64,000 nucleotides of DNA from Candidatus Peribacteria bacterium (GTDB lineage Bacteria; Patescibacteriota; Gracilibacteria; Peribacterales; Peribacteraceae): NCBI GenBank assembly GCA_023245865.1, contig JAHFJN010000001.1:787637-851636 (forward strand), read 5' to 3'. Positions 1 to 64,000 of the stretch are shown here, in pieces. The translations under genes and the position numbers were made by a program. Within the stretch, counting starts at the first letter, position 1. Each line of letters starts with the position of its first letter. The notes below the pieces were generated by a model. The model ran no database searches. It was not told where the DNA came from and was given only the letters and a program-made list of their open reading frames with translations.

Positions 1-203
1 ATGGAAGGGAGCAGTGCATGCAGGCCCTGACAGAGCGTCCCTGCACCGTCGCACGCCGCAGTGATGGAATTGCGTGACCCCTCATCGAGCATCACCAGCT
101 GATGCACGGGCAGCCCGACGTACGTGAGCGTGCTGTACCCGCCCCAGAGGAGAGCCACGCAAAAGAGGGAGATTTGCAGAATGAGGGTTGTGCGCTGATT
201 CAC
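1..203 (-). CDS. N-terminus of a membrane/secreted protein, truncated by the window edge
   Basis: Open minus-strand frame from a GTG at 203: (M)NQRTTLILQISLFCVALLWGGYSTLTYVGLPVHQLVMLDEGSRNSITAACDG..., with a hydrophobic N-terminal segment; runs off position 1. Confidence 0.4.
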   Translation of the reverse strand, partial: MNQRTTLILQISLFCVALLWGGYSTLTYVGLPVHQLVMLDEGSRNSITAACDGAGTLCQGLHALLPS

Positions 204-228
204 GAAAAACAGTATACTCGGCATTCCG

Positions 229-1428
229 ATGCCCCTCAATGTCGCTTCCATCCGCCGGCAATTCCCCTTTCTCACGTCGCATGATGGCGCAACACCCTCC
301 GTGTACCTCGACAGTGCCGCAACAACGCAGAAGCCGAAAGCAGTCCTCGATGCGATGCAGCATTTTTATGAGCATGACTGCGGCAACGTGCACCGGGGGA
401 TGCATCGGCAGACCGAACGCGCGACGGATGCCTATGAAGCGGCACGCATTGCGGTGCAACACTTCATCAACGCAGCCCAAAGCGAAGAAATAATTTTTAC
501 CAAAAATTGCACCGAGGCATTGAACCTCGTCGCACACAGCTGGGGACGCACATTTTTGAAAAGCGGCGACACCGTGGCGCTCTCCATCCTCGAGCATCAC
601 AGTAACATCGTTCCGTGGTTGCAGCTTAAAGAAGAACGCAACATCGATATTCGATGGTTGGATCTCGACAACGTCGATCTCAGCGGCGTGAAACTCGTCT
701 CGATCACGGGCTTAAGTAACGTGCTCGGGACCGCTCCCGATCTCCCCGCGATCATCGCGGCCGCGCACAGAGCCGGAGCACTCGTCTGCATCGATGCCGC
801 GCAGATGGTCGGGCACTTCCCGATCGACGTCCAAGCGCTCGATTGTGATTTCCTCGCGTTCTCGGGCCATAAACTCTACGGACCGACCGGCATAGGCGTG
901 CTCTACTGCAAACGAAAACTCTTGGAATCGATGCCGCCGTTTCTCGGCGGCGGTATGATGATCCGCGACGTCACGCAAGAGAGCTTCACGGCTGCCAACA
1001 TCCCCGCACGTTTCGAGGCGGGTACGCCGCCGATCGCAGAAGCGGTCGGACTCTCTGCTGCGATCGATTGGCTCACAGAGTTTCCGTGGAATGATCGCAC
1101 TCAGCACGAACAAAAATTACTGGCGACCGCACTCACCGCCTTGCAATCGATTGATGGCCTCACCATTCTCGGGCCGGATAATCCGAAGGATGTGCGGGGC
1201 TGCATCAGCTTCGTCCTGGACGGCGTCCACCCGCACGACCTCACGGAGCTTTTAGGCGAGCGCGGTTTCAGTCTTCGTGCCGGGCACCACTGTGCCCAGC
1301 CGCTCCATGAACACATAGGCATCGCTGCAAGCACCCGCCTGAGTGTTGGGATCTACAATACTGAGGAAGAAATCACATCGCTTGCATCTGCGATCAAGGA
1401 GTGCATGGTTCGACTACGCTCACCATGA
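229..1428 (+). CDS. sufS: Cysteine desulfurase SufS
   Basis: Class V aminotransferase features: YLDSAATTQKP, HRGMHRQTERATDAYE, DAAQMVGHFPIDVQALDCDFLAFSGHKLYGPTGIGVLY, RAGHHCAQPLH. Confidence 0.96.
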   Translation: MPLNVASIRRQFPFLTSHDGATPSVYLDSAATTQKPKAVLDAMQHFYEHDCGNVHRGMHRQTERATDAYEAARIAVQHFINAAQSEEIIFTKNCTEALNLVAHSWGRTFLKSGDTVALSILEHHSNIVPWLQLKEERNIDIRWLDLDNVDLSGVKLVSITGLSNVLGTAPDLPAIIAAAHRAGALVCIDAAQMVGHFPIDVQALDCDFLAFSGHKLYGPTGIGVLYCKRKLLESMPPFLGGGMMIRDVTQESFTAANIPARFEAGTPPIAEAVGLSAAIDWLTEFPWNDRTQHEQKLLATALTALQSIDGLTILGPDNPKDVRGCISFVLDGVHPHDLTELLGERGFSLRAGHHCAQPLHEHIGIAASTRLSVGIYNTEEEITSLASAIKECMVRLRSP

Positions 1429-1483
1429 CATCTTTTCATCCTCTTATTCTTCTTACTCCTCTGGTTCTTCTTGCTCCTCTCAC

Positions 1484-1870
1484 ATGGATCTCTACGCCGA
1501 AAACATCCTCGATCACTACCATCACCCGCACCATAAACTCCCTCTCCCCTTGGGAGAGGGTTGGGGTGAGGGGCGCGTCGTACGCGAAGAAAAAAATGTC
1601 AGCTGCGGCGATAAACTTACAGTCGCCCTCCTGATTGAAGATAACCACCTCACCAACATCGCCTGGACCGGCGAAGGCTGCGCCATAAGCCAAGCCGCGA
1701 TGTCGATGCTGAGTGACGAGCTCATCGGAAAATCCCTCACAGAGATCAATGCCCTCACGCCTAAAACCATCCTCGCCCTCCTCAACGTCCCGATCGGCAC
1801 GCGTCGCATGAAGTGCGCGCTGCTTGGACTCGAGGCAGTGAAGAATGCGATAAGTATGTGGAGCCGCTGA
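1484..1870 (+). CDS. sufU: SufU-type Fe-S scaffold / sulfur-transfer protein
   Basis: MDLYAENILDHYHHPHHK...CGDKLTV...WTGEGCAISQAAMSMLSDELIGKSL; in-frame ATG at 1484 directly downstream of sufS. Confidence 0.9.
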   Translation: MDLYAENILDHYHHPHHKLPLPLGEGWGEGRVVREEKNVSCGDKLTVALLIEDNHLTNIAWTGEGCAISQAAMSMLSDELIGKSLTEINALTPKTILALLNVPIGTRRMKCALLGLEAVKNAISMWSR

Positions 1871-1933
1871 CCGGGATTGAACCGGTGACCTACACATTAC
1901 CATTGTGTTGCTCTACCACTGAGCTACAGCGGC
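1863..1933 (-). tRNA. tRNA-Thr(GGT)
   Basis: Reverse complement GCCGCTGTAGCTCAGTGGTAGAGCAACACAATGGTAATGTGTAGGTCACCGGTTCAATCCCGGTCAGCGGC folds as a cloverleaf; anticodon loop ATGGTAA. Confidence 0.9.
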
Positions 1934-1984
1934 GAATCGACGCTTGTGGATCTTAAGTTTTTTTGAGCAGAAGTCCAACATGAA

Positions 1985-2006
1985 AGACGCCACCTTCGGT
2001 GGCGTC
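1985..2006 (-). terminator. Hairpin downstream of the 45-aa ORF
   Basis: GACGCCACCGAAGGTGGCGTC followed by TTTC on the minus strand. Confidence 0.55.
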
Positions 2007-2030
2007 GTCCCAAGCTACAACACGATCTTA

Positions 2031-2168
2031 TCATTCGCGATCGCAAAGGACCACGATGAAGATCAACAACCAACAGATGTAGTTCACAAGTTCGGTCGAG
2101 GCAAAGAGCCCGTACACGCTCCACGTAACACCGAAAACGGCAGCGATCTGCTTGAATCGTTTCTTCAT
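2031..2168 (-). CDS. 45-aa single-TM small protein
   Basis: MKKRFKQIAAVFGVTWSVYGLFASTELVNYICWLLIFIVVLCDRE*; AAGGAG Shine-Dalgarno upstream and hairpin downstream; absent from the ORF track because of length. Confidence 0.6.
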   Translation of the reverse strand: MKKRFKQIAAVFGVTWSVYGLFASTELVNYICWLLIFIVVLCDRE

Positions 2169-2264
2169 GACTATCTCCTTCGTGAGGGGTTGAAAGATCA
2201 GTGAAAAGCCTGGTTATATACTATAACACTATCCAACCACCGCCACAAACAGAGAGAAGCGCAA

Positions 2265-3134
2265 TCACTGCGGCAATTCCCGCACTTTCCCTTTCATCGA
2301 AAGATCAAGATAATTCTCCTTGGACACCACAGGCTTCCCGCTTTCTAATTCCAACTTCTTTCGAGCGTCTCCCGCGATCTTCCCGCCCTTGCGTGCCGCT
2401 ACACGATTCTGCTGGAAGCCCTGCGCGTCTTTCTTCTGCGTGATCTCCGTTGTCGCCGCTTCGCCAAGCATCGTGAAGATCAGTTCCAAGTCATTCATGT
2501 GATCGCGGAGATTCTCACGCTTCAGTCCCTTCTTTTTCTTGTATTCTGTGGGGGTGATGCCGAATGCCGCTTTGGAGATCTCCGCCGTCAGGATGCCGTA
2601 CTCCAGCCCTTCCCTCACGCCGCGATGCCGCCATTCATTCGTCAGCTGCTCACGGACAGCAATACCCCGCATACGTTTTTCGATCCAACTATCTGGATAA
2701 CCCTTGGTTTTATACAGAGCGCGTGTGCGCTTAGTCGCCAGCTCCGGATCTTCGATTTCCTGCACGCGTTCATAGCCAACCTTGGCCAACCACCGCTTGA
2801 AGGGTTCGGCCTTCGGGGAAGGGATCGATTGAATAATGCGGAAGATAGTCTCCGTATTCGCACAATCGGTGAAGTAATTCTTGCCATCAGACGCGGGGAG
2901 TTTCAGTTGTCCGATTTTATCGGACACCTCAGAATATCCTTCTTCCGTTAACTTTCGCTTGAGATCATTCCAGTATTTACGTGCTCGTTCGTTGTCCGTC
3001 AGTGCACCGACCACATCAATGATCGAGAACCACCACTCATTTTTATGCAGTATTTTCCGAATCTCTTTGCCGTGGAAGAGCGCAATGCGGGGCGGTGGGA
3101 GAGAAGGAGTATTCATAGGTGAATGAATGTACAC
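2265..3134 (-). CDS. Bro-N / DinD-like (phage antirepressor-type) domain protein
   Basis: IRKILHKNEWWFSIIDVVGALTDNERARKYWNDLKRKL...; C-terminal KKKKGLKRENLRDHMNDLELIFTMLGEAATTEI, as in DinD-like proteins. Confidence 0.75.
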   Translation of the reverse strand: MYIHSPMNTPSLPPPRIALFHGKEIRKILHKNEWWFSIIDVVGALTDNERARKYWNDLKRKLTEEGYSEVSDKIGQLKLPASDGKNYFTDCANTETIFRIIQSIPSPKAEPFKRWLAKVGYERVQEIEDPELATKRTRALYKTKGYPDSWIEKRMRGIAVREQLTNEWRHRGVREGLEYGILTAEISKAAFGITPTEYKKKKGLKRENLRDHMNDLELIFTMLGEAATTEITQKKDAQGFQQNRVAARKGGKIAGDARKKLELESGKPVVSKENYLDLSMKGKVRELPQ

Positions 3135-3156
3135 CCTCTGGAGACAGAGTCAAGGT

Positions 3157-3819
3157 CTACACCAACATTCCAAACACCGACAGCACCGCCCCCATAATCC
3201 CATGCACCCACACTGATAAGATTGGAATCAGGAGAATGGACTCAAAGAGGATCAGTCCGATCAGAATCCACGGACCGATCTGGAGGAAGCGGTCGTAGCG
3301 GTACTCAAGTCGCGCGGGTATGAACATCCGAAGAATGTTGGAGCCATCGAGCGGCGGAACGGGGAGCAGGTTGAAGGCCATGAGAGCAAGATTAATAAAG
3401 AGAGAACTCTGCAGGATCAGGATCAAAACTTTCATGCCGGATGTGTAGGACGGCGATCCCGTCAGCAAATCATCGAAGGTGATCGGATGGGTATGTGCGA
3501 GAGTGGTGAGTCCCACGAATGCAAAAAATGCGAGCACAAGATTACTCGCAGGCCCCGCAATCGCCGTGAGCGCGAGGTCGCGCTTGGGGTGACGAAAGTA
3601 ACGACTATCAACAGGCACCGGCTTCGCCCAGCCAAATCCCACGATCAGAAACATCAGTGCACCCATGGGGTCAATGTGCGCAATGGGATTCAGCGTGAGC
3701 CTTCCCGCGTATTTGGGCGTCGGATCCCCGAGCTTGTAGGCTGTCACCGCATGCGCCCACTCATGGACCGAGATCGCAATAAGGATGCTGATGATGAAGG
3801 GAGGATTGAGGAAGGGCAT
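3157..3819 (-). CDS. Site-2 protease family (M50) membrane metalloprotease
   Basis: HEWAHAVTAYKLGDPTPKYAGRLTLNPIAHIDPMGAL (HExxH) and NLLPVPPLDGSNIL; start placed at MPFLNPPF because the upstream extension is repeat-derived. Confidence 0.9.
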   Translation of the reverse strand: MPFLNPPFIISILIAISVHEWAHAVTAYKLGDPTPKYAGRLTLNPIAHIDPMGALMFLIVGFGWAKPVPVDSRYFRHPKRDLALTAIAGPASNLVLAFFAFVGLTTLAHTHPITFDDLLTGSPSYTSGMKVLILILQSSLFINLALMAFNLLPVPPLDGSNILRMFIPARLEYRYDRFLQIGPWILIGLILFESILLIPILSVWVHGIMGAVLSVFGMLV

Positions 3820-4008
3820 GATGTAGGAGTAACGATCTGTATGAAGATACAAGAAACAAGATACAAGAGACAAACAAGGAGTGAGATTTAAAAGTTTATA
3901 TATTGAATTTTGTTTGCATCTTGATTTCTTGCTTCTTCGGATTTCGTTATCCTACGTTCAATAATCATATTGACCAATCCGCATTCCATGGTTATCCTGC
4001 CGACCTCC

Positions 4009-4218
4009 ATGCCCCGCACCTGCGTCAAAACCGGCAAACGAACGAGCTTCGGTAACACCCGCAGCCACTCGCTGCGAAGTACCCGCAGAAACTGGAAAGC
4101 GAACATCCAGAAGAAGCGCGTGTTCGATCCTGCAACCGGAGAATTCAAAACGATGAAGGTCTCGACGGCATACCTGCGAACATTGGCAAAACGATTGCAA
4201 AAAGGATTGAAGGTGTAA
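4009..4218 (+). CDS. rpmB: 50S ribosomal protein L28
   Basis: MPRTCVKTGKRTSFGNTRSHSLRSTRRNWKANIQKKRVFDPATGEFKTMKVSTAYLRTLAK. Confidence 0.88.
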   Translation: MPRTCVKTGKRTSFGNTRSHSLRSTRRNWKANIQKKRVFDPATGEFKTMKVSTAYLRTLAKRLQKGLKV

Positions 4219-4286
4219 ATACACGGTGTCATCCTGAGCACGGTCGAAGGGCGACACTTCTTTGCCATGTCATGGTTCGACTGTGC

Positions 4287-4688
4287 TCACCATGACACAC
4301 CACCCCTTCCCTCTTTGATTTCCCCCCTCCTCTTTTTTTCTGTGAGCATCTTCTCCTTCGCCTTCTTTGATCGTCTCTGTTTCTGTTTGCGCAGTTTGAA
4401 TATTTTTTTCGCACGCGCGGATTCCTTCCCTCGCACGTGTTCCTCGATCTTCGCAATCAGTAACTTGTACGCAGAGATTCGATTCTTGCTCTGCTCGCGG
4501 TGTTTCTGCACCGTCACTTCGATGCCGGTTGCTGCGTGTCGCAGCTGCACCGCGCTGCTAGTTTTATTGATCTTCTGCCCCCCTTTGCCGCTCCCACGAA
4601 TGAAGGATTCATGGATATCTTCGGGGCGAACCCTAAGCTGCATCGCGAGCGCGAGGATCGGGGGTGGAAGAGAAACAGGGAATGGCAT
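4287..4688 (-). CDS. Class I release factor-like / ArfB-like protein with GGQ motif
   Basis: RPEDIHESFIRGSGKGGQKINKTSSAVQLRHAATGIEVTVQKHREQSKNRISAYKLL. Confidence 0.85.
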   Translation of the reverse strand: MPFPVSLPPPILALAMQLRVRPEDIHESFIRGSGKGGQKINKTSSAVQLRHAATGIEVTVQKHREQSKNRISAYKLLIAKIEEHVRGKESARAKKIFKLRKQKQRRSKKAKEKMLTEKKRRGEIKEGRGGVSW

Positions 4689-4710
4689 GCCATCATCATA
4701 TCCGTTTTGT

Positions 4711-4739
4711 AGAGACGTGCGAATCGCACGTCTCTACGA
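4711..4739. terminator. Near-perfect inverted repeat (hairpin)
   Basis: gtagagacgtgcgaatcgcacgtctctac between the GGQ protein and tRNA-Ser. Confidence 0.45.
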
Positions 4740-4754
4740 TAGTATGCGTTCGCT

Positions 4755-4844
4755 GGAGAGGTCGCATAGTGGCCTAGTGCGCACGCTTGGAAAGCGTGTA
4801 GACCTGAAAGGGTCTCGAGGGTTCGAATCCCTCCCTCTCCGCCA
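4755..4844 (+). tRNA. tRNA-Ser(GGA) with encoded CCA
   Basis: ggagaggtcgcatagtggcctagtgcgcacgcttggaaagcgtgtagacctgaaagggtctcgagggttcgaatccctccctctccgCCA; long variable arm; anticodon GGA. Confidence 0.95.
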
Positions 4845-4880
4845 CTCTTTTCTCTTGTCTTTTCTCCGCGCAGTCATAGC

Positions 4881-5369
4881 ATGGGCATCATTCCCCCTCC
4901 CGGTATGCGAATGAACCCGTACAACAGCATCCCCCAAGAAGACAGATACGTAATGCAGGAGGCCTATCTGCAGGGTAATCGCCTTCCGGGTCAGAATCCG
5001 GAAGATGTGGTCCATAAAATCGGTTGGCGGATCTACACGGAATTCTGCCTTAACACAGATTGGTCCGAGCACGACAACTATGATGGACAAGCATATCGCA
5101 AATGGATCGACGATGAAATCCACTATGCATTTGAACGTCAACACCAGCATGGTCAACGTCCTCAGGAATATAAGGAGCGGGAGTATGCGTGCATGCGCGA
5201 ATCGGTCCTGCGAGCGGTCGTTGCCAGGGCAACAGAGCTCTTCCTCGACTGGAACGGAGGAACGACACCATGCCTATCGCCGGAGCATCCTACAGTTCCC
5301 GATCAGCGCAATTTGCGAGCAAATTTGGAGGAATATATGAGAGGCAATCGTATGGAAAAAGCTGCATGA
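4881..5369 (+). CDS. Hypothetical protein (162 aa)
   Basis: Complete ORF followed by a GC-rich hairpin (agggcgaccgcgcggccgccct). Confidence 0.55.
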   Translation: MGIIPPPGMRMNPYNSIPQEDRYVMQEAYLQGNRLPGQNPEDVVHKIGWRIYTEFCLNTDWSEHDNYDGQAYRKWIDDEIHYAFERQHQHGQRPQEYKEREYACMRESVLRAVVARATELFLDWNGGTTPCLSPEHPTVPDQRNLRANLEEYMRGNRMEKAA

Positions 5370-5419
5370 AAAAAGGGCGACCGCGCGGCCGCCCTTCATT
5401 CTCCATTCTCCATTCTCAA

Positions 5420-5665
5420 TTACTTCGTCCCGCACTGGCACGGGCAGCAGCTGAGTGTTTTCTTCGTGAGCTTCAAGCTGATCACGAGCGCGATGATCGC
5501 GGCGGAACCGTTGAGCGTGCCGAAGGTCGCGCCACTGCTGAGGATATGCGCCTTGTAGACTCCGATCGCGGCGGCGATCGTCACAAGCAATCCGAGAATG
5601 CCGATGACGGCGCTCGCAACTTTGCACACGGTGCACGGTCCGTTCTTCGAAGATTTATGAAACAT
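5420..5665 (-). CDS. Small membrane protein (81 aa)
   Basis: MFHKSSKNGPCTVCKVASAVIGILGLLVTIAAAIGVYKAHILSSGATFGTLNGSAAIIALVISLKLTKKTLSCCPCQCGTK: two hydrophobic segments, CxxC motifs. Confidence 0.6.
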   Translation of the reverse strand: MFHKSSKNGPCTVCKVASAVIGILGLLVTIAAAIGVYKAHILSSGATFGTLNGSAAIIALVISLKLTKKTLSCCPCQCGTK

Positions 5666-5748
5666 GGAACTGGGGGAAAGAGATGGAGAGAAGTGTACAA
5701 AACGGCTCGCATGGAAACCATTGACACAATCCTCTACGCTATCGTCAT

Positions 5749-8223
5749 ATGAAGATCTCCCTCGAATGGCTCGGCGACTATGTGACATGGATCGAACATG
5801 ATCCCCTGAAGATCGCAGATCGGCTCACACTGCGCACGGCCGAGGTGGAGGAGGTGGAAGTGCAGGGAAAGCTCTTAGAACACTGCTGTGTGGGAGAAGT
5901 CTTGAGCGTCGAGAGACATCCGAGCGCCGATCGCCTCAGTGTGTGCACGGTCCAAACGGACAAAGGCAAAAAAACAGTCGTATGCGGCGGCACCAATGTA
6001 CGGTCCGGCATGCTCGTGGCCTTTGCACACGTAGGTGCGACCGTGAAGTGGCACGGGGAAGGATTGCAAACTCTCGAACGCGTGAAGATCCGCGGCGTCG
6101 ACAGTGAAGGCATGATCTGCGCGGCGGAGGAATTGGAGCTGGAAACAATGTTCCCGCCAAAGAAAGAAGATGGCGAACGGCCGGTCGTGGATTTTTCACA
6201 GCTACGAGCTACGAGCTACGAGCTACGAGTCGGATCATCGCTGCGCGATGCACTCGCGCTCACCGACGTAGTCCTCCACCTCAATAATACCGCCCTTACG
6301 ATGCGGCCGGATCTCTTTTCACATATTGGGGTTGCCCGCGAATGTGTCGCACTGGGCCTTGCGAAGTGGAAGAAGGAACCCGCCCTCGCCACTGCGAAGT
6401 TTCCAAAGACAAAGGGCATCACGATGCACGTAGAATGCGCTGCGCTCGTTCCCCGCTACCTCGGCTGCACGATCGATATCGATGCAATTGACGAAACGCC
6501 CTCTTGGATGAAACGGCGTCTGATGGCTTTGGGACTGCGCCCGATCAATCTTCCTGTCGACATCACAAACTACGTCGCAAGCGAAATCGGCGTCCCCCTC
6601 CACAGCTTCGACATCGATGATCTGCGCGGTGACATTCATCTGCGTCTCTCGAAAAAAGGAGAATCGATCACGACGCTCGATGGCGTGGAGCGATCACTCC
6701 CGGATGGCGCACTCGTACTCAGCGATGGACAAGGCATCTTCGACTTACTCGGGATCATGGGAGGGCTACGCAGCAGCACGAAGGCCTCCACCAGGCATAT
6801 CTACTTGCACGCGGCGGCGCTTGACCCTGCGACCATCCGTCGCGCCGTGATGGCGACAGGACATCGCACCGATGCCGCTACCGTCTATGAAAAAGGGGTC
6901 GCGCCCATCACAACAGAGCAAGGGTTTTTCCGGGCGCTCACCCTCATGCTCGAACTCATGCCGGGAGCATTGATTGCTTCGTCACTCGAAAACAAGGGAA
7001 CGAACGGCAAAGTCTCCGCCATTGCGCTCTCGCTCGACCGCGTCCATCAACTCCTCGGCGCGGCGATCGGAGAAAAAACGATTGTGAAAATCCTGACGGA
7101 TCTTGGGTGCACCGTCGAAGAGACAAGAGACAAGAGACAAGAGACAAGCAAGAGGAAAAATAAAAAAAGTTTGCATCTTGCATCTTGCATCTTGCATGTT
7201 TCCATTCCCGCGCATCGCCTCCGTGACCTGCGTGGTGAGCACGACCTCATCGAGGAAGTCGGCCGCGTGTACGGGTACGAGAATATACAAGATGCAATGC
7301 CTGTGGCACCGATCCAAATTCCCAAACGCGATGAGCGGCTACACAAGATCCGCGATGCACTCAAGGCGGCGAACTTCTTCGAGATCGTCCCACTCTCCTT
7401 CGTGAGTCCAGAGCTCCTCCGGCGCTGCGCCACAGCAACCGAGAATGCAATCGCGATCGAGAACCCGCTCGGCGAAGAGACTTCTTTATTGCAGACTTCC
7501 ACCCTCCCGCATCTGCTCACGCACGCACAGCAGAATTTCCTCGGTGCGCAAGGCCCTCTGAAGACCTTCCACTGTGCGCATGTATTCGAGAAAGGAAAAC
7601 AGGAACATCTCGAGCTTGGACTCCTCGTGTCCGCGAAAGCTGCGACTGACCTCGTGCATGATCCATTCCTGATCGCAAAGGAAAATCTCCTGAACGCCTG
7701 CAACGACGCAGGGTATGAACTTTCCATCGTACTTCCTTCTGCAACTCCCCCCTTCGCTCACCCCGGGCGATGCGCTGCCCTTCTGCATCAGAAAAAAGAG
7801 TGCGGATGGATCTTCGAGATCCACCCCGCGATTCGCTCGGCGTTTGATCTCCCCCACCGCTGCGCTGCAATCATCCTCAATCTCACCTCTTTATTAAAAG
7901 ACTCTCCGCTGCAGAAAATCGCCGCGCCCCTCCCCGCCTTCCCCGCAGTGACCTACGATGAAACGATCGCACGGTCGCACACGCAATCGATCGAAAAATT
8001 ACTGCAGACTTCCCGTGCCGCCAGTACCCTCCTCGAAGACGTTCATATCCATGATCTCTACCAAAGTAAAAATAGTGTCATTCCGAGCGTAGTCGAGGAA
8101 CGACTCATTCCCAATTATAATGTCACTTTCCGTTTCACCTATCGCGCACAGGACCGGACATTGACAGAGGAGGAGGCAAAAGTTGAGCATGGGCGGGTGA
8201 TGGCAAAGATGGCTACCATATAA
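5749..8223 (+). CDS. pheT: Phenylalanyl-tRNA synthetase beta subunit
   Basis: MKISLEWLGDYV...; tRNA-binding domain VGEVLSVERHPSADRLSVCTVQTD; B3/B4 and B5 regions; three in-frame repeat insertions (see findings). Confidence 0.95.
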   Translation: MKISLEWLGDYVTWIEHDPLKIADRLTLRTAEVEEVEVQGKLLEHCCVGEVLSVERHPSADRLSVCTVQTDKGKKTVVCGGTNVRSGMLVAFAHVGATVKWHGEGLQTLERVKIRGVDSEGMICAAEELELETMFPPKKEDGERPVVDFSQLRATSYELRVGSSLRDALALTDVVLHLNNTALTMRPDLFSHIGVARECVALGLAKWKKEPALATAKFPKTKGITMHVECAALVPRYLGCTIDIDAIDETPSWMKRRLMALGLRPINLPVDITNYVASEIGVPLHSFDIDDLRGDIHLRLSKKGESITTLDGVERSLPDGALVLSDGQGIFDLLGIMGGLRSSTKASTRHIYLHAAALDPATIRRAVMATGHRTDAATVYEKGVAPITTEQGFFRALTLMLELMPGALIASSLENKGTNGKVSAIALSLDRVHQLLGAAIGEKTIVKILTDLGCTVEETRDKRQETSKRKNKKSLHLASCILHVSIPAHRLRDLRGEHDLIEEVGRVYGYENIQDAMPVAPIQIPKRDERLHKIRDALKAANFFEIVPLSFVSPELLRRCATATENAIAIENPLGEETSLLQTSTLPHLLTHAQQNFLGAQGPLKTFHCAHVFEKGKQEHLELGLLVSAKAATDLVHDPFLIAKENLLNACNDAGYELSIVLPSATPPFAHPGRCAALLHQKKECGWIFEIHPAIRSAFDLPHRCAAIILNLTSLLKDSPLQKIAAPLPAFPAVTYDETIARSHTQSIEKLLQTSRAASTLLEDVHIHDLYQSKNSVIPSVVEERLIPNYNVTFRFTYRAQDRTLTEEEAKVEHGRVMAKMATI
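7118..7198. repeat. Heptamer micro-repeat hairpin (agacaag / cttgcat family) inside pheT
   Basis: agacaagagacaagagacaagagacaag ... cttgcatcttgcatcttgcat; same family near 3849, 15047, 20547, 45346. Confidence 0.9.
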
Positions 8224-8243
8224 GGAAGTCGAGGCTTCGAAAC

Positions 8244-8266
8244 CAAGCCGTTTGCCAAACGGCTTG
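8244..8266. terminator. Perfect hairpin downstream of pheT
   Basis: caagccgtttg-c-caaacggcttg. Confidence 0.5.
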
Positions 8267-8318
8267 ATGGAATCGATGCAACGTGCTATACTGAAGGGGA
8301 ATTTTTCCCCAAACAAAC

Positions 8319-11300
8319 ATGAGATATACAAACAATATCTCCCGCTCGGCTGTCCTCTCCGTTGCGACCGCTGTGGCAGTCGCGGCACTTTCGAGTGACG
8401 CCCTCCTCGGACGCGTCATGTTCGTGGCAGACGCCAGTCCACAGGAAATGTGTCGATCGGGATGCGCGAGCATGCCCGAGACGACGCGAGCATCCTGCCT
8501 CAGCGGATGTGATTCCATGGGATCGGGCGGTGGGGGAAACTACACGCCTCCTCCTTCCACAGGTGGAAGCTACACACCTCCTGCCGGCAATATGTCACCT
8601 GACGCATGTAAGGCAGGTTGCACGATCGGCAATATGCCAAATGCCACTCCGGAGATGCTGGCATCCTGTATGCGAGGCTGTGATTCGATGGGAACGAGTG
8701 GCGGAATGGGCGGCGGCGGAACCTCATGTTCGCAACCGCAGCCAACCAACTGGCCGGACTGTCAGACGATCTCTTGTGTGAGCAATATGTGGAGCTGCAC
8801 AGTGATGAAATCAGGAGCGGGCGGAGGCTACACAGCACCGGGCAGCGGGATGACAGGCGGCGGCTACACTGTCCCGGGAAGCGGCGGACAGAGCCCCTAC
8901 GACATGTGTAAAACAAACTGTGGCAGCAATAGCGATTGCGTAACGCGCTACTGCGATCCGATGCTCCCGCGAAGTGCTTCTTCTGTGAGCAGCACGATGT
9001 CTGCAACGAACGGCGGCACTTCTGGCACGGAGCGCTGCTTCGTCAGTGCAACATGGAAGCGCACGGACGGCAGCACGTTCGGGGGATCGCTGTCTTGCAC
9101 CAGAAATGGGACAAGCTGGACGGATTGCCGTGAATTTACGGAGAACGGGGCGTCCGTTTCCAACGCGAATGTCAGCAAGTTTGAGGGCTCAACCAGTTGC
9201 TACCTCACGGGCGGCACCTCCGGGACCACCGGTGGCGGCAGCATGGGCAGCAATGCCTCCATGAACGGTGGCATGATGGGTGGAAGCATGATGAAAAACT
9301 GCACCTATCCGCGCGCGCGGATCCGCGTCAACGGCCAGTCGACCGATGCGTCCGTGACGTGCGAAGGAGATTACATCAACTGTCGAGGGCCTAGTGGCAC
9401 CTTGGCGCGAGGAGATATCGATTCCCTCGGTGCCCCGAGCGCATGCGATTCCGGTTGGAACGGTGGCGGAATGAATGGCGGAACGGATCCCTACGCTGCA
9501 TGCAACATGGTTTGTACGGACCCCTCAAAGACGACCGAGGCGAAACGTCCGGAATGCACGCGTCAGTGTGATACGCAATTTGGGAGGGGCATGAATGGCG
9601 GTATGAACGGCGGAGGGTATATGGGAGGAAGCGGACCGCAGCAGTATCGCTGCAAATACCCGAACGGAAAAACACTCTGGTGCACAAGCCCGCATGTGAA
9701 TTGCAGTGAGAGCCAAAATAACGGCGTGATTCTCACCAGCTACCAAGTCGGCGCCAACGGTGGAACGGCTGATTGCGTTATGGAGGGAAGCACGATGAGC
9801 GTGGGGGCAAACGGTGAGGCGATGCAACGCAACTGGAACAACAGTTCCATGGGACAGTATTCTTCGTATGGGACGTACATGCCGATGCCGAACACGACCG
9901 GTGTCTACATTCCTCAATATAACGTGACGTCGCAGTGCGACAACATCCGCGCAAAGATCCCGATGCTCAGCGACATGCCGGAGCTCCAAGATCAAGCAAA
10001 AGCACTGCTGACGCAGTGTGAACAGGGTGGTAAGAAAACGACGAAGACGACAGCGGATCAAGGCAACCAGCTGCGCACCGCGGTCGAGCAGATTCAGCAG
10101 CAAGTGTACGTGCAAAATGCCTGCAACCAGGTGAAGCAGAGCATGCAGGAAGCCGATCATGCGATGACGGTCTTTGCGCCGCAGATGATGAAAAAGGTGA
10201 AGAGCAAGACGGCATTCGAGAAACTGCAGAGCCTGCTCGAGACCGGGCGGTCGATCCTGAGCGATGCTCAGAACGCCGTGCAGCAGAATCAGTGTGACAA
10301 AGCCATTTCGATCATGGACACGATGCAGCCGCAGGTCGGCGATCCGTTCCAGCAAATCGTCATGAATGCCGGGGTGAACGGGGGTGACACGAACTTCGTC
10401 GATTACGCGGACAACGTCGCAACTCTCTCGGAAAATCTTGCAAGCGACGGAGGAAACAATTCAACGCAGATCGCGACGACGATCAAGGCGCGCGGCTACG
10501 ACAAGGGCCAGACAATCGCACTCCTCAGTACCATTGATCGCAGCGTCATCCAGGAATACTTGAATGCCACGGGCGATAAGCAAGGAGGTGCCGACGCACT
10601 GAACGTCGCCGTCCAAACGGGCCTCGGCGCCACGGATACGGAGGATCTCCTCAAGACAAAAAATGCGCTGCTCAAGGAAATAACCGATCTCCAGAATACA
10701 GCCAAGAACCTGAAAGCTGACGTCCAAGCGTCACTCGCAATGATCAAGAACTATATTTTTGATCCTTCCGTGCAAGCGGATGCCAGTGCGCTCATTGCGG
10801 ACGCAGCAACGCTCTCGGCAAAAGAATTGCAAGCACGGTTCGATGTATTGAAGACAAAATCCAATACCCAAGCATGGGGCTTTGGTGATGTGAATGGATA
10901 TGGCGACCACTCATGGGCAGCTGCACACATCAAAGCGACCGTACAGGCGGGGCTCTTCAAGGGAGTGGATGCGAGCGGCAAAGAATTCGCACCTGATCAA
11001 TCGGCGAACGTCGCGCAGGTGATGACGGTCGTCGCACGCGCGCTCGATGTGAATGGCGATGGCTCCTCCCCTGTCTCCACGATTGCCAAGAACTCGCCCG
11101 CATGGGCACAAAGTGCGGCATCAGGTCTGGAGGATAACGGTGTGGATCTTGCCACTATCTTTGAGGACAGCAAGCCCGGCGACGCGGCGACGCGCATTGA
11201 AATCGCGCGCTTGATCACTTCGGCCTTCTCGCTGCCGGAGGGCGACACCTCCGCGGTTGCAGACTACAAGGATGTGCAGGGGCTCTCGGAGGAAGATCAA

Positions 11301-11822
11301 TTGGCTGTCGCCACGGTGGTTGAGGCCGGAATCATGACCGGCACCGACGGTGCCTTCGATCCCGATGGTATTTTCAATCGCGCACAATTTGCCACGGTGA
11401 TGGACCGCGTCCTGTCATGGGAGAACGCTGATCAGGTATCTGCTTCAGGGGGCACAACCCCATCTCAGAATGTCTCGAATACCACTGGACAATCGGCAGA
11501 AACAAGCTCCGAGACTACTCATGCCGCGGCACCTGCAAAACCGACGGAGCCTTCTATGAATCTGAACGAGATGAAGGAGAGTGATGTGAATATCGCGCGC
11601 GCTGTCGTTGCACAGTGGATCGGACTCCACAAGAGAACGGATCCTCTCTACAACGACGCAGTGAAAACACAGAAAGAATTGGACAGTTTCTACACCGGAG
11701 TCATCAGCGGTTACAAGAGTACGATCGGCTTGACATTCGATGTCCAAAATCAGCTCAGTGACGAACGATTCAAGACATTGAAGAAGATTTTGATTGAACA
11801 GGAAATGGGCGCGGCACAGTAA
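8319..11822 (+). CDS. Large secreted surface protein: Cys-rich N-terminal repeats, Gly/Met/Asn-rich linkers, coiled-coil region, SLH-like domains
   Basis: Repeated CxxxC...CxxxC units (CRSGCASMPETTRASCLSGCDSMG, CKAGCTIGNMPNATPEMLASCMRGCDSMG, CNMVCTDPSKTTEAKRPECTRQCDTQFG); GFGDVNGYGDHSWAAAHIKATVQAGLFKGVDASGKEFAPDQSANVAQVMTVVARAL resembles an SLH motif. Confidence 0.8.
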   Translation: MRYTNNISRSAVLSVATAVAVAALSSDALLGRVMFVADASPQEMCRSGCASMPETTRASCLSGCDSMGSGGGGNYTPPPSTGGSYTPPAGNMSPDACKAGCTIGNMPNATPEMLASCMRGCDSMGTSGGMGGGGTSCSQPQPTNWPDCQTISCVSNMWSCTVMKSGAGGGYTAPGSGMTGGGYTVPGSGGQSPYDMCKTNCGSNSDCVTRYCDPMLPRSASSVSSTMSATNGGTSGTERCFVSATWKRTDGSTFGGSLSCTRNGTSWTDCREFTENGASVSNANVSKFEGSTSCYLTGGTSGTTGGGSMGSNASMNGGMMGGSMMKNCTYPRARIRVNGQSTDASVTCEGDYINCRGPSGTLARGDIDSLGAPSACDSGWNGGGMNGGTDPYAACNMVCTDPSKTTEAKRPECTRQCDTQFGRGMNGGMNGGGYMGGSGPQQYRCKYPNGKTLWCTSPHVNCSESQNNGVILTSYQVGANGGTADCVMEGSTMSVGANGEAMQRNWNNSSMGQYSSYGTYMPMPNTTGVYIPQYNVTSQCDNIRAKIPMLSDMPELQDQAKALLTQCEQGGKKTTKTTADQGNQLRTAVEQIQQQVYVQNACNQVKQSMQEADHAMTVFAPQMMKKVKSKTAFEKLQSLLETGRSILSDAQNAVQQNQCDKAISIMDTMQPQVGDPFQQIVMNAGVNGGDTNFVDYADNVATLSENLASDGGNNSTQIATTIKARGYDKGQTIALLSTIDRSVIQEYLNATGDKQGGADALNVAVQTGLGATDTEDLLKTKNALLKEITDLQNTAKNLKADVQASLAMIKNYIFDPSVQADASALIADAATLSAKELQARFDVLKTKSNTQAWGFGDVNGYGDHSWAAAHIKATVQAGLFKGVDASGKEFAPDQSANVAQVMTVVARALDVNGDGSSPVSTIAKNSPAWAQSAASGLEDNGVDLATIFEDSKPGDAATRIEIARLITSAFSLPEGDTSAVADYKDVQGLSEEDQLAVATVVEAGIMTGTDGAFDPDGIFNRAQFATVMDRVLSWENADQVSASGGTTPSQNVSNTTGQSAETSSETTHAAAPAKPTEPSMNLNEMKESDVNIARAVVAQWIGLHKRTDPLYNDAVKTQKELDSFYTGVISGYKSTIGLTFDVQNQLSDERFKTLKKILIEQEMGAAQ

Positions 11823-11840
11823 GTAAATGAAATGTCGTAC

Positions 11841-11872
11841 GGAGAGGCGTAGCGCGCTACGCCTCTCCTTTG
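11841..11872 (+). terminator. Rho-independent-like terminator
   Basis: ggagaggcgtagc-gc-gctacgcctctcc followed by ttt, just after the stop at 11822. Confidence 0.75.
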
Positions 11873-11888
11873 CTATACTGAACATTCC

Positions 11889-12434
11889 ATGAGCATCGTC
11901 ACCAAAACCGGCGACAAAGGAGAGACCGGGCTCTACGGCGGGCGCAGGGTGAGCAAAGCAAAAACACGGATGCACGCGATAGGCAGCCTCGACGAACTGA
12001 GTGCAATCCTCGGACTTGTCCTTGCGGAGCGCATGCTGCCGCCGACCCTCCGCATAGGACTGGTGCGGATTCAGAATCAGCTCTTTACGCTCGGTGCGGA
12101 TCTCGCAACGCCTCTCACGCCCCCGACCCCGACGAAACGGATCTTGGAAAAGCATGTCCATGAACTCGAAGAATGGATTGCAGAGTGGGAAGCGCGTCTG
12201 CCCCCGCTTACAAAATTTATCTTGCCGGGTGGGAGCAAAATCGGGGCCGAGCTCCACGTTTCACGTACCGTGTGCCGCCGCGCGGAACGGTGGATTGTAG
12301 CGGTGAAGGAAACCGAAGACGTGAATCCGCACGCACTCATATACATCAATCGCCTGAGTGATCTTCTGTTCTTGTTGGCGCGGGCGGTGAATAAAGAGGG
12401 GGACGTACAAGAGAGGGAGGTGGAATATACATAA
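11889..12434 (+). CDS. PduO-type ATP:cob(I)alamin adenosyltransferase
   Basis: MSIVTKTGDKGETGLYGGRRVSKAKTRMHAIGSLDELSAILGL...; FILPGGSKIGAELHVSRTVCRRAERWIV; INRLSDLLFLLARAVN. Confidence 0.93.
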   Translation: MSIVTKTGDKGETGLYGGRRVSKAKTRMHAIGSLDELSAILGLVLAERMLPPTLRIGLVRIQNQLFTLGADLATPLTPPTPTKRILEKHVHELEEWIAEWEARLPPLTKFILPGGSKIGAELHVSRTVCRRAERWIVAVKETEDVNPHALIYINRLSDLLFLLARAVNKEGDVQEREVEYT

Positions 12435-12506
12435 CAAGAAAGGACAACTCCCCTTGACCATCTTCCTCGGAATGGGTACTTTGCATGCCCGGTTCCCCTC
12501 CTCACA

Positions 12507-12650
12507 ATGCTTGGAAAATTAAAATGGCGCAGAAGACTCCGCAGGCATGGATTCCTCCACCGCATGAAAACAAGTGACGGCCGCAAAGTTCTGAGTCGTC
12601 GTCGCGCCAGCGGCCGCAAGCGCCTGACGGTGCAGAAGAAGGGGAAATAG
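12507..12650 (+). CDS. rpmH: 50S ribosomal protein L34 (47 aa)
   Basis: [48 protein letters not shown]34 signature HGF..RM.T..GRKVL..RR..GRKRL; below the ORF-track cutoff. Confidence 0.93.
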
Positions 12651-12654
12651 GAAT

Positions 12655-12748
12655 ATCGGAATAACGGGGATTGGAATAACGGGGCCCCTGTTACCCCGTT
12701 ACTCTGTTATTCTGTTACTCTGTTACACCGTTACTCTGTTATTCTACA
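12655..12748. repeat. Tandem/inverted micro-repeat (gaataacgg / ccgttactctgttattctg family)
   Basis: Period about 8; same family at 19848-19905 and 49921-49995. Confidence 0.85.
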
Positions 12749-12751
12749 TTC

Positions 12752-13045
12752 ATGCTCCGCTACCTCCACTCCCTCTCGGCTGTTCTGTTTTACCTTCTTG
12801 GCGGGAGTATGTTTGCGCTCTACCAGCTCACCTACAACGGCATTGCCGTGACAACAAGTATGGAGTGGATGCGAATCGGTACGTTGCCTCTTCTGCTCGC
12901 AGGAATGCTCTTTGGGGGACTCAGCATCTATCAGTCGCTCGCAGGCAATGAGGGACGATCCTGGAAAATCGGCCTGCTCGTAGGACTGCCGCTGCTCTGC
13001 CTCTTTGTGATCTTTGTTTCGATCAATTTCCGCCCACTCCCCTGA
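12752..13045 (+). CDS. Hypothetical membrane protein (97 aa)
   Basis: Three hydrophobic segments; stop/start overlap with the downstream M16 peptidase gene. Confidence 0.7.
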   Translation: MLRYLHSLSAVLFYLLGGSMFALYQLTYNGIAVTTSMEWMRIGTLPLLLAGMLFGGLSIYQSLAGNEGRSWKIGLLVGLPLLCLFVIFVSINFRPLP

Positions 13046-14316
13046 TGCACAGTATGTATGCACTCGAACGCCTCGTCTCAGGGCTCCCCATCCTCACTGC
13101 ACCGGTCGAAGGAACCGCAGCCGTCACGGTGATGGTCTTTGCAAAAGCAGGATCGCGGTACGAAAAAGACAGCGAGCGCGGCATCAGTCATTTTTTGGAA
13201 CACATGTTCTTTAAGGGCGGAAACAAATTCAAGACAACGGAGGAGGTGAGCGCCGCAATCGACGGCGTCGGGGGCGACTTCAACGCGTTCACGGGGAAAG
13301 AATATGCAGGCTACTACGTGAAAGTCTCCGCGGATCAGACCGAACTCGCGTGCGATGTCCTGAGCGACATGCTGCTCCACGCAAGTTTTCCGCCGGAGGA
13401 GATCGACAAAGAACGCGGCGTGATCATGGAAGAAGAACGCATGTACCAAGACACCCCCATGTACCGCGCGGGGTGGGATTTCGAGGAGCTGCTGTTTGGC
13501 GATCACCCGCTCGGCTGGGACACCATCGGCACCGAGAAAGTGATCAAGTCCGTGCAGCAGAAAGACTTCAAGAAGCACCGCGACGCCCTCTATGGACCGA
13601 AAAGCTGCGTGCTTACGTTTGCAGGAAAAGTCACGCCGGAGGAATCACTCGCATACGCGAAACGTTTTTTTGACCCCCTCGCGGGCGGACAAGATCACAC
13701 CTTCGAGCCGCTCACCAAATTTGGTCCGGAGCGCATCTTCTTGCGCGAGAAGAACACCGAGCAAGCGCACCTCGTTCTCGGGGTCCCCGGCATCTCCTCG
13801 CTGGACTCTGATCACTTCGTGCATAAAATTCTTGCCATCATTCTCGGCGGCAACATGAGCTCGCGAATGTTCCTGCGGATCCGCGAGGCCAAAGGACTCT
13901 GCTACTACATTTCGACCGAGACTGATAATTACCTCGATGCGGGCGCGCTCTCTACGCGCGCGGGTGTGGATCAGTCGCGTCTCGACGAGGCGATCAGCTC
14001 GATCATCCATGAATACCTCCTCTGCGCAAAAGAAGGCGTGACCGAGGAAGAGCTCAAGCGCGCGAAGGATTTTTTGAAAGGCAAAATCACGCTCAGTATG
14101 GAGGACTGCGAAGAGCGCGCGCACTTCTACGGCAAGCAACAACTGCTCTATCCGCATGTGCGCGATATTCCGGATTACTTTCAGGAAATCGATGCCGTCA
14201 CAAAAGAGCGCGTCGACGCGCTTGCGAAGAAATTATTGAAGCAGGAGGAATTGCGGTTGGTGGTGATCGGGAAGGATGGGAATAAAACGAGGTTTGAGAA
14301 GTTACTGCGCGCCTAA
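13045..14316 (+). CDS. M16 family (insulinase-like) zinc peptidase
   Basis: GISHFLEHMFFKGGNKFKTTEEVSAAIDGVGGDFNAFTGKEYAGYYVKV (HxxEH). Confidence 0.94.
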   Translation: MHSMYALERLVSGLPILTAPVEGTAAVTVMVFAKAGSRYEKDSERGISHFLEHMFFKGGNKFKTTEEVSAAIDGVGGDFNAFTGKEYAGYYVKVSADQTELACDVLSDMLLHASFPPEEIDKERGVIMEEERMYQDTPMYRAGWDFEELLFGDHPLGWDTIGTEKVIKSVQQKDFKKHRDALYGPKSCVLTFAGKVTPEESLAYAKRFFDPLAGGQDHTFEPLTKFGPERIFLREKNTEQAHLVLGVPGISSLDSDHFVHKILAIILGGNMSSRMFLRIREAKGLCYYISTETDNYLDAGALSTRAGVDQSRLDEAISSIIHEYLLCAKEGVTEEELKRAKDFLKGKITLSMEDCEERAHFYGKQQLLYPHVRDIPDYFQEIDAVTKERVDALAKKLLKQEELRLVVIGKDGNKTRFEKLLRA

Positions 14317-16179
14317 TTGTTGTAGCGCACTCATGGCACTGCGATTCTTCGGATCGATCGCGAGGACTGCGCGGAACTGCGCGACGGCTTTCGCCTGCTC
14401 CCCCGTCTGATAGTAGAGAAGCGCCACATTGATCCGTGCGCCGATCGCACGCGGCTCGAGACTGATCGCTCGTTCGTACGCCACGATCGCCGCATGAAAA
14501 TCGCTCAGGTGCGTCTCTGCAATGCCGAGGTTATAGAGCGCGTCGGGGAAGTACGGATTGATGACGAGCGCGGCTTCATACTGTGCCTTAGCCTGCGCGT
14601 AGTCCCCTTCGTCTGCATAAAGCGCACCGAGATTCACATAAACTTCCTCGTACGTGGGATCCGCGGCGAGTGCATTTTTATATTCCCGCTGCGCCTCGGT
14701 CAGTTTTCCTTCCTCCCCGTACACAATTCCGAGACCGAAATGAGCAAATGGATCTTTCGGATCAAGTTGTAATGCGTGCATGTATGCATCGATCGCTTCG
14801 GAGTATCTTTTTTCTTTCCGGTACGCCGCGCCGAGGTTGCTCAGTGTGCGCGGGTGCGGTCGGATGGCGAGGGCCTTTTTGTATTCTTCGATCGCATGCG
14901 CATTATCTCCATCCAATCTGTACATGTTCCCGAGATTATTATGCGCGACATGCGAAGAGTCGGGGTAGATTGCCAGCACGTTCTCAAAAAGCGTGCGCGT
15001 GTTGGTCCAGACGAGGGATTGGGCATGGGCGCGGAGACTTAAAACGAAGAGACAAGAGACAAGAAACAAGAAACAAATTTGTCTCTTGCATCTTGTATCT
15101 TGGAAATTCGTACCCATCATTGCCCCCACCGCAATCAACACCCCGATCGACGGCACATACACGTACCGATCGGACGCGAAGTAGATATCGAGCTGTCCGC
15201 CCTTCGCAAAGTTTAAAAGTGTCGGAGCGACCGTGAGAAGATAGAAAAAGATTCCGCACGCGGCGACGCGGTTTCTGCGGAGGAGCCATATGCCAAGGAG
15301 CAGCACGAGGAAAGCAATGATCATCGGCACATAAAAATCACTGGAGGTGATTGTGATCGCCTTCGTATACGGGTAGAGCACCGAAAGATCGGTCGGCCAG
15401 AAGAATTTCTCCAGGTAGAACGCTGTGCTCTTAAACGCCATCAGTATTTTCGCACTCACGGTCGAGGACGCGATCACCCCCTTCTTCCCAATAACAGCGA
15501 CGAGACCGACCACGAACGAAAGCACCGCGTACGGAATCTTGTCCATCCACATCGCGCGATCCGCCTTTCGCCCTTGTGCATAGTCGAAGAGGAGCAGAAC
15601 AACCGGGAGCGTCGCGATCATCGCTTTACTGAGGAGCCCGAGGAGAAAGAGGATGATACTGACGTAGTACCACTTTCTTCCCTCTCCTCTATACATATAC
15701 GCAACGATCGCCCCGAGGAAGAAAAACGTACTCAGGACATCCTTCCGCGCGCTCGCCCACAGGACAGCTTCTGTGTGGAGCGGATGCACGAGGAATAGTA
15801 GGCCACAGAAGAGAGCAATCCATCGTCGGCGGAGAAGCAGAAGCAGAGTCCACGCGACGAGCAATGCATTGAGGGTGTGGAGGAGGAGATTGTCGAAGTG
15901 ATACAGAAAGGGGTGCACGCCCGTGAGGAAATACTCCACTTGATACGTGAAAAAGGTGACGGGGATGTAGAGCTCCGGATCAAAATGCGTGAAGATCCAT
16001 CGAATGGTACCGGGTGTGATGGCGCGGATCGCAGGATTTTCGTAGATGAGCATACCGTCATCCCACCGGACAAAGGGGTTCCACAGTGACCACCCGTAGA
16101 TGGCAGCTGCGATTGCAAAGAAGAAGACAATGATGCCAAATACTCTCTGAAATGATGGCAGTTTGGCGGGCTCATCCAT
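14302..16179 (-). CDS. Polytopic membrane protein with C-terminal TPR repeats (TMTC/PMT-like)
   Basis: N-terminal WNPFVRWDDGMLIYENPAIR plus many TM segments; C-terminal repeats such as DSSHVAHNNLGNMYRLDGDNAHAIEEYKKALAIRP. Confidence 0.85.
   Translation of the reverse strand: MDEPAKLPSFQRVFGIIVFFFAIAAAIYGWSLWNPFVRWDDGMLIYENPAIRAITPGTIRWIFTHFDPELYIPVTFFTYQVEYFLTGVHPFLYHFDNLLLHTLNALLVAWTLLLLLRRRWIALFCGLLFLVHPLHTEAVLWASARKDVLSTFFFLGAIVAYMYRGEGRKWYYVSIILFLLGLLSKAMIATLPVVLLLFDYAQGRKADRAMWMDKIPYAVLSFVVGLVAVIGKKGVIASSTVSAKILMAFKSTAFYLEKFFWPTDLSVLYPYTKAITITSSDFYVPMIIAFLVLLLGIWLLRRNRVAACGIFFYLLTVAPTLLNFAKGGQLDIYFASDRYVYVPSIGVLIAVGAMMGTNFQDTRCKRQICFLFLVSCLFVLSLRAHAQSLVWTNTRTLFENVLAIYPDSSHVAHNNLGNMYRLDGDNAHAIEEYKKALAIRPHPRTLSNLGAAYRKEKRYSEAIDAYMHALQLDPKDPFAHFGLGIVYGEEGKLTEAQREYKNALAADPTYEEVYVNLGALYADEGDYAQAKAQYEAALVINPYFPDALYNLGIAETHLSDFHAAIVAYERAISLEPRAIGARINVALLYYQTGEQAKAVAQFRAVLAIDPKNRSAMSALQQLGAQ
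15047..15103. repeat. Heptamer micro-repeat hairpin inside the TPR membrane-protein gene
   Basis: gagacaagagacaagaaacaagaaacaaatttgtctcttgcatcttgtatcttgg. Confidence 0.9.
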
Positions 16180-16207
16180 ACAATCAATCTACAATTCCTT
16201 CGTTCCT

Positions 16208-16795
16208 ATGTACACACGCTCCCTCCTCTCGCTCTTCTCGTTCTTTTTATTCCTCCTTGTCCTCCCATCCGCTTCCGCACAACAAGCAATCGCAAGCGGA
16301 ACCGCCACGACCGATGACGTCATGCAGCAGTTGCAACAGTACGCAGCGCAGCATCCGTGCCTCAGCAAAGTGATGGACAAGAATAAATGTTTCTCGGACA
16401 TGACCAAGCGATTGAGGGAATTGGACGGACTCTACCACGATGCGGAATTTATCGAGCACAACGCATGGCACGATATGTATGACCCCGAAGGGATCACGCC
16501 GGCGACGATCAAGCGCCACCTCGATCACCACACCGAAATGACTGCGAAGGTTGCCGCGTGGAGCGCGCTGGAGCGTCAAATCACCCAAGAATACAAGAGT
16601 GCAACGAAGCCGATTGCGAGCGAGAAAAATACCAAGACACCCGGCTACAGCAAAGCACTCGACGGCTCGGATCTTGATGGTGCAAAAAAGAAATGTACGA
16701 CCGCAAAGTATTCCCTGCCCGATCGGATCTGTCTGAAGCACGCGCTCAAGTTGGTGGATCCGAAAGCAGCCGCATTGCGCACAAGAAGGCGATGA
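16208..16795 (+). CDS. Hypothetical secreted protein
   Basis: Signal peptide MYTRSLLSLFSFFLFLLVLPSASAQ; four Cys in mature part. Confidence 0.7.
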   Translation: MYTRSLLSLFSFFLFLLVLPSASAQQAIASGTATTDDVMQQLQQYAAQHPCLSKVMDKNKCFSDMTKRLRELDGLYHDAEFIEHNAWHDMYDPEGITPATIKRHLDHHTEMTAKVAAWSALERQITQEYKSATKPIASEKNTKTPGYSKALDGSDLDGAKKKCTTAKYSLPDRICLKHALKLVDPKAAALRTRRR

Positions 16796-16814
16796 GGAAT
16801 AATGCCCGCACTCT

Positions 16815-17237
16815 ATGATGGAACGCACCCTCATTCTTCTCAAGCCCGACGCCGTCGGTAAAAAGATCTGCGGCAACGTGATCGCACGCTTTGAGTCGGC
16901 AGGCCTCACGATCCGCGGCTGCAAGATGATGCATTTGGACCCCAAAATTCTTCGCGATCACTACGCGCACATCGCCGATAAACCTTTCTACCCCGACGTG
17001 GAGGCCTTCATGAAGTCCACTCCCGTGATCGCACTCGTCCTCGAAGGACCCGATGTCGTTGCGCAGGTTCGCGACATGCTCGGCGTCACGGACAGTCGCA
17101 AAGCCGCCCCGGGAACGATCCGCAGTGAACTCGGCGTCGATATGATGGTAAACGTCGCGCATGCGTCGGACAGCATCGAAGCCGCGGACAGCGAGATCCA
17201 TCGATTTTTTGCGGAGGAGGAGTTGTTTGAATATTAA
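16815..17237 (+). CDS. ndk: Nucleoside diphosphate kinase
   Basis: MMERTLILLKPDAVGKKICGNVIARFE...; variant NVAHASDS in the active-site His region. Confidence 0.95.
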   Translation: MMERTLILLKPDAVGKKICGNVIARFESAGLTIRGCKMMHLDPKILRDHYAHIADKPFYPDVEAFMKSTPVIALVLEGPDVVAQVRDMLGVTDSRKAAPGTIRSELGVDMMVNVAHASDSIEAADSEIHRFFAEEELFEY

Positions 17238-17279
17238 CCTCCTCTCCCCTTGGGGGAGAGGAAAGAGGTGAGGGGCATT

Positions 17280-17999
17280 TCAATGTTTTTTCGCCGCAGC
17301 GATCGCTTCTGCTTTTGCCTCTGCAAGCAAATGTCCTTCTCCGGGTAATACCAACGAAGGTATCTGCTGCTCTTGCACATTGTCATTTCTGATATCAAGC
17401 ACAAGTCCGCGCATCACGCGCCATTCCACGGGCAATGCCAGGTCTTGCAAGTCGTCAACCTTGGCCTTCGCAAACACGGGGACATTTCCGGATTGCACGA
17501 TGGGTCCTGCATCAATTTCGGAGATCGATCTGTGTGCAACGACCACGGTCTTTGAAAATGTGCGACCCGTGGCATCCAAAACTTTGTCGCGGAATCGAAG
17601 TACCGCATCGTGCACAGTCTTTCCCGCCATTTTTTCTCCGCCGAATTCCGGTGTGAGGCCCGGATGCTGATTGAAAATGCGTCCCTTGAAAGCCGATGTG
17701 ACATTGTCTGGCGTCTTCGGCATCCATCCACACTGCAAAACATGGGTAACCCCATGATGATGCAAAATTTCGAGAATTCTTTCTCCAAATCCCATCGGAT
17801 CATCCGGAAAATCCTTCAGGCGAACGACATACGTGGGGATCTCGAATTCCCGCATCTTGCCGACATTGCCTGCGTTCGTAAGGCTGGAAATAGCGCAGCC
17901 GATCTCCACACCATCAATGTTAGGTCCGCAAACCTCCGTCGCGAGATATTTCGCCGTTGTTCCGCCGCCGCTCGCGAGGAGCCCGAGTCGTATGGACAT
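17280..17999 (-). CDS. Formyltransferase family protein (PurN/GART-like)
   Basis: RLGLLASGGGTTAKYL...; VLQCGWMPKTPDNVTSAFKGRIFNQHPGLTPEFGG; VHDAVLRF...DAGPIVQSGNVPV. Confidence 0.8.
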   Translation of the reverse strand: MSIRLGLLASGGGTTAKYLATEVCGPNIDGVEIGCAISSLTNAGNVGKMREFEIPTYVVRLKDFPDDPMGFGERILEILHHHGVTHVLQCGWMPKTPDNVTSAFKGRIFNQHPGLTPEFGGEKMAGKTVHDAVLRFRDKVLDATGRTFSKTVVVAHRSISEIDAGPIVQSGNVPVFAKAKVDDLQDLALPVEWRVMRGLVLDIRNDNVQEQQIPSLVLPGEGHLLAEAKAEAIAAAKKH

Positions 18000-18014
18000 A
18001 GGGGGCCGAGCTTA

Positions 18015-18590
18015 TCATTTTCTTTCCTCCGTGCAAGCGCATGCAGACCCACAGCTGCACGCTACGTTCGCAGTAGGCAAACCCGCCTGATCGGCGGGCA
18101 GGTCCAACTTGAACCTCCCTTCCCTGAAATCGATCATCGCGCCGCCGATACGACTGAGTGCGAGTGGTGATGCGAAGAGACGCACGGAGGGGACTTCGTT
18201 ATTGCAAAAAGTTTTGTCGTCGCTCGTGGGTTCATGCTGAAACTCCATGCAAAATCCTCCCGCTTCATCGAGACCGACGCAGAGTCCGTGATCGATCTTT
18301 CCCTCCGTCTCCATGATCTTTTGAAGTGCTACGGCGGCGTCTTTCGTGAGCGTCAGTGTTTGCGGTCGCGCAGGTTTTGCAGAGAGCATTTCATTTAAAT
18401 CCGTGATGAGGTCACCGATGTCTTCATCGGAAAATCCGTGACTCTTGCACCCATCGAGGAGTGTCTCGGTCGCATTCTGACTGCAGTGAAAACAGTGGAG
18501 TCCGTACTCCGCGAGGAGTTTCTCCGCCTCGGGCAGGAGGGCGAGAATCTCGAGCACGCGCATGGCTTTGTGAATCCTTTGTAATGGCAT
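18015..18590 (-). CDS. DUF1858-like N-terminus fused to HesB/IscA-type domain
   Basis: ALLPEAEKLLAEYGLHCFHCSQNATETLLDGCKSHGF + LTLTKDAAVALQKIM...CVGLDEAGGFCMEFQ...; C-terminal CSCGSACAC. Confidence 0.8.
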   Translation of the reverse strand: MPLQRIHKAMRVLEILALLPEAEKLLAEYGLHCFHCSQNATETLLDGCKSHGFSDEDIGDLITDLNEMLSAKPARPQTLTLTKDAAVALQKIMETEGKIDHGLCVGLDEAGGFCMEFQHEPTSDDKTFCNNEVPSVRLFASPLALSRIGGAMIDFREGRFKLDLPADQAGLPTANVACSCGSACACTEERK

Positions 18591-18612
18591 ATGCTGATTC
18601 TACCGCACCACC

Positions 18613-19848
18613 ATGCAACAACCTCGCTTTTTTCTGGCCTTCTTTGTCCTGCCGCTCTTTACGTTGCTGCTTGGGTGGCAGCTCGGACAGAACTATGAAC
18701 AAAAGCATGAACTCATCCATGGGAAGGACACCGGGAGCGGGACGGTCCTCCAGGACCCTGAGCATCAGGCCGATCTGAGTATGCTCTGGGGAGTGTGGCG
18801 GCTGCTCCTCACCCACTACATCGAACCCGAGAAGCTGCAGAGTACGACGCTCATAGAAGGAGCGGTCCGCGGACTCGTCGCGGCAATTGGCGACCCGTAC
18901 ACCGTGTTCATGACGCCCAAGGAAAACGGAGACTTTCGCGATAGTTTAAGCGGTCATCTGCAAGGAATCGGCGCGGAGCTTGCCGTGCGGGACGCCGACA
19001 TCATCGTTGTTGCTGCGATCAAGGGATCGCCCGCGGAAAAAGCGGGGCTGCTTCCGCAGGACGCGATCGTCGCGGTCGACGACGTGGAGCTCACAGGCCT
19101 CTCGCTCCAGGATGTCGTCAGTAAAATCCGCGGCCCCAAGGGAACGCAGGTGACTCTCACGGTGCTGCGCCCGCACACGACCGCTGCGCTCACGTTTACG
19201 ATCGTGCGCGATGACATTCACATACCGAGCACCGAGTACACGGTGAAAAAAACCGCGACGGGGAGTGTGGGAGTACTCACCATCAGTCAATTCGGCACGG
19301 ACACCATCCGCGAGGTCAAAGACATTCTTGTGCAGGTGCATGAGAAGGATCTTAGGGGACTGATCATTGATCTTCGCTACAACGGGGGCGGCTACTTGGA
19401 GGGCGCGGTCGATCTTACATCTCTGTTTTTGCGAAGCGGCAAGGTCGTCTCGGTCGAGCGCAGAGACAAAGAAACCGACGTGCACATGGTCTCGGGGGGT
19501 CCTCTGCTCCCAAAAATCCCGATGGTCGTGCTCATCAATCAGGGAACCGCGAGTGCATCGGAAATCGTCGCGGGCGCACTGCAAGATCACAAGCGCGCAA
19601 CAGTAGTCGGCATGAAGAGCTTCGGAAAGGGTACGGTGCAAGAGGTGATCGATCTGCCCGGAGGATCCAGCTTGCGTGTGACGATCGCCCACTGGTTGAC
19701 ACCGAATGGAAAAAATCTCGGGAAAGAAGGGGTGACCCCCGACATCACGGTCGACCGCAGCAAAGAAGATTTCTTGGGGAACCGCGATCCGCAAATGGAC
19801 GCAGCGGTAACGTGGTTGCTTGGACACAAGATGGGAATAAAAGAATAA
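18613..19848 (+). CDS. S41 family C-terminal processing peptidase (Ctp) with PDZ domain
   Basis: DPYTVFMTPKENGDFRDSLSGHLQGIGAEL; LRYNGGGYLEGAVDLTSLFL; VLINQGTASASEIVAGALQDHKRATVVGMKSFGKGTVQ. Confidence 0.95.
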   Translation: MQQPRFFLAFFVLPLFTLLLGWQLGQNYEQKHELIHGKDTGSGTVLQDPEHQADLSMLWGVWRLLLTHYIEPEKLQSTTLIEGAVRGLVAAIGDPYTVFMTPKENGDFRDSLSGHLQGIGAELAVRDADIIVVAAIKGSPAEKAGLLPQDAIVAVDDVELTGLSLQDVVSKIRGPKGTQVTLTVLRPHTTAALTFTIVRDDIHIPSTEYTVKKTATGSVGVLTISQFGTDTIREVKDILVQVHEKDLRGLIIDLRYNGGGYLEGAVDLTSLFLRSGKVVSVERRDKETDVHMVSGGPLLPKIPMVVLINQGTASASEIVAGALQDHKRATVVGMKSFGKGTVQEVIDLPGGSSLRVTIAHWLTPNGKNLGKEGVTPDITVDRSKEDFLGNRDPQMDAAVTWLLGHKMGIKE

Positions 19849-19911
19849 CTGAGTAACGGAGTAACAGGAACCCGATATTCCGATCCCCGTTATTTCTGAT
19901 ACTCTATCCTC

Positions 19912-20583
19912 GTGCTCCGCCTCCCCGCTGCCCTCGAACGCACGCTGCAGCATCTCTTCCCGAACATTCGGGAGCGCGAGCAGTTCGTGATCGAGGCGGT
20001 GCAAACTGCGATCGACATCGAGCAATCAACAAACCGCACACCACACTCCGTCGGCGGCACGTTGCATCTTTTTTGCGACGGCGGCTCGCGCGGCAACCCG
20101 GGCCAAGCCGCGATCGCGGCGATCTTGGAGGACCCCATGGAGGGCAAGGTGCTCAGTGAGCACATGGAACGCATCGGCATCGAGACCAACAACATCGCCG
20201 AGTACAAGGCATTGATCGCCGGACTGAAATTGGCCCTGCCGTATCAACCGAACCGCCTCATCTGCCACCTCGACAGTGAGCTCGTCGTGCGACAACTCAA
20301 TGGCGAGTACCAGGTGAAGATGCCGACGCTCAAGCCCTACTTCGATGAAATACAAGCGCTCGCGGCGGAGCTCCCCGACGTCGTCTTCACGCATATTCCA
20401 CGCGAGGACAACTACCGCGCCGACAAACTCGTCAACCGCGCGCTTGATGAACTGCCTGCCCCTCCATCGCCAACTCTGCCCGCGCAAAAATCCCTGTTCT
20501 CTCCGGAACCCGAGCGACCCGGCGATCTCTACAGACAAAGCCTAAGATATAAGACCCAAGATACAAACAAGAACGAAGGATAA
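19912..20583 (+). CDS. Ribonuclease HI family protein (GTG start)
   Basis: LHLFCDGGSRGNPGQAAIAAILED...NNIAEYKALIAGLKLAL...CHLDSELVVRQLNGEYQVK...FTHIPREDNYRADKLVNRALD. Confidence 0.92.
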   Translation: MLRLPAALERTLQHLFPNIREREQFVIEAVQTAIDIEQSTNRTPHSVGGTLHLFCDGGSRGNPGQAAIAAILEDPMEGKVLSEHMERIGIETNNIAEYKALIAGLKLALPYQPNRLICHLDSELVVRQLNGEYQVKMPTLKPYFDEIQALAAELPDVVFTHIPREDNYRADKLVNRALDELPAPPSPTLPAQKSLFSPEPERPGDLYRQSLRYKTQDTNKNEG

Positions 20584-20650
20584 AAAAATAAAATTGAATA
20601 TTGTTTCTTTTGATTTGTCTGTCTCTTGGATCTTGTCTCTTGTATCTTCG
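20547..20650. repeat. Heptamer micro-repeat, inverted arms, RNase H / vanW gap
   Basis: aagatataagacccaagatacaaacaag ... ttgtctgtctcttggatcttgtctcttgtatctt. Confidence 0.85.
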
Positions 20651-20657
20651 CACCACC

Positions 20658-21929
20658 ATGCGCAGAATCATCCTTACCTCCATTACCTTCCTTACTTTCT
20701 GTACTTTTTTACAGCCCGCCCACGCCACTCCCCTCACGTACCACTACAAACACTATCTCTTCACCATCACCACATCTGAGCAGCGCGACTGGAAACACCC
20801 GCAAGAAGTGTGGACATACGAAGGCAAGCCGATCATGCCGCCGGCGAAACTTCGCGTCGATGGCGACAGCGTGCCGAACCTCCCCGAAGGATTCGCGCGT
20901 TCGCAAGTCTGGACGTTTGACAGCGTACGGATCGCGCAGACGATCAACGACATAGTCGCCGGTAGTGTGAATCGCATGCCCGGATCGGTGGAGATTCGTC
21001 GTGCATCAACCGGGAGTATCGTCTTTCATGGAGTGGGACTTCCGGGTCGCAGCGTCGATGTGACATCAGCGACGAATCTTTCCATCGAAGCGCTCGAAAG
21101 CGGTCTCACCGATATCTTGCTACCTGTGAATGAAACAGCCCCGACGGTCACCGTGCTCGATGGCACACTGACGCACCAAGGTATCACGGAACTCGTCACG
21201 GTCGGGGAATCGGACTTCAGCCGTTCACCGAGCAACCGCCGCCACAATATCGCAGTGGGACTCAGTAAATTCAACGGACATCTGATCCCAGCGGGAAGTA
21301 TTTTTTCGTTCGACGAAACGCTCGGCAGAGTCGACGATACGACCGGCTACCTCAAAGAGCTCGTGATCAAGGGCGACCAGACGATTCCTGATTTCGGCGG
21401 AGGCCTTTGCCAAGTGAGTACCACCGCGTATCGAGGCGTGTGGGAGTACGGACTCCCCATCCTGACCCGTAAAAATCACAGCTACATGGTGAGCCATTAC
21501 AGTCCCCAGGGGACCGACGCGACCGTGTATCCGCCGGGAGCGGACATGCGGTTTAAAAATACGACGTCGGGAGCGCTCTTGATGCAAACCTACGCCGAGG
21601 GGGACAACGCCTATTTTCTCTACTACGGCACACGCGACAGGCGAAGCGCGCAGATCTACGGTCCGTTCACGTGGGATAGGAAACCTCCCCCACCGGAAAA
21701 AACGCAGCCGACACTGGACCTGCCACCGGGGGAAATAAAAAAAGTGGGTGAAGCGGTTCCGGGGATGCATGCAGCATGGTTTCGTGTGGTACAAAAAGAC
21801 GGCAAGGAATCCGTGCAAGGAACGTACTCCATCTACGAAGCGCGCCCGCTGTTTCATCTCATCGGCGTTGCGAGCCTCCCCGGCGGGAGCGGGGCCGTTG
21901 CATTACCCGACGCAGGAGACATCAACTGA
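20658..21929 (+). CDS. VanW family protein, secreted
   Basis: Signal peptide MRRIILTSITFLTFCTFLQPAHA; HNIAVGLSKFNGHLIPAGSIFSFDETLG...GGGLCQVSTTAYRGVWEYGLPILTRKNHSYMVSHY. Confidence 0.92.
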   Translation: MRRIILTSITFLTFCTFLQPAHATPLTYHYKHYLFTITTSEQRDWKHPQEVWTYEGKPIMPPAKLRVDGDSVPNLPEGFARSQVWTFDSVRIAQTINDIVAGSVNRMPGSVEIRRASTGSIVFHGVGLPGRSVDVTSATNLSIEALESGLTDILLPVNETAPTVTVLDGTLTHQGITELVTVGESDFSRSPSNRRHNIAVGLSKFNGHLIPAGSIFSFDETLGRVDDTTGYLKELVIKGDQTIPDFGGGLCQVSTTAYRGVWEYGLPILTRKNHSYMVSHYSPQGTDATVYPPGADMRFKNTTSGALLMQTYAEGDNAYFLYYGTRDRRSAQIYGPFTWDRKPPPPEKTQPTLDLPPGEIKKVGEAVPGMHAAWFRVVQKDGKESVQGTYSIYEARPLFHLIGVASLPGGSGAVALPDAGDIN

Positions 21930-22541
21930 TTTCAGCGGTCGCACCAGATGCTCCGCAAGGACACTGCACACAAATATCTGCAGTTCATGCAAATCGCACA
22001 CACGGTCCTCCATCGCAGCAAGGGTGTCGGCATGCGTGCACTGTCGCACGAATGCTTGAGTCGCAGGTAAGAGACTTGCGAAGCGCGGGTCTTCGGTGGT
22101 CATCGGCAGAAGTCCGAGAAACGCAACAAGACGCAGCGTGAAAGCGGGGAGCGGATCCCACGACCCTGTGCAGCAGGAAAGGAACTGCGTGAGAAGCCCA
22201 AACACCTGCGGGAGCGGTTCATGATCTTCCGTCAGTGCGAGCACGAGTTCGATCCCCCGCTCGAGACGTAAAAATGTCGGATACTCCGCCATCCCGGTTC
22301 TCTGCGTCCCAAGATTTGTCGCGGAGGTGATGGTCGCGCTCGTTGCACTCTCGACAATCTCGAGTGAAATATGTTGAAAAGGGAGAATGAGCCCCCCGAG
22401 TCGGCTCCCGAGCCTCCGTACGGCCCGAGCGCGGGCAGCTTTACGCCCCATCTCGCGCGTAAACACAATACAAAAACGATCCGCCTCACCGACATCGAGT
22501 GTCCGCAGCACCACGCCTTCGTATGTCCGCGCATGGGCCAT
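21903..22541 (-). CDS. recO: DNA repair protein RecO
   Basis: MAHARTYEGVVLRTLDVGEADRFCIVFTREMGRKAARARAVRRLGSRLGGLILPFQHISLEIV. Confidence 0.82.
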   Translation of the reverse strand: MAHARTYEGVVLRTLDVGEADRFCIVFTREMGRKAARARAVRRLGSRLGGLILPFQHISLEIVESATSATITSATNLGTQRTGMAEYPTFLRLERGIELVLALTEDHEPLPQVFGLLTQFLSCCTGSWDPLPAFTLRLVAFLGLLPMTTEDPRFASLLPATQAFVRQCTHADTLAAMEDRVCDLHELQIFVCSVLAEHLVRPLKSVDVSCVG

Positions 22542-22542
22542 G

Positions 22543-23241
22543 CTACAGACGAAGAAGGATCATTCCAAAGAGTGTGAGGAGACCAGCCACGACCCCCGCC
22601 CCCGCGAGCAGGATGGTCGTCTGCGTCACAAACGGTAGCGCAACCGCAAGAGGCGCCGCCCCGAGCAGGCTCATCAGTCGTGCTTCATCGCGCTGTCGAG
22701 CGCGCGCTTGTTTCGTCAGATGAAACGTAGTCACGATAAGCAGTGCGATGCAGAGGAGTACAAAGAGCCTGCCAAACGTGCGCGCCACTCCCGTGACATG
22801 GAGCAAATACGCCAGGTGCTGCTGCTGACTCTGCAAGGAATCGATGAAGGACGGTGCTATGACCGTGCGCCAGCGGGGCAGCTCCACAAATTGGGCAAAC
22901 GCCGCAGCGTCCTCAAACGAATGGAGCGTCATGAAGAAAGCACCTCCTTTCGTGTAGCGAATCGTCGCAATGAAAGGCAGAGCATGCGCGGCGGCATAGA
23001 ATTCCTGAATGTCCTGATCGCGCGCACCGAACTCCACCTCGAGGCGGATCGGGAGCTCAGACGGGAATGCCGCACGCATGTGTTCCAGCCTCTGCGTACA
23101 GAGCACTGCCAAGAAAAAAGCGAGGGCTGCGAGCGTCAGGAGCAGTAACTGCCCGCGCCATTTCTGTTCCCGCAGGAGCAGTCGAACACCCCTTCTAAAA
23201 CCCCGCCTCCACAGAAGATGCCCATGCGTCATTGCTTGCAT
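22543..23241 (-). CDS. ftsX: FtsX-like cell division / permease protein
   Basis: N-terminal TM, extracellular domain (FPSELPIRLEVEFGARDQDIQEFYAAAHAL), three C-terminal TMs; stop adjacent to recO. Confidence 0.75.
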   Translation of the reverse strand: MQAMTHGHLLWRRGFRRGVRLLLREQKWRGQLLLLTLAALAFFLAVLCTQRLEHMRAAFPSELPIRLEVEFGARDQDIQEFYAAAHALPFIATIRYTKGGAFFMTLHSFEDAAAFAQFVELPRWRTVIAPSFIDSLQSQQQHLAYLLHVTGVARTFGRLFVLLCIALLIVTTFHLTKQARARQRDEARLMSLLGAAPLAVALPFVTQTTILLAGAGVVAGLLTLFGMILLRL

Positions 23242-23247
23242 GGTGGG

Positions 23248-23350
23248 AAGTATAACGGAGGTACGGAATGTAAGGAAGGTATAGGAGGTCCGGAAGGCAC
23301 CTTCATTACCTCCCTTACATCCATTACTTTCATTACCTTCATTATCTCTG
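23248..23350. repeat. Micro-repeat (ggaaggtataggagg / cattaccttcattacc family)
   Basis: Inverted arms; same family at 52509-52597 and near 20672-20705. Confidence 0.75.
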
Positions 23351-23947
23351 CATCCTCTCCTTCTGCATCTCCAACCGATCCATCGCGGCGATGCATTCGC
23401 GGGCACGCACGTTCCCGGGGTCAAGATCGAGCGCTCGTGTAAGCAGCGCACGCGCTTTTGCAAAGTTTCGAAGCTCCAAATAAGCGACCCCGAGATCGCA
23501 GAGTGTGAGGGTGCTCCCGTCATCAAGATTGAGAGATCGTTCCAGTGTCACGATCCCCTGCGGACGTTGCCCGATGTGAAACAGCGTCCAGCCGAGGCAG
23601 CGCAAAATCTCGGGATTGTTGGATTTCCATTTATTTGCCTCCTTCAAATGCACGAGCGCCTCATCCCACAGCCGTCGTTCGGCACGCAGATATCCGAGGA
23701 TGTAATGTCCCGTGTAGCTGGCGGCGTCGAGCGCGACCGCCTGCGAGGCGGCGGTCTCAGCACGGTCGAATCGGTCGAGACTCAGTTCGTTATCGGCAAT
23801 TTCTTCGAGGGCGGAAACGTTCGTCGGATCTTCGGACACCAGTTGCTCGAGGATCGCGATCGCCTCGGCGTGTTTGCCCGTCAGTTTGAGCTGTTCGGCG
23901 CGTTCGAGACGTTCCAGGATATGAGGCGGAATGGCATCGTCATGCAT
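23342..23947 (-). CDS. TPR repeat protein
   Basis: Repeated TPR units, e.g. GKHAEAIAILEQLVSEDPTNVSALEEIADNELSL. Confidence 0.85.
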   Translation of the reverse strand: MHDDAIPPHILERLERAEQLKLTGKHAEAIAILEQLVSEDPTNVSALEEIADNELSLDRFDRAETAASQAVALDAASYTGHYILGYLRAERRLWDEALVHLKEANKWKSNNPEILRCLGWTLFHIGQRPQGIVTLERSLNLDDGSTLTLCDLGVAYLELRNFAKARALLTRALDLDPGNVRARECIAAMDRLEMQKERMQR

Positions 23948-23976
23948 AGAGACGAATTTTAGAAGAGCGACACCTT

Positions 23977-24336
23977 TCAGGAAAGGAAAAAGTCGATGAC
24001 TCTGAGTAGCGCATACGCCCCCAGTACCACCCCCATCGAAAGAACCGAGCCGAGCATCAGATCCTTGCCCTTCTGCTTATTCTCCTCTTTCACGCCGGCA
24101 AGCACGATCATGAGGGCACCGACAATAAACATCGCAACGGCAACAAACCCGATCGACTCCGCCAGAAACGTGATGATGTTGCCGGTCACGGTCCAAAACG
24201 TGTACGTCGCGCCCGTCCCCATGAGCCCCAAGCACAAACAACGCGGCGCACCGGAGGGGCAGTTGCATTGCGCCTGCGCCGCCTCCCAAGGCATGAAGAG
24301 AGCAATCGCCGGAAGTACTCTGAGGAACCGGATCAC
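23977..24336 (-). CDS. TrbC/VirB2-like two-TM pilin-type protein (GTG start)
   Basis: Signal peptide (M)IRFLRVLPAIALFMPWEAAQAQ; two TM helices separated by a basic loop (AGVKEENKQKGKDLMLGSVLS). Confidence 0.6.
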   Translation of the reverse strand: MIRFLRVLPAIALFMPWEAAQAQCNCPSGAPRCLCLGLMGTGATYTFWTVTGNIITFLAESIGFVAVAMFIVGALMIVLAGVKEENKQKGKDLMLGSVLSMGVVLGAYALLRVIDFFLS

Positions 24337-24394
24337 CCCGTCATCGTAGCCTGTTTCGTAGAGAAAATGTAGGGGTGTGCTAGACTTCACCCCC

Positions 24395-27300
24395 ATGACC
24401 GGTTTCGAACGTCACGTCTTCGGCTTCCAAAAATCGCCCCGCTCAGGGCAGAGAAAACGAGGCTTCCTCGATCGTCTCGCAGAGGTTGTTGCGTGGGCAC
24501 GTCTGCGCGGACTGAAGCACACGGCGCGGGAAGGGGTGCTCCTCGGATGCGGACTGATGCTGCTGTACTTGCTCTTTCTCTGGGTGACCCTCCCCGACAT
24601 CAAGGACCCGCGCAATCTCACCGCAGCGCAGAGCTCCGTGATCTTGGATCGCAGCGGCACCGAACTCTACCGCCTCTATAACGAAGAAGACCGTACCTTT
24701 GTTCCCGAGGAACAGATTCCGCAGTACCTGAAAGATGCGGTGGTCGCCATCGAAGACGCGCGCTTCTATGATCGCGGATGTATCGATGTGCGGGCGGTTG
24801 CGCGCGCGGTGCTCACTCTCGGCCACGGCGGAGGGGCTTCCACGCTCACACGCCAGCTCGCGCGAAACGCTATGGACCTCAAACAGGAAAATATCGTGAG
24901 CCGCAAAATCAAAGAGCTCATTCTCGGCTGCCAACTCGAGCACCACTACAGCAAAAAAGATCTCCTGAGTTTGTACCTCAACTGGATCCCGTTTGGAAAA
25001 AACGCGTACGGCATCGGTCTCGCTTCGAAAACATACTTCAACAAAGACGTAAAAGATCTTTCGCTCCCCGAGGCCGCGGTTCTCGCCGCGCTCCCCCAGG
25101 CCCCCACCTACTTCAGCCCCTATGGACGTCACGTACGGACCTCCGTGACCGCGGATGCGCACCGGAGAATTCTCGCAGGCAAGATCACACGCGCTTCGGA
25201 GTTGCGGGACAATGATGTGATGATCGGCCTGCTTGGGTCGCGCGTCGGCACGGGCGCAACATCTTTCTATGTGGGAGGACGCACCGACCAAGTGCTCAGG
25301 AACATGCAAGATCTGGGCACGATCACAGACGCCGAACGTCTCACGGCACAGCAAAAACTTGAGACGATTTCCTTTAAGCGCACGCGCGAAGATATCCGCG
25401 CCCCGCACTTCGTCCTCTGGGTCAAAAAACAAGTGGAGGACTTGCTCGCGGGCGGCGCAGTGGAGGGCATGCTCGACCAAGGAGGGTTGACGATCGAAAC
25501 CACGCTCGACTGGCCGATGCAGCAGGCGGCGGAAAACGCGATCGGAAAAGAAAGCGATGCCATTGCGAAAGTCTACGGCGCGCACAATATCGCGCTCGTG
25601 TCGGTGGAGACGGGAACAAATGAAATCCGTGCCTACGTCGGCAATACCGATTACAACGATGAAACGCGCGACGGCAAAGTCGATATGGCCCGGTCCGCCC
25701 GCCAACCGGGATCGAGCTTCAAGCCGATCGTGTACGGCGCTGCCTTCGAGAAAGGGTACGGTCCGGCCACCGTCCTCTACGATACCGAGACGAAAATCGG
25801 CACGGACAAGCCGCAAGATTTTGATGGCACCTTCTGGGGACTCGTCACGATCCGCCGGGCACTCGCGGGCTCCCGCAATATTCCCGCGGCGAAAGCATTC
25901 TTCCTCGCGGGAGGTGAGGAAAGCGTGCTTGAGTTTGCGTCCCGTCTCGGAGCAACCGCCCCGAGCGAACAGAAGAAAAAATTATCGGGGAGCGGCGCGG
26001 GCTTTGCCTACGGATGGCCCCTCGCACTCGGTGCCGGTGAAACGCCGCTCCTTCAGATGGTGCAGGCCTACAGTACATACGCCGCCTCCGGCATCTTCAA
26101 GCCGATCACGAGTATTCACCGCATCACCGATCGCCGCGGCAACATTCTCTATGACGCATCTGCACAGCCGCAGGGCACGGAGGTCATCGATCCGCGGATC
26201 GCCTCCATGATCACATCCGTTTTGAGTGACATCAATGCTCGCCCCAATGAGTACTGGCAGCAGATCCTCACCGTCCCCGGCTTTGCTGCGGCCGCCAAGA
26301 CAGGCACGAGCAATAAATGTCTCGATCGCGCCGAAAAAGGCGACTGCAAGAATCGAAAACCGAGTGATCTCTGGACAATGGGCTACACCCCGAACCTTGT
26401 CACCGGTGTCTGGGTCGGCAATGCCAATAGCAGCGCACTCTCCGAGAAAGCCGAGGCGCTCACCATCGCAAGCCCGATCTGGAAAGACTACATGGTCCGC
26501 GCGCACAAGCTGCTCAAAAATCCCAAAACATCTTTCGATATTCCTGCCGGCATCGTGCAGCCGCAAATCTCTCTGCTCTCCGGACAACTCCCGACCGAGT
26601 GTACGCCCGTGGAAATGCGCCGCAGCGACGTCTTTTTGCAGGAGAACGCACCAAGCCTTCCCGACCCCGCCTGCGTGCGACTGCAGGTTGACCGCGTCAC
26701 CAATCTTCTCGCCTCCGATGAGTGTCCGGCGGAAGCCTCCGAGGAACGGAGTTTCTTCAGCCCCGACGGCGTGTCCGCCGAGCATAACCCGCACCCATGG
26801 CAGAGCGAGCTCCCGAAATTCGGCACAGGTTCGACTCTGTCCTTGATCCCCACAGAAAAATGCACGCTCGCCTCAACACCGGGCCGCCTCAAAAAACCGA
26901 CGCTCGCGATTCTCTTTCCTGTGTCTGGCAGCATCGCCCCCTACCCGGCCTTCCAGCCGCGGCTCGAAACGCATGTCGGGTCGCACATCAAACAGATCGA
27001 AGCATTGATCGATGGCAAAGCGGCGGGGCTCGCAACCGATTCCCCGTTCGATCTGCGCATCCGCGTCCCGCGCTCTGTCAGCCGCGATGGCCACCACTCG
27101 CTCTCGGTCACGCTCACCGACGAATACTTTAACACCGTCACGCAGACGCTGGAGTTTCGCTTCGGCACCGATTCGCTGGGTCCAACCGTGCGCCTCCTTT
27201 CCCCCGTAAACGGCGCGTCGATCTCTACAAAAGACCCTCTGACCATACGTGCGAGCGCGGAGGATAGCGAAGGCGGCGTAAAGTACGTCGAATTTTTCCT

Positions 27301-27454
27301 GAATGACCAGCTCCTCACGAGTAAACCCCAACCACCGTACGAACTTACGTATCCCGATAAACTGCAACCGGGGTCGTATCGTCTTCGCGCCATCGCCACC
27401 GACTTCGCGGGGAACAAAAGCAGTGATGAGGTGACAATCACTGTCACTCCGTGA
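24395..27454 (+). CDS. Class A penicillin-binding protein with C-terminal Ig-like domains
   Basis: Transglycosylase: AVVAIEDARFYDRGCID, GGASTLTRQLARNA; transpeptidase: RQPGSSFKPIVY, AAKTGTSN; Ig-like tail GPTVRLLSPVNGASISTKDPLTIRASAED. Confidence 0.96.
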   Translation: MTGFERHVFGFQKSPRSGQRKRGFLDRLAEVVAWARLRGLKHTAREGVLLGCGLMLLYLLFLWVTLPDIKDPRNLTAAQSSVILDRSGTELYRLYNEEDRTFVPEEQIPQYLKDAVVAIEDARFYDRGCIDVRAVARAVLTLGHGGGASTLTRQLARNAMDLKQENIVSRKIKELILGCQLEHHYSKKDLLSLYLNWIPFGKNAYGIGLASKTYFNKDVKDLSLPEAAVLAALPQAPTYFSPYGRHVRTSVTADAHRRILAGKITRASELRDNDVMIGLLGSRVGTGATSFYVGGRTDQVLRNMQDLGTITDAERLTAQQKLETISFKRTREDIRAPHFVLWVKKQVEDLLAGGAVEGMLDQGGLTIETTLDWPMQQAAENAIGKESDAIAKVYGAHNIALVSVETGTNEIRAYVGNTDYNDETRDGKVDMARSARQPGSSFKPIVYGAAFEKGYGPATVLYDTETKIGTDKPQDFDGTFWGLVTIRRALAGSRNIPAAKAFFLAGGEESVLEFASRLGATAPSEQKKKLSGSGAGFAYGWPLALGAGETPLLQMVQAYSTYAASGIFKPITSIHRITDRRGNILYDASAQPQGTEVIDPRIASMITSVLSDINARPNEYWQQILTVPGFAAAAKTGTSNKCLDRAEKGDCKNRKPSDLWTMGYTPNLVTGVWVGNANSSALSEKAEALTIASPIWKDYMVRAHKLLKNPKTSFDIPAGIVQPQISLLSGQLPTECTPVEMRRSDVFLQENAPSLPDPACVRLQVDRVTNLLASDECPAEASEERSFFSPDGVSAEHNPHPWQSELPKFGTGSTLSLIPTEKCTLASTPGRLKKPTLAILFPVSGSIAPYPAFQPRLETHVGSHIKQIEALIDGKAAGLATDSPFDLRIRVPRSVSRDGHHSLSVTLTDEYFNTVTQTLEFRFGTDSLGPTVRLLSPVNGASISTKDPLTIRASAEDSEGGVKYVEFFLNDQLLTSKPQPPYELTYPDKLQPGSYRLRAIATDFAGNKSSDEVTITVTP

Positions 27455-28184
27455 TCTCCGCATTCGTAAACACCTCGCTCACATCCTCATCTTCCTCAAG
27501 CACTTCCATGAACCGCATGACTTTTTCAGAGCTCGCGGGATCGCTGATGGCAACTTTATTTGTCGGTACGAACTTCAAGCCCGCACTCACAATCTCATAG
27601 CCGTTGCTTTTGAGAAAATCCCGAACTTGCGTCCAGTTATGCAGATCGGTCACAACCGTGAGGATGTCACCATTCACTTCCAAATCCTCTGCCCCGAAAT
27701 CAATCAACTCTAACTCCAATTCCTCCAATTTTCCATTTTCAATTTTCAATTTTTCATTACGTGCCGCGACAACGCCGGCACGTCGAAACATCCACAGCAC
27801 AGAACTTGATTCCGCAAATGTTCCCCCATTTTTATTGATCACGGTCTTTAAATTACTCAGCGTGCGATTTTTATTGTCGGTGAGACATTCGATCAAATAC
27901 GCCGTCCCCACCGGGCCCATGGCCGCATACACCACCTCCTCCATCATCGCACCTTTCAGCTCCCCCGTGCCCTTCTTCACCGCACGCTCGATGTTCGCAT
28001 TAGGAACGCTATCTGCCTTCGCATTATCGATCGCAGTGCGCAGACTCGGATTCATCGACGCGTCGCCTCCCCGCTGCGCCGCGATCTCAATCAACTTCGC
28101 ATGCCGCGTGAACACCTTGCCACGCTGAGCGTCTGCGGCTGTTTTTTTGACCCGAATATTGTGCCATTTGGAGTGACCGGACAT
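27444..28184 (-). CDS. yebC: YebC/PmpR family protein
   Basis: MSGHSKWHNIRVKKTAADAQRGKVFTRHAKLIEIAAQRGG; contains the in-frame repeat insertion RNEKLKIENGKLEEL. Confidence 0.95.
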   Translation of the reverse strand: MSGHSKWHNIRVKKTAADAQRGKVFTRHAKLIEIAAQRGGDASMNPSLRTAIDNAKADSVPNANIERAVKKGTGELKGAMMEEVVYAAMGPVGTAYLIECLTDNKNRTLSNLKTVINKNGGTFAESSSVLWMFRRAGVVAARNEKLKIENGKLEELELELIDFGAEDLEVNGDILTVVTDLHNWTQVRDFLKSNGYEIVSAGLKFVPTNKVAISDPASSEKVMRFMEVLEEDEDVSEVFTNAEITE

Positions 28185-28290
28185 GGTATCGAAGAAAATA
28201 GCACACAAAGTATATCGCAGATTCGTTTCTCGTTCGCTCGTTTCTGGTTTCTAGTTCGAGTAACAAGCTAACGAGCAACCGGCAACGTTG

Positions 28291-28344
28291 CTTTCTGTAC
28301 GCCAGCATCCCCATAAACCTCGCCCGTTCCACCGCGTTTTTCAT
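28291..28344 (-). pseudogene. Relic of ribosomal protein S18 C-terminus
   Basis: MKNAVERARFMGMLAYRK matches the C-terminus of rpsR at 31883-31938; no S18 core upstream. Confidence 0.6.
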
Positions 28345-28394
28345 AAAATGTGCGGCATCCCCTAGACGTTGGGATGCCGCGTTGCCGCTTGCGA

Positions 28395-28541
28395 TCAGAG
28401 CGACGGTTTCGGCCCGCGATGTGGCGGTTCCGTCGCTGTCTCAGGCGGCGGTGTGGCAGCCTTACTGGCTGCGGACTTCGTCGGCTCTGCAGCCGGCGGC
28501 GTTTGTGAAGCTTCATTCTTCTTCGGTTTTTTGCGAGCCAT
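28395..28541 (-). CDS. Small Lys/Pro/Ala-rich protein (48 aa)
   Basis: MARKKPKKNEASQTPPAAEPTKSAASKAATPPPETATEPPHRGPKPSL*. Confidence 0.4.
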   Translation of the reverse strand: MARKKPKKNEASQTPPAAEPTKSAASKAATPPPETATEPPHRGPKPSL

Positions 28542-28635
28542 GGAAGGCTCCTTTCGTAAACAGAGAACACGAGCTGGAAACGCTAGTAGCATTTTACTAA
28601 CAAATCCCTTCCTGACAAGGTCAGGTTGGCTGGAT

Positions 28636-31600
28636 TCACGGTTGAATTTTTGCAAGCAATTGTTGAGCATACTCTTTCAGTACTCCCTGTTCATCGTTAT
28701 AGATGTCCTTGTCGCAAGTGAGCACCCGTGTCAAATGACGCTTTGCTTCCGCAACATTTCCCGCATCAATCTCCATTTCTGCAACGGCAATATTGGCGCG
28801 TACGTGACCGGGGTATGCATCGAGTAACCGGTCAAATTGCATACGAGCAGTTTGAAGATCCCCTGCATTCTTGGCCGCATAACCGAGTGCATAAAGCGTG
28901 TTTGGGTTACCGTCGCAAAAAGTGGAAGAAAGATCCCAACAATAGTTTGCTTCCTCTGTTCTGCCGCGCTCTTCAAAGGAAGCGCCCGCATGAAACAAAT
29001 GCATCGAAGCAATGCCGGGGCCGATACGACTGATGTGCATGCGTTCCGGAATACGACAGAGCGTTGCATGGCCGGGCTCCGTGCGCACGGGGAAGAAACG
29101 TGGTTGTGCTTTGGTATCCGTCAGAAATGTGCGCAGTGCTTCGGCCTGATGCTTGCCATATGCATGTTCGATCCGGAAGAGATTGCCCTTCATACCCAGA
29201 GATACATCCAGCATCTGTAATTGATTCTCCGCATTGATAAAGAGCAGTCCGGCATGTCCCCCTTGTGTCTTGAGCCAATACGCATCTTGCACCTGGCAGT
29301 AAAAAAGATTGTCCTTCGGGATACCGCATCGCAGCATCAGCGCGGCAAACAACCAGGTCTGCATGAAGCAATTGGCATGCCGTCCGGTCCGCAACAATTC
29401 CTCGGGGGTGGCGGCGGATCGTGTCCTTTCATAACCCTTGGGACGAATGAGTGAGAACAACGCGTCCACGATTTCCGCTTCCACGTTGGCCGCGACTGCA
29501 TGATCCTCATGTTCATACAGTTCCGCCAATTCCTCCGCGTACTGCGGCAACCGTTCATAGCGGCGCTGCTGGAGCTCCTTCGGAAATTCTTCCATGTCGT
29601 CGGCTTGATCCAAATGTAACTCCAGTTTCGAGAATGGAATGGCAGCCAGATTTTGCCATGCCACGCTCAAGACCGAATCAATGAATGCGGCTTCCGATTG
29701 CAGGACATGCGCGCGAATATTTGCCGCAACCTGCTGAAGATTCTTATCATTGCTTCCGAACTGCGCAAACAAGCGATCCGCCACTTCCATGATCAATTGC
29801 CACTCATCGTTCATGGAACGAATATCGGTGACGGGCACACCGTCCAAAGCATCAAGCCACGGATCACCGCAGAGATCAGTCATATCTCGGGGCAAACCTA
29901 TCTCTGCTCGTTTGAGCACTGGCTCTCCTCCCTTTGTTATCTGCTCCAACAATTGCATCATTCCGGGTAGCTGCACTCCTCCGATGCTCTGCAGCAGAGC
30001 TGCATTATCAGCATTGTGAATTGCATCAAGCATTAGTCCGCACGTCTCATGGAGTGCTTTCATCTCTTCCTTAACATTGACACTGCCATCCTCTTGCCGC
30101 CGCAACGTAGCCATCCACGTACGATCATCCTCCGGCCACTCGCAGTCAAAAACCATCCCTTCCGCACGATCACGTTTGATTCGTCGACAGAGGCTGCGTC
30201 CAATTTCTTGGAGCACAGGATCAACCTGCATTGAGAGCGCAGTTCCGAAGACAAACAATCTCCAGAACGTATTGGCCTGGTGCTGAACATTCAATCCATG
30301 GACAGGTTCCTCCAAACTGGCATCTCTAGGCGCTTCCAACAATGCGAATGTGGCATCATCACGCTCTCTGCGCCCGACCGTGAGCGGGGCCTTCGCCATT
30401 TTTTCAATGCGCAGCGGATCGTTTTCATTCTCGCCAAAGAGGTGCGGGTCGCGCTGAAAAAGATCGCGGATGGATTCGTTCGTGACCGACCGAAACACAT
30501 GCCAGAATCCCAGATTGATCGTGACATCGGGTGGCATCGCAATGGACTGTCGCAGTACCGCAATGACGCGCTCGCGCTGAGATTGAGCAAGGCTGGAAAA
30601 AAACATGTGTGACTTGGCATCTGCAGATGCATCCAGTGTTGCCATCTCCAGTGCACGTCGGAGAAACACTGGCTCGTCACCTTCCACTGCAAGCTGACCG
30701 ATGTTGCGATAGTCCGTCCATTCAATGTTCCGGTGTTCGGGATCTCGCTCTGTCAGAAGGGAAGCAGCAACTTTGGGGTCGAGCGGCATCCCCACGCACG
30801 TTCGCAGAGTCTGCGCAATATTCTCGCTCAAACGCCTTTCCACTAGTGGGCATTGTTCCGCCCATCTTCGAAGGATCTGTCCTGCAAGGAGGAGAGGTAA
30901 TCGACAAATAAATGCCAGCACATGATCGACGGATCTTTCGGTTGTTCTTTGCATGAGTAGTGACAGAAATGCCTCTTCGTACTGAAGGAGAAATGTTTGT
31001 AAAGGGACGGCATTTCCGATTCCATGCTGCAATCCGTGCCGTGCCCCCTCTGCCAGCGCCGCATACACATACGCTTGTACATCCTCAGGAATCACATGCG
31101 ACGAGAAAACGAGCGCTCTCGGCGGACGTGCATCGGCGGCACTCATTTTTTTGGAGAAAAGGCATGCGCGAAGCACGTGCGGATCACACTGCGCCAATGC
31201 ATCGGCTGCGACAAAACCCGTAATACCGGGCCAGCTCGTGGCAGTGAAAAGTTCCGCGGCTCTGGGCGCCAGTTGCTCATATCCGTTTTTTCGTATGCCG
31301 GACAGGATCGACTGCGAGAGCGCCGCATCGTCGTGGAGTGCTGTAGAAAAGGAATACGCGGCCATGAGCCGAACGGCATCCACTGAGAAAAATAATTCAC
31401 TGAACTCGAATGCAACGGCCGCAGCCAGCGCACGTTCAGACGCTGTGCCGATCCAGTACTCCCGTTCTGCGGCATCCCTCAGTGTAAACTCCCGCCAGCC
31501 TAGGTGCTGTGCTAGGTTACTGAGGCTCTTTAGATAGAAAAGAATTTCATCTTTGTGAAATTCCACCTCCTCTCCCTCGGGCATTGCCGGAAACTGGGTC

Positions 31601-31830
31601 CCGCCATTGCTCAGTCTCCACTCGAGTAAGGAACGCAGCTCCGGCGCAATATCCTTTGATCGTACGAGCTCCAGCTCGAGTGCCGCACGGGGATCTGTAC
31701 GCACTGTCTGCAAAAACACAGGATCTGGCGTACGCTGCAACCTTGGGAGAACGTACTTCGATGCTTCGACCCGCTGATCCTGTTCCAGGGACATGGGATT
31801 CAATATATATTTATAACACGTATTTGTCAA
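28636..31830 (-). CDS. Large uncharacterised protein (1064 aa): transglutaminase-like C/H/D region and C-terminal TPR-like repeats
   Basis: Uninterrupted ORF; GRHANCFMQTWLFAALMLRCGIPKDNLFYC...GGHAGLLFINAENQLQMLDVSLGM; TPR-like C-terminus. Confidence 0.8.
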   Translation of the reverse strand: MTNTCYKYILNPMSLEQDQRVEASKYVLPRLQRTPDPVFLQTVRTDPRAALELELVRSKDIAPELRSLLEWRLSNGGTQFPAMPEGEEVEFHKDEILFYLKSLSNLAQHLGWREFTLRDAAEREYWIGTASERALAAAVAFEFSELFFSVDAVRLMAAYSFSTALHDDAALSQSILSGIRKNGYEQLAPRAAELFTATSWPGITGFVAADALAQCDPHVLRACLFSKKMSAADARPPRALVFSSHVIPEDVQAYVYAALAEGARHGLQHGIGNAVPLQTFLLQYEEAFLSLLMQRTTERSVDHVLAFICRLPLLLAGQILRRWAEQCPLVERRLSENIAQTLRTCVGMPLDPKVAASLLTERDPEHRNIEWTDYRNIGQLAVEGDEPVFLRRALEMATLDASADAKSHMFFSSLAQSQRERVIAVLRQSIAMPPDVTINLGFWHVFRSVTNESIRDLFQRDPHLFGENENDPLRIEKMAKAPLTVGRRERDDATFALLEAPRDASLEEPVHGLNVQHQANTFWRLFVFGTALSMQVDPVLQEIGRSLCRRIKRDRAEGMVFDCEWPEDDRTWMATLRRQEDGSVNVKEEMKALHETCGLMLDAIHNADNAALLQSIGGVQLPGMMQLLEQITKGGEPVLKRAEIGLPRDMTDLCGDPWLDALDGVPVTDIRSMNDEWQLIMEVADRLFAQFGSNDKNLQQVAANIRAHVLQSEAAFIDSVLSVAWQNLAAIPFSKLELHLDQADDMEEFPKELQQRRYERLPQYAEELAELYEHEDHAVAANVEAEIVDALFSLIRPKGYERTRSAATPEELLRTGRHANCFMQTWLFAALMLRCGIPKDNLFYCQVQDAYWLKTQGGHAGLLFINAENQLQMLDVSLGMKGNLFRIEHAYGKHQAEALRTFLTDTKAQPRFFPVRTEPGHATLCRIPERMHISRIGPGIASMHLFHAGASFEERGRTEEANYCWDLSSTFCDGNPNTLYALGYAAKNAGDLQTARMQFDRLLDAYPGHVRANIAVAEMEIDAGNVAEAKRHLTRVLTCDKDIYNDEQGVLKEYAQQLLAKIQP

Positions 31831-31882
31831 AAATCTACAACGCCAACAAGTCCCATAATACTGAATACTCTACCCATAATAC

Positions 31883-32149
31883 TTACTTCCGATAGGCAAG
31901 CATTCCCATAAACCTCGCCCGTTCCACCGCGTTTTTCAGCATCTTCTGATGCTTGAGGCAGACGCCCGTGTAGTACCGCTTGCGGATGTTGCCGAAGTAA
32001 TCGATCAGCGGCTTGATGAGGGGGTAGTCTTTGTAGTCGATGTATGCCACACCCGGAACATTTGCATGATCTTTTCCGCCACGCTTCGGACAGAAGGGAC
32101 ACTTCTTGAGAGTCGGGTCACTGCGTTGGGGGGCGTTTTGGCGAGCCAT
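31883..32149 (-). CDS. rpsR: 30S ribosomal protein S18
   Basis: KKCPFCPKRGGKDHANVPGVAYIDYKDYPLIKPLIDYFGNIRKRYYTGVCLKHQKMLKNAVERARFMGMLAYRK. Confidence 0.96.
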   Translation of the reverse strand: MARQNAPQRSDPTLKKCPFCPKRGGKDHANVPGVAYIDYKDYPLIKPLIDYFGNIRKRYYTGVCLKHQKMLKNAVERARFMGMLAYRK

Positions 32150-32167
32150 TTTTTTAGGAATTAGGAA

Positions 32168-32749
32168 TTACATTTCCAAATCTTTATCAGAAATCAATTT
32201 CTCCAGCCCCTCGGTAATCGATGCGTCCGTCATTGGCTTTGCAGGGGCAGCGTCCAACTTCGGTGCAACCTTCGCTGTGCGCTTCGCTTTGTCGACAACT
32301 TGTTTCTTGAGTTTCTCCTCTTTGTCCGCCACCGCCTTTTCGCCGCGCAGTTTCTCCTGCTCCTGCCACTGTGCGAGCCTGTCTGCGTACGGCACCATCT
32401 GATACTTCTTCGGCGGTTTTACGATCATGTGTCTGAGCACCCCTTTGAGAATGCGCATTTGTACGTCAACCTCCTTCACTTTCAGTGGGTCCATATCAAA
32501 GTAATAAATGAGGATGTTACCCTCGGTGAATCCGCCGATCATGTAGGCGAGCCCGCGCCGACCCCACGCATCTTTCATGAGGAGCTTCGCTCCGGCCTCC
32601 GCAAAAATCTCATCGATTCCTTTCAGCAGATCTTGCTCCTCCTTTTGATTCATCGGATACGGATACAGCACCGCGACTTCGTAGACGCGGGTATCTTCCG
32701 ATGCTGCAGAAAGTGTGGCCATAGGATTGTGGACGAAGCCCTGCGACAC
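32168..32749 (-). CDS. rpsF: 30S ribosomal protein S6 with charged C-terminal extension
   Basis: YEVAVLYPYPMNQKEEQDLLKGIDEIFAEAGAKLLMKDAWGRRGLAYMIGGFTEGNILIYYFDMDPLKVKEVD; adjacent to rpsR. Confidence 0.93.
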   Translation of the reverse strand: MSQGFVHNPMATLSAASEDTRVYEVAVLYPYPMNQKEEQDLLKGIDEIFAEAGAKLLMKDAWGRRGLAYMIGGFTEGNILIYYFDMDPLKVKEVDVQMRILKGVLRHMIVKPPKKYQMVPYADRLAQWQEQEKLRGEKAVADKEEKLKKQVVDKAKRTAKVAPKLDAAPAKPMTDASITEGLEKLISDKDLEM

Positions 32750-32849
32750 AGTGGACGCAGGGAATCAATGGGCTTGCCCGCCGTAGCCTCAGCAGCGAAG
32801 GCAGGACCGCGACTATACGGGGCCGAGGGAAAGTCGTCAAGAAATCTTG

Positions 32850-32877
32850 TTGACGCACCCTTTTAGGGGTGTAAGAT
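32850..32877 (+). promoter_or_regulatory. Putative promoter of the 16S rRNA unit
   Basis: TTGACG - 16 nt - TAAGAT, upstream of the 16S processing stem. Confidence 0.5.
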
Positions 32878-32992
32878 TCCCCGGCTGCACCTCGTAACCC
32901 CGCGCGTGCGGGATACAGGATGACAGTTTCTTGACTCACCTTGTTTGCAATCGGCCTGAGGCCTGCGTGCAAGTAGTGGGTTCTTGGGCTCC

Positions 32993-33018
32993 TTCACAGC
33001 ATCGTGTAGTAGAGAGAT
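32993..33018 (+). other. Left arm of 16S pre-rRNA processing stem
   Basis: ttcacagcatcgtgtagtagagagat is complementary (one mismatch) to 35681-35706. Confidence 0.8.
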
Positions 33019-33196
33019 GTGTGATTCCTTTTTGGATATTACAAAACTAAGTGTGGAGACACTTTAAACACTCTGCCCCGCGAAGCTCGCAAGAGCATAG
33101 TGGGGTCAACACTAGTGATCACTCGATCACAGCCAACAAATCTCTTTTCTAGATTGGCCCCGCGAAGCCTCGGCGGAGTGGGGTGAATCTTTTCGA

Positions 33197-33231
<35 letters not shown>

Positions 33232-33490
33232 TGCGCCTAAAACATGCAAGTCGAACGGGTTTAGACCCGTGGCGAACGGCTGCGTAACACGTGGGTACCT
33301 GCCCCGAACTCAGGGATAACCCGCCGAAAGGCGGGCTAATACCGGATGCCCTCGCAAGAGGAAAGATTTTTCGGTTCGGGAGGGGCCTGCGGCCTATCAG
33401 CTTGTTGGTAAGGTAACGGCTTACCAAGGCTATGACGGGTAGCTGGATTGAGAGATCGACCAGCCAGAATGGGACTGAGACACGGCCCAT

Positions 33491-33523
<33 letters not shown>

Positions 33524-34022
33524 GCAATGGGCGAAAGCCTGACGGAGCGACACCGCGTGAAGGATGAAGCCCTTAACTGGGTGTAAACTTCTGTTGTGAG
33601 GGACGAAATTTTTGACGGTACCTCACGAGAAAGCACCGGCTAATTCTGTGCCAGCAGCCGCGGTAAGACAGAAGGTGCAAGCGTTACTCGGAATTACTGG
33701 GCGTAAAGCGTCTGTAGGCGACTGTCCACGTCTGGTGTTAAATTGCGGGGCTCAACCCCGCATCTATGCCGGATACGAGACAGATTGAGTCATTCAGAGG
33801 CATCTGGAATGTCATGTGTAGGGGTAAAATCCGTAGATACATGATGGAACGCCAAAAGCGAAGGCAGGGTGCTAGGAATGTACTGACGCTCAGAGACGAA
33901 AGCGTGGGGAGCAAAGGGGATTAGATACCCCCGTAGTCCACGCCCTCAACGATGCGGGCTCGGTGTAGGATCTTCAATCAGATCCTGTGCCTTAGCTTAC
34001 GCGGTAAGCCCGCCGCCTGGGA

Positions 34023-34054
<32 letters not shown>

Positions 34055-34421
34055 AGACGGGGACCCACACAAGCGGTGGAGCATGGGGTTTAATTCGATG
34101 ACAAGCGAAGCACCTCACCCAGGCTTGACATCTCGGGAATCCTGCAGAAATGTGGGAGTGCCGCAAGGAACCCGAAGACAGGCGCTGCACGGTCGTCGTC
34201 AGCTCGTGCCTTGAGGTGTACTGTTCAGTCAGCCAACGAGCGCAACCCTGATCCCGTGTTGTTTTTTCACGGGAGACTGCCGCCTCCAAGGCGGAGGAAG
34301 GTCAGGATGACGTCAGATCAGCGTGGCCCTTATGCCTGGGGCAACACCCGTGCTACAATGGTCGGTACAAACGGCAGCGAAGCCGCGAGGTGAAGCTAAT
34401 CCGAGAAAACCGATCTCAGTC

Positions 34422-34453
<32 letters not shown>

Positions 34454-34519
34454 TTGGAATCGCTAGTAACCGTGAATCAGCTACGTCACGGTGAATATGT
34501 TCCTGGGTCTTGTACTCAC

Positions 34520-35382
34520 AATGAAACGCGCCCGGCAGCGCACAAAACCAGGTGGTTAAAATCCACCCCTCCTCGTCTCCCGTACGAGGAGCGTAGCTCA
34601 AGAACAGCCCCGCAGCGCGAGCGCGCGGGGTGAAGGGTTCGATATGCAAATCACAGCCCATACCATGTCAAAGACTCGATCGACACATGCACGCGGTGAG
34701 GCATGTGGAAGATCAATCACCCTAAGAGTCTGGTATCAGGATGTGAGGAATGGTTTCGTGCGTAACCCGGGGAGATCTCATATTGCAAGAATCATCTGTT
34801 ATGGAGCAATACGAGAAGTCAGCTGGAATCATAGTACGGAATTGGTGTACAATCGGACACTATGTCCCCTACATCAACTCCCGAAGGATCCTCTCTTATG
34901 CAACTCTCTCCCGATTACGTTGTCGGTCTCGTGGATGGCGAAGGTAGTTTTACCTTCCGCATCAACACGAATCCCAACCGCAGGAATCTGATGGAGCCGA
35001 GGTTTTACCTCAAGCTCCGTTCGGAGGACCGAGCACTGCTCGAGTCCCTCCAAATATTCTTCGGTTGTGGCACGGTCTACATTCAAAAAGACCGACGACC
35101 ACGTCACTCGCTCTGTTACCGATTTGAAGTCGGCAAACGAGACGATCTTCGGGAAAAGATACTCCCATTCTTTCGAAAGCACTCTCCGAAAGCTCCATCC
35201 AAACGACGCGATTTTCAAGCATTTTGCACCGCAATGGATATTGTCTTTCGGGGAAAGCACTTTACAAAAGAAGGGATAGCAACGCTTTGCGACATCAAGG
35301 CGTTGATGCATTAGAGCTCGCTGGATGCGGGAAATCCGCCCGTCCAGTGGGAACGTGAGCATGTGGAACATGCATCACAATC
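34520..35382 (+). other. Intron-like intervening sequence in 16S rRNA (probable group I type)
   Basis: Interrupts ...cttgtactcac / cgcccgtcaagtcatgaaagg...; carries a LAGLIDADG ORF; possible P8 (cacatgc/gcatgtg) and P7 (agactc/gagtct) pairings near 34673-34730; exact splice sites ambiguous. Confidence 0.85.
34862..35314 (+). CDS. Single-motif LAGLIDADG homing endonuclease
   Basis: LSPDYVVGLVDGEGSFTFRINTNPNRRNLMEPRFYLKLRSEDRALLESLQIFFGCGTVY; ORF inside the 16S intervening sequence; the start may be the internal ATG before QLSPDY. Confidence 0.93.
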   Translation: MSPTSTPEGSSLMQLSPDYVVGLVDGEGSFTFRINTNPNRRNLMEPRFYLKLRSEDRALLESLQIFFGCGTVYIQKDRRPRHSLCYRFEVGKRDDLREKILPFFRKHSPKAPSKRRDFQAFCTAMDIVFRGKHFTKEGIATLCDIKALMH

Positions 35383-35680
35383 CGCCCGTCAAGTCATGAA
35401 AGGCAGGAGCACCCGAAGGTCCGTTACGCGCAAGCGGCGGAACCACGGTGAAACTGCTGATTGGGACTAAGTCGTAACAAGGTATCCGTAGGAGAACCTG
35501 CGGATGGAACATCTCCTTACCAGGGAGTAATACCGCTCTTCGGAATGCAAATTCCGCTGCAGCGTAGGCATGCTCTGATTGGTCATTCAATGATCATCAT
35601 GCATCGATTGCCCGGGGAATGACCCCCAGTCCTCTGTTTCTTGACTACCGTCAAGGAACCAGGGCACTGGGCCCGGAAGA

Positions 35681-35706
35681 ATCTCTCTACTACACAATGC
35701 TGTGAA
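35681..35706 (+). other. Right arm of 16S pre-rRNA processing stem
   Basis: atctctctactacacaatgctgtgaa, complementary to 32993-33018. Confidence 0.8.
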
Positions 35707-35724
35707 TTCAGGTAGGCTGCACCT

Positions 35725-36075
35725 ATGCAACACCCCTCCTATCTCAAGCCCCTCCTTATCACGACAACGGTTTTTCACGTGCTGGAAGCATGTTTTACTC
35801 TCGTCACAGGGTTATTTGCAGTATTCGGATTATCGCTGCTGTTTTCTGATGTTCCTGCCGCGCCGTATCATTTCCCTGTGGTCATGGCTCTATTGGTTAT
35901 TCTCATAACCTTGACTCTTCCCGTCGGCTTCACGATCGCACAATGGATGCTGTTTCACAAGAATCGTGACCGTGCTGCATTGACGGTAGCTCTTATCGGC
36001 ATGCTCCCAACGCTTTATTTGCTCATACAATTTGTCAGCAGGATTCTCTTTTACGCCGGAACAAATCCTGCTTAG
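35725..36075 (+). CDS. Hypothetical membrane protein (116 aa)
   Basis: Three to four hydrophobic segments. Confidence 0.6.
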   Translation: MQHPSYLKPLLITTTVFHVLEACFTLVTGLFAVFGLSLLFSDVPAAPYHFPVVMALLVILITLTLPVGFTIAQWMLFHKNRDRAALTVALIGMLPTLYLLIQFVSRILFYAGTNPA

Positions 36076-36219
36076 TAGTGAATCCTTGACATGACAGGAT
36101 ATATTTAACAATGTAAAAAGTACTCAACAGTTAGCTTCTGTCGGTGGTGCGGCCCCACGTGCCGGCAGGAGGTGGCTGGCCACTCTCTCTCCTCGTGGGG
36201 GAGAGTGGTTTTTTTTAAA

Positions 36220-36663
36220 TCACAGCTCCACCCTGCCCGTATCCCCCCTCCCCCGCCGCAATTGCTCGCGGGCTTGCTCTGCCAGATGCTCGTATTTGCT
36301 CTTGATGGCGTGCAATTCTTGATCGGTCAATTCTTCGAGGTCCAAGAGTGCATTATGCGTCTCGGCATCGGCGCGGATCAGTTCGTCGAGCTTGATCTGC
36401 ACGGCGGCACTCTCGCGGTTTTGCGTGTTTTGGATCAAAAACACCATGAGGAACGTGACGATGGTCGTACCGGTATTGATCACAAGTTGCCACGTGTCGC
36501 TGTAGTGGAAGTAGCGGCCCGTGAACGCCCAAACAACGATGATCAGCAGTGCGACAATGAAGGCGAACGGATGTCCGGTCGCGTACGCAGTCCACTTGGA
36601 AAACGCCGCGAAGGGGTGGCGCGATTGCGAGGTGCGAAGAAGGGCGAAGCGGTAGTGGGACAT
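36220..36663 (-). CDS. Low-affinity iron permease family protein
   Basis: HPFAFIVALLIIVVWAFTGRYFHYSDTWQLVINTGTTIVTFLMVFLIQNTQNRESAAVQIKLDELIRA. Confidence 0.88.
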   Translation of the reverse strand: MSHYRFALLRTSQSRHPFAAFSKWTAYATGHPFAFIVALLIIVVWAFTGRYFHYSDTWQLVINTGTTIVTFLMVFLIQNTQNRESAAVQIKLDELIRADAETHNALLDLEELTDQELHAIKSKYEHLAEQAREQLRRGRGDTGRVEL

Positions 36664-36689
36664 GGAATGAATCTTAGCAGACAAAACGT

Positions 36690-36776
36690 GTCATGGTGAG
36701 CTTGTCATGGTGAGCGTAGTCGAACCACGAACCATGAACGCACCATGTCGTTCCTCGACTACGCTCGGAATGACAC
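36690..36776. repeat. Dispersed inverted repeat (catggtgagc.tagtcgaac family)
   Basis: tgtcatggtgagcttgtcatggtgagcgtagtcgaaccac...tcgttcctcgactacgctcggaatgacac; related copies at 1404, 4228, 4262, 8075, 40551, 40965, 42848. Confidence 0.85.
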
Positions 36777-37646
36777 ACATTCATATTTTTTCTGAATCAT
36801 CCCCACCACCTTCGCTCTCACTTCTTCATTCGCAATCCTTTGCGTAATGTCGCCCAAAAAACCTTGTACGAACATCGCACGGGCTTCGTGCAGTGGGATA
36901 CCGCGGGACGCAAGATAGAAAAGATCTTCAGGAGTGACCCGCGCGACCGTCGCGCTGTGGCTCGCTTTCACGTCGTTCGTTTTGATCTCCAACCCCGGTA
37001 CCGCGTGGACCTTGGCGCTTGGATCGAGCATGAGGACACGCTGGGTGAGGTAGGTATTGGTCCCACCGCCTTTCAGGCCGATATCGATGAGTCCCTTTGC
37101 ACTGATATGTGCGGTGCCCTCCGCAACGCCCTGCATGAGAATCTCCCCTCCGCCATTTGTTGCATCAAAGACATTACGCACGGTTAACGTCTGCTTCTCA
37201 TCGCCTTTTGCATAGAACATCCAATCAACCGCGCTCTCGGCGTTGGCACCCGACACGCGTGAAAGCAGATCGTGCGCGACGTCACGGCCCCCGAGCGTCA
37301 CCTGCTGCCACTGCATGGAGGCGCCAGCTGCGACGCTGCTTTGCTGTTTGATCGTGATGGAACAGGGTGAATCCACGGCATTGATGCAGAGCACCGTGAG
37401 GCGCGCCTCTTCTTCGACGATCACTTCGGTCTCATGCATCATTCCCTCTCCCCTTGCGGGAGAGCCTGCCTGCCGGACAGGCAGGGGTAAGGGTGAGGGG
37501 CATTCCAACCAAATCGTCACCGTCGCTTTTGATCGCGGCGCTGCGTGAATCGTAAGATGCGATTGCGATGCATCAAGGTGATACACGATATCCTCTTGTA
37601 CGGTACCTTCCTCGATGCGGCAGATGATCGGCTCTATCGATTGCAT
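36759..37646 (-). CDS. sufD: SufD-like Fe-S assembly protein (SufBD family)
   Basis: C-terminal SufBD core: LMLDPSAKVHAVPGLEIKTNDVKASHSATVARVTPEDLFYLASRGIPLHEARAMFVQGFLGDI. Confidence 0.92.
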   Translation of the reverse strand: MQSIEPIICRIEEGTVQEDIVYHLDASQSHLTIHAAPRSKATVTIWLECPSPLPLPVRQAGSPARGEGMMHETEVIVEEEARLTVLCINAVDSPCSITIKQQSSVAAGASMQWQQVTLGGRDVAHDLLSRVSGANAESAVDWMFYAKGDEKQTLTVRNVFDATNGGGEILMQGVAEGTAHISAKGLIDIGLKGGGTNTYLTQRVLMLDPSAKVHAVPGLEIKTNDVKASHSATVARVTPEDLFYLASRGIPLHEARAMFVQGFLGDITQRIANEEVRAKVVGMIQKKYECVSFRA

Positions 37647-37655
37647 ACTGGCAGT

Positions 37656-38306
37656 CTAGTCCCCTTGTGGGCGGCGCCGAAATAAACTCTTGAATCGTGC
37701 CCACCGTGTTGACTTCTGCTCGATCGGTGCGGCAGGAGGAAGAACGTCGAGGAGCATTGCGCGAAGGAGGGGAAGAATATCCTTCTCAGCCTGCCGTTGT
37801 TCAGCTTCAACAATCGAATGCCGGTTGCGTGCTATTTTTGGCTTATCTTTTCCATGGAGCAATATTTCAATGGTGATCCCCGTCCGAAGTCCGATCCGAA
37901 AAATCGGAAGACTCCTTTCCAGAAGCCACGCGGTAGGTTTTTCATAATGACATCTGGTCAGGGCAGTTTCCAACTCCTCCATGATTCTTTTGAGAACAAC
38001 TCCTTCCACTTCATACAAAGCATATTCATCGGCAAGATAGGGGCGGCAAGATTCCGCTCCGGCCATCCCCACCACAAGCGTCGATGTCACTACATTCGTT
38101 TCATCCGCATTTTTCCGCTGTTCGATGAGTTCCTTTGCATGGGGCAGTTCAATGTCACGTGCGTTCCTATTGTCTGCCAGACTCTGACGATAGAGCAGCC
38201 GATGAATTGTGTTCGCATAGATGCCTCCGAACGTATGAATACGCTGAAGTTGATCGGGCCTAAACGGGGGAACCGACTCAGGGGATTGCAGTTCTTCTTG
38301 GGGCAT
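37656..38306 (-). CDS. Hypothetical protein (216 aa)
   Basis: Intact ORF in the sufB-sufD interval. Confidence 0.6.
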   Translation of the reverse strand: MPQEELQSPESVPPFRPDQLQRIHTFGGIYANTIHRLLYRQSLADNRNARDIELPHAKELIEQRKNADETNVVTSTLVVGMAGAESCRPYLADEYALYEVEGVVLKRIMEELETALTRCHYEKPTAWLLERSLPIFRIGLRTGITIEILLHGKDKPKIARNRHSIVEAEQRQAEKDILPLLRAMLLDVLPPAAPIEQKSTRWARFKSLFRRRPQGD

Positions 38307-38333
38307 ATCTGCTATTATAGAATCTTTATTGTT

Positions 38334-39398
38334 TCAGTCAACATCCTCTTCTGCAACTTCAGAAGGAACAGGTAATGTGCGCCTGCTCCTGACAAGGCCC
38401 ATAAGCTCTTCTTCACGAGGCCCATGCTCATAACTATCTCGATCATGCCAGAGCGGAATTCCACCTGCGTAACGCGCTGAAAGTATCAATACTTTTTCCT
38501 CGGATCCCGGGCGGGCGGCAGTTGGTTTGAAGGGATCGATCCCCATTTTTAGATACCCCTCCACTTCATGTTCATCAAAAGTTCCATCTTCATCTGCATC
38601 ATCGTCTGATTCGTTATGGTCGACACCATCCATGTCGACAGGCTCTGATGATGTTGATGAAGCCACTTCGATATGCTCCACGGGGCGGGGCGGATCCACC
38701 GGCACAATCTTCGCAGGAGCAAGCACGATTCTCGGCGGCAAAAGATCGGACTGCGGACGAGAGGCGGATGAAAGGGGTCGGGGCGGTGCCTCCCACATGC
38801 GTTTTCTGCGTGTGTCGCCAAGCATCGTTTTCCAATCACCGCTGCAATCAACCCCATAGCACGCCGCCACAGCCCCGCAGAGACGTACTTCACGGTCCTT
38901 TGGTATGCAATTTTTCTCTGCGATATCCAAAACGGCGTCCACCACATGTTGCGCACTCGGCGAAAAATGCTTTTGCTCGCGAAGCATTGTTTTTACATCT
39001 GTGACCCAGGGTAGCATGGGGTCCGGCAGACGACGCGGCGCGGGTTGCGGGGTAATGGGATGCGGCAACATCGGGGGCGTGGGTGCGTAAATATCAACAT
39101 GGGGAGTGAGAGCGTGCGGGACGTGATTATGGACCGGCACGGGAGCGGCCTGCCGGAGTTCTCGATGTTTTTCTGCAGGCGAGAGAATGGCAATGTTGCT
39201 TCCTTCGAGGGTTTCTTTTACCCGGTGGACGACCTCATCCAATAAAAGACCAACGTCCGGCATACTTCTCATTCTCAGTGCATGTCTGACGCGAACAACG
39301 ATCGATGAACTGGTCACAGAGGGATCACCGTTCAGTTTTTTAAGAATCCCTGCAGTAACGTCATACACGACGCTGAGATGATGTGATAATAATTCCAT
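38334..39398 (-). CDS. Hypothetical protein (354 aa) with Pro-rich/acidic low-complexity middle
   Basis: Intact ORF in the sufB-sufD interval. Confidence 0.6.
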   Translation of the reverse strand: MELLSHHLSVVYDVTAGILKKLNGDPSVTSSSIVVRVRHALRMRSMPDVGLLLDEVVHRVKETLEGSNIAILSPAEKHRELRQAAPVPVHNHVPHALTPHVDIYAPTPPMLPHPITPQPAPRRLPDPMLPWVTDVKTMLREQKHFSPSAQHVVDAVLDIAEKNCIPKDREVRLCGAVAACYGVDCSGDWKTMLGDTRRKRMWEAPPRPLSSASRPQSDLLPPRIVLAPAKIVPVDPPRPVEHIEVASSTSSEPVDMDGVDHNESDDDADEDGTFDEHEVEGYLKMGIDPFKPTAARPGSEEKVLILSARYAGGIPLWHDRDSYEHGPREEELMGLVRSRRTLPVPSEVAEEDVD

Positions 39399-39416
39399 GG
39401 GAGGGGGAGGGTACTC

Positions 39417-40889
39417 CTACCCGACACTCCCTTCCATCTCTAATTCTATCAATCGATTCATTTCCACGGCATATTCCAGCGGGAGTAACCGCACGATCGG
39501 TTCGATGAAGCCGTTGACGATCATCGCGCGCGCCTCGTCCTCGGGAATGCCGCGGCTGCAGAGATAAAAAATATCTTCTTCGCTGAGTTTGCCCACCGTC
39601 GCCTCGTGGGCGATCGTGACATCGTTATTGCGGATCTGAATATCGGGGCTCGTGTCGGTGCGCGAGATCTCATCGAGCAGGAGCGCGTCACACTCGACAT
39701 TGGCGATGCAATCGTGCGCGTGGGGAGCGATCTTGAGCTGTCCGCGGTAGACCGCCACTCCCCCCGCCTTGCTGATGGATTTACTCGTGACTTTACTGCT
39801 GGTGTGCGCTGCCTGATGAAAAATCTTCGCGCCGGTGTCCTGCCATTGGCCCTTGTTCGCAAATGCGATCGCCATGTGGTCGCACCGCGCGCCTTCGCCC
39901 ACAAGTACCGAGCACGGATAGAGCATGGTGACGCCGCTGCCCATATTGCCGCCGATCCACTCCATCACGGCGTCCCGCTCCACGATCGCACGCTTGGTGT
40001 TTAAGTTATACGTATCGCGGCTCCAGTTTTCAACGCTTGAGTAGCGGCACTTCGCATTTGGTTTCACGAAGATTTCCACCAGTCCCGCGTGCAGTGCATG
40101 CGATCCATATTTCGGCGCCGAGCATCCCTCGATGTAGTGCACGTCGGCACCTTCTTCGACCACGATCAGTGTGTGCTCGAACTGGCCCATGTTTTTGGCA
40201 TTCATGCGGAAGTACGCCTGTAAGGGGTCCCGCACTTTCACATTTTTTGGGACATAGAGGAACGTGCCACCGCTCCAGACCGCGCCGTGGAGCGCCGCGA
40301 ACTTGTGATCGCTTGCGGGGACACACTTCATGAAATACTGCTGCACAAGATCAGGATGTTGTTCGAGTGCATCGTCCATATCCAAAAAAATCACCCCTTG
40401 CTCCTCCCATTCTTTTTTTAAATTGTGATACACCACTTCCGATTCATACTGCGCACCGACACCCGCAAGCATTGTGCGCTCGGCTTCGGGGATCCCGAGG
40501 CGATCGTAGACGCGGCGGATGTCCGCGGGAACCTCCGCCCAGCTGCTAGGAGTGTCACCCTGAGCACCGTCGAAGGGCGATGCGTAATAAATGATGTCAT
40601 CGAGATCGAGCGTGCTGAGGTCAGCCCCCCACGTCGGAAGTTCCTTTTCGTGAAAAATTTGTAAGCTGGCAAGACGGTGCTCGAGCATCCAGGTCGGCTC
40701 TTTTTTCTCCGTGGAAATCCTGCGCACCAATGCCTCGGAAACTCCCCTGATGACGCCATCCGCGTATGGCGAGGGATTGGCTTCATCGAAGATGCTGCGT
40801 TCGAGGTGGCCGAAAATTGTCTTGTCCTCCGTAGCCTTGGCAAAGGAGGATTTTGCCTTCTGCTCGCGGAGAACGGTGGTACGGGTCAT
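39417..40889 (-). CDS. sufB: Fe-S cluster assembly protein SufB
   Basis: GVIFLDMDDALEQHPDLVQQYFMKCVPASDHKFAALHGAVWSGGTFLYVPKNVKV...HYIEGCSAPKYGSHALHAGLVEIFVKPNAKCRYSSVENWSRDTYNLNTKRA. Confidence 0.97.
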   Translation of the reverse strand: MTRTTVLREQKAKSSFAKATEDKTIFGHLERSIFDEANPSPYADGVIRGVSEALVRRISTEKKEPTWMLEHRLASLQIFHEKELPTWGADLSTLDLDDIIYYASPFDGAQGDTPSSWAEVPADIRRVYDRLGIPEAERTMLAGVGAQYESEVVYHNLKKEWEEQGVIFLDMDDALEQHPDLVQQYFMKCVPASDHKFAALHGAVWSGGTFLYVPKNVKVRDPLQAYFRMNAKNMGQFEHTLIVVEEGADVHYIEGCSAPKYGSHALHAGLVEIFVKPNAKCRYSSVENWSRDTYNLNTKRAIVERDAVMEWIGGNMGSGVTMLYPCSVLVGEGARCDHMAIAFANKGQWQDTGAKIFHQAAHTSSKVTSKSISKAGGVAVYRGQLKIAPHAHDCIANVECDALLLDEISRTDTSPDIQIRNNDVTIAHEATVGKLSEEDIFYLCSRGIPEDEARAMIVNGFIEPIVRLLPLEYAVEMNRLIELEMEGSVG

Positions 40890-40958
40890 AGGGAGGGAAG
40901 TATAGCATGAAAAACCATGTCATGGTGAGATGCTCATCTGTTATTGCATATTATTGTG

Positions 40959-41336
40959 TCAGTCTGAGCCTGTCGAAGACTCGACACAACGCTGCAAGGA
41001 ATCGCATGTCGACATTTCGACAAGCTCAATGTGACACGCTTTTAATTGTTCAATTTTATTGATGGAAAGCCCCGGCAACTTTTCATATTCCCTCCTTATC
41101 AAGGCCTCTTTTTTCTTCCTGCTCCATCCTTTTACTTTTGTTTCCCACGCAATGGCCTCATTCACATCTCTAAATGTAGCAACATATACCAACGTAACCG
41201 GCCTACGATTGTGCGTGTACGAGGACGGATCAAGCCCCTGCGCGTGTTCACTCAGTCTCCTCTCATAATCATTCGTCACTCCCGTGTAGTAGCTACCATC
41301 GTTACACCGCAGCATGTAGACGAAATAGTTGTCCAT
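40959..41336 (-). CDS. GIY-YIG domain endonuclease-like protein with repeat-derived C-terminus
   Basis: MDNYFVYMLRCNDGSYYTGVTNDYERRLSEHAQG...AIAWETKVKGWSRKKKEALI; tail ACHIELVEMSTCDSLQRCVESSTGSD is repeat-encoded. Confidence 0.9.
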   Translation of the reverse strand: MDNYFVYMLRCNDGSYYTGVTNDYERRLSEHAQGLDPSSYTHNRRPVTLVYVATFRDVNEAIAWETKVKGWSRKKKEALIRREYEKLPGLSINKIEQLKACHIELVEMSTCDSLQRCVESSTGSD

Positions 41337-41523
41337 TCGCACGCAGTATACCGTAGCAAAAGCAGCCCTTAGACCCTTGCAATCTTTGGGGAGTTCTGTT
41401 ACAAGACTGCCAACAAACACGGGGCGCTCTGCAGGCGCACCTTGCTTTGTAGATCATTCAAAACAACGACTGTTGGGCTGGAATAAAACACTTCCGGATC
41501 TCTTGCGCGAAAGGATTGAATCT

Positions 41524-41691
41524 ATGAAGAAATTGCTGAGCACCGAATTCGCCATCTTCATCGTCTGGACGATTCTCCTTGTTGGAGGAGCACAGTTCCT
41601 CCTGAGTCTTGGAAATATCCTGAAAGAGGCGAAAAAGAGTATGACCGAAGAAACTTCATCCCAAGAAAAGGAGCAAATTCATGGCCCATGA
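41524..41691 (+). CDS. Small single-TM protein (55 aa)
   Basis: MKKLLSTEFAIFIVWTILLVGGAQFLLSLGNILKEAKKSMTEETSSQEKEQIHGP*; aaagga upstream. Confidence 0.65.
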   Translation: MKKLLSTEFAIFIVWTILLVGGAQFLLSLGNILKEAKKSMTEETSSQEKEQIHGP

Positions 41692-41782
41692 TGAGGAGGA
41701 CGTTCAAAAACAACTTGGCAATCTTTCGATCGCGCTGCTTGTGTTACTCGGCGTGATCATCATTACCGCCTTGGTCTTCTAA
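41681..41782 (+). CDS. Very small single-TM protein (33 aa)
   Basis: MAHDEEDVQKQLGNLSIALLVLLGVIIITALVF*; aaaaggag SD; overlaps the upstream stop. Confidence 0.6.
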   Translation: MAHDEEDVQKQLGNLSIALLVLLGVIIITALVF

Positions 41783-41794
41783 AAGGAGGAAACC

Positions 41795-41956
41795 ATGTGG
41801 AACACGTTCGTACGCCGTTTTCAGGATGAACCGGCATTCCAGTACGTCGTCATTCTGGCGGCATTCGTGCTCATCGCCATTCTTGGGGTCATCTTGGAGC
41901 CCAAGAAACATGATCGCACTGCGGAGACCGAAGAAACAGTCGTTGAATCAGAATGA
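41795..41956 (+). CDS. Small single-TM protein (53 aa)
   Basis: MWNTFVRRFQDEPAFQYVVILAAFVLIAILGVILEPKKHDRTAETEETVVESE*; aaaaggagga SD. Confidence 0.65.
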   Translation: MWNTFVRRFQDEPAFQYVVILAAFVLIAILGVILEPKKHDRTAETEETVVESE

Positions 41957-41989
41957 ATGTTCTGTCCCACTTGGGATAGAGCGCACGTA

Positions 41990-42026
41990 AAACCCGTCCC
42001 CCTCATGGGGGACGGGTTCTTTTTTC
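41990..42026 (+). terminator. Rho-independent terminator of the small-protein operon
   Basis: aacccgtccccctcatgggggacgggttcttttttc. Confidence 0.9.
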
Positions 42027-42040
42027 ATGCCACGGAGTAT

Positions 42041-42784
42041 TTATTCCAAATCGTACGTGATTGTCACACTGACACTCTCCTCCTGCTGCCCCGCCGGAAG
42101 CGGGATCGATTTCTCCATCATCCCCGGTGCGGCCAGGCTGTCCCGCATCATCATCGGCTGCGCATAATTACCCTGTTCGATGAAGCCCTTGAGTGCGCCC
42201 AGATGCACTCCCAATTGACGTGCCAGTTCCTGCGCTTTGTCCTTCGCCTGGTCGATCGCCATCTGACGCGCCTCCGCACGCTTCTCTTCCGGATGATCGA
42301 CCGTGAAGCTGACACTCCCCGCTTGATTGGCGCCGGCTGTGGTCGCCGCGCCGACGATGTCACTTACTTTATCGAGATCGCGCACTTTCACGCGCAGCGA
42401 CTCATTTGCTTCGAATCCACGGAACACCTGTCCACCGTTCGTCCAGTCGTAGACGGGGTTCAGGGCGAAGTTTTCGGTCTTGATGTCTTTCTCTTCGACC
42501 CCCTGACGCTTGATCGCCTCGAGGATCGGATTCATGGATTGACTGAGTTTCTCCATCGCCGCTTTCGCTGTATTCATGCGTCCGGTCTGCATCCCGAAAC
42601 TCACATCGGCGATATCGGGTGTGACCGTCACTTTTCCTTCACCCGTCACGATGATGGTGCCGGGGGTCTCGGCTGCGCGCTTCTCGATGTTCTTTCCTGC
42701 AATGTAGAAGGATCCGGCGAGCGCGACCACGATGATCGGAAGCCAGAGAGGAGGACGAATATTCAATGTCTGCGAATCTGCCAT
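42041..42784 (-). CDS. SIMPL domain (DUF541) protein
   Basis: IIVTGEGKVTVTPDIADVSFGMQTGRMNTAKAAMEKLSQSMNPILEAIKRQGVEEKDIKTENFALNPVYDW. Confidence 0.93.
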   Translation of the reverse strand: MADSQTLNIRPPLWLPIIVVALAGSFYIAGKNIEKRAAETPGTIIVTGEGKVTVTPDIADVSFGMQTGRMNTAKAAMEKLSQSMNPILEAIKRQGVEEKDIKTENFALNPVYDWTNGGQVFRGFEANESLRVKVRDLDKVSDIVGAATTAGANQAGSVSFTVDHPEEKRAEARQMAIDQAKDKAQELARQLGVHLGALKGFIEQGNYAQPMMMRDSLAAPGMMEKSIPLPAGQQEESVSVTITYDLE

Positions 42785-42895
42785 AGAAAAGGAGGGAAAA
42801 GAGAAAAGAGTATAGCGCTATGATACGTTACTCGCCAGAGTGTGACAGGGTTCGTGGTTCGACTGTGCTCACCATGACACATTTCATTGTACATT

Positions 42896-43732
42896 CTACA
42901 TTTTTAGTTCAATCCGCGGCTTCACCGCGTATTTCTCATATCCTTCCTTTTCAAGTCTTTTCGCAAACTCCGCCCCTCCGCTCTCCACAATCTTCCCCGC
43001 AACCATCACATGCACGCGATCGGGGGTGATGTACTCCAAGATACGAGCGTAGTGGGTGACAATAAGAAACGATGGGCGGTAAGCGGGTAGCGGTAAGCGA
43101 CTAGCCGCTGATCGCTGATCGCTCTGCGCTCGTAAGTCATTGACTCCTTCCGCAACAATCTTCAGTGCATCAACATCAAGCCCGCTGTCCGTTTCATCGA
43201 GCAGTGCGAGCCGGGGCCTCAGGATACTCATTTGCAAAATCTCCGCCTTCTTCTTTTCTCCTCCGGAAAACCCCTGATTCACGAATCGCTCGGCAAACAA
43301 TGGATCCATGTTTAATTTTTTCATTTCAGCGAGGAGGACTTTCTGAAACTGGAGCGGCGATAAACGCTTATCACTACTCGCTACTCGCTTATCGCTCGCA
43401 CAATGTGCCCGGTGCGCGGCCAGGAGAAAACTTCTGAGTGTGACGCCCGCGATTTCTTTGGGGTACTGAAACGCTAAAAATAATCCCGCTTGAGATCGCT
43501 CGTGTGGTTCCATAGCGAGTAAGTCCTTGCCACGAAACCGCACTGCGCCTGCGGTAATCGCATACTTCGGGTGCCCCATCAGCGCATTGACCAATGTGGA
43601 TTTCCCGGAACCGTTCGGCCCCATGATGGCATGCACCTCGCCTTCGTTCATCTCCAAATCAAGACCACGGACGATCGGAGTATTTTCCACGCTGACGTGG
43701 AGGCCTTTGATGGAGAGGAGAGAAACCATCAC
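42896..43732 (-). CDS. sufC: Fe-S assembly ATPase SufC
   Basis: MGPNGSGKSTLVNALMGHPKYAITAGAVRFRGKDLL...FSGGEKKKAEILQMSILRPRLALLDETDSGLDVDALKIV; two in-frame repeat insertions. Confidence 0.97.
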   Translation of the reverse strand: MMVSLLSIKGLHVSVENTPIVRGLDLEMNEGEVHAIMGPNGSGKSTLVNALMGHPKYAITAGAVRFRGKDLLAMEPHERSQAGLFLAFQYPKEIAGVTLRSFLLAAHRAHCASDKRVASSDKRLSPLQFQKVLLAEMKKLNMDPLFAERFVNQGFSGGEKKKAEILQMSILRPRLALLDETDSGLDVDALKIVAEGVNDLRAQSDQRSAASRLPLPAYRPSFLIVTHYARILEYITPDRVHVMVAGKIVESGGAEFAKRLEKEGYEKYAVKPRIELKM

Positions 43733-43998
43733 GCAGCCAACAATTTCGTATGCTGTTCCAGCCGCACGATTCGATCTTCATGATTCTCGATACGATCTTT
43801 GTTCGCACCCATCGCATCATGCCGGAAATCTTCAGCAACAACTTTGAATTCATGCACGATCTCTTCTTTCCATTCCTTTTGTTGTTCCAATATTTCATCC
43901 TTCCATCTCTCATTTGCATCATAAAGCTTGCCGATTTGGTCCATGATCATTTTTATATCCTGCTTCGTCGCCGCCGCTTGGGAATTGTCGGATGACAT
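43729..43998 (-). CDS. Coiled-coil protein (89 aa) overlapping the sufC start
   Basis: MSSDNSQAAATKQDIKMIMDQIGKLYDANERWKDEILEQQKEWKEEIVHEFKVVAEDFRHDAMGANKDRIENHEDRIVRLEQHTKLLAA. Confidence 0.7.
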   Translation of the reverse strand: MSSDNSQAAATKQDIKMIMDQIGKLYDANERWKDEILEQQKEWKEEIVHEFKVVAEDFRHDAMGANKDRIENHEDRIVRLEQHTKLLAA

Positions 43999-44093
43999 TG
44001 GGGATTCAGCGTAACAGATCACAGCTCCAAAACCAAACACGGAGCACGACAAAAAACGGAGCTGGCGGAAAGCCGCCAGCCCCGTCGAAGTTG

Positions 44094-44444
44094 CTACCAT
44101 GAGTCCACAGCCGCCCAAATGCCAATGATCAATGCGGTTGTAGAAACAACCATACCGGTGAACAGGGACAAACGCCTACGTGCGAAGGTTGCTTCGTCGC
44201 CATTCCTGCACGCATCCATCATGATGCCTTCCAGCCCCCACAGGATGATGGAGATCACAAGAGGTCCTGTAGCGCACAACAATACTCGCCGCCCCAAGGG
44301 GAAATCCCAAGAAAGGAAACCTAGAAAGATCTCCAGAAATAGGAAGCCCGCGAGCGCTGTAATAGGCAAATAGCGCGTATGCCAGTCATCCTTCCCGCAG
44401 AAATAGCCAATCCACATTCGTTTCAATGCACATGTACGCAACAT
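44094..44444 (-). CDS. Hypothetical membrane protein
   Basis: Hydrophobic segments; 116 aa. Confidence 0.5.
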   Translation of the reverse strand: MLRTCALKRMWIGYFCGKDDWHTRYLPITALAGFLFLEIFLGFLSWDFPLGRRVLLCATGPLVISIILWGLEGIMMDACRNGDEATFARRRLSLFTGMVVSTTALIIGIWAAVDSW

Positions 44445-44492
44445 GACACTTTCCTCCTTGTGATAAGTGACAATGTGAAATCACGCAACCAA

Positions 44493-44924
44493 CTACGTTG
44501 CAGCAACATGGTCGTGCTCGGGCGGATCCACATCGACGATTTCTACGCGTGGACCGAGCGATGTAATTGGCCCGAAATTGGTCTGCACGTTCTCAGGCAG
44601 CAGGACAACAATGTGTAGTCCGCTCGGGAGATTAAAACGCACACGTGCGTATGGTGGATCGCACGGGTATCCAAATTCCCCCAAAAATGGCCCCATGCCA
44701 AGTTCCAACGGTACACCCCGACGATTCTCAAGCCACAGAGCCCTTATGACAGACAGTGCATTCAGTGGAAAGAGAAACACTGTCAGCGTTGTCAATCGCG
44801 TACTCCATTCCGTGATCTGTCCAGGGCTAAACAGCGAGAACAAAAACCCGGCAAGATATGCCGCATCTGCAACAATGAGTACCGCGTTCAGTAATAGGGT
44901 AAGTGTGATCAAGATGCGATACAT
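44493..44924 (-). CDS. Hypothetical membrane protein
   Basis: Two N-terminal TM segments; 143 aa. Confidence 0.55.
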   Translation of the reverse strand: MYRILITLTLLLNAVLIVADAAYLAGFLFSLFSPGQITEWSTRLTTLTVFLFPLNALSVIRALWLENRRGVPLELGMGPFLGEFGYPCDPPYARVRFNLPSGLHIVVLLPENVQTNFGPITSLGPRVEIVDVDPPEHDHVAAT

Positions 44925-45017
44925 GCCAAACTCCTTTTGTCTCTGCTACTCCCCATCCCGCTCTCCGGTGATGTAAGGAGCAGCAACTTTAATCACTCTA
45001 CTTTCATACTCACTTTT

Positions 45018-45044
45018 GTCAACTAGCCGGCCCCGCCCTATACT
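45018..45044 (+). promoter_or_regulatory. Putative promoter of the ferredoxin gene
   Basis: TTGTCA - 17 nt - TATACT, only 8 nt before the ATG at 45053. Confidence 0.6.
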
Positions 45045-45052
45045 CCTCGCTC

Positions 45053-45340
45053 ATGCCCACGGTCACCTTCGTCCAACAAAACGGCCAGATCACCAAAGTC
45101 GAGGCGCCTGAGGGCGAGACGATCCTCAAGATCGCACTCGATGCGGGCGTCCCCATGGAGCACGCGTGCGGCGGGAATGGATTTTGCACGACATGCATGT
45201 GCAAGGTGAAAGATGGCATGGGGAATCTCAGCCCTCGCAATGACCGCGAGGAAAATATGGGAATCGTCCATGATCCGGACCGACTCAGTTGTCAGAGTGA
45301 AGTACGGGGGGATGTTGTGATTGAAGTGCAGGAGTATTGA
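45053..45340 (+). CDS. 2Fe-2S ferredoxin
   Basis: DAGVPMEHACGGNGFCTTCMCKVKDGMGNLSP...RLSCQSEVRGDVVIEV. Confidence 0.95.
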   Translation: MPTVTFVQQNGQITKVEAPEGETILKIALDAGVPMEHACGGNGFCTTCMCKVKDGMGNLSPRNDREENMGIVHDPDRLSCQSEVRGDVVIEVQEY

Positions 45341-45342
45341 CG

Positions 45343-45460
45343 AAGAAACAAGACGTAAGATGCAAGATCCAAACAAGAACCAATTCCAATAATCAAACGC
45401 AAAATTTGCTTATTGACCCCTAGCATTTATTTGTTTCTTGTTTCTTGTCTCTTGGAATTT
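45343..45460. repeat. Heptamer micro-repeat, inverted arms, ferredoxin / TPR gap
   Basis: gaagaaacaagacgtaagatgcaagatcc ... tgtttcttgtttcttgtctcttgg. Confidence 0.85.
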
Positions 45461-45470
45461 CATCAACCCC

Positions 45471-46259
45471 TCACGCCGCCACCGGCACCTCTCTGAGCTG
45501 CTGCGCAATCGACTGCAACTTGCTCTTCACCTCTTCATTGTACGGTTCCAATTTGTTGATGCGACGATACACTTCCTCCGCTCGCTCGCGCAGATTCAAT
45601 TGCAGGTAACACTCGGCAAGAAGATGGAGCAGTTCGGTATTGCGAGAGAGGAATGCGGATGCTTTTTCGAGCAGCGGCGCGGCTTCCTCAAACCGCTGCG
45701 CGGCAATGCAGGCGCGACCGAGGGCCGCCGTACGCTCGGGATTTTTCGCATCACGATTGAGCGCTTCTTGGTAGGCGTAGCACGCTTCGACGTACTTGCC
45801 CTGACGATAGTACGAAAGACCGAGATTTGCGTGGAACGACACATCGTCGCGACCTTGGAGGAGCTCGCGGTACATTGCCTCTGCTTTTGATTCCCTGCCG
45901 GTCGTCAGATACAGCTTCGCAAGTTGCGCCGCCGTGTCATAGTCGCGCGGGTGAATGGTGAGCGCTTGAATGAGGAGCCGCTCGACCTCGTCGGGCTTGC
46001 CCTGCTTGTCCGCTTTTTCGGCACTTCGCACGAGCGACCGCACTTGCTGGAGTTCAATTGCGGACGTGCGCGGACTCTTGCGGGGACGCGTCACGGGTGT
46101 CTCTTCGAGGATCACCGCCCCGCGCGCCTCGGCGGATTCAAACCGCTGACGGATCGAACGAACAAACCGTCGAATCGTTCGCTGTCGGAGCATGAGTCGG
46201 AGCCCCAGCAGAAGCGCGATGCCGACGAGTGAGCCGATGAAGACCAATGCGTAAATCAC
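45471..46259 (-). CDS. TPR repeat protein with N-terminal TM
   Basis: MIYALVFIGSLVGIALLLGLRLML; repeated TPR units. Confidence 0.88.
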   Translation of the reverse strand: MIYALVFIGSLVGIALLLGLRLMLRQRTIRRFVRSIRQRFESAEARGAVILEETPVTRPRKSPRTSAIELQQVRSLVRSAEKADKQGKPDEVERLLIQALTIHPRDYDTAAQLAKLYLTTGRESKAEAMYRELLQGRDDVSFHANLGLSYYRQGKYVEACYAYQEALNRDAKNPERTAALGRACIAAQRFEEAAPLLEKASAFLSRNTELLHLLAECYLQLNLRERAEEVYRRINKLEPYNEEVKSKLQSIAQQLREVPVAA

Positions 46260-46448
46260 GAAATGCGAAAGAAGTGGGAAGACAACTCAACAAGAAACCA
46301 CGATGTCGCAAGGATGTCCGCGATCCAGTTTTGCGATAGTGAGCCGATGAAGACCAATGCGTAAATCACGAAATGCGAAAGAAGTGGCAAGACAGCTTAA
46401 CAAGAAACCACGACGCCGCAAGGATGTTCACGATCCGGTTTTGCGACG
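46229..46448. repeat. Tandem ~110-bp duplication (46229-46338 / 46339-46448)
   Basis: Both copies start gtgagccgatgaagaccaatgcgtaaatcacgaaatgcgaaagaagtgg and end with cgatcc[a/g]gttttgcga; a few substitutions. Confidence 0.92.
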
Positions 46449-46871
46449 AGGGAACAATTCCAGGTACTCTGCAAGTAAAAACACAACCCCGACCGTGATG
46501 CAACTATCGGCAATATTGAAGATGGGAAACAGTCCCACCTGAATAAAATCCGTCACGAATCCATCGCCGAATCGATCGATCAAATTCCCAAACGCTCCCC
46601 CGACAATCAGCCCGTAACTCACCTGCGTGAACGGTCGACGATCAGAGCAGATGGCCAGAAAGAGAACAAATACCATAGCACAGAGAATCAAGATCGATTG
46701 CATCGCTTGCGGCAAACGAATCCCGAATGCGATACCCGAATTTTCTGAGAAATGCAGTCCGACATTGCGCACGAACAGGAGAGGATGGTGCGTGAGGATA
46801 GAATCCGCGAAGAGTTTGGCCGTGAGGCTGAGGGCGAAAGCGATGAACGTAGTGGACCAAAAGAGGAACAT
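46428..46871 (-). CDS. lspA: Lipoprotein signal peptidase (signal peptidase II)
   Basis: NSGIAFGIRLP; LIVGGAFGNLIDRFGDGFVTDFIQVGLFPIFNIADSCITVGV. Confidence 0.95.
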   Translation of the reverse strand: MFLFWSTTFIAFALSLTAKLFADSILTHHPLLFVRNVGLHFSENSGIAFGIRLPQAMQSILILCAMVFVLFLAICSDRRPFTQVSYGLIVGGAFGNLIDRFGDGFVTDFIQVGLFPIFNIADSCITVGVVFLLAEYLELFPRRKTGS

Positions 46872-46889
46872 AATGAGAGGGTATCACAG

Positions 46890-46950
46890 TGTTGCTGGTT
46901 ACTGGTTACTGGTTTCTCGAACGAGCAACTAGTCAACGAGCAACGAGCAA
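46890..46950. repeat. Heptamer micro-repeat (tggttac / acgagca family)
   Basis: tggttactggttactggtttctcgaacgagcaactagtcaacgagcaacgagcaacg; same family at 28222-28285 and 48145-48222. Confidence 0.85.
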
Positions 46951-46956
46951 CGTATC

Positions 46957-48141
46957 GTGGATGCCATGTTCCGCCGCATGGATTTACTGTTACTCGGTAT
47001 CGTGATCGGACTCACGCTCTTCGGTCTTGCGATGATCGCATCGGTGAGCGTCTTTAAGAGTTACCAGTTGACGCAGCACATGGTGGATCAGGGGCTGCGC
47101 CTGTCCCCGAGTAATTCCTTATTTTTGCAACGAAGTTCTCTGCACGTGTTCTTCGGATTCCTCGTGATGCTCCTGACCGCCGGCATCCCATACAGACTCT
47201 GGGAACGTCTCGCGCGACCGCTCTTCCTGCTCACGATCATTCTGCTTATCGCGGTCTTTCTCCCCGGCATCAAAAACACCTACGGGACCGCCAATAGCTG
47301 GCTGGTGCTCGGAGGATTTTCGTTCCAGCCCTCGGAATTGCTCAAGATCACGCTCGTGTTCTACCTCGCGGTGTGGCTGCAGAAGCGCGAACAATTGGTC
47401 GGCACCTGGAAAGAAGGATTCCTCCCCTTCGTCACGCTGCTCCTGCTTTCGACACTGCTCGTCGCAATCCAGCCGGATTTGGGATCGTTTCTCGTACTCA
47501 CCGCCATCGCAACGACGATGTTCTTCATCGCCGGCGGCAATATTCTGCATCTCTGCATGGGCGGACTGCTCGCCGGCATCATGGGGCTGCCGCTGATTCT
47601 CAGCAAGCAGTACGTGCGCGACCGTTTCACCGCATGGCTGACGCCCAGTGATCCGCGGATCACCGAAACGATCGGCTTTCAAATCAAGCAAGCATTGATC
47701 GCAATAGGCAGCGGCGGGGTGTTTGGGGTCGGGTATGGAAAATCGATCCAGAAATTCGGCTACCTCCCCGAAGTGCAGGCCGACATGGTGTTCGCCGCGA
47801 TGGCGGAGGAATTGGGATTTTTCCGGATGCTGATCATCCTCACGATGTACGCGATTCTGATCGTGCGCGGATACAAGATCGCACGCGAGGCACCGGACCG
47901 CTTCGGCTTCCTCGTCGCCGCGGGCATCACAACGTGGATCGCATTCCAAAGCATCATCAATATGTCGATCAATCTCGCACTCTTCCCACTCACCGGCTTA
48001 ACGCTCCCGTTCATCAGTTACGGCGGTTCGTCACTCGTCACGACTCTTGCCGGTGTTGGGATCCTCCTGAATATTTCGATGCACTCAACCTCGGGATCGC
48101 TCGCGGACAGGCGGCCGAAGCGGCAGCTGAAGATGGCATAA
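46957..48141 (+). CDS. FtsW/RodA/SpoVE family glycosyltransferase
   Basis: NSWLVLGGFSFQPSELLKITLVFYLA; QPDLGSFLVL; GSGGVFGVGYGKSIQKFGYLPEVQADMVFAAMAEELGF. Confidence 0.95.
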   Translation: MDAMFRRMDLLLLGIVIGLTLFGLAMIASVSVFKSYQLTQHMVDQGLRLSPSNSLFLQRSSLHVFFGFLVMLLTAGIPYRLWERLARPLFLLTIILLIAVFLPGIKNTYGTANSWLVLGGFSFQPSELLKITLVFYLAVWLQKREQLVGTWKEGFLPFVTLLLLSTLLVAIQPDLGSFLVLTAIATTMFFIAGGNILHLCMGGLLAGIMGLPLILSKQYVRDRFTAWLTPSDPRITETIGFQIKQALIAIGSGGVFGVGYGKSIQKFGYLPEVQADMVFAAMAEELGFFRMLIILTMYAILIVRGYKIAREAPDRFGFLVAAGITTWIAFQSIINMSINLALFPLTGLTLPFISYGGSSLVTTLAGVGILLNISMHSTSGSLADRRPKRQLKMA

Positions 48142-48241
48142 TGCCGTTACTGGTTCCTTGTTCGCTCGTTACTTGTTACAATAAAACGAGCAACCAGAAA
48201 CGAGTGAACGAGCAACGGAAATCATATGCTACGCTTGCTTC

Positions 48242-49255
48242 ATGCGTCTTCTTTTTGTCAGCGGCGGCTCGGGCGGGCATATCATGCCGATGCTCGCCGT
48301 GTGGCAAGCAATACAAGAGCGTGCGCCTGCGACGGAGATTCATTTCCTCTGCACGGATACGCCCTCGGATGCGGAGACGCTTTCTCGGTCAAAGATGAGT
48401 TTTACCGTGAGCCCTGTCCCGAGACGCTCGCTCCTCCTACCGCTTGGCTTGCTCCGAGCATTCGCAGTCGCACGACGCGTGCTTCATGACTTCCGTCCCG
48501 ACGTCGTCTTTAGTAAAGGAGGAGCCGTGAGTATCCCTGTCTGCTTCCTCGCGCACCTGCGGGGAATCCCGATCGTGTTGCATGAATCGGACGCGGTGAT
48601 GGGGCGGGCGAACAGAATTGTTGCCAGGTGGGCGAAAGTGATCCTCACAGGAGAGAACCCTATTCGCAAAGAAGTGCTGCACGGTAATCGCACACAGGGG
48701 CTGAAGATCACCGGATTTTCCGGCACGCGCAAGGTTCTCCTCGTGATCGGCGGCAGCCAGGGGGCGGAGGCGTTGAATCGCGCCGTACGAAATTCTATCA
48801 AAGAACTCACGTCGTTCTGCGATGTTATTCATATCACAGGCAAAGGAAAAACAGGCGCCGATATGCAGAAGGGATACTGGTCGACCGAATTTGCGATGAC
48901 AGAATTGCCGCATCTCTATGCCATCGCGGACATCGCACTCAGCCGTGCGGGGGCGGGGAGTATCAGTGAACTTGCAGCATGGGGGATCCCGATGATCCTT
49001 GTTCCGATCCGGGGTCTCGCGCAGGACCACCAGATGGTAAATGCAATCAGAACAGAAGAAAACGGAGCGTGCACCATCTTGTTACAGGAAGATTTGAATC
49101 AAAAACTGGTCGGACTCGTCAAACAATTCGTGACCGACGAGGCGAAGCGCTCGCAAATGTCGGCAGCGAGCCGTGCGCTCCACCACCAGGGTGCCGCTTT
49201 ACGCATTGCGGAAAGTATTTTCCAATGTGTTGCAAGGCGAGCGGAGACTCACTAG
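48242..49255 (+). CDS. murG: MurG, UDP-GlcNAc--N-acetylmuramyl transferase
   Basis: MRLLFVSGGSGGHIMPMLAVWQAIQER...VVFSKGGAVSIPVCFLAHLRGIPIVLHESDAVMGRANRIVARWA. Confidence 0.95.
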   Translation: MRLLFVSGGSGGHIMPMLAVWQAIQERAPATEIHFLCTDTPSDAETLSRSKMSFTVSPVPRRSLLLPLGLLRAFAVARRVLHDFRPDVVFSKGGAVSIPVCFLAHLRGIPIVLHESDAVMGRANRIVARWAKVILTGENPIRKEVLHGNRTQGLKITGFSGTRKVLLVIGGSQGAEALNRAVRNSIKELTSFCDVIHITGKGKTGADMQKGYWSTEFAMTELPHLYAIADIALSRAGAGSISELAAWGIPMILVPIRGLAQDHQMVNAIRTEENGACTILLQEDLNQKLVGLVKQFVTDEAKRSQMSAASRALHHQGAALRIAESIFQCVARRAETH

Positions 49256-49267
49256 GGTGTCTCTACT

Positions 49268-49921
49268 ATGTACAAATTCCTCATCCCCCTTTTCGCGTTG
49301 GCGCTCCTCATCGGTTGTGGTAAAAGTCCGACTCCCGCACCGACTCCACCTCAGGCGATGCCTTCGTCTGCGACTCCCCCCGTCACTCCCCCTCCCGCCA
49401 TGCAGCAAACCAGTAGCGCCGAAAAAACCGGCTTCGACGGCAAGCTCCTCACGGGCCTGCACACCGTTGTTTTGAAAACGAACAAGGGCGACATTACGAT
49501 CGAACTCAATGCCGACAAGGCTCCAAAGGCCGTAACGAACTTCGTGGTTCTCAGCCGCATTGGCTACTTCAACGGTCTCACGTTCCACCGCGTGATCCCC
49601 GGCTTCATGATCCAAGGAGGCGATCCCAAAGGTGATGGGACGGGAGGCGCCAGCATCTTCGGTGAGAGCTTCAATGACGAGCCGAACGACTTGCAGATGG
49701 TGAAAGGTGCGGTCGCGATGGCGAACCGCGGACCGAACACGAACGGCAGCCAGTTCTTCATTATTACGGCAACGGGCACTCCGTGGCTCCAGGGCCGCCA
49801 CACGGTCTTTGGGCACGTGACCGCCGGCATGGACGTCGTGGAAGCCATCACAAAGGTCGATCGCAATGGCAGTGATCGCCCGAATGAGCCTGTCACGTTC
49901 ACGCCGGAAGTGAAGGAGTAG
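49268..49921 (+). CDS. Cyclophilin-type peptidyl-prolyl isomerase, lipoprotein
   Basis: Lipobox LLIGCG; GLTFHRVIPGFMIQGGDPKGDGTGG...VAMANRGPNTNGSQFFIITATGTPWLQGRHTVFGHVTAGMDVV. Confidence 0.95.
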   Translation: MYKFLIPLFALALLIGCGKSPTPAPTPPQAMPSSATPPVTPPPAMQQTSSAEKTGFDGKLLTGLHTVVLKTNKGDITIELNADKAPKAVTNFVVLSRIGYFNGLTFHRVIPGFMIQGGDPKGDGTGGASIFGESFNDEPNDLQMVKGAVAMANRGPNTNGSQFFIITATGTPWLQGRHTVFGHVTAGMDVVEAITKVDRNGSDRPNEPVTFTPEVKE

Positions 49922-50000
49922 TTAACGGACGGAATAACGGAATAACAGAGTAACAGGCTCCCGTTACTCCGGTCCCCGATATTCTGATATTCTTGTACTC

Positions 50001-51467
50001 ATGCGCACGCGTTTCCCCCCTTCGCCGACCGGCCTCCTGCATGTCGGGGGTCTGCGGACCGCGCTCTACAGTTACCTGCTCGCAAAGCAAACGAAGGGAA
50101 GTTTTCTTCTGCGTATCGAAGATACGGACCGTGCGCGTGAAGTGCCGGGAGCTGCGGAGAATATCGTTGAGTCCTTGCAGTGGGCAGGCATTCCTCCCGA
50201 TGAGGGGGTGATGCTGCAAGACGGCGTAATCGCAGAGTCAGGCTCACATGGACCCTACAAACAATCCGAACGTCTGGAACTGTACCAAGCGTATGCCAAG
50301 CAGCTGATGGACGCCGGCCACGCTTACCCCTGCTTCTGCACGACAGAACGACTGGAAGAAATGCGTAAAAATCAGGAGGCCCTTCACCGTGCCCCGATGT
50401 ACGACCGCCATTGTTTGCATCTTTCCCCACAGGAAGTACAAACAAAACTCGATGCCGGCGAGCCGCATGTCGTACGCATGAAGGTACCGCACGACCGGCT
50501 GATCGAGTGTACCGATGATATTCGCGGACCATTGAAATTTCAGAGCGCCACGGTGGACGACCAAGTGCTGCTCAAGAGTGACGGATGGCCGACGTACCAC
50601 CTCGCGCACGTCGTCGATGATCACCTCATGCAGATCGATCTGGTGCTGCGCGGGGAAGAATGGCTCAGTAGCCTCCCGAAACATCTTCTCCTCTTTGAAT
50701 ACTTGAACTGGCCCGCCCCGCGCTATGCGCACGTGCCGCTGCTGCTGAATGCCGACAAGACCAAACTCAGCAAACGCCAAGGATCGGTGGCCGTGCAAGA
50801 ATATATGGAGAAGGGCTACCTCCCCGAGGCGATGCTTAATTTTTTGGCGCTCCTTGGGTGGAACCCCGGTACCACTCAGGAACTTTTTTCACTCCAAGAA
50901 CTGATCGAGCAATTTTCCCTCGAGCGCGTACAGAAGGCGGGTGCGATTTTCGACCTCACAAAGCTTGATTGGTTGCAGGGCCAGTGGATGCGAAAATTAA
51001 CAGCCGACGAATTTGCCGCGCGCATCCGCCCGCTCGTCGCTGAACATTTCCCGGAGGCCGCGGCCGATAAAGAATTCACAAAGAAAGCGGCACTGATTCA
51101 GCAGCGCATCACCTTCTTTAAGGAAGCACCGGACATGATGGGGTATTTCTACCGCGATCCGACTGTGAGTGTAAAATTACTCGCGAGCGCCAAACAGAAA
51201 GTGACCAAAGAGCAATTGCCAATGATTCTGGAAACCTTGATTCGAAGTCTCGATGCCATACCCGAAAAATCATGGAACGAAGAGGGCATCAAAGAAAGCG
51301 TGCAGGCGATGATGGGTGAAGCAAACCTGAAACTCGGCCAACTCCTCTGGCCTCTGCGCGCGGCGCTGACCGGAAGAGAATATTCACCGGGCGCTTTTGA
51401 AGTCGCGGCGATGCTCGGGAAGGAGGCAGTACTGAAACGACTGAAGGGTGCCAAAAATATCCTCTGA
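50001..51467 (+). CDS. gltX: Glutamyl-tRNA synthetase
   Basis: MRTRFPPSPTGLLHVGGLRTALYSYLLAKQTKGSFLLRIEDTDRAR; KTKLSKRQGSVAVQEY. Confidence 0.97.
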   Translation: MRTRFPPSPTGLLHVGGLRTALYSYLLAKQTKGSFLLRIEDTDRAREVPGAAENIVESLQWAGIPPDEGVMLQDGVIAESGSHGPYKQSERLELYQAYAKQLMDAGHAYPCFCTTERLEEMRKNQEALHRAPMYDRHCLHLSPQEVQTKLDAGEPHVVRMKVPHDRLIECTDDIRGPLKFQSATVDDQVLLKSDGWPTYHLAHVVDDHLMQIDLVLRGEEWLSSLPKHLLLFEYLNWPAPRYAHVPLLLNADKTKLSKRQGSVAVQEYMEKGYLPEAMLNFLALLGWNPGTTQELFSLQELIEQFSLERVQKAGAIFDLTKLDWLQGQWMRKLTADEFAARIRPLVAEHFPEAAADKEFTKKAALIQQRITFFKEAPDMMGYFYRDPTVSVKLLASAKQKVTKEQLPMILETLIRSLDAIPEKSWNEEGIKESVQAMMGEANLKLGQLLWPLRAALTGREYSPGAFEVAAMLGKEAVLKRLKGAKNIL

Positions 51468-51513
51468 ATACAGAGAGGCTCTCTTGCGCACTCTTTCTGT
51501 CTCCCGCTCATGG

Positions 51514-51545
51514 TGTCAATTAATCAATTAATTGATTAATTGACA
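51514..51545. promoter_or_regulatory. 32-bp perfect palindrome overlapping a -35 box (candidate operator)
   Basis: TGTCAATTAATCAATTAATTGATTAATTGACA; terminal TTGACA is 18 nt from TACACT (51564-51569), directly before the ATG at 51576. Confidence 0.8.
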
Positions 51546-51575
51546 GTTAAGGAAAAAGAGACGTACACTGGAGAT

Positions 51576-52004
51576 ATGGGCAAGATCGATTTTCGTACAC
51601 TGACGAAAGACCATCGTGGCGCTCTGGAGAGAGAATTGACGACAGCGCTGAAAACCTTCGGCACTAAAAAAGAGGGTATTGAATTTCTCCAAGAACTTCT
51701 CACAGAAAGCGAGCTTGTTATGGTCGGGCGGCGCATTCAGATCGCAAAGAGATTGTTGCTCAATCAATCGCACCCACGCATCGCGAAGGACCTGGGTGTA
51801 GGCATGGCAACGGTGCGCAGCGTTGACGCCACGCTGCGAAAACACCTGCAGGAATACCGACACGTCCTCTCCTCTCTCGGGAAAAAGAATGGCAAGGAAT
51901 TCGCACGCGAAGACCACTACAGCACCCATTTCCTCGGAGAACTGCGGCATAAATATCCGGGCAAGATGGCGCTGCTGAATTTGCTCCTTGGGGACGATGT
52001 GTAG
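51576..52004 (+). CDS. TrpR/YerC/YecD-family HTH regulator
   Basis: FGTKKEGIEFLQELLTESELVMVGRRIQIAKRLLLNQSHPRIAKDLGVGMATVRSVDATLRKHL. Confidence 0.88.
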   Translation: MGKIDFRTLTKDHRGALERELTTALKTFGTKKEGIEFLQELLTESELVMVGRRIQIAKRLLLNQSHPRIAKDLGVGMATVRSVDATLRKHLQEYRHVLSSLGKKNGKEFAREDHYSTHFLGELRHKYPGKMALLNLLLGDDV

Positions 52005-52040
52005 GTATACCAACTTCACAGTTGTGATATACTGCGAGTC

Positions 52041-52511
52041 ATGACCCACTCTGATCACGACGAAGGCGAACTCGAAGTAAAGTTCCGTCCGGAAAACTCC
52101 CGAGCGGTGATTGAGGGCAAGACCGTCGTCCCCTTTCAGTCATTTGTCACCCTCGTGCTCCAGCGCAAAGTCTTGAGTCTCTTTAAAACGTGGGGTAAGC
52201 ACCCCGTCATCGTCGACTCGGAGCTCCTCACGAGCATGGCGAGCGCCGCGCAGGATAATCAGGAGAACCGAACCAACATGGTCCTCGTGAGCCTGTGCCT
52301 TGGTGCGATCCTTGGAATCGCATTCTTCAGTCTCGTGCAGACGGTGCTCCTGAAGTTTGAGATTGTACTCGGGATGAAAGAACTTCTGATCATCACCGGG
52401 AGCGTGGTTGTGATCGCAGTGCTGCTGAAAGTCGCGATGAAACTGCGAAGATTGCCGCGGGGGGAGAAGTTGGTCGAGACGGTGGAAGGGATTTCCTCTT
52501 TCCTTCGGTAA
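52041..52511 (+). CDS. Hypothetical membrane protein (156 aa)
   Basis: Two TM helices; TATACT seven nt before the ATG. Confidence 0.7.
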   Translation: MTHSDHDEGELEVKFRPENSRAVIEGKTVVPFQSFVTLVLQRKVLSLFKTWGKHPVIVDSELLTSMASAAQDNQENRTNMVLVSLCLGAILGIAFFSLVQTVLLKFEIVLGMKELLIITGSVVVIAVLLKVAMKLRRLPRGEKLVETVEGISSFLR

Positions 52512-52596
52512 GGAAGGTAACGGAGGTAATGAAAGGAAGGAAGGTGATATAATTTCTACCTTCTATCCTTGCCGGACCTTCCGTACTTCCCTTACT

Positions 52597-53523
52597 TTGT
52601 ATCAGGAACACGTTGCCATCGGCACCAAGACCACCATGCGTATTGGCGGCGTGGCGCGGTACTTTACAGAACTTGAGACAAGAGCAGATGCGCAGACAGC
52701 GGCACAATTTGCACGCGCGAACAATCTTCCGCTCATCGTCCTTGGCAGCGGCAGCAACACGCTCTTCGCAGATGGAGAAATCAACGCAGTGATCGTTCGA
52801 ATCAAGGAGCGCCCATGCGCGATTGAAGGTAACTGCGTACGTGTTGGCGGCGGCAATAATCTCGCGATGCTGATCAATGCATTGGCCACGCAGAATCTCG
52901 ATCTCTCACCCTTAACCGGAATCCCGGGGACAGTCGGCGGCGCGATTTTTGGGAATGCCGGCCAAGGACCGAATGGGATTTGGATCGATCATTTTGTGAA
53001 GGAGGTCGTTGTCTTTGTGGATAGCGGATGGAAAACTTACTCGTATGAAGAATGTGAGTTTGGATATCGGGAGAGCATGTTCAAAAAGCTGACCGCTCAC
53101 CGCTTATCGCTTATCGCTCCATTGATTTGGGAAACAACGCTGGAAATTCCTTCACGCCCATCGGCGGAAGTGAAGGCAGAGATCGAGCGACTCCTCAAAA
53201 AACGGATCGAGACACAGCCGCATATAAAAACCGCGGGATCGTGTTTTAAGGCAGTGGGGCAGACGCCCGCTTGGAAACTGATCGACGCCGCGGGGCTACG
53301 TGGATTGAAAGTTGGTGACGTCGAAATTGCAGAGAAACATGCGAATTTTTTGTTGAATACCGGAAAGGCGACTTTTGAAGATGCTGTCACACTTGTAAAA
53401 AATGTGAAAAATGCCGTCAGCGACGAGCTTGATGTCGAAATGCGATTCATCGGCAACGACGGATCGCTGTATTTTAGTGACTGCACAAACATTCGTGGAG
53501 AGGTCCGCCGCCACGGGGGGTGA
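52597..53523 (+). CDS. murB: MurB, UDP-N-acetylenolpyruvoylglucosamine reductase
   Basis: LIVLGSGSNTLFADGEINAVIVRI; LTGIPGTVGGAIFGNAGQ; GYRESMFK; AGSCFKAVGQTPAWKLIDAAGLRGLKVGDVEIAEKHANFLLNTGKAT; start uncertain. Confidence 0.95.
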   Translation: MYQEHVAIGTKTTMRIGGVARYFTELETRADAQTAAQFARANNLPLIVLGSGSNTLFADGEINAVIVRIKERPCAIEGNCVRVGGGNNLAMLINALATQNLDLSPLTGIPGTVGGAIFGNAGQGPNGIWIDHFVKEVVVFVDSGWKTYSYEECEFGYRESMFKKLTAHRLSLIAPLIWETTLEIPSRPSAEVKAEIERLLKKRIETQPHIKTAGSCFKAVGQTPAWKLIDAAGLRGLKVGDVEIAEKHANFLLNTGKATFEDAVTLVKNVKNAVSDELDVEMRFIGNDGSLYFSDCTNIRGEVRRHGG

Positions 53524-53682
53524 AGAGGAAGCCCTGTCCTTGCGAAGCAACATGACGAAACGAACTGCGAAGCCTTGGAGCAGTTCGTGAGGAATCACAG
53601 GGCGGGAGGAGGAGGATTGGCGGCGGAGCATTTCTTTAGTCCTTTCTTGTTGCCCCGACAAGAAAGGACGCAGGAAGATAGA

Positions 53683-54549
53683 TCAAAAAGGTAAATCCTC
53701 CACCTTGATCTCCGACTTATACGCAATGTCGGGAATATCCGGAAGTGCACTGCCGGTATCCGGGGCAAAGGCAGGTTCTTCGGAACGTGCGCCTGCGGCT
53801 CGCGGGGCGCCGTCCATCTGAATCGATTCCTCCGCGATCGTATTTTTTACCCCGAGCAGTGAGAATGTTTCCGCGATGATCTCTGTGGTGTAGCGCTTGG
53901 CGCCCGCTTGCGTCTCCCAACTGCGAGTCTGCACGCGGCCACTGACAAACACGCGGTTACCCTTGCGGATGTGCTGTGACACTTGTTCCGCAAGCTCACC
54001 CCACACGACAACGTTATGGAACTCCGACTTTTCTTTCATCTCGCCCGTTGTTTTATCTTTCCACCTTTCATTTGTCGCGACGCCGACGGTCAGCACTTTT
54101 TGTCCCGATGTCGTCGTTCGCATTTCGGGGTCCTTTGTCACGTTCCCGATAATATCGGCACGGTTGCAAGATCCCAGTACCTGTGCGGCATTTATGGGTG
54201 TTTCCATCTGTCCCGCTTTCGGATCGAGCATGATCAGCTCCGAGGCGACGATCTTCGTTTTGCTTCGCTTCTCCTTGGTTTCAGCGTCGTCCCAACTATC
54301 GGTCTGGAGTCGTCCCGCGATGAACAGTTGCGCACCCGGGCGAATAAATTGGCCTGCGACTTCCGCAAGCGCTCCCCAGAGCGTGACCGTGTGAAAACTT
54401 TTTCCGGTGAGTCGCTCGCCGCTGTCGGCTTTGAACGATGTAGGCACGACGAGATTGAGATCGGTGACGGATGTGCCGCTCGGTGTTTGACGGATTTGCA
54501 CTGGCTGGGTCTGGTAGCCGATCAGCTGCACGCGGTTGAGGGAGAACAT
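53683..54549 (-). CDS. ssb: Single-stranded DNA-binding protein with two OB folds
   Basis: OB1: RVQLIGYQTQPVQIRQTPSGTSVTDLNLVVPTSF...FHTVTLWGALAEVAGQFIRPGAQLFIAGRLQTDSW; OB2: RADIIGNVTKDPEMRTTTSGQKVLTVGVATNERW...FHNVVVWGELAEQVSQHIRKGNRVFVSGRVQTRSW; C-terminal EDLPF. Confidence 0.95.
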   Translation of the reverse strand: MFSLNRVQLIGYQTQPVQIRQTPSGTSVTDLNLVVPTSFKADSGERLTGKSFHTVTLWGALAEVAGQFIRPGAQLFIAGRLQTDSWDDAETKEKRSKTKIVASELIMLDPKAGQMETPINAAQVLGSCNRADIIGNVTKDPEMRTTTSGQKVLTVGVATNERWKDKTTGEMKEKSEFHNVVVWGELAEQVSQHIRKGNRVFVSGRVQTRSWETQAGAKRYTTEIIAETFSLLGVKNTIAEESIQMDGAPRAAGARSEEPAFAPDTGSALPDIPDIAYKSEIKVEDLPF

Positions 54550-54591
54550 AGGGTGAGAGGAATGGAGGTTAAGAGTATACTACGATCCACG

Positions 54592-57500
54592 ATGCGTCGA
54601 GGATTTTTTGCGGCAGCACCGGGACTTCTGTGTTTGCTCACGGCGACCGTCTCGCTTGCGCGCGATCCCCTCACTGTCAACGGAGGAACGCCGCAAACAT
54701 TTGATGACGCAAAGTCCGGATGGGAGCCGATTCCGGCATATCTGCAGGGCGCGCAGTGCGGAGGCTGGAGCGCGAATCCAAATGAATCCGTTGCGGGAAA
54801 AATCGCGACCGTGGCCGGCCTCCCCGGGCATGCGTCGCAATGGAACGGAGTGATCCCCTCCGGGATGGGAAAAAGAATCGAAACGGGCGCGGATGGAGGC
54901 TTTCAGTACCCGGACAATGCAAAGGGCCTAACGACGGCCTGCGAGCCTTATAGAAAAGAAATTACGAAGAAGGTGTGGGATGAGGCAACGCATACGCACT
55001 TAAAAGAGCAGACATTTGCGTATCCGTACTTTGAGGATCCGCCGTGTCGTACGGAGGATGACAAGAAATCGCCGCTCACCCCCGAGCTCTGTCTGAATTT
55101 CTGCAACAAGCTCAACACGTGGACGTACCGAGATTGTGTCGCGACGCACTCGGTTTTCCTGCCACAGCCCGAGGGGCCGCCTCTCTACCTCTACGATACG
55201 TGCGACCGATACGCGGATCTTTATCTCTGCTCCGACTTCGAGGTCCCGAAAGACGCGAACGGGGCGCCCGCCACTCCAGCGTGCGTCCTTGGAGAAAAAG
55301 CGCAGGAGGGCCAGTGGCCAAACGCCATGGGATGCCAGGGAGCGGAGTGCCGCTGCTGGGGCCCCGGATGCATCATCAGTCCGATCGCGCAGTGGACGCT
55401 GCAGTTTGGCATGCCCGCGCCGTTTGAAGGGAACCTACCCTCCGCATGGTATCACCCGTACATCTCGTACTTTCGCAAATACATCGGGAGTTTCACGCGT
55501 GACAAGGTCGAGAAGAGCGGGGGCCAAGACGACACCACGCGCGAGAGCGTGCCCGTCGCCTGCTACGGACTCTACGATGAGTTCGATCCGAAAGTCCGCC
55601 AGACGCACTACTGGGACCGCCGCTGCGTCATGAACATCGACGTCTCGAATATGTCACAAACACAAGCCGGCAAGGGACAGTACGGAGAGCGCACTGTCAT
55701 CAAGGACACCGATCCGCAAGCGCAGGAAAACCAACGGACGAAAGACGAAACCGACAAGGATTTGTGGTACCTCAAACTCGGATGGGGCTTCTCGCTCCTC
55801 AATGAGCGGTCGTTCAAGAATGATTTTGGCAATGACCTCTCGAAAGTGTACCTCGATACCAATAATCTCGACCGCGCAAAAATGAAGATCCAAAAACCCG
55901 TCGATAGAATCGAAGCGGAGCCAAAGCCCGTCCACCCCGTGGGGCTGCGCTCCTTCGATGATACCGGGCCCGATCGTGTGCTTGTACGCTGGTTCCAAAA
56001 ACAGCAAACAGAGGTCTCTGTGCTCCTCCATCCGCCCGTCGTACGTTTACTGCTCCCGGCGGGATGGGCGTTCGGGGTCGACCCTGAGGATCCCATCTTC
56101 TCCCATGTCACACTTTCCCCCGCAGTCTCTCCCGATGCAAAACGCTCGCAGAGAATCGAGCTCCAAATCAACGCGGATGATGACATGCTCGGCGAAGCGC
56201 TCGGATTTATCGAACGTTCAGAACTCCTCCACACAGAGGAACAGCCGATTCCCTTCGTGATCCCGACGGCCGATCCCACGAACCTTCGCGCCGCCGCACA
56301 AGCATGGTGTACGTGGTGGATCAAAACGAGCGGCGGTAAGACGTGTCAAAATAACGCCGGGACAACCGTCCCACCCGAAGTGAAAAGCATGATGGACGGC
56401 CTGCTGGAGTATGCGGATTACATAGAACAAACGCGCATTCTTCGCACGGGTGTGGCCTCGTACGCGGGGAGGATTTTACAGATCCAGCAACAGTTGACGG
56501 CCCCGATCAGTACCTGGATGCAGGAGAACCTGAAACGATACAAAGACGCAATCAAAGATCAAAAAGAGTTGGCGGAAATCGTCGACGGCGAGTGGCGCGC
56601 TGTCCAAGGAACCATGAACCATTTTCATGAAGTGACGAACCGTCCGTGGTGCATGAGCCAGCGTTTTACATCCATGATTTTTTCGCTCCTCGATGAGTGG
56701 CTCCCGTCGCGGGCGGAGAATGGCAAGATGTCGGGAGACGGTCTGCCAAATTTGATTGTTGCACGCCCGGAGGATCTGCTGATTGATTTCTCCTCTGTCA
56801 GCTCGCTGCGAAACCCCATCCAGATTCCGGTCCTGCGACCGGAAAAACTGAAGATAGATATCGGTGCGTTCCTCCCGACGCAGTCGACCACCCTCAAAAA
56901 TATACCCAAACCACCTCCTCCTCTTCCGCCGCTGCAGCCGATCCTCGATGCCCTGAATACCGCGGCAGACAGTCTGCCAAAAGTGGCAACGAACCCGCGT
57001 CCGATCCGACCGATCGCCCTCCCCATCCTTGACGTTGCACAGTTTAACTCTGCCATCATGAAGATCCGCGCGATGCGCGATATCCTCAACTATATGAACT
57101 TCCGGTACGACCGGTTCTGGCAAAGCATCGGTCCGCTCACGGCCAAGGAAAGCCTGGCCGGTGCCGAGCAAAAACAAATGAAAGAGAAACTCGCATGCAA
57201 TGACTGGGACGATCTCCTCTGTCAGCACGTGGAAATGGATTTGCTCGAGCGCTTGCAGCGAATCGGCAGTCGGCCCGAGGTGATCTTAAAAGAGGACTGG
57301 CAGTCGGTGGGCACCGTGCGCTTGGTTCCGGATGTCTGCCTCCCCGATGATGACGTCTGCTTGCTCCTGCACGGCGAAAAACTTCCACGCAAATCCACGT
57401 GGCAGATCAACGGACCGGACACATTCCAGGACGGCACTGCCCAACTTCGTTCCACCGTACGCTCGCTTACGTTACCCAAGGCCGTCGGAGACATCGATGC

Positions 57501-57618
57501 AAAGGAGTATCCCCCGTACGCGATTGACGGTAATGAGCTGCTCCCGATGTACGATGTTCCGGCTCCGATTCGTTTGAATCCTGCCGCTTCCTCCTCGGCC
57601 TCCTCCGCCGCACGATGA
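54592..57618 (+). CDS. Large secreted protein of unknown function (1008 aa), gene A of a five-gene overlapping operon
   Basis: Signal peptide MRRGFFAAAPGLLCLLTATVSLARD; many Cys; C-terminal helical region and PPPPLPPLQP linker; alternative start 54562. Confidence 0.8.
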   Translation: MRRGFFAAAPGLLCLLTATVSLARDPLTVNGGTPQTFDDAKSGWEPIPAYLQGAQCGGWSANPNESVAGKIATVAGLPGHASQWNGVIPSGMGKRIETGADGGFQYPDNAKGLTTACEPYRKEITKKVWDEATHTHLKEQTFAYPYFEDPPCRTEDDKKSPLTPELCLNFCNKLNTWTYRDCVATHSVFLPQPEGPPLYLYDTCDRYADLYLCSDFEVPKDANGAPATPACVLGEKAQEGQWPNAMGCQGAECRCWGPGCIISPIAQWTLQFGMPAPFEGNLPSAWYHPYISYFRKYIGSFTRDKVEKSGGQDDTTRESVPVACYGLYDEFDPKVRQTHYWDRRCVMNIDVSNMSQTQAGKGQYGERTVIKDTDPQAQENQRTKDETDKDLWYLKLGWGFSLLNERSFKNDFGNDLSKVYLDTNNLDRAKMKIQKPVDRIEAEPKPVHPVGLRSFDDTGPDRVLVRWFQKQQTEVSVLLHPPVVRLLLPAGWAFGVDPEDPIFSHVTLSPAVSPDAKRSQRIELQINADDDMLGEALGFIERSELLHTEEQPIPFVIPTADPTNLRAAAQAWCTWWIKTSGGKTCQNNAGTTVPPEVKSMMDGLLEYADYIEQTRILRTGVASYAGRILQIQQQLTAPISTWMQENLKRYKDAIKDQKELAEIVDGEWRAVQGTMNHFHEVTNRPWCMSQRFTSMIFSLLDEWLPSRAENGKMSGDGLPNLIVARPEDLLIDFSSVSSLRNPIQIPVLRPEKLKIDIGAFLPTQSTTLKNIPKPPPPLPPLQPILDALNTAADSLPKVATNPRPIRPIALPILDVAQFNSAIMKIRAMRDILNYMNFRYDRFWQSIGPLTAKESLAGAEQKQMKEKLACNDWDDLLCQHVEMDLLERLQRIGSRPEVILKEDWQSVGTVRLVPDVCLPDDDVCLLLHGEKLPRKSTWQINGPDTFQDGTAQLRSTVRSLTLPKAVGDIDAKEYPPYAIDGNELLPMYDVPAPIRLNPAASSSASSAAR

Positions 57619-58400
57619 TGACAAAACGTTTCCATCGGCCACTCTGCACCGTGCTTTTGCTCTCCCTCGCACTCACGCCGATCGCCGCTGCGCAGGAGGT
57701 CGACTCGAGCGCATGCGGAGGCCAAGTGTATGCGGCGCTCGCGCACGAGGAACGCGAGTACCGCGCCGTGCTTTTCGGACAGAAATCCGTTGCGAGCCTG
57801 CCTATCGGCAGCGTGCAGTACGACAAGGAGGGAAATACGTGGATGAAGACGGGGGAAAATCAATGGAAGTCGCTCGCGGAAGGATTTGGGGAGACGGTCT
57901 GGAACAATACCTTGATGAACGAGCAAATGGACGTCCCCGTGCGGCGCGGAATCTTAGAAACCCGCAAAGCACTGACCTCTGAATTGATACCGCCGCTCAC
58001 GCAAAGTTTGCGTGCGCTCCAGTGCCGCATGCGGGCCGAATGTGCGCTCGCGCGCGCTTCACAAACGGCGGTCGGCTTGGCTCCGATAAAAATCCAACCG
58101 GACGGATGCATCGATTTTGAGTGGAAACCTTTCCCGGCATGCAAGCCTGAGGGGCAACAGTCCGCGGGTGTGATGACTTGTGACGATGCCGCAGACAGCA
58201 TCATGGATCGTGAGACGGTCTTGCTCCGAATGGTCGTGACCGAGGACGCGGCGTATCGAACCCTGCTGCAATTTGAAGGAATTTTTCAGGGCTTCCTCTC
58301 TGATTTTCGTTTCTCACTCTTGTCCCCTCTCTGGCAAACGGTTCGTATCATCGGCAACCTGACAAACATTCCCTGCTTCCTCTCAGAGTGCAATGAATAG
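57615..58400 (+). CDS. Secreted protein of unknown function (261 aa), gene B
   Basis: Signal peptide MMTKRFHRPLCTVLLLSLALTPIAAAQ; ATGA overlap with gene A. Confidence 0.8.
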   Translation: MMTKRFHRPLCTVLLLSLALTPIAAAQEVDSSACGGQVYAALAHEEREYRAVLFGQKSVASLPIGSVQYDKEGNTWMKTGENQWKSLAEGFGETVWNNTLMNEQMDVPVRRGILETRKALTSELIPPLTQSLRALQCRMRAECALARASQTAVGLAPIKIQPDGCIDFEWKPFPACKPEGQQSAGVMTCDDAADSIMDRETVLLRMVVTEDAAYRTLLQFEGIFQGFLSDFRFSLLSPLWQTVRIIGNLTNIPCFLSECNE

Positions 58401-59133
58401 CCTGCGCCCACGAGTATCGGCGCTGCTGCTCACGCTCTTCACTTTGAGTGCATGCGATCTCATCACGGTATCGAATGATGGATTTAAAACGGCGCGCCTC
58501 GCCCCGTGCTCCAAAGAAGAAACGCCCTTTGCCTCGATTCCCTTCGCAGATTGGCCGCGCACGTATCACGGCACCGTCTCGAGCATCATCGAGGCGCACC
58601 TGCGGGAACTTGGAAAGACAGGAACGTTGGAGCTTCGCTGCACGGAAGAAGATTATGGAAAATTACTGAAACCGACCGACGAGCTGAGGGGGCTCGCGAC
58701 GACCCTCGCCCCGTGGAAAACGAGTACGGGACAGAGTGACCTGTCCGAAGCGAATCTCGGACCGGTGCTCCTCGAGTACCTGCGCGACTATGAGTGCGCG
58801 CTCTCCGAGCGGGATAATTTCCTCAGTGTGATAGTGCCGCGCGAACACTCGAGCACCGACTCAATGGAGCGTGGTGCGTACAACACGGAAAAAGGGAAAC
58901 AGGAAGAACTCATCGCACGCGAGCGCGCGGTGGCGAGGCCCGCCCTCGAACGCACGTTGATCATCATTGGCGGGCTCGACAGGCTCCGACCGCTGGGAGT
59001 GGACGTGGAATGCCTGAAGCGCACATCTCTCGATATACGAAACAGTCTCGGACTCGTGAGCCAAGCGGTGAGCTGTCTTGCGCGCCTTCGCGATACGCAG
59101 GGAAGCCTCCGTGACCCACCGCAAGCACCATGA
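58393..59133 (+). CDS. Putative lipoprotein of unknown function (246 aa), gene C
   Basis: Lipobox LFTLSACD; 8-nt overlap with gene B. Confidence 0.8.
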   Translation: MNSLRPRVSALLLTLFTLSACDLITVSNDGFKTARLAPCSKEETPFASIPFADWPRTYHGTVSSIIEAHLRELGKTGTLELRCTEEDYGKLLKPTDELRGLATTLAPWKTSTGQSDLSEANLGPVLLEYLRDYECALSERDNFLSVIVPREHSSTDSMERGAYNTEKGKQEELIARERAVARPALERTLIIIGGLDRLRPLGVDVECLKRTSLDIRNSLGLVSQAVSCLARLRDTQGSLRDPPQAP

Positions 59134-61877
59134 AACGGACGCTTTCCTGCATCGGCCTCGTCCTTCTGCTGCTGACAATCGGGCAGAGTGCTTTGGCAAA
59201 ACCGATCTATGAACGATTCAAGGAAACAGTGGAGCGGGAGCTCGATACCGAAAAGCTGGAACCGGAACTGAGCGCGTACCTCAGTGCTTTTGAAGCGAAG
59301 AAAAAGAATGTCACGGTCACGGAAACAGACGTGAACAAGCTTCTGCAAGGTGACGCTTCCGGCGTCTGCGGAAAATTTCCGAAGGATACAAAGGAGTCGT
59401 CTGTCATCGGCTGCACGGATCTCACGGAGAGCTTAGATCGCATGCGTAGGGACGAAGCGCGTGTCCGGGAAACGGCGCGGCTGCTCCAAGCTGCCGCCAC
59501 CAGTTACGAGCTCCCGATCTCGCAACTGCCTGATCGCGCAGTGAAGATCAGTACGGACCTGCGCGCGATCGTGAATATGTGGTCGGCCGGAACGGGCAGT
59601 ATGAAATCCTCCGTCTCAGGTGCGATGCTGCGCACGCAGGACGGCAATGTGCAAGCCATGAGCGGGATGCTGATGAAGGTCGGTTCCAAACTAAGCCAAC
59701 TCTCATCCGAAGAGCGCATCGCCGCCGTGTGGCGCTATCAGTATGGATTTCGCCTCGTAAAAGGGGACCGCGATCCTCTGTATCCGGCGCCACCCCTCGA
59801 CACTGCCGCCGTGAATACGGAACGCCAGTTTCTGTTCAAGCGCTGGGACACTGTGGAAACAGCGATGGACGAACTCTGGCAGTACGCCGCAGGGGACACC
59901 TTCGACCCTCCGCTGAAAAATAACGAGTACGCGCTCTACAGTTTCCCAAAAAGCCTGATGGAGGGCGCGATGCCAGACAACATCATCCTCTGGATACGGA
60001 TGGATAAAAATACGGAGGGCACCCCCGCGCATCCTCTCGGTGACGTCGGGCTCGCGTGGGGCACGGCTCTGGAACCCGTGATGCCGTCACTGATCACGAG
60101 CGGTGGAGAGCCGATCCTCGGCGGCAATTACCCGCCGGAACCTGCAGCGGAATCACACGGGCTCTGCTCTGATCCCGCTATGCAGCGCGGCTTCCTCTGC
60201 CGGGCTCTTCTCGTTACAGCCCCGGGAGACCGTTGCCCGCTCGATTCAGGCATAGATCCGACGAAAATCTCTCTAACCATGTGCACGGAAACCCCCCCAA
60301 AGATCGGCACGTGGTGCTGCGACAAGAGCAATCGGCAATGTTCCCCCACTGCAACCTCGACGGCATGCGTGGAGGGAGGCGGCAGTCCGTCGGCAACGGC
60401 GCAGGGATGCGCGGCAAACGGCTGCATCGTCCCCCCCCTGGCACCTGTCTTCTGCTGCATGAAAAATACAAATAAACAGTGCGTGGAGACCATCACGTCA
60501 TCCACGTGCATAGTGCAGGGCGGGAGTCCGTCCGCAACGGCGGAAGGCTGCGTCACGAACGGATGTCAAGATCCCGCAGTGCAAAACGCCCGTTATACGA
60601 TCGCCGGTCCCGATGTTTGCAGTGATGTCACGTACCGCGAAAAGCGCGGGCCGTTCGATCCCGATACCCAATGCACTGTGAACATGCACTGTGAAACAAG
60701 TTGCGGCTACGCAGAGGGGCTGACAAAGTTAAAAGATGACAAAGGCGTGATTGATGTGTGTGTGAAAAAAGGCCCGCGCACCGTTGTCGCCACGTACCTG
60801 CTCTACCATGAGCTGCACCACGTCTATCAGCAATGCAATCAAAAACCGGGCTGGAGTAATTATGATCTCATCGACGCACGAACCGATCTCTCGAACGAGC
60901 AGAAGAAGCTGCTCAAAAATCAAGCGTGCTGTCGTCAGGAGGGCGAAGCCTATCGCGGCCAGTGTGACCTGATGGAACGCGACGGGGTGTTTGCGAACGT
61001 TCCACCGATTGATGGCGTCACCCTCAATGCGGAAGTGTGCGCGGAAGTACTGACCGATTATAGCTGCGGACCGCGCGACGGCTATGATGGTTGCGAAACG
61101 AGCAGGACATACCCGCCTGGTTTTAAGGACAAACTGTTCGAAATTGAACAATCCAGTAATCCAAAAAATGTCGGCAAGAGCTGCGAAGACGTGAACCCCG
61201 TCACGGGCAAGCCGCGGATGTTTGAGGACGCGCGCGTACAAACACTCAAAGACACCTTGGAGCGAAGAAGTGACATCTGCACACCCGGACAGACGAATAT
61301 CTACGCCAACCGCATCGGCAACAACATGTGTTACATCGGACAGTGTGTCGAAGAATCCTTGGAACTGAACCGCTTGGTTGGGGGCCGCAGCCCGACGGGC
61401 GTCGGAGACTCTCTGGCACCCTTCGACAGCCCCCGTACAGGGGCACCTCTCGGAAATTTACTGATCAACCCGGCGACGGCCGAGGAACTCCTGCCTCGCT
61501 ATAACCCGGCCCTCCTCATGCACGATATGGAAACCGCCCTCTGCCAATTGCAAGGCCTTCCCCCCCGTACGCCGCCGATCCTCTGTGCCATCGAATACAG
61601 CCAGCGCCTCCGCTTGCCGATTCAAGACCAGATCAAACAAGTTCAGAGCATGATCGGCCAAGAGGAGGCCGAGCAGGACGCCGTTTCGCAGCTGCTGAGC
61701 CTGGCTCCTGCGCTCGGATCGCGTATCGGTACATCGTTCTACGCCACGTACCTTCACACCGCCAGCCGCGAACTCTCCGGAGTACTGGGAGTCGCCGTGC
61801 AGCTCTTTACACAGATGAAGAGTATCACCTTCCCGACGCAAATGTGCCCCCTCGCTCCCGGTCTCCCCATTCCATGA
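59130..61877 (+). CDS. Large secreted protein (915 aa) with Cys-rich repeats and HELHH motif, gene D
   Basis: Signal peptide MKRTLSCIGLVLLLLTIGQSALAK; repeats GTWCCDKSNRQCSPTATSTACVEGGGSPSATAQGCAANGC / PVFCCMKNTNKQCVETITSSTCIVQGGSPSATAEGCVTNGC; TYLLYHELHHVYQQC; ATGA overlap with gene C. Confidence 0.85.
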   Translation: MKRTLSCIGLVLLLLTIGQSALAKPIYERFKETVERELDTEKLEPELSAYLSAFEAKKKNVTVTETDVNKLLQGDASGVCGKFPKDTKESSVIGCTDLTESLDRMRRDEARVRETARLLQAAATSYELPISQLPDRAVKISTDLRAIVNMWSAGTGSMKSSVSGAMLRTQDGNVQAMSGMLMKVGSKLSQLSSEERIAAVWRYQYGFRLVKGDRDPLYPAPPLDTAAVNTERQFLFKRWDTVETAMDELWQYAAGDTFDPPLKNNEYALYSFPKSLMEGAMPDNIILWIRMDKNTEGTPAHPLGDVGLAWGTALEPVMPSLITSGGEPILGGNYPPEPAAESHGLCSDPAMQRGFLCRALLVTAPGDRCPLDSGIDPTKISLTMCTETPPKIGTWCCDKSNRQCSPTATSTACVEGGGSPSATAQGCAANGCIVPPLAPVFCCMKNTNKQCVETITSSTCIVQGGSPSATAEGCVTNGCQDPAVQNARYTIAGPDVCSDVTYREKRGPFDPDTQCTVNMHCETSCGYAEGLTKLKDDKGVIDVCVKKGPRTVVATYLLYHELHHVYQQCNQKPGWSNYDLIDARTDLSNEQKKLLKNQACCRQEGEAYRGQCDLMERDGVFANVPPIDGVTLNAEVCAEVLTDYSCGPRDGYDGCETSRTYPPGFKDKLFEIEQSSNPKNVGKSCEDVNPVTGKPRMFEDARVQTLKDTLERRSDICTPGQTNIYANRIGNNMCYIGQCVEESLELNRLVGGRSPTGVGDSLAPFDSPRTGAPLGNLLINPATAEELLPRYNPALLMHDMETALCQLQGLPPRTPPILCAIEYSQRLRLPIQDQIKQVQSMIGQEEAEQDAVSQLLSLAPALGSRIGTSFYATYLHTASRELSGVLGVAVQLFTQMKSITFPTQMCPLAPGLPIP

Positions 61878-63274
61878 AACGAATTCTCCTCGCATCGGCG
61901 CTTCTCCTCTGCGTGTACGCGGAACCGGCTAGAGCGGAAAGTCATCTCAGTGAACAATGCAAAAAAATTCTCAGTCTCCCCCCCGTGTCTCCCTATATCA
62001 GCGCCGTCCGCGACCGTGCCGAAGCGGGCATCACGTATGCGAATGCCGGAGAAGTGGATGGCAGTTTCGAGAGCGTGCTGCAAAGCTGGGCGGAGTACGT
62101 CCGCTCTTCGATGGCCGAAGTGGCAGAGCCCCATACAGAGCTGATTGCCCGCGCGATGGACATGAGCAGCGCCACTGCCTGTCTGCACCTCGATGTCCTC
62201 ATGATCCAGTGCACCATGGAAAAGGTGCGTGACGAAATGAACGCACAGATCGAACGCGGTTCGCGCGAGGGCGTAACGCGACTCGGGCCGCTGCTCATAT
62301 TTTTGCAAGATCGTCTCACGCAGCTGCTGCGCGGGGCCCTGGACCCCGAGTACCAAGATCCCAATTGGGAGGAGTCCCAACCTTTCGATCCGCCGGACAG
62401 TGATTTTTCTGAGAGCCACGAGTGTCCATTCAGTTCGGATTACGCTCCTCCGTTTCAGAGCGGCTACGGTTGCGACGTGGAAACGCTGCAGCCACGCACC
62501 GCCTTCGCGCCCTTGAAGGCGGAATATGACACGCTGAAACTCATTACGGATCAGACAAATGCGTTTCGCGACGCGGAGCGCGCCTTCCTCACGACCGAGC
62601 AAGATCTTGCAACACTTTCCGGTGGAGATTCCGCAGCCTTCCCGCCCCTTCCGCCCCCCCGCACGCACCGCACCGCCGCGGGGTGCGACCAACAAACGAA
62701 CCTCCCGAGCTTCGATCTGCGCGGGCCCTTTTCTCTGCAAAAGAATCACCTCGATATCCTCACGCATTTCCTCCTGCAGCGCACCGAGGAAGGCGCCTCG
62801 CGACACTTCAGCGAAACATTGAAAAATGCGGACGAGTACTCCTCGGCCCAAAGCTCAGAGGCTACGCTGCGTTCGAACGAGAACATCCTCTGGTCCACGG
62901 TTCGCGGATCGCTGCGTCTCACATTCCAAGCATGGAGCATCCTCCAGGGCGAAGCCGAAGCGTTGCTCTTTCCCCAGGCGACCGACGATCAACTGGAGAT
63001 CGCACAAAGTTTGAGTAACCTGCACACAGTGGTAAGCACTCTCGCAAAGTTGGGACACGACAAGAGCGGGCTGCGCTCCTTTGCCATTAATATCGCTTCG
63101 TTTCTCCGCCGCAGCTGTGTCTTCCGCCCGTGCAATGCGAGCTTGGAAGAAGTGATCAAGATCTCGACGACTGACGCCTGCTTCCCTTACACGAACGGCG
63201 AGTTTTTGAACGATACGCCGGGGAGTCCCCGGTCGCAGAAGTGCCTGGAGGCGGCCAAGATGCAGATGCCGTGA
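61874..63274 (+). CDS. Secreted protein of unknown function (466 aa), gene E
   Basis: Signal peptide MKRILLASALLLCVYAEPARA; ATGA overlap with gene D. Confidence 0.8.
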   Translation: MKRILLASALLLCVYAEPARAESHLSEQCKKILSLPPVSPYISAVRDRAEAGITYANAGEVDGSFESVLQSWAEYVRSSMAEVAEPHTELIARAMDMSSATACLHLDVLMIQCTMEKVRDEMNAQIERGSREGVTRLGPLLIFLQDRLTQLLRGALDPEYQDPNWEESQPFDPPDSDFSESHECPFSSDYAPPFQSGYGCDVETLQPRTAFAPLKAEYDTLKLITDQTNAFRDAERAFLTTEQDLATLSGGDSAAFPPLPPPRTHRTAAGCDQQTNLPSFDLRGPFSLQKNHLDILTHFLLQRTEEGASRHFSETLKNADEYSSAQSSEATLRSNENILWSTVRGSLRLTFQAWSILQGEAEALLFPQATDDQLEIAQSLSNLHTVVSTLAKLGHDKSGLRSFAINIASFLRRSCVFRPCNASLEEVIKISTTDACFPYTNGEFLNDTPGSPRSQKCLEAAKMQMP

Positions 63275-64000
63275 GCCCGCCCCATCCACAACCAAAAGTG
63301 ATTCCTAAGTTTCTGACTGAGTCGATAGGTGTTCGCATGCGAGAGAACACCGAGGTGCGACTGCAGCGATTGCGGCGTTCCGTTCCGTTGTGCACTGCGA
63401 AAGATGCGCCGCTTCGTTTTTGTTCGCAGTCTCCGGTAGTGTGGCAGCAAGACATAGCCTAGAAAATCGATGCCCTGGCGATATTTGTGGATTGTCACTT
63501 TGTGCGGATGTAGAGAGAGGCTCAGGCGCTGCTGCAAAAAATCTTCGATAGGTATGAGCAGAGAGCGTAGAAGGTGTTCATCGCGATCGACGATCACAAA
63601 ATCATCCGTGTACCGGATGTACGGCTTGATCCGGAGCGTGTGTTTGATGAAATGATCCAGCTCATGCAAGTAGACGTTTGCGAACAGTTGCGAGGTCAAA
63701 TTCCCGATCGGGATTCCATTACCGTGTGTGACGCAAAATCCTTCGATGATGAGTGACAGGAGCTCCATCATCGCACGATCCTCAATGCGCTGAGCGAGAA
63801 GTGCGAGAAGAATCCCGTGATCGACCGACGCGAAGAAGCGATGAATATCGCACTTAAGCGCGAAGCAGCGATCCGTGTGATTGCGACTCGCGCTTCGCAG
63901 CATCCTCTCGAGCGTATCTACGCCCTTGTGCGTGCCCTTGCCCCTGCGGCACGAGAAAGAGTGAACGATGAATCCGGGCTCGAAGATCGGGTTGAGGGCC
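63187..64000 (-). CDS. Reverse transcriptase (RNA-directed DNA polymerase), 5' end beyond the window
   Basis: Frame stays open from 63903 to the edge: ALNPIFEPGFIVHSFSCRRGKGTHKGVDTLERMLRSASRNHTDRCFALKCDIHRFFASVDH...GIPIGNLTSQLFANVYLHELDHFIKHTLRIKPYIRYTDDFVIVDRD...GIDFLGYVLLPHYRRL. Confidence 0.93.
   Translation of the reverse strand, partial: ALNPIFEPGFIVHSFSCRRGKGTHKGVDTLERMLRSASRNHTDRCFALKCDIHRFFASVDHGILLALLAQRIEDRAMMELLSLIIEGFCVTHGNGIPIGNLTSQLFANVYLHELDHFIKHTLRIKPYIRYTDDFVIVDRDEHLLRSLLIPIEDFLQQRLSLSLHPHKVTIHKYRQGIDFLGYVLLPHYRRLRTKTKRRIFRSAQRNGTPQSLQSHLGVLSHANTYRLSQKLRNHFWLWMGRAHGICILAASRHFCDRGLPGVSFKNSPFV

What the first reader, a model, noticed from the sequence alone, without database searches (positions are those of the whole stretch)
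1404..53520. In-frame invasion of conserved housekeeping genes by several families of short repeats
Repeat words found in intergenic gaps also occur, in frame, inside sufU, sufB (2), sufC (2), sufD, pheT (3), yebC, murB, a HesB-domain gene and a TPR membrane-protein gene; they also form C-terminal tails of sufS (MVRLRSP), a GIY-YIG gene and an RNase H gene. All hosts keep an open frame. Rickettsia palindromic elements are the closest known analogue, but here many unrelated families do the same. Conservation of the flanking residues is judged from family knowledge, not from an alignment.
Basis: partly seen in the sequence, partly recalled or inferred. Interest (0 to 1): 0.78.

Follow-up and report, generated by a model that had tools for sequence, protein, structure and literature searches.

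The report
Hairpin repeats inserted in housekeeping genes
In a very small Peribacteria genome, short hairpin-forming DNA repeats of several kinds sit in frame inside essential genes such as tRNA synthetases and iron-sulfur assembly genes, apparently adding disposable loops to the proteins; this resembles the palindromic elements known from Rickettsia genes, but in a branch of bacteria where I found no earlier report of it.

Summary
The window is from a 1.1 Mb Peribacteria genome. The repeat-coded segments in PheT (3), SufB, SufC (2) and SufD are absent from 18-34 family orthologs; those in SufU, YebC and MurB add residues against solved homologs. They are lineage-specific insertions or loop replacements (net +1 to about +25 residues). 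AlphaFold leaves the PheT fold intact: two of the three inserts are among its least confident segments, the third is a dip. In a 464 kb sample, 45 of 417 predicted genes carry elements, including LeuRS, ValRS, AlaRS, LysRS, LepA, PriA, DnaX, topoisomerase I and Mur ligases.

Two designs dominate: (A) REP-like hairpins GTGTCA-N4-GAGC-N2/3-GTCGA-N4' with covarying stems (81 copies; 0 for the reversed pattern); (B) degenerate heptad arrays such as (AAGANNC)3-4, often inverted pairs folding as 5-bp helices with 2x2 loops. Other lineages carry different repeats in the same loops. No Y1/RAYT transposase is present, nor does its number track copy number.

Closest precedents: Rickettsia palindromic elements (including pheT) and CGTC-tagged REPs. 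Verdict: a new variant of a known kind. The spreading mechanism is unshown; structure-dependent selfish spread filtered by reading frame and loop tolerance is most likely. HesB is weak.

The parts
1401..1430 (-). class A hairpin forming the last residues and stop codon of sufS (MVRLRSP*)
1539..1574 (+). class C hairpin (CCCTCTCCC..GGGAGAGGG plus TTGGGGTGAGGGGC) inside sufU, peptide LPLPLGEGWGEGR
   Evidence: replaces and lengthens a loop relative to solved NifU/SufU-type homologs
3843..3873 (+). heptad array (AAGANNC)4 at the 5' edge of the predicted peptidase gene
4226..4299 (.). intergenic inverted pair (dimer) of class A hairpins
6200..6229 (+). heptad array AGCTACG x4.3 in pheT (ATSYELRV)
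   Evidence: dip to mean pLDDT 68 in block 151-160
7116..7197 (+). inverted pair of heptad arrays (AAGAGAC)4 / (TTGCATC)4 in pheT (TRDKRQETSKRKNKKSLHLASCILH)
   Evidence: folds as 5-bp helices with 2x2 loops, z -3.7; pLDDT below 50
8075..8104 (+). class A hairpin in pheT (VIPSVVEERL)
   Evidence: residues 776-786 pLDDT below 50
15044..15112 (-). inverted pair of heptad arrays inside the TPR membrane-protein gene
   Evidence: hairpin z -5.9
20542..20573 (+). heptad element forming the C-terminal tail of the RNase H-domain gene (YKTQDTNKNEG)
20615..20650 (-). inverted partner heptad array downstream of the RNase H gene
27726..27758 (-). heptad array in yebC (KLKIENGKL), about 5 extra residues against 1lfp
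36703..36776 (.). inverted pair of class A hairpins; the second overlaps the 3' end of sufD
37432..37500 (-). CCTGCC..GGCAGG palindrome nested in a CTCTCCC-type repeat inside sufD (PSPLPLPVRQAGSPARGEG)
40544..40577 (-). class A hairpin inside sufB (PFDGAQGDTP)
40822..40856 (-). class D hairpin (TCCTCC-TTTGCCAAGGCTAC-GGAGGA) in the N-terminal extension of sufB (SSFAKATEDK)
   Evidence: (z -2.7)
40953..41043 (.). inverted pair of class A hairpins forming the C-terminal tail of the GIY-YIG gene
42846..42884 (-). intergenic class A hairpin downstream of sufC
43076..43123 (-). inverted heptad arrays (AGCGNNN/CGCTNNN) in sufC (SDQRSAASRLPLPAYRP)
   Evidence: z -3.3
43361..43396 (-). heptad array (AGCGANN) in sufC (ASDKRVASSDKR)
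45341..45454 (.). inverted pair of heptad arrays, non-coding by the gene calls used here
53083..53122 (+). heptad array in murB (KKLTAHRLSLIAP), about 7 extra residues against 4pyt

Best explanation
The genome has been colonised by several families of short (about 20-90 bp) interspersed repeats whose common feature is the ability to fold into a hairpin: REP-like elements with a fixed loop (GAGC-N2/3-GTCGA) and covarying stems, and degenerate heptad arrays often set as inverted pairs. They spread by copying to new sites, most likely through a process that depends on the folded shape more than on exact sequence. Copies landing in genes survive only when in frame, free of stops and in a tolerant surface loop or at a terminus, and are then probably translated as extra, mostly disordered residues. 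Shown here: presence, frame, lineage specificity, hairpin covariation, recurrence at the same loops, breadth of hosts. Inferred: translation, mobility, structure dependence of spread, near-neutrality. Not identified: the enzyme.
For: Segments absent from orthologs: PheT 29, SufB/SufD 33-34, SufC 18; extra residues against solved homologs. AlphaFold PheT mean pLDDT 87, segments below 50 include 464-468, 470-477 and 776-786, all inside inserts. Class A: 81 genome copies, 0 control; stem pairing 121/128 cells against 56 in shuffles, z 10, equally good inside genes (53/56) and elsewhere (68/72) with no strand bias (8 sense, 6 antisense); GTGTCA end and 6 of 6 dimers in one orientation emerge when anchoring only on the loop. 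Heptads: 43 period-7/14 arrays against 1 shuffled; variation concentrated in two phases (33 of 39; null mean 26.7, maximum 32 of 1000); inverted arrays fold with z -3.3 to -5.9. Reading-frame filter: most class A copies keep 4 of 6 frames open, B1 heptads 5-6. Different families in the same loops of other lineages.
Against: No strain-level pair with filled and empty site was available (no same-genus genome held), so insertion as an event is inferred from diverged orthologs. LepA class A site is only net +1, so replacement or in situ origin at some sites is possible. No mobilising enzyme found. No target-site duplication was tested. Elements are clustered (18 of 102 in one 20 kb stretch), which random spread does not explain.
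Confidence: 0.68

Rival explanations
1. In situ replication slippage: the heptad tracts arose inside the genes by slipped-strand expansion of local seeds and are not dispersed elements.
For: Heptanucleotide repeats were reported as the most abundant category of 5-11 nt repeats in most of the genomes studied and tied to polymerase slippage (work cited in PMC4679880). Several arrays are perfect repeats (AGCTACG x4, TTGCATC x4).
Against: Units within one array differ at fixed phases while the rest is kept; the same degenerate AAGANNC design recurs at many unrelated sites and in 12 genomes of the group; arrays occur as inverted pairs that pair with each other. Does not apply to class A, C or D.
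Confidence: 0.2
2. Transposition in trans by an HUH (Y1) transposase, as proposed for GTAG REPs and RAYTs.
For: REP-like size, covarying stem, dimers in fixed orientation; 32 of 59 searched genomes of the group have PF01797 matches.
Against: No PF01797 match in this 99.7% complete genome; over 36 family genomes copy number and PF01797 number are uncorrelated (Spearman 0.03, p 0.85) and three genomes with 28-81 copies have none. A lost transposase cannot be excluded.
Confidence: 0.12
3. Functional elements kept by selection at the RNA or DNA level (mRNA stability, termination, supercoiling) that happen to lie in genes.
For: Hairpins stay well paired inside coding sequence (53 of 56).
Against: No strand bias in genes (8 sense, 6 antisense); very patchy across one family (0 to 81 copies); insertion into loops of unrelated proteins. 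Good pairing is also expected if copies are young.
Confidence: 0.1
4. The segments are ancestral parts of the protein families, or assembly or gene-calling errors.
For: None found.
Against: Absent from nearly all orthologs and from solved homologs; independent genomes show the same design in the same loops; the hosts remain full-length with conserved residues on both sides; elements are much shorter than sequencing reads. Read mapping was not available.
Confidence: 0.02

Closest known systems
Rickettsia palindromic elements (RPE; Ogata, Claverie and colleagues; reviewed in PMC2229807; R. japonica PMC3767692)
   Same: Small palindromic repeats both intergenic and in frame inside conserved genes; several families; different RPE types near each other in the same gene in different species, pheT being one of the genes shown; translation and activity shown for one case (guanylate kinase).
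   Different: RPEs are given as about 100-150 bp and the unit here is about 20-35 bp (up to about 90 as pairs); different sequences; heptad arrays are not described there; the host here is a Patescibacteria lineage outside Rickettsiales.
CGTC-tagged REPs (Di Nocera et al. 2013, PMC3733652; include RPE-4, RPE-6 and Neisseria dRS3)
   Same: TGTC-type terminal tag, variable complementary stems, dimers mostly in one orientation, intragenic copies in tRNA synthetase and DNA repair genes, no dedicated transposase.
   Different: Stem, loop and tail do not fit the published consensus (long GAGC-N2/3-GTCGA loop instead of 4-5 nt; no general CCA tail); Patescibacteria are not among the five phyla listed for CGTC repeats in that paper.
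Heptanucleotide simple repeats (prokaryotic SSRs; TAACTGA repeats of Beggiatoaceae, PMC4679880; cyanobacterial heptanucleotide STRRs, the last from my own knowledge, not retrieved here)
   Same: Tandem seven-base units, dispersed, with a minority in genes in Beggiatoaceae.
   Different: Many unit sequences, fixed variable phases (AAGANNC), frequent inverted pairs, and common inside essential genes; TAACTGA repeats are mostly upstream of start codons.
Enterobacterial and other small MITEs carrying open frames (ERIC, YPAL and others, PMC2229807)
   Same: In-frame fusion of a mobile palindromic repeat to host genes.
   Different: Larger elements (about 100-200 bp); unrelated sequences.

Membership tests
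CGTC-tagged REP superfamily | CGTC (often TGTC or CCTC) tag at one end | tested here: met
   Anchoring only on the loop and stem pairing, TGTC appears upstream at 31-32 of 37 per position
CGTC-tagged REP superfamily | stem of 8-9 bp with complementary A-T in first and second position | tested here: not met
   4 strongly covarying pairs plus a first A (34/37) whose partner is T in only 16 of 37
CGTC-tagged REP superfamily | loop of 4-5 nt and a CCA-like tail | tested here: not met
   Conserved 11-12 nt region GAGC-N2/3-GTCGA; no general CCA tail downstream
CGTC-tagged REP superfamily | dimers predominantly in one opposed orientation | tested here: met
   6 of 6 close pairs in the sample are plus then minus, tags outward; whether this equals the paper's HH type was not checked
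CGTC-tagged REP superfamily | no dedicated transposase | tested here: met
   No PF01797 in the genome; no correlation across the family. Other enzyme classes not searched
Rickettsia palindromic elements | in-frame insertion in conserved genes and intergenic copies | tested here: met
Rickettsia palindromic elements | different element types at the same gene site in different species (RPE-4/6/7) | tested here: met
   PheT, SufB, SufC, SufD loops
Rickettsia palindromic elements | 100-150 bp element with RPE sequence, in Rickettsiales | tested here: not met
   20-90 bp, Peribacteria; RPE sequences themselves were not available for comparison
Rickettsia palindromic elements | insert is translated and the enzyme stays active | not testable with these tools
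   needs proteomics or biochemistry
RAYT-mobilised GTAG REPs | RAYT (Y1) transposase in the genome | tested here: not met
Slippage-type heptanucleotide repeats | period 7 in excess | tested here: met
Slippage-type heptanucleotide repeats | identical units apart from random mutation | tested here: not met
   Mismatches concentrate in two phases in the 10 arrays with at least 3 mismatches; AAGANNC in 12 genomes, though that search pattern itself fixes the constant phases

The most novel reading that the evidence does not exclude
Hairpin elements with a fixed loop but freely changing, covarying stems, together with heptad arrays whose variable bases fall in the internal loops of the folded pair, are copied by a machinery that reads shape and not sequence and is not a Y1 transposase; in this lineage that process has repeatedly diversified the surface loops of essential proteins.
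Probability: 0.15. Interest if true: 0.8.

Novelty: new variant of a known kind. Interest (0 to 1): 0.5.

Why it matters
It places the Rickettsia-type phenomenon of repeats turned into protein sequence in the Candidate Phyla Radiation, in about a tenth of the genes sampled in a 1.1 Mb genome usually thought of as streamlined. Hosts include many single-copy essential genes, so insert-bearing synthetases and Suf proteins offer natural tests of loop tolerance. The patchy distribution over dozens of related genomes, with different repeats in the same loops, makes the question of how REP-like and heptad repeats spread without an obvious transposase directly testable by comparative genomics. Practically, such words contaminate protein annotation and alignments of Patescibacteria.

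Tried and rejected
A first class A pattern (with an extra T before GAGC) matched nothing anywhere, including in this genome, and was a register error; corrected. Exact 16-mer clustering found few families because copies are degenerate. Shape-only folding of a single class A copy is unremarkable (z -0.8); the evidence for the hairpin is covariation. Y1/RAYT mobilisation was tested and not supported. Rfam holds no match for any of the elements in the window (only 16S rRNA and two tRNAs). A literature search for Peribacteria or Patescibacteria with such repeats found nothing relevant in the open library, which misses most subscription papers. LysRS: the element lies after the conserved core, at the junction with an appended C-terminal region, so it is not a loop insertion there. 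The regex counts for AGCGANN (one mismatch allowed) may include a few chance matches in codon-biased sequence.
Full report
Setting. The window lies at G000:C3:787637-851636 of a 1.106 Mb genome. The nearest named relatives by SufB are Candidatus Peribacteria/Peregrinibacteria metagenome assemblies. No genome of the same genus is held; the closest PheT orthologs are 55-58% identical.

The observation. The HesB-domain gene has only a short palindrome (LPADQAG), did not come up in the search against other own-genome repeats and was not aligned; I do not count it.

Are they insertions? Yes for the tested cases. In an alignment of PheT with 29 family orthologs all three segments are extra residues in loops that vary in length among relatives. 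The same holds for SufB (34 orthologs), SufC (18) and SufD (33). Against solved structures, extra residues appear in SufC, YebC, MurB, SufU, LepA and ValRS. Net gain varies: about 25 residues in PheT site 2, 15 and 5 in SufC, about 4 in SufB, and only 1 at the LepA class A site, so at some places the repeat replaced existing loop residues. An AlphaFold model of PheT from 30 sequences has mean pLDDT 87; four segments fall below 50, and three of them (464-468, 470-477, 776-786) lie in inserts 2 and 3. Insert 1 is a milder dip (block 151-160, mean 68).

How widespread? I took twenty 20 kb stretches plus the window (464 kb) and called genes with a simple hexamer model (417 genes, 87% coding). Combining class A, heptads, C and D gave 102 elements; 57 lie inside genes away from the ends, 7 at C-termini, 30 between genes and 8 at gene edges; 45 genes with a good coding score are hosts. 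Pfam identifies LeuRS, ValRS, LysRS, AlaRS, LepA, PriA, an RsmB/F-type methyltransferase, a DnaX-type clamp loader subunit, topoisomerase I, Mur ligases, an amidase and others. Class A copies are 44% internal against 87% coding sequence, and TRF-defined heptad arrays 55%, so genes are under-represented but far from avoided.

Two designs. Class A: anchoring only on GAGC-N2/3-GTCGA with complementary flanks, the end GTGTCA emerges upstream at about 80-90% per base, and all six close pairs in the sample point the same way. The four stem positions covary: 121 of 128 cells are Watson-Crick against 56 in shuffles (z 10); stems include TGGT/ACCA, CCCT/AGGG, CATT/AATG, TTCC/GGAA and GTCT/AGAC. Pairing is as good inside genes (53/56) as outside (68/72), with no strand bias (8 sense, 6 antisense). 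The genome has 81 copies and none of the reversed pattern; in the family counts run from 0 to 81, and the motif is thinly spread in other Patescibacteria (37 of 287 genomes). Class D (CGCCAAGGCTWCGG loop, the FAKATEDK word) has the same look of fixed loop and changing stem and occurs in 14 of 36 genomes; its covariation was not tested formally.

Class B: heptad arrays. Period 7/14 arrays number 43 in 464 kb against 1 in a Markov shuffle; periods 9 and 12 are also frequent but are multiples of three as expected in coding sequence. Many arrays are about 30 nt, or four units. The AAGANNC family keeps AAGA and C and varies NN; across arrays with at least 3 mismatches, 33 of 39 fall in two phases (null maximum 32 in 1000). 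It occurs in 12 of 60 genomes searched, with low or zero background in most of them. Arrays are often inverted pairs, and these fold into 5-bp helices separated by 2x2 internal loops in which the NN bases lie (PheT site 2 z -3.7, TPR gene z -5.9; SufC z -3.3, less regular). An octad family (GTTANTCY) was found only between genes, 5 of 5, all in the window; numbers are too small for a test.

Recurrence at the same loops. PheT loop 1 carries different heptad words in L007 and L009; loop 2 carries others in L009, L017, L018, L019 and L028; the SufB loop carries PFDYAQGDTP in L055; the SufC loop carries heptads in L043 and L063; the SufD loop carries a class C word in L042 and others in L043 and L051. 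This is what loop tolerance predicts.

Mechanism. The anatomy (fixed loop, free but paired stems, opposed dimers, patchy phylogeny) fits selfish or neutral repeats that spread through their folded form and are filtered by frame, stop codons and loop tolerance. Most class A copies keep four of six frames open and AAGANNC elements five or six. I could not identify the enzyme. The usual candidate, a Y1 (RAYT/IS200) transposase, is absent here, and across 36 family genomes its number does not track class A copies (Spearman 0.03, p 0.85). A retention effect may add to the gene fraction: an in-frame copy in an essential gene can only be lost by an in-frame deletion, whereas intergenic copies decay freely. 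That is inference.

Comparison with known systems. The closest precedent is the Rickettsia palindromic element. RPEs lie in frame in conserved genes, one product (guanylate kinase) was shown to be translated and active (PMC2229807), and in R. japonica and relatives different RPE types occupy the same gene, with PheRS beta among the examples (PMC3767692). RPE-4 and RPE-6 are CGTC-tagged REPs, a superfamily without a dedicated transposase, with intragenic copies in tRNA synthetases and repair genes (PMC3733652). Class A shares the TGTC tag, opposed dimers and lack of a transposase, but not the published stem, loop and tail, so I do not file it as a member. Heptanucleotide repeats are known in bacteria (PMC4679880), mostly between genes. 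What is new is the lineage, the load, the coexistence of the two designs in the same genes, and the heptad hairpins with loop-placed variable bases. I rate it a new variant of a known kind.

Noticed in passing
window 53490-53685: A repeat of about 190 bp overlaps the 3' end of murB and supplies its C-terminal residues; at least five other copies (75-82% identical) are in the 464 kb sample.
   Followed up: partly
window 28288-28343 and 31883-31938: The 3' end of rpsR (ribosomal protein S18) is duplicated in direct orientation 3.6 kb away (43 of 46 bases identical in the core), flanking a 1052-aa protein with TPR repeats; this looks like an element that inserted at the end of rpsR.
   Followed up: partly
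window 63187-63903: A reverse transcriptase (PF00078) at the window edge; its IPIGNLTSQLFANVYL motif resembles those of diversity-generating retroelements (from memory, not tested).
   Followed up: partly
window 33190-35314: A 16S rRNA gene without 23S in the window, followed by a LAGLIDADG endonuclease ORF (34862-35314).
   Followed up: no
window 12651-12745, 19835-19905, 49929-49993: Octad arrays (GTTANTCY)n, seen only between genes and only in the window part of the sample.
   Followed up: partly
L124 (G000:C3:460001-480000): Elements are strongly clustered: 18 of 102 lie in this 20 kb stretch, around Mur ligase genes, against a mean of about 4.4 per 20 kb.
   Followed up: no
window 46228-46446: A 109-bp unit in two tandem copies (93% identical) between two genes.
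   Followed up: no
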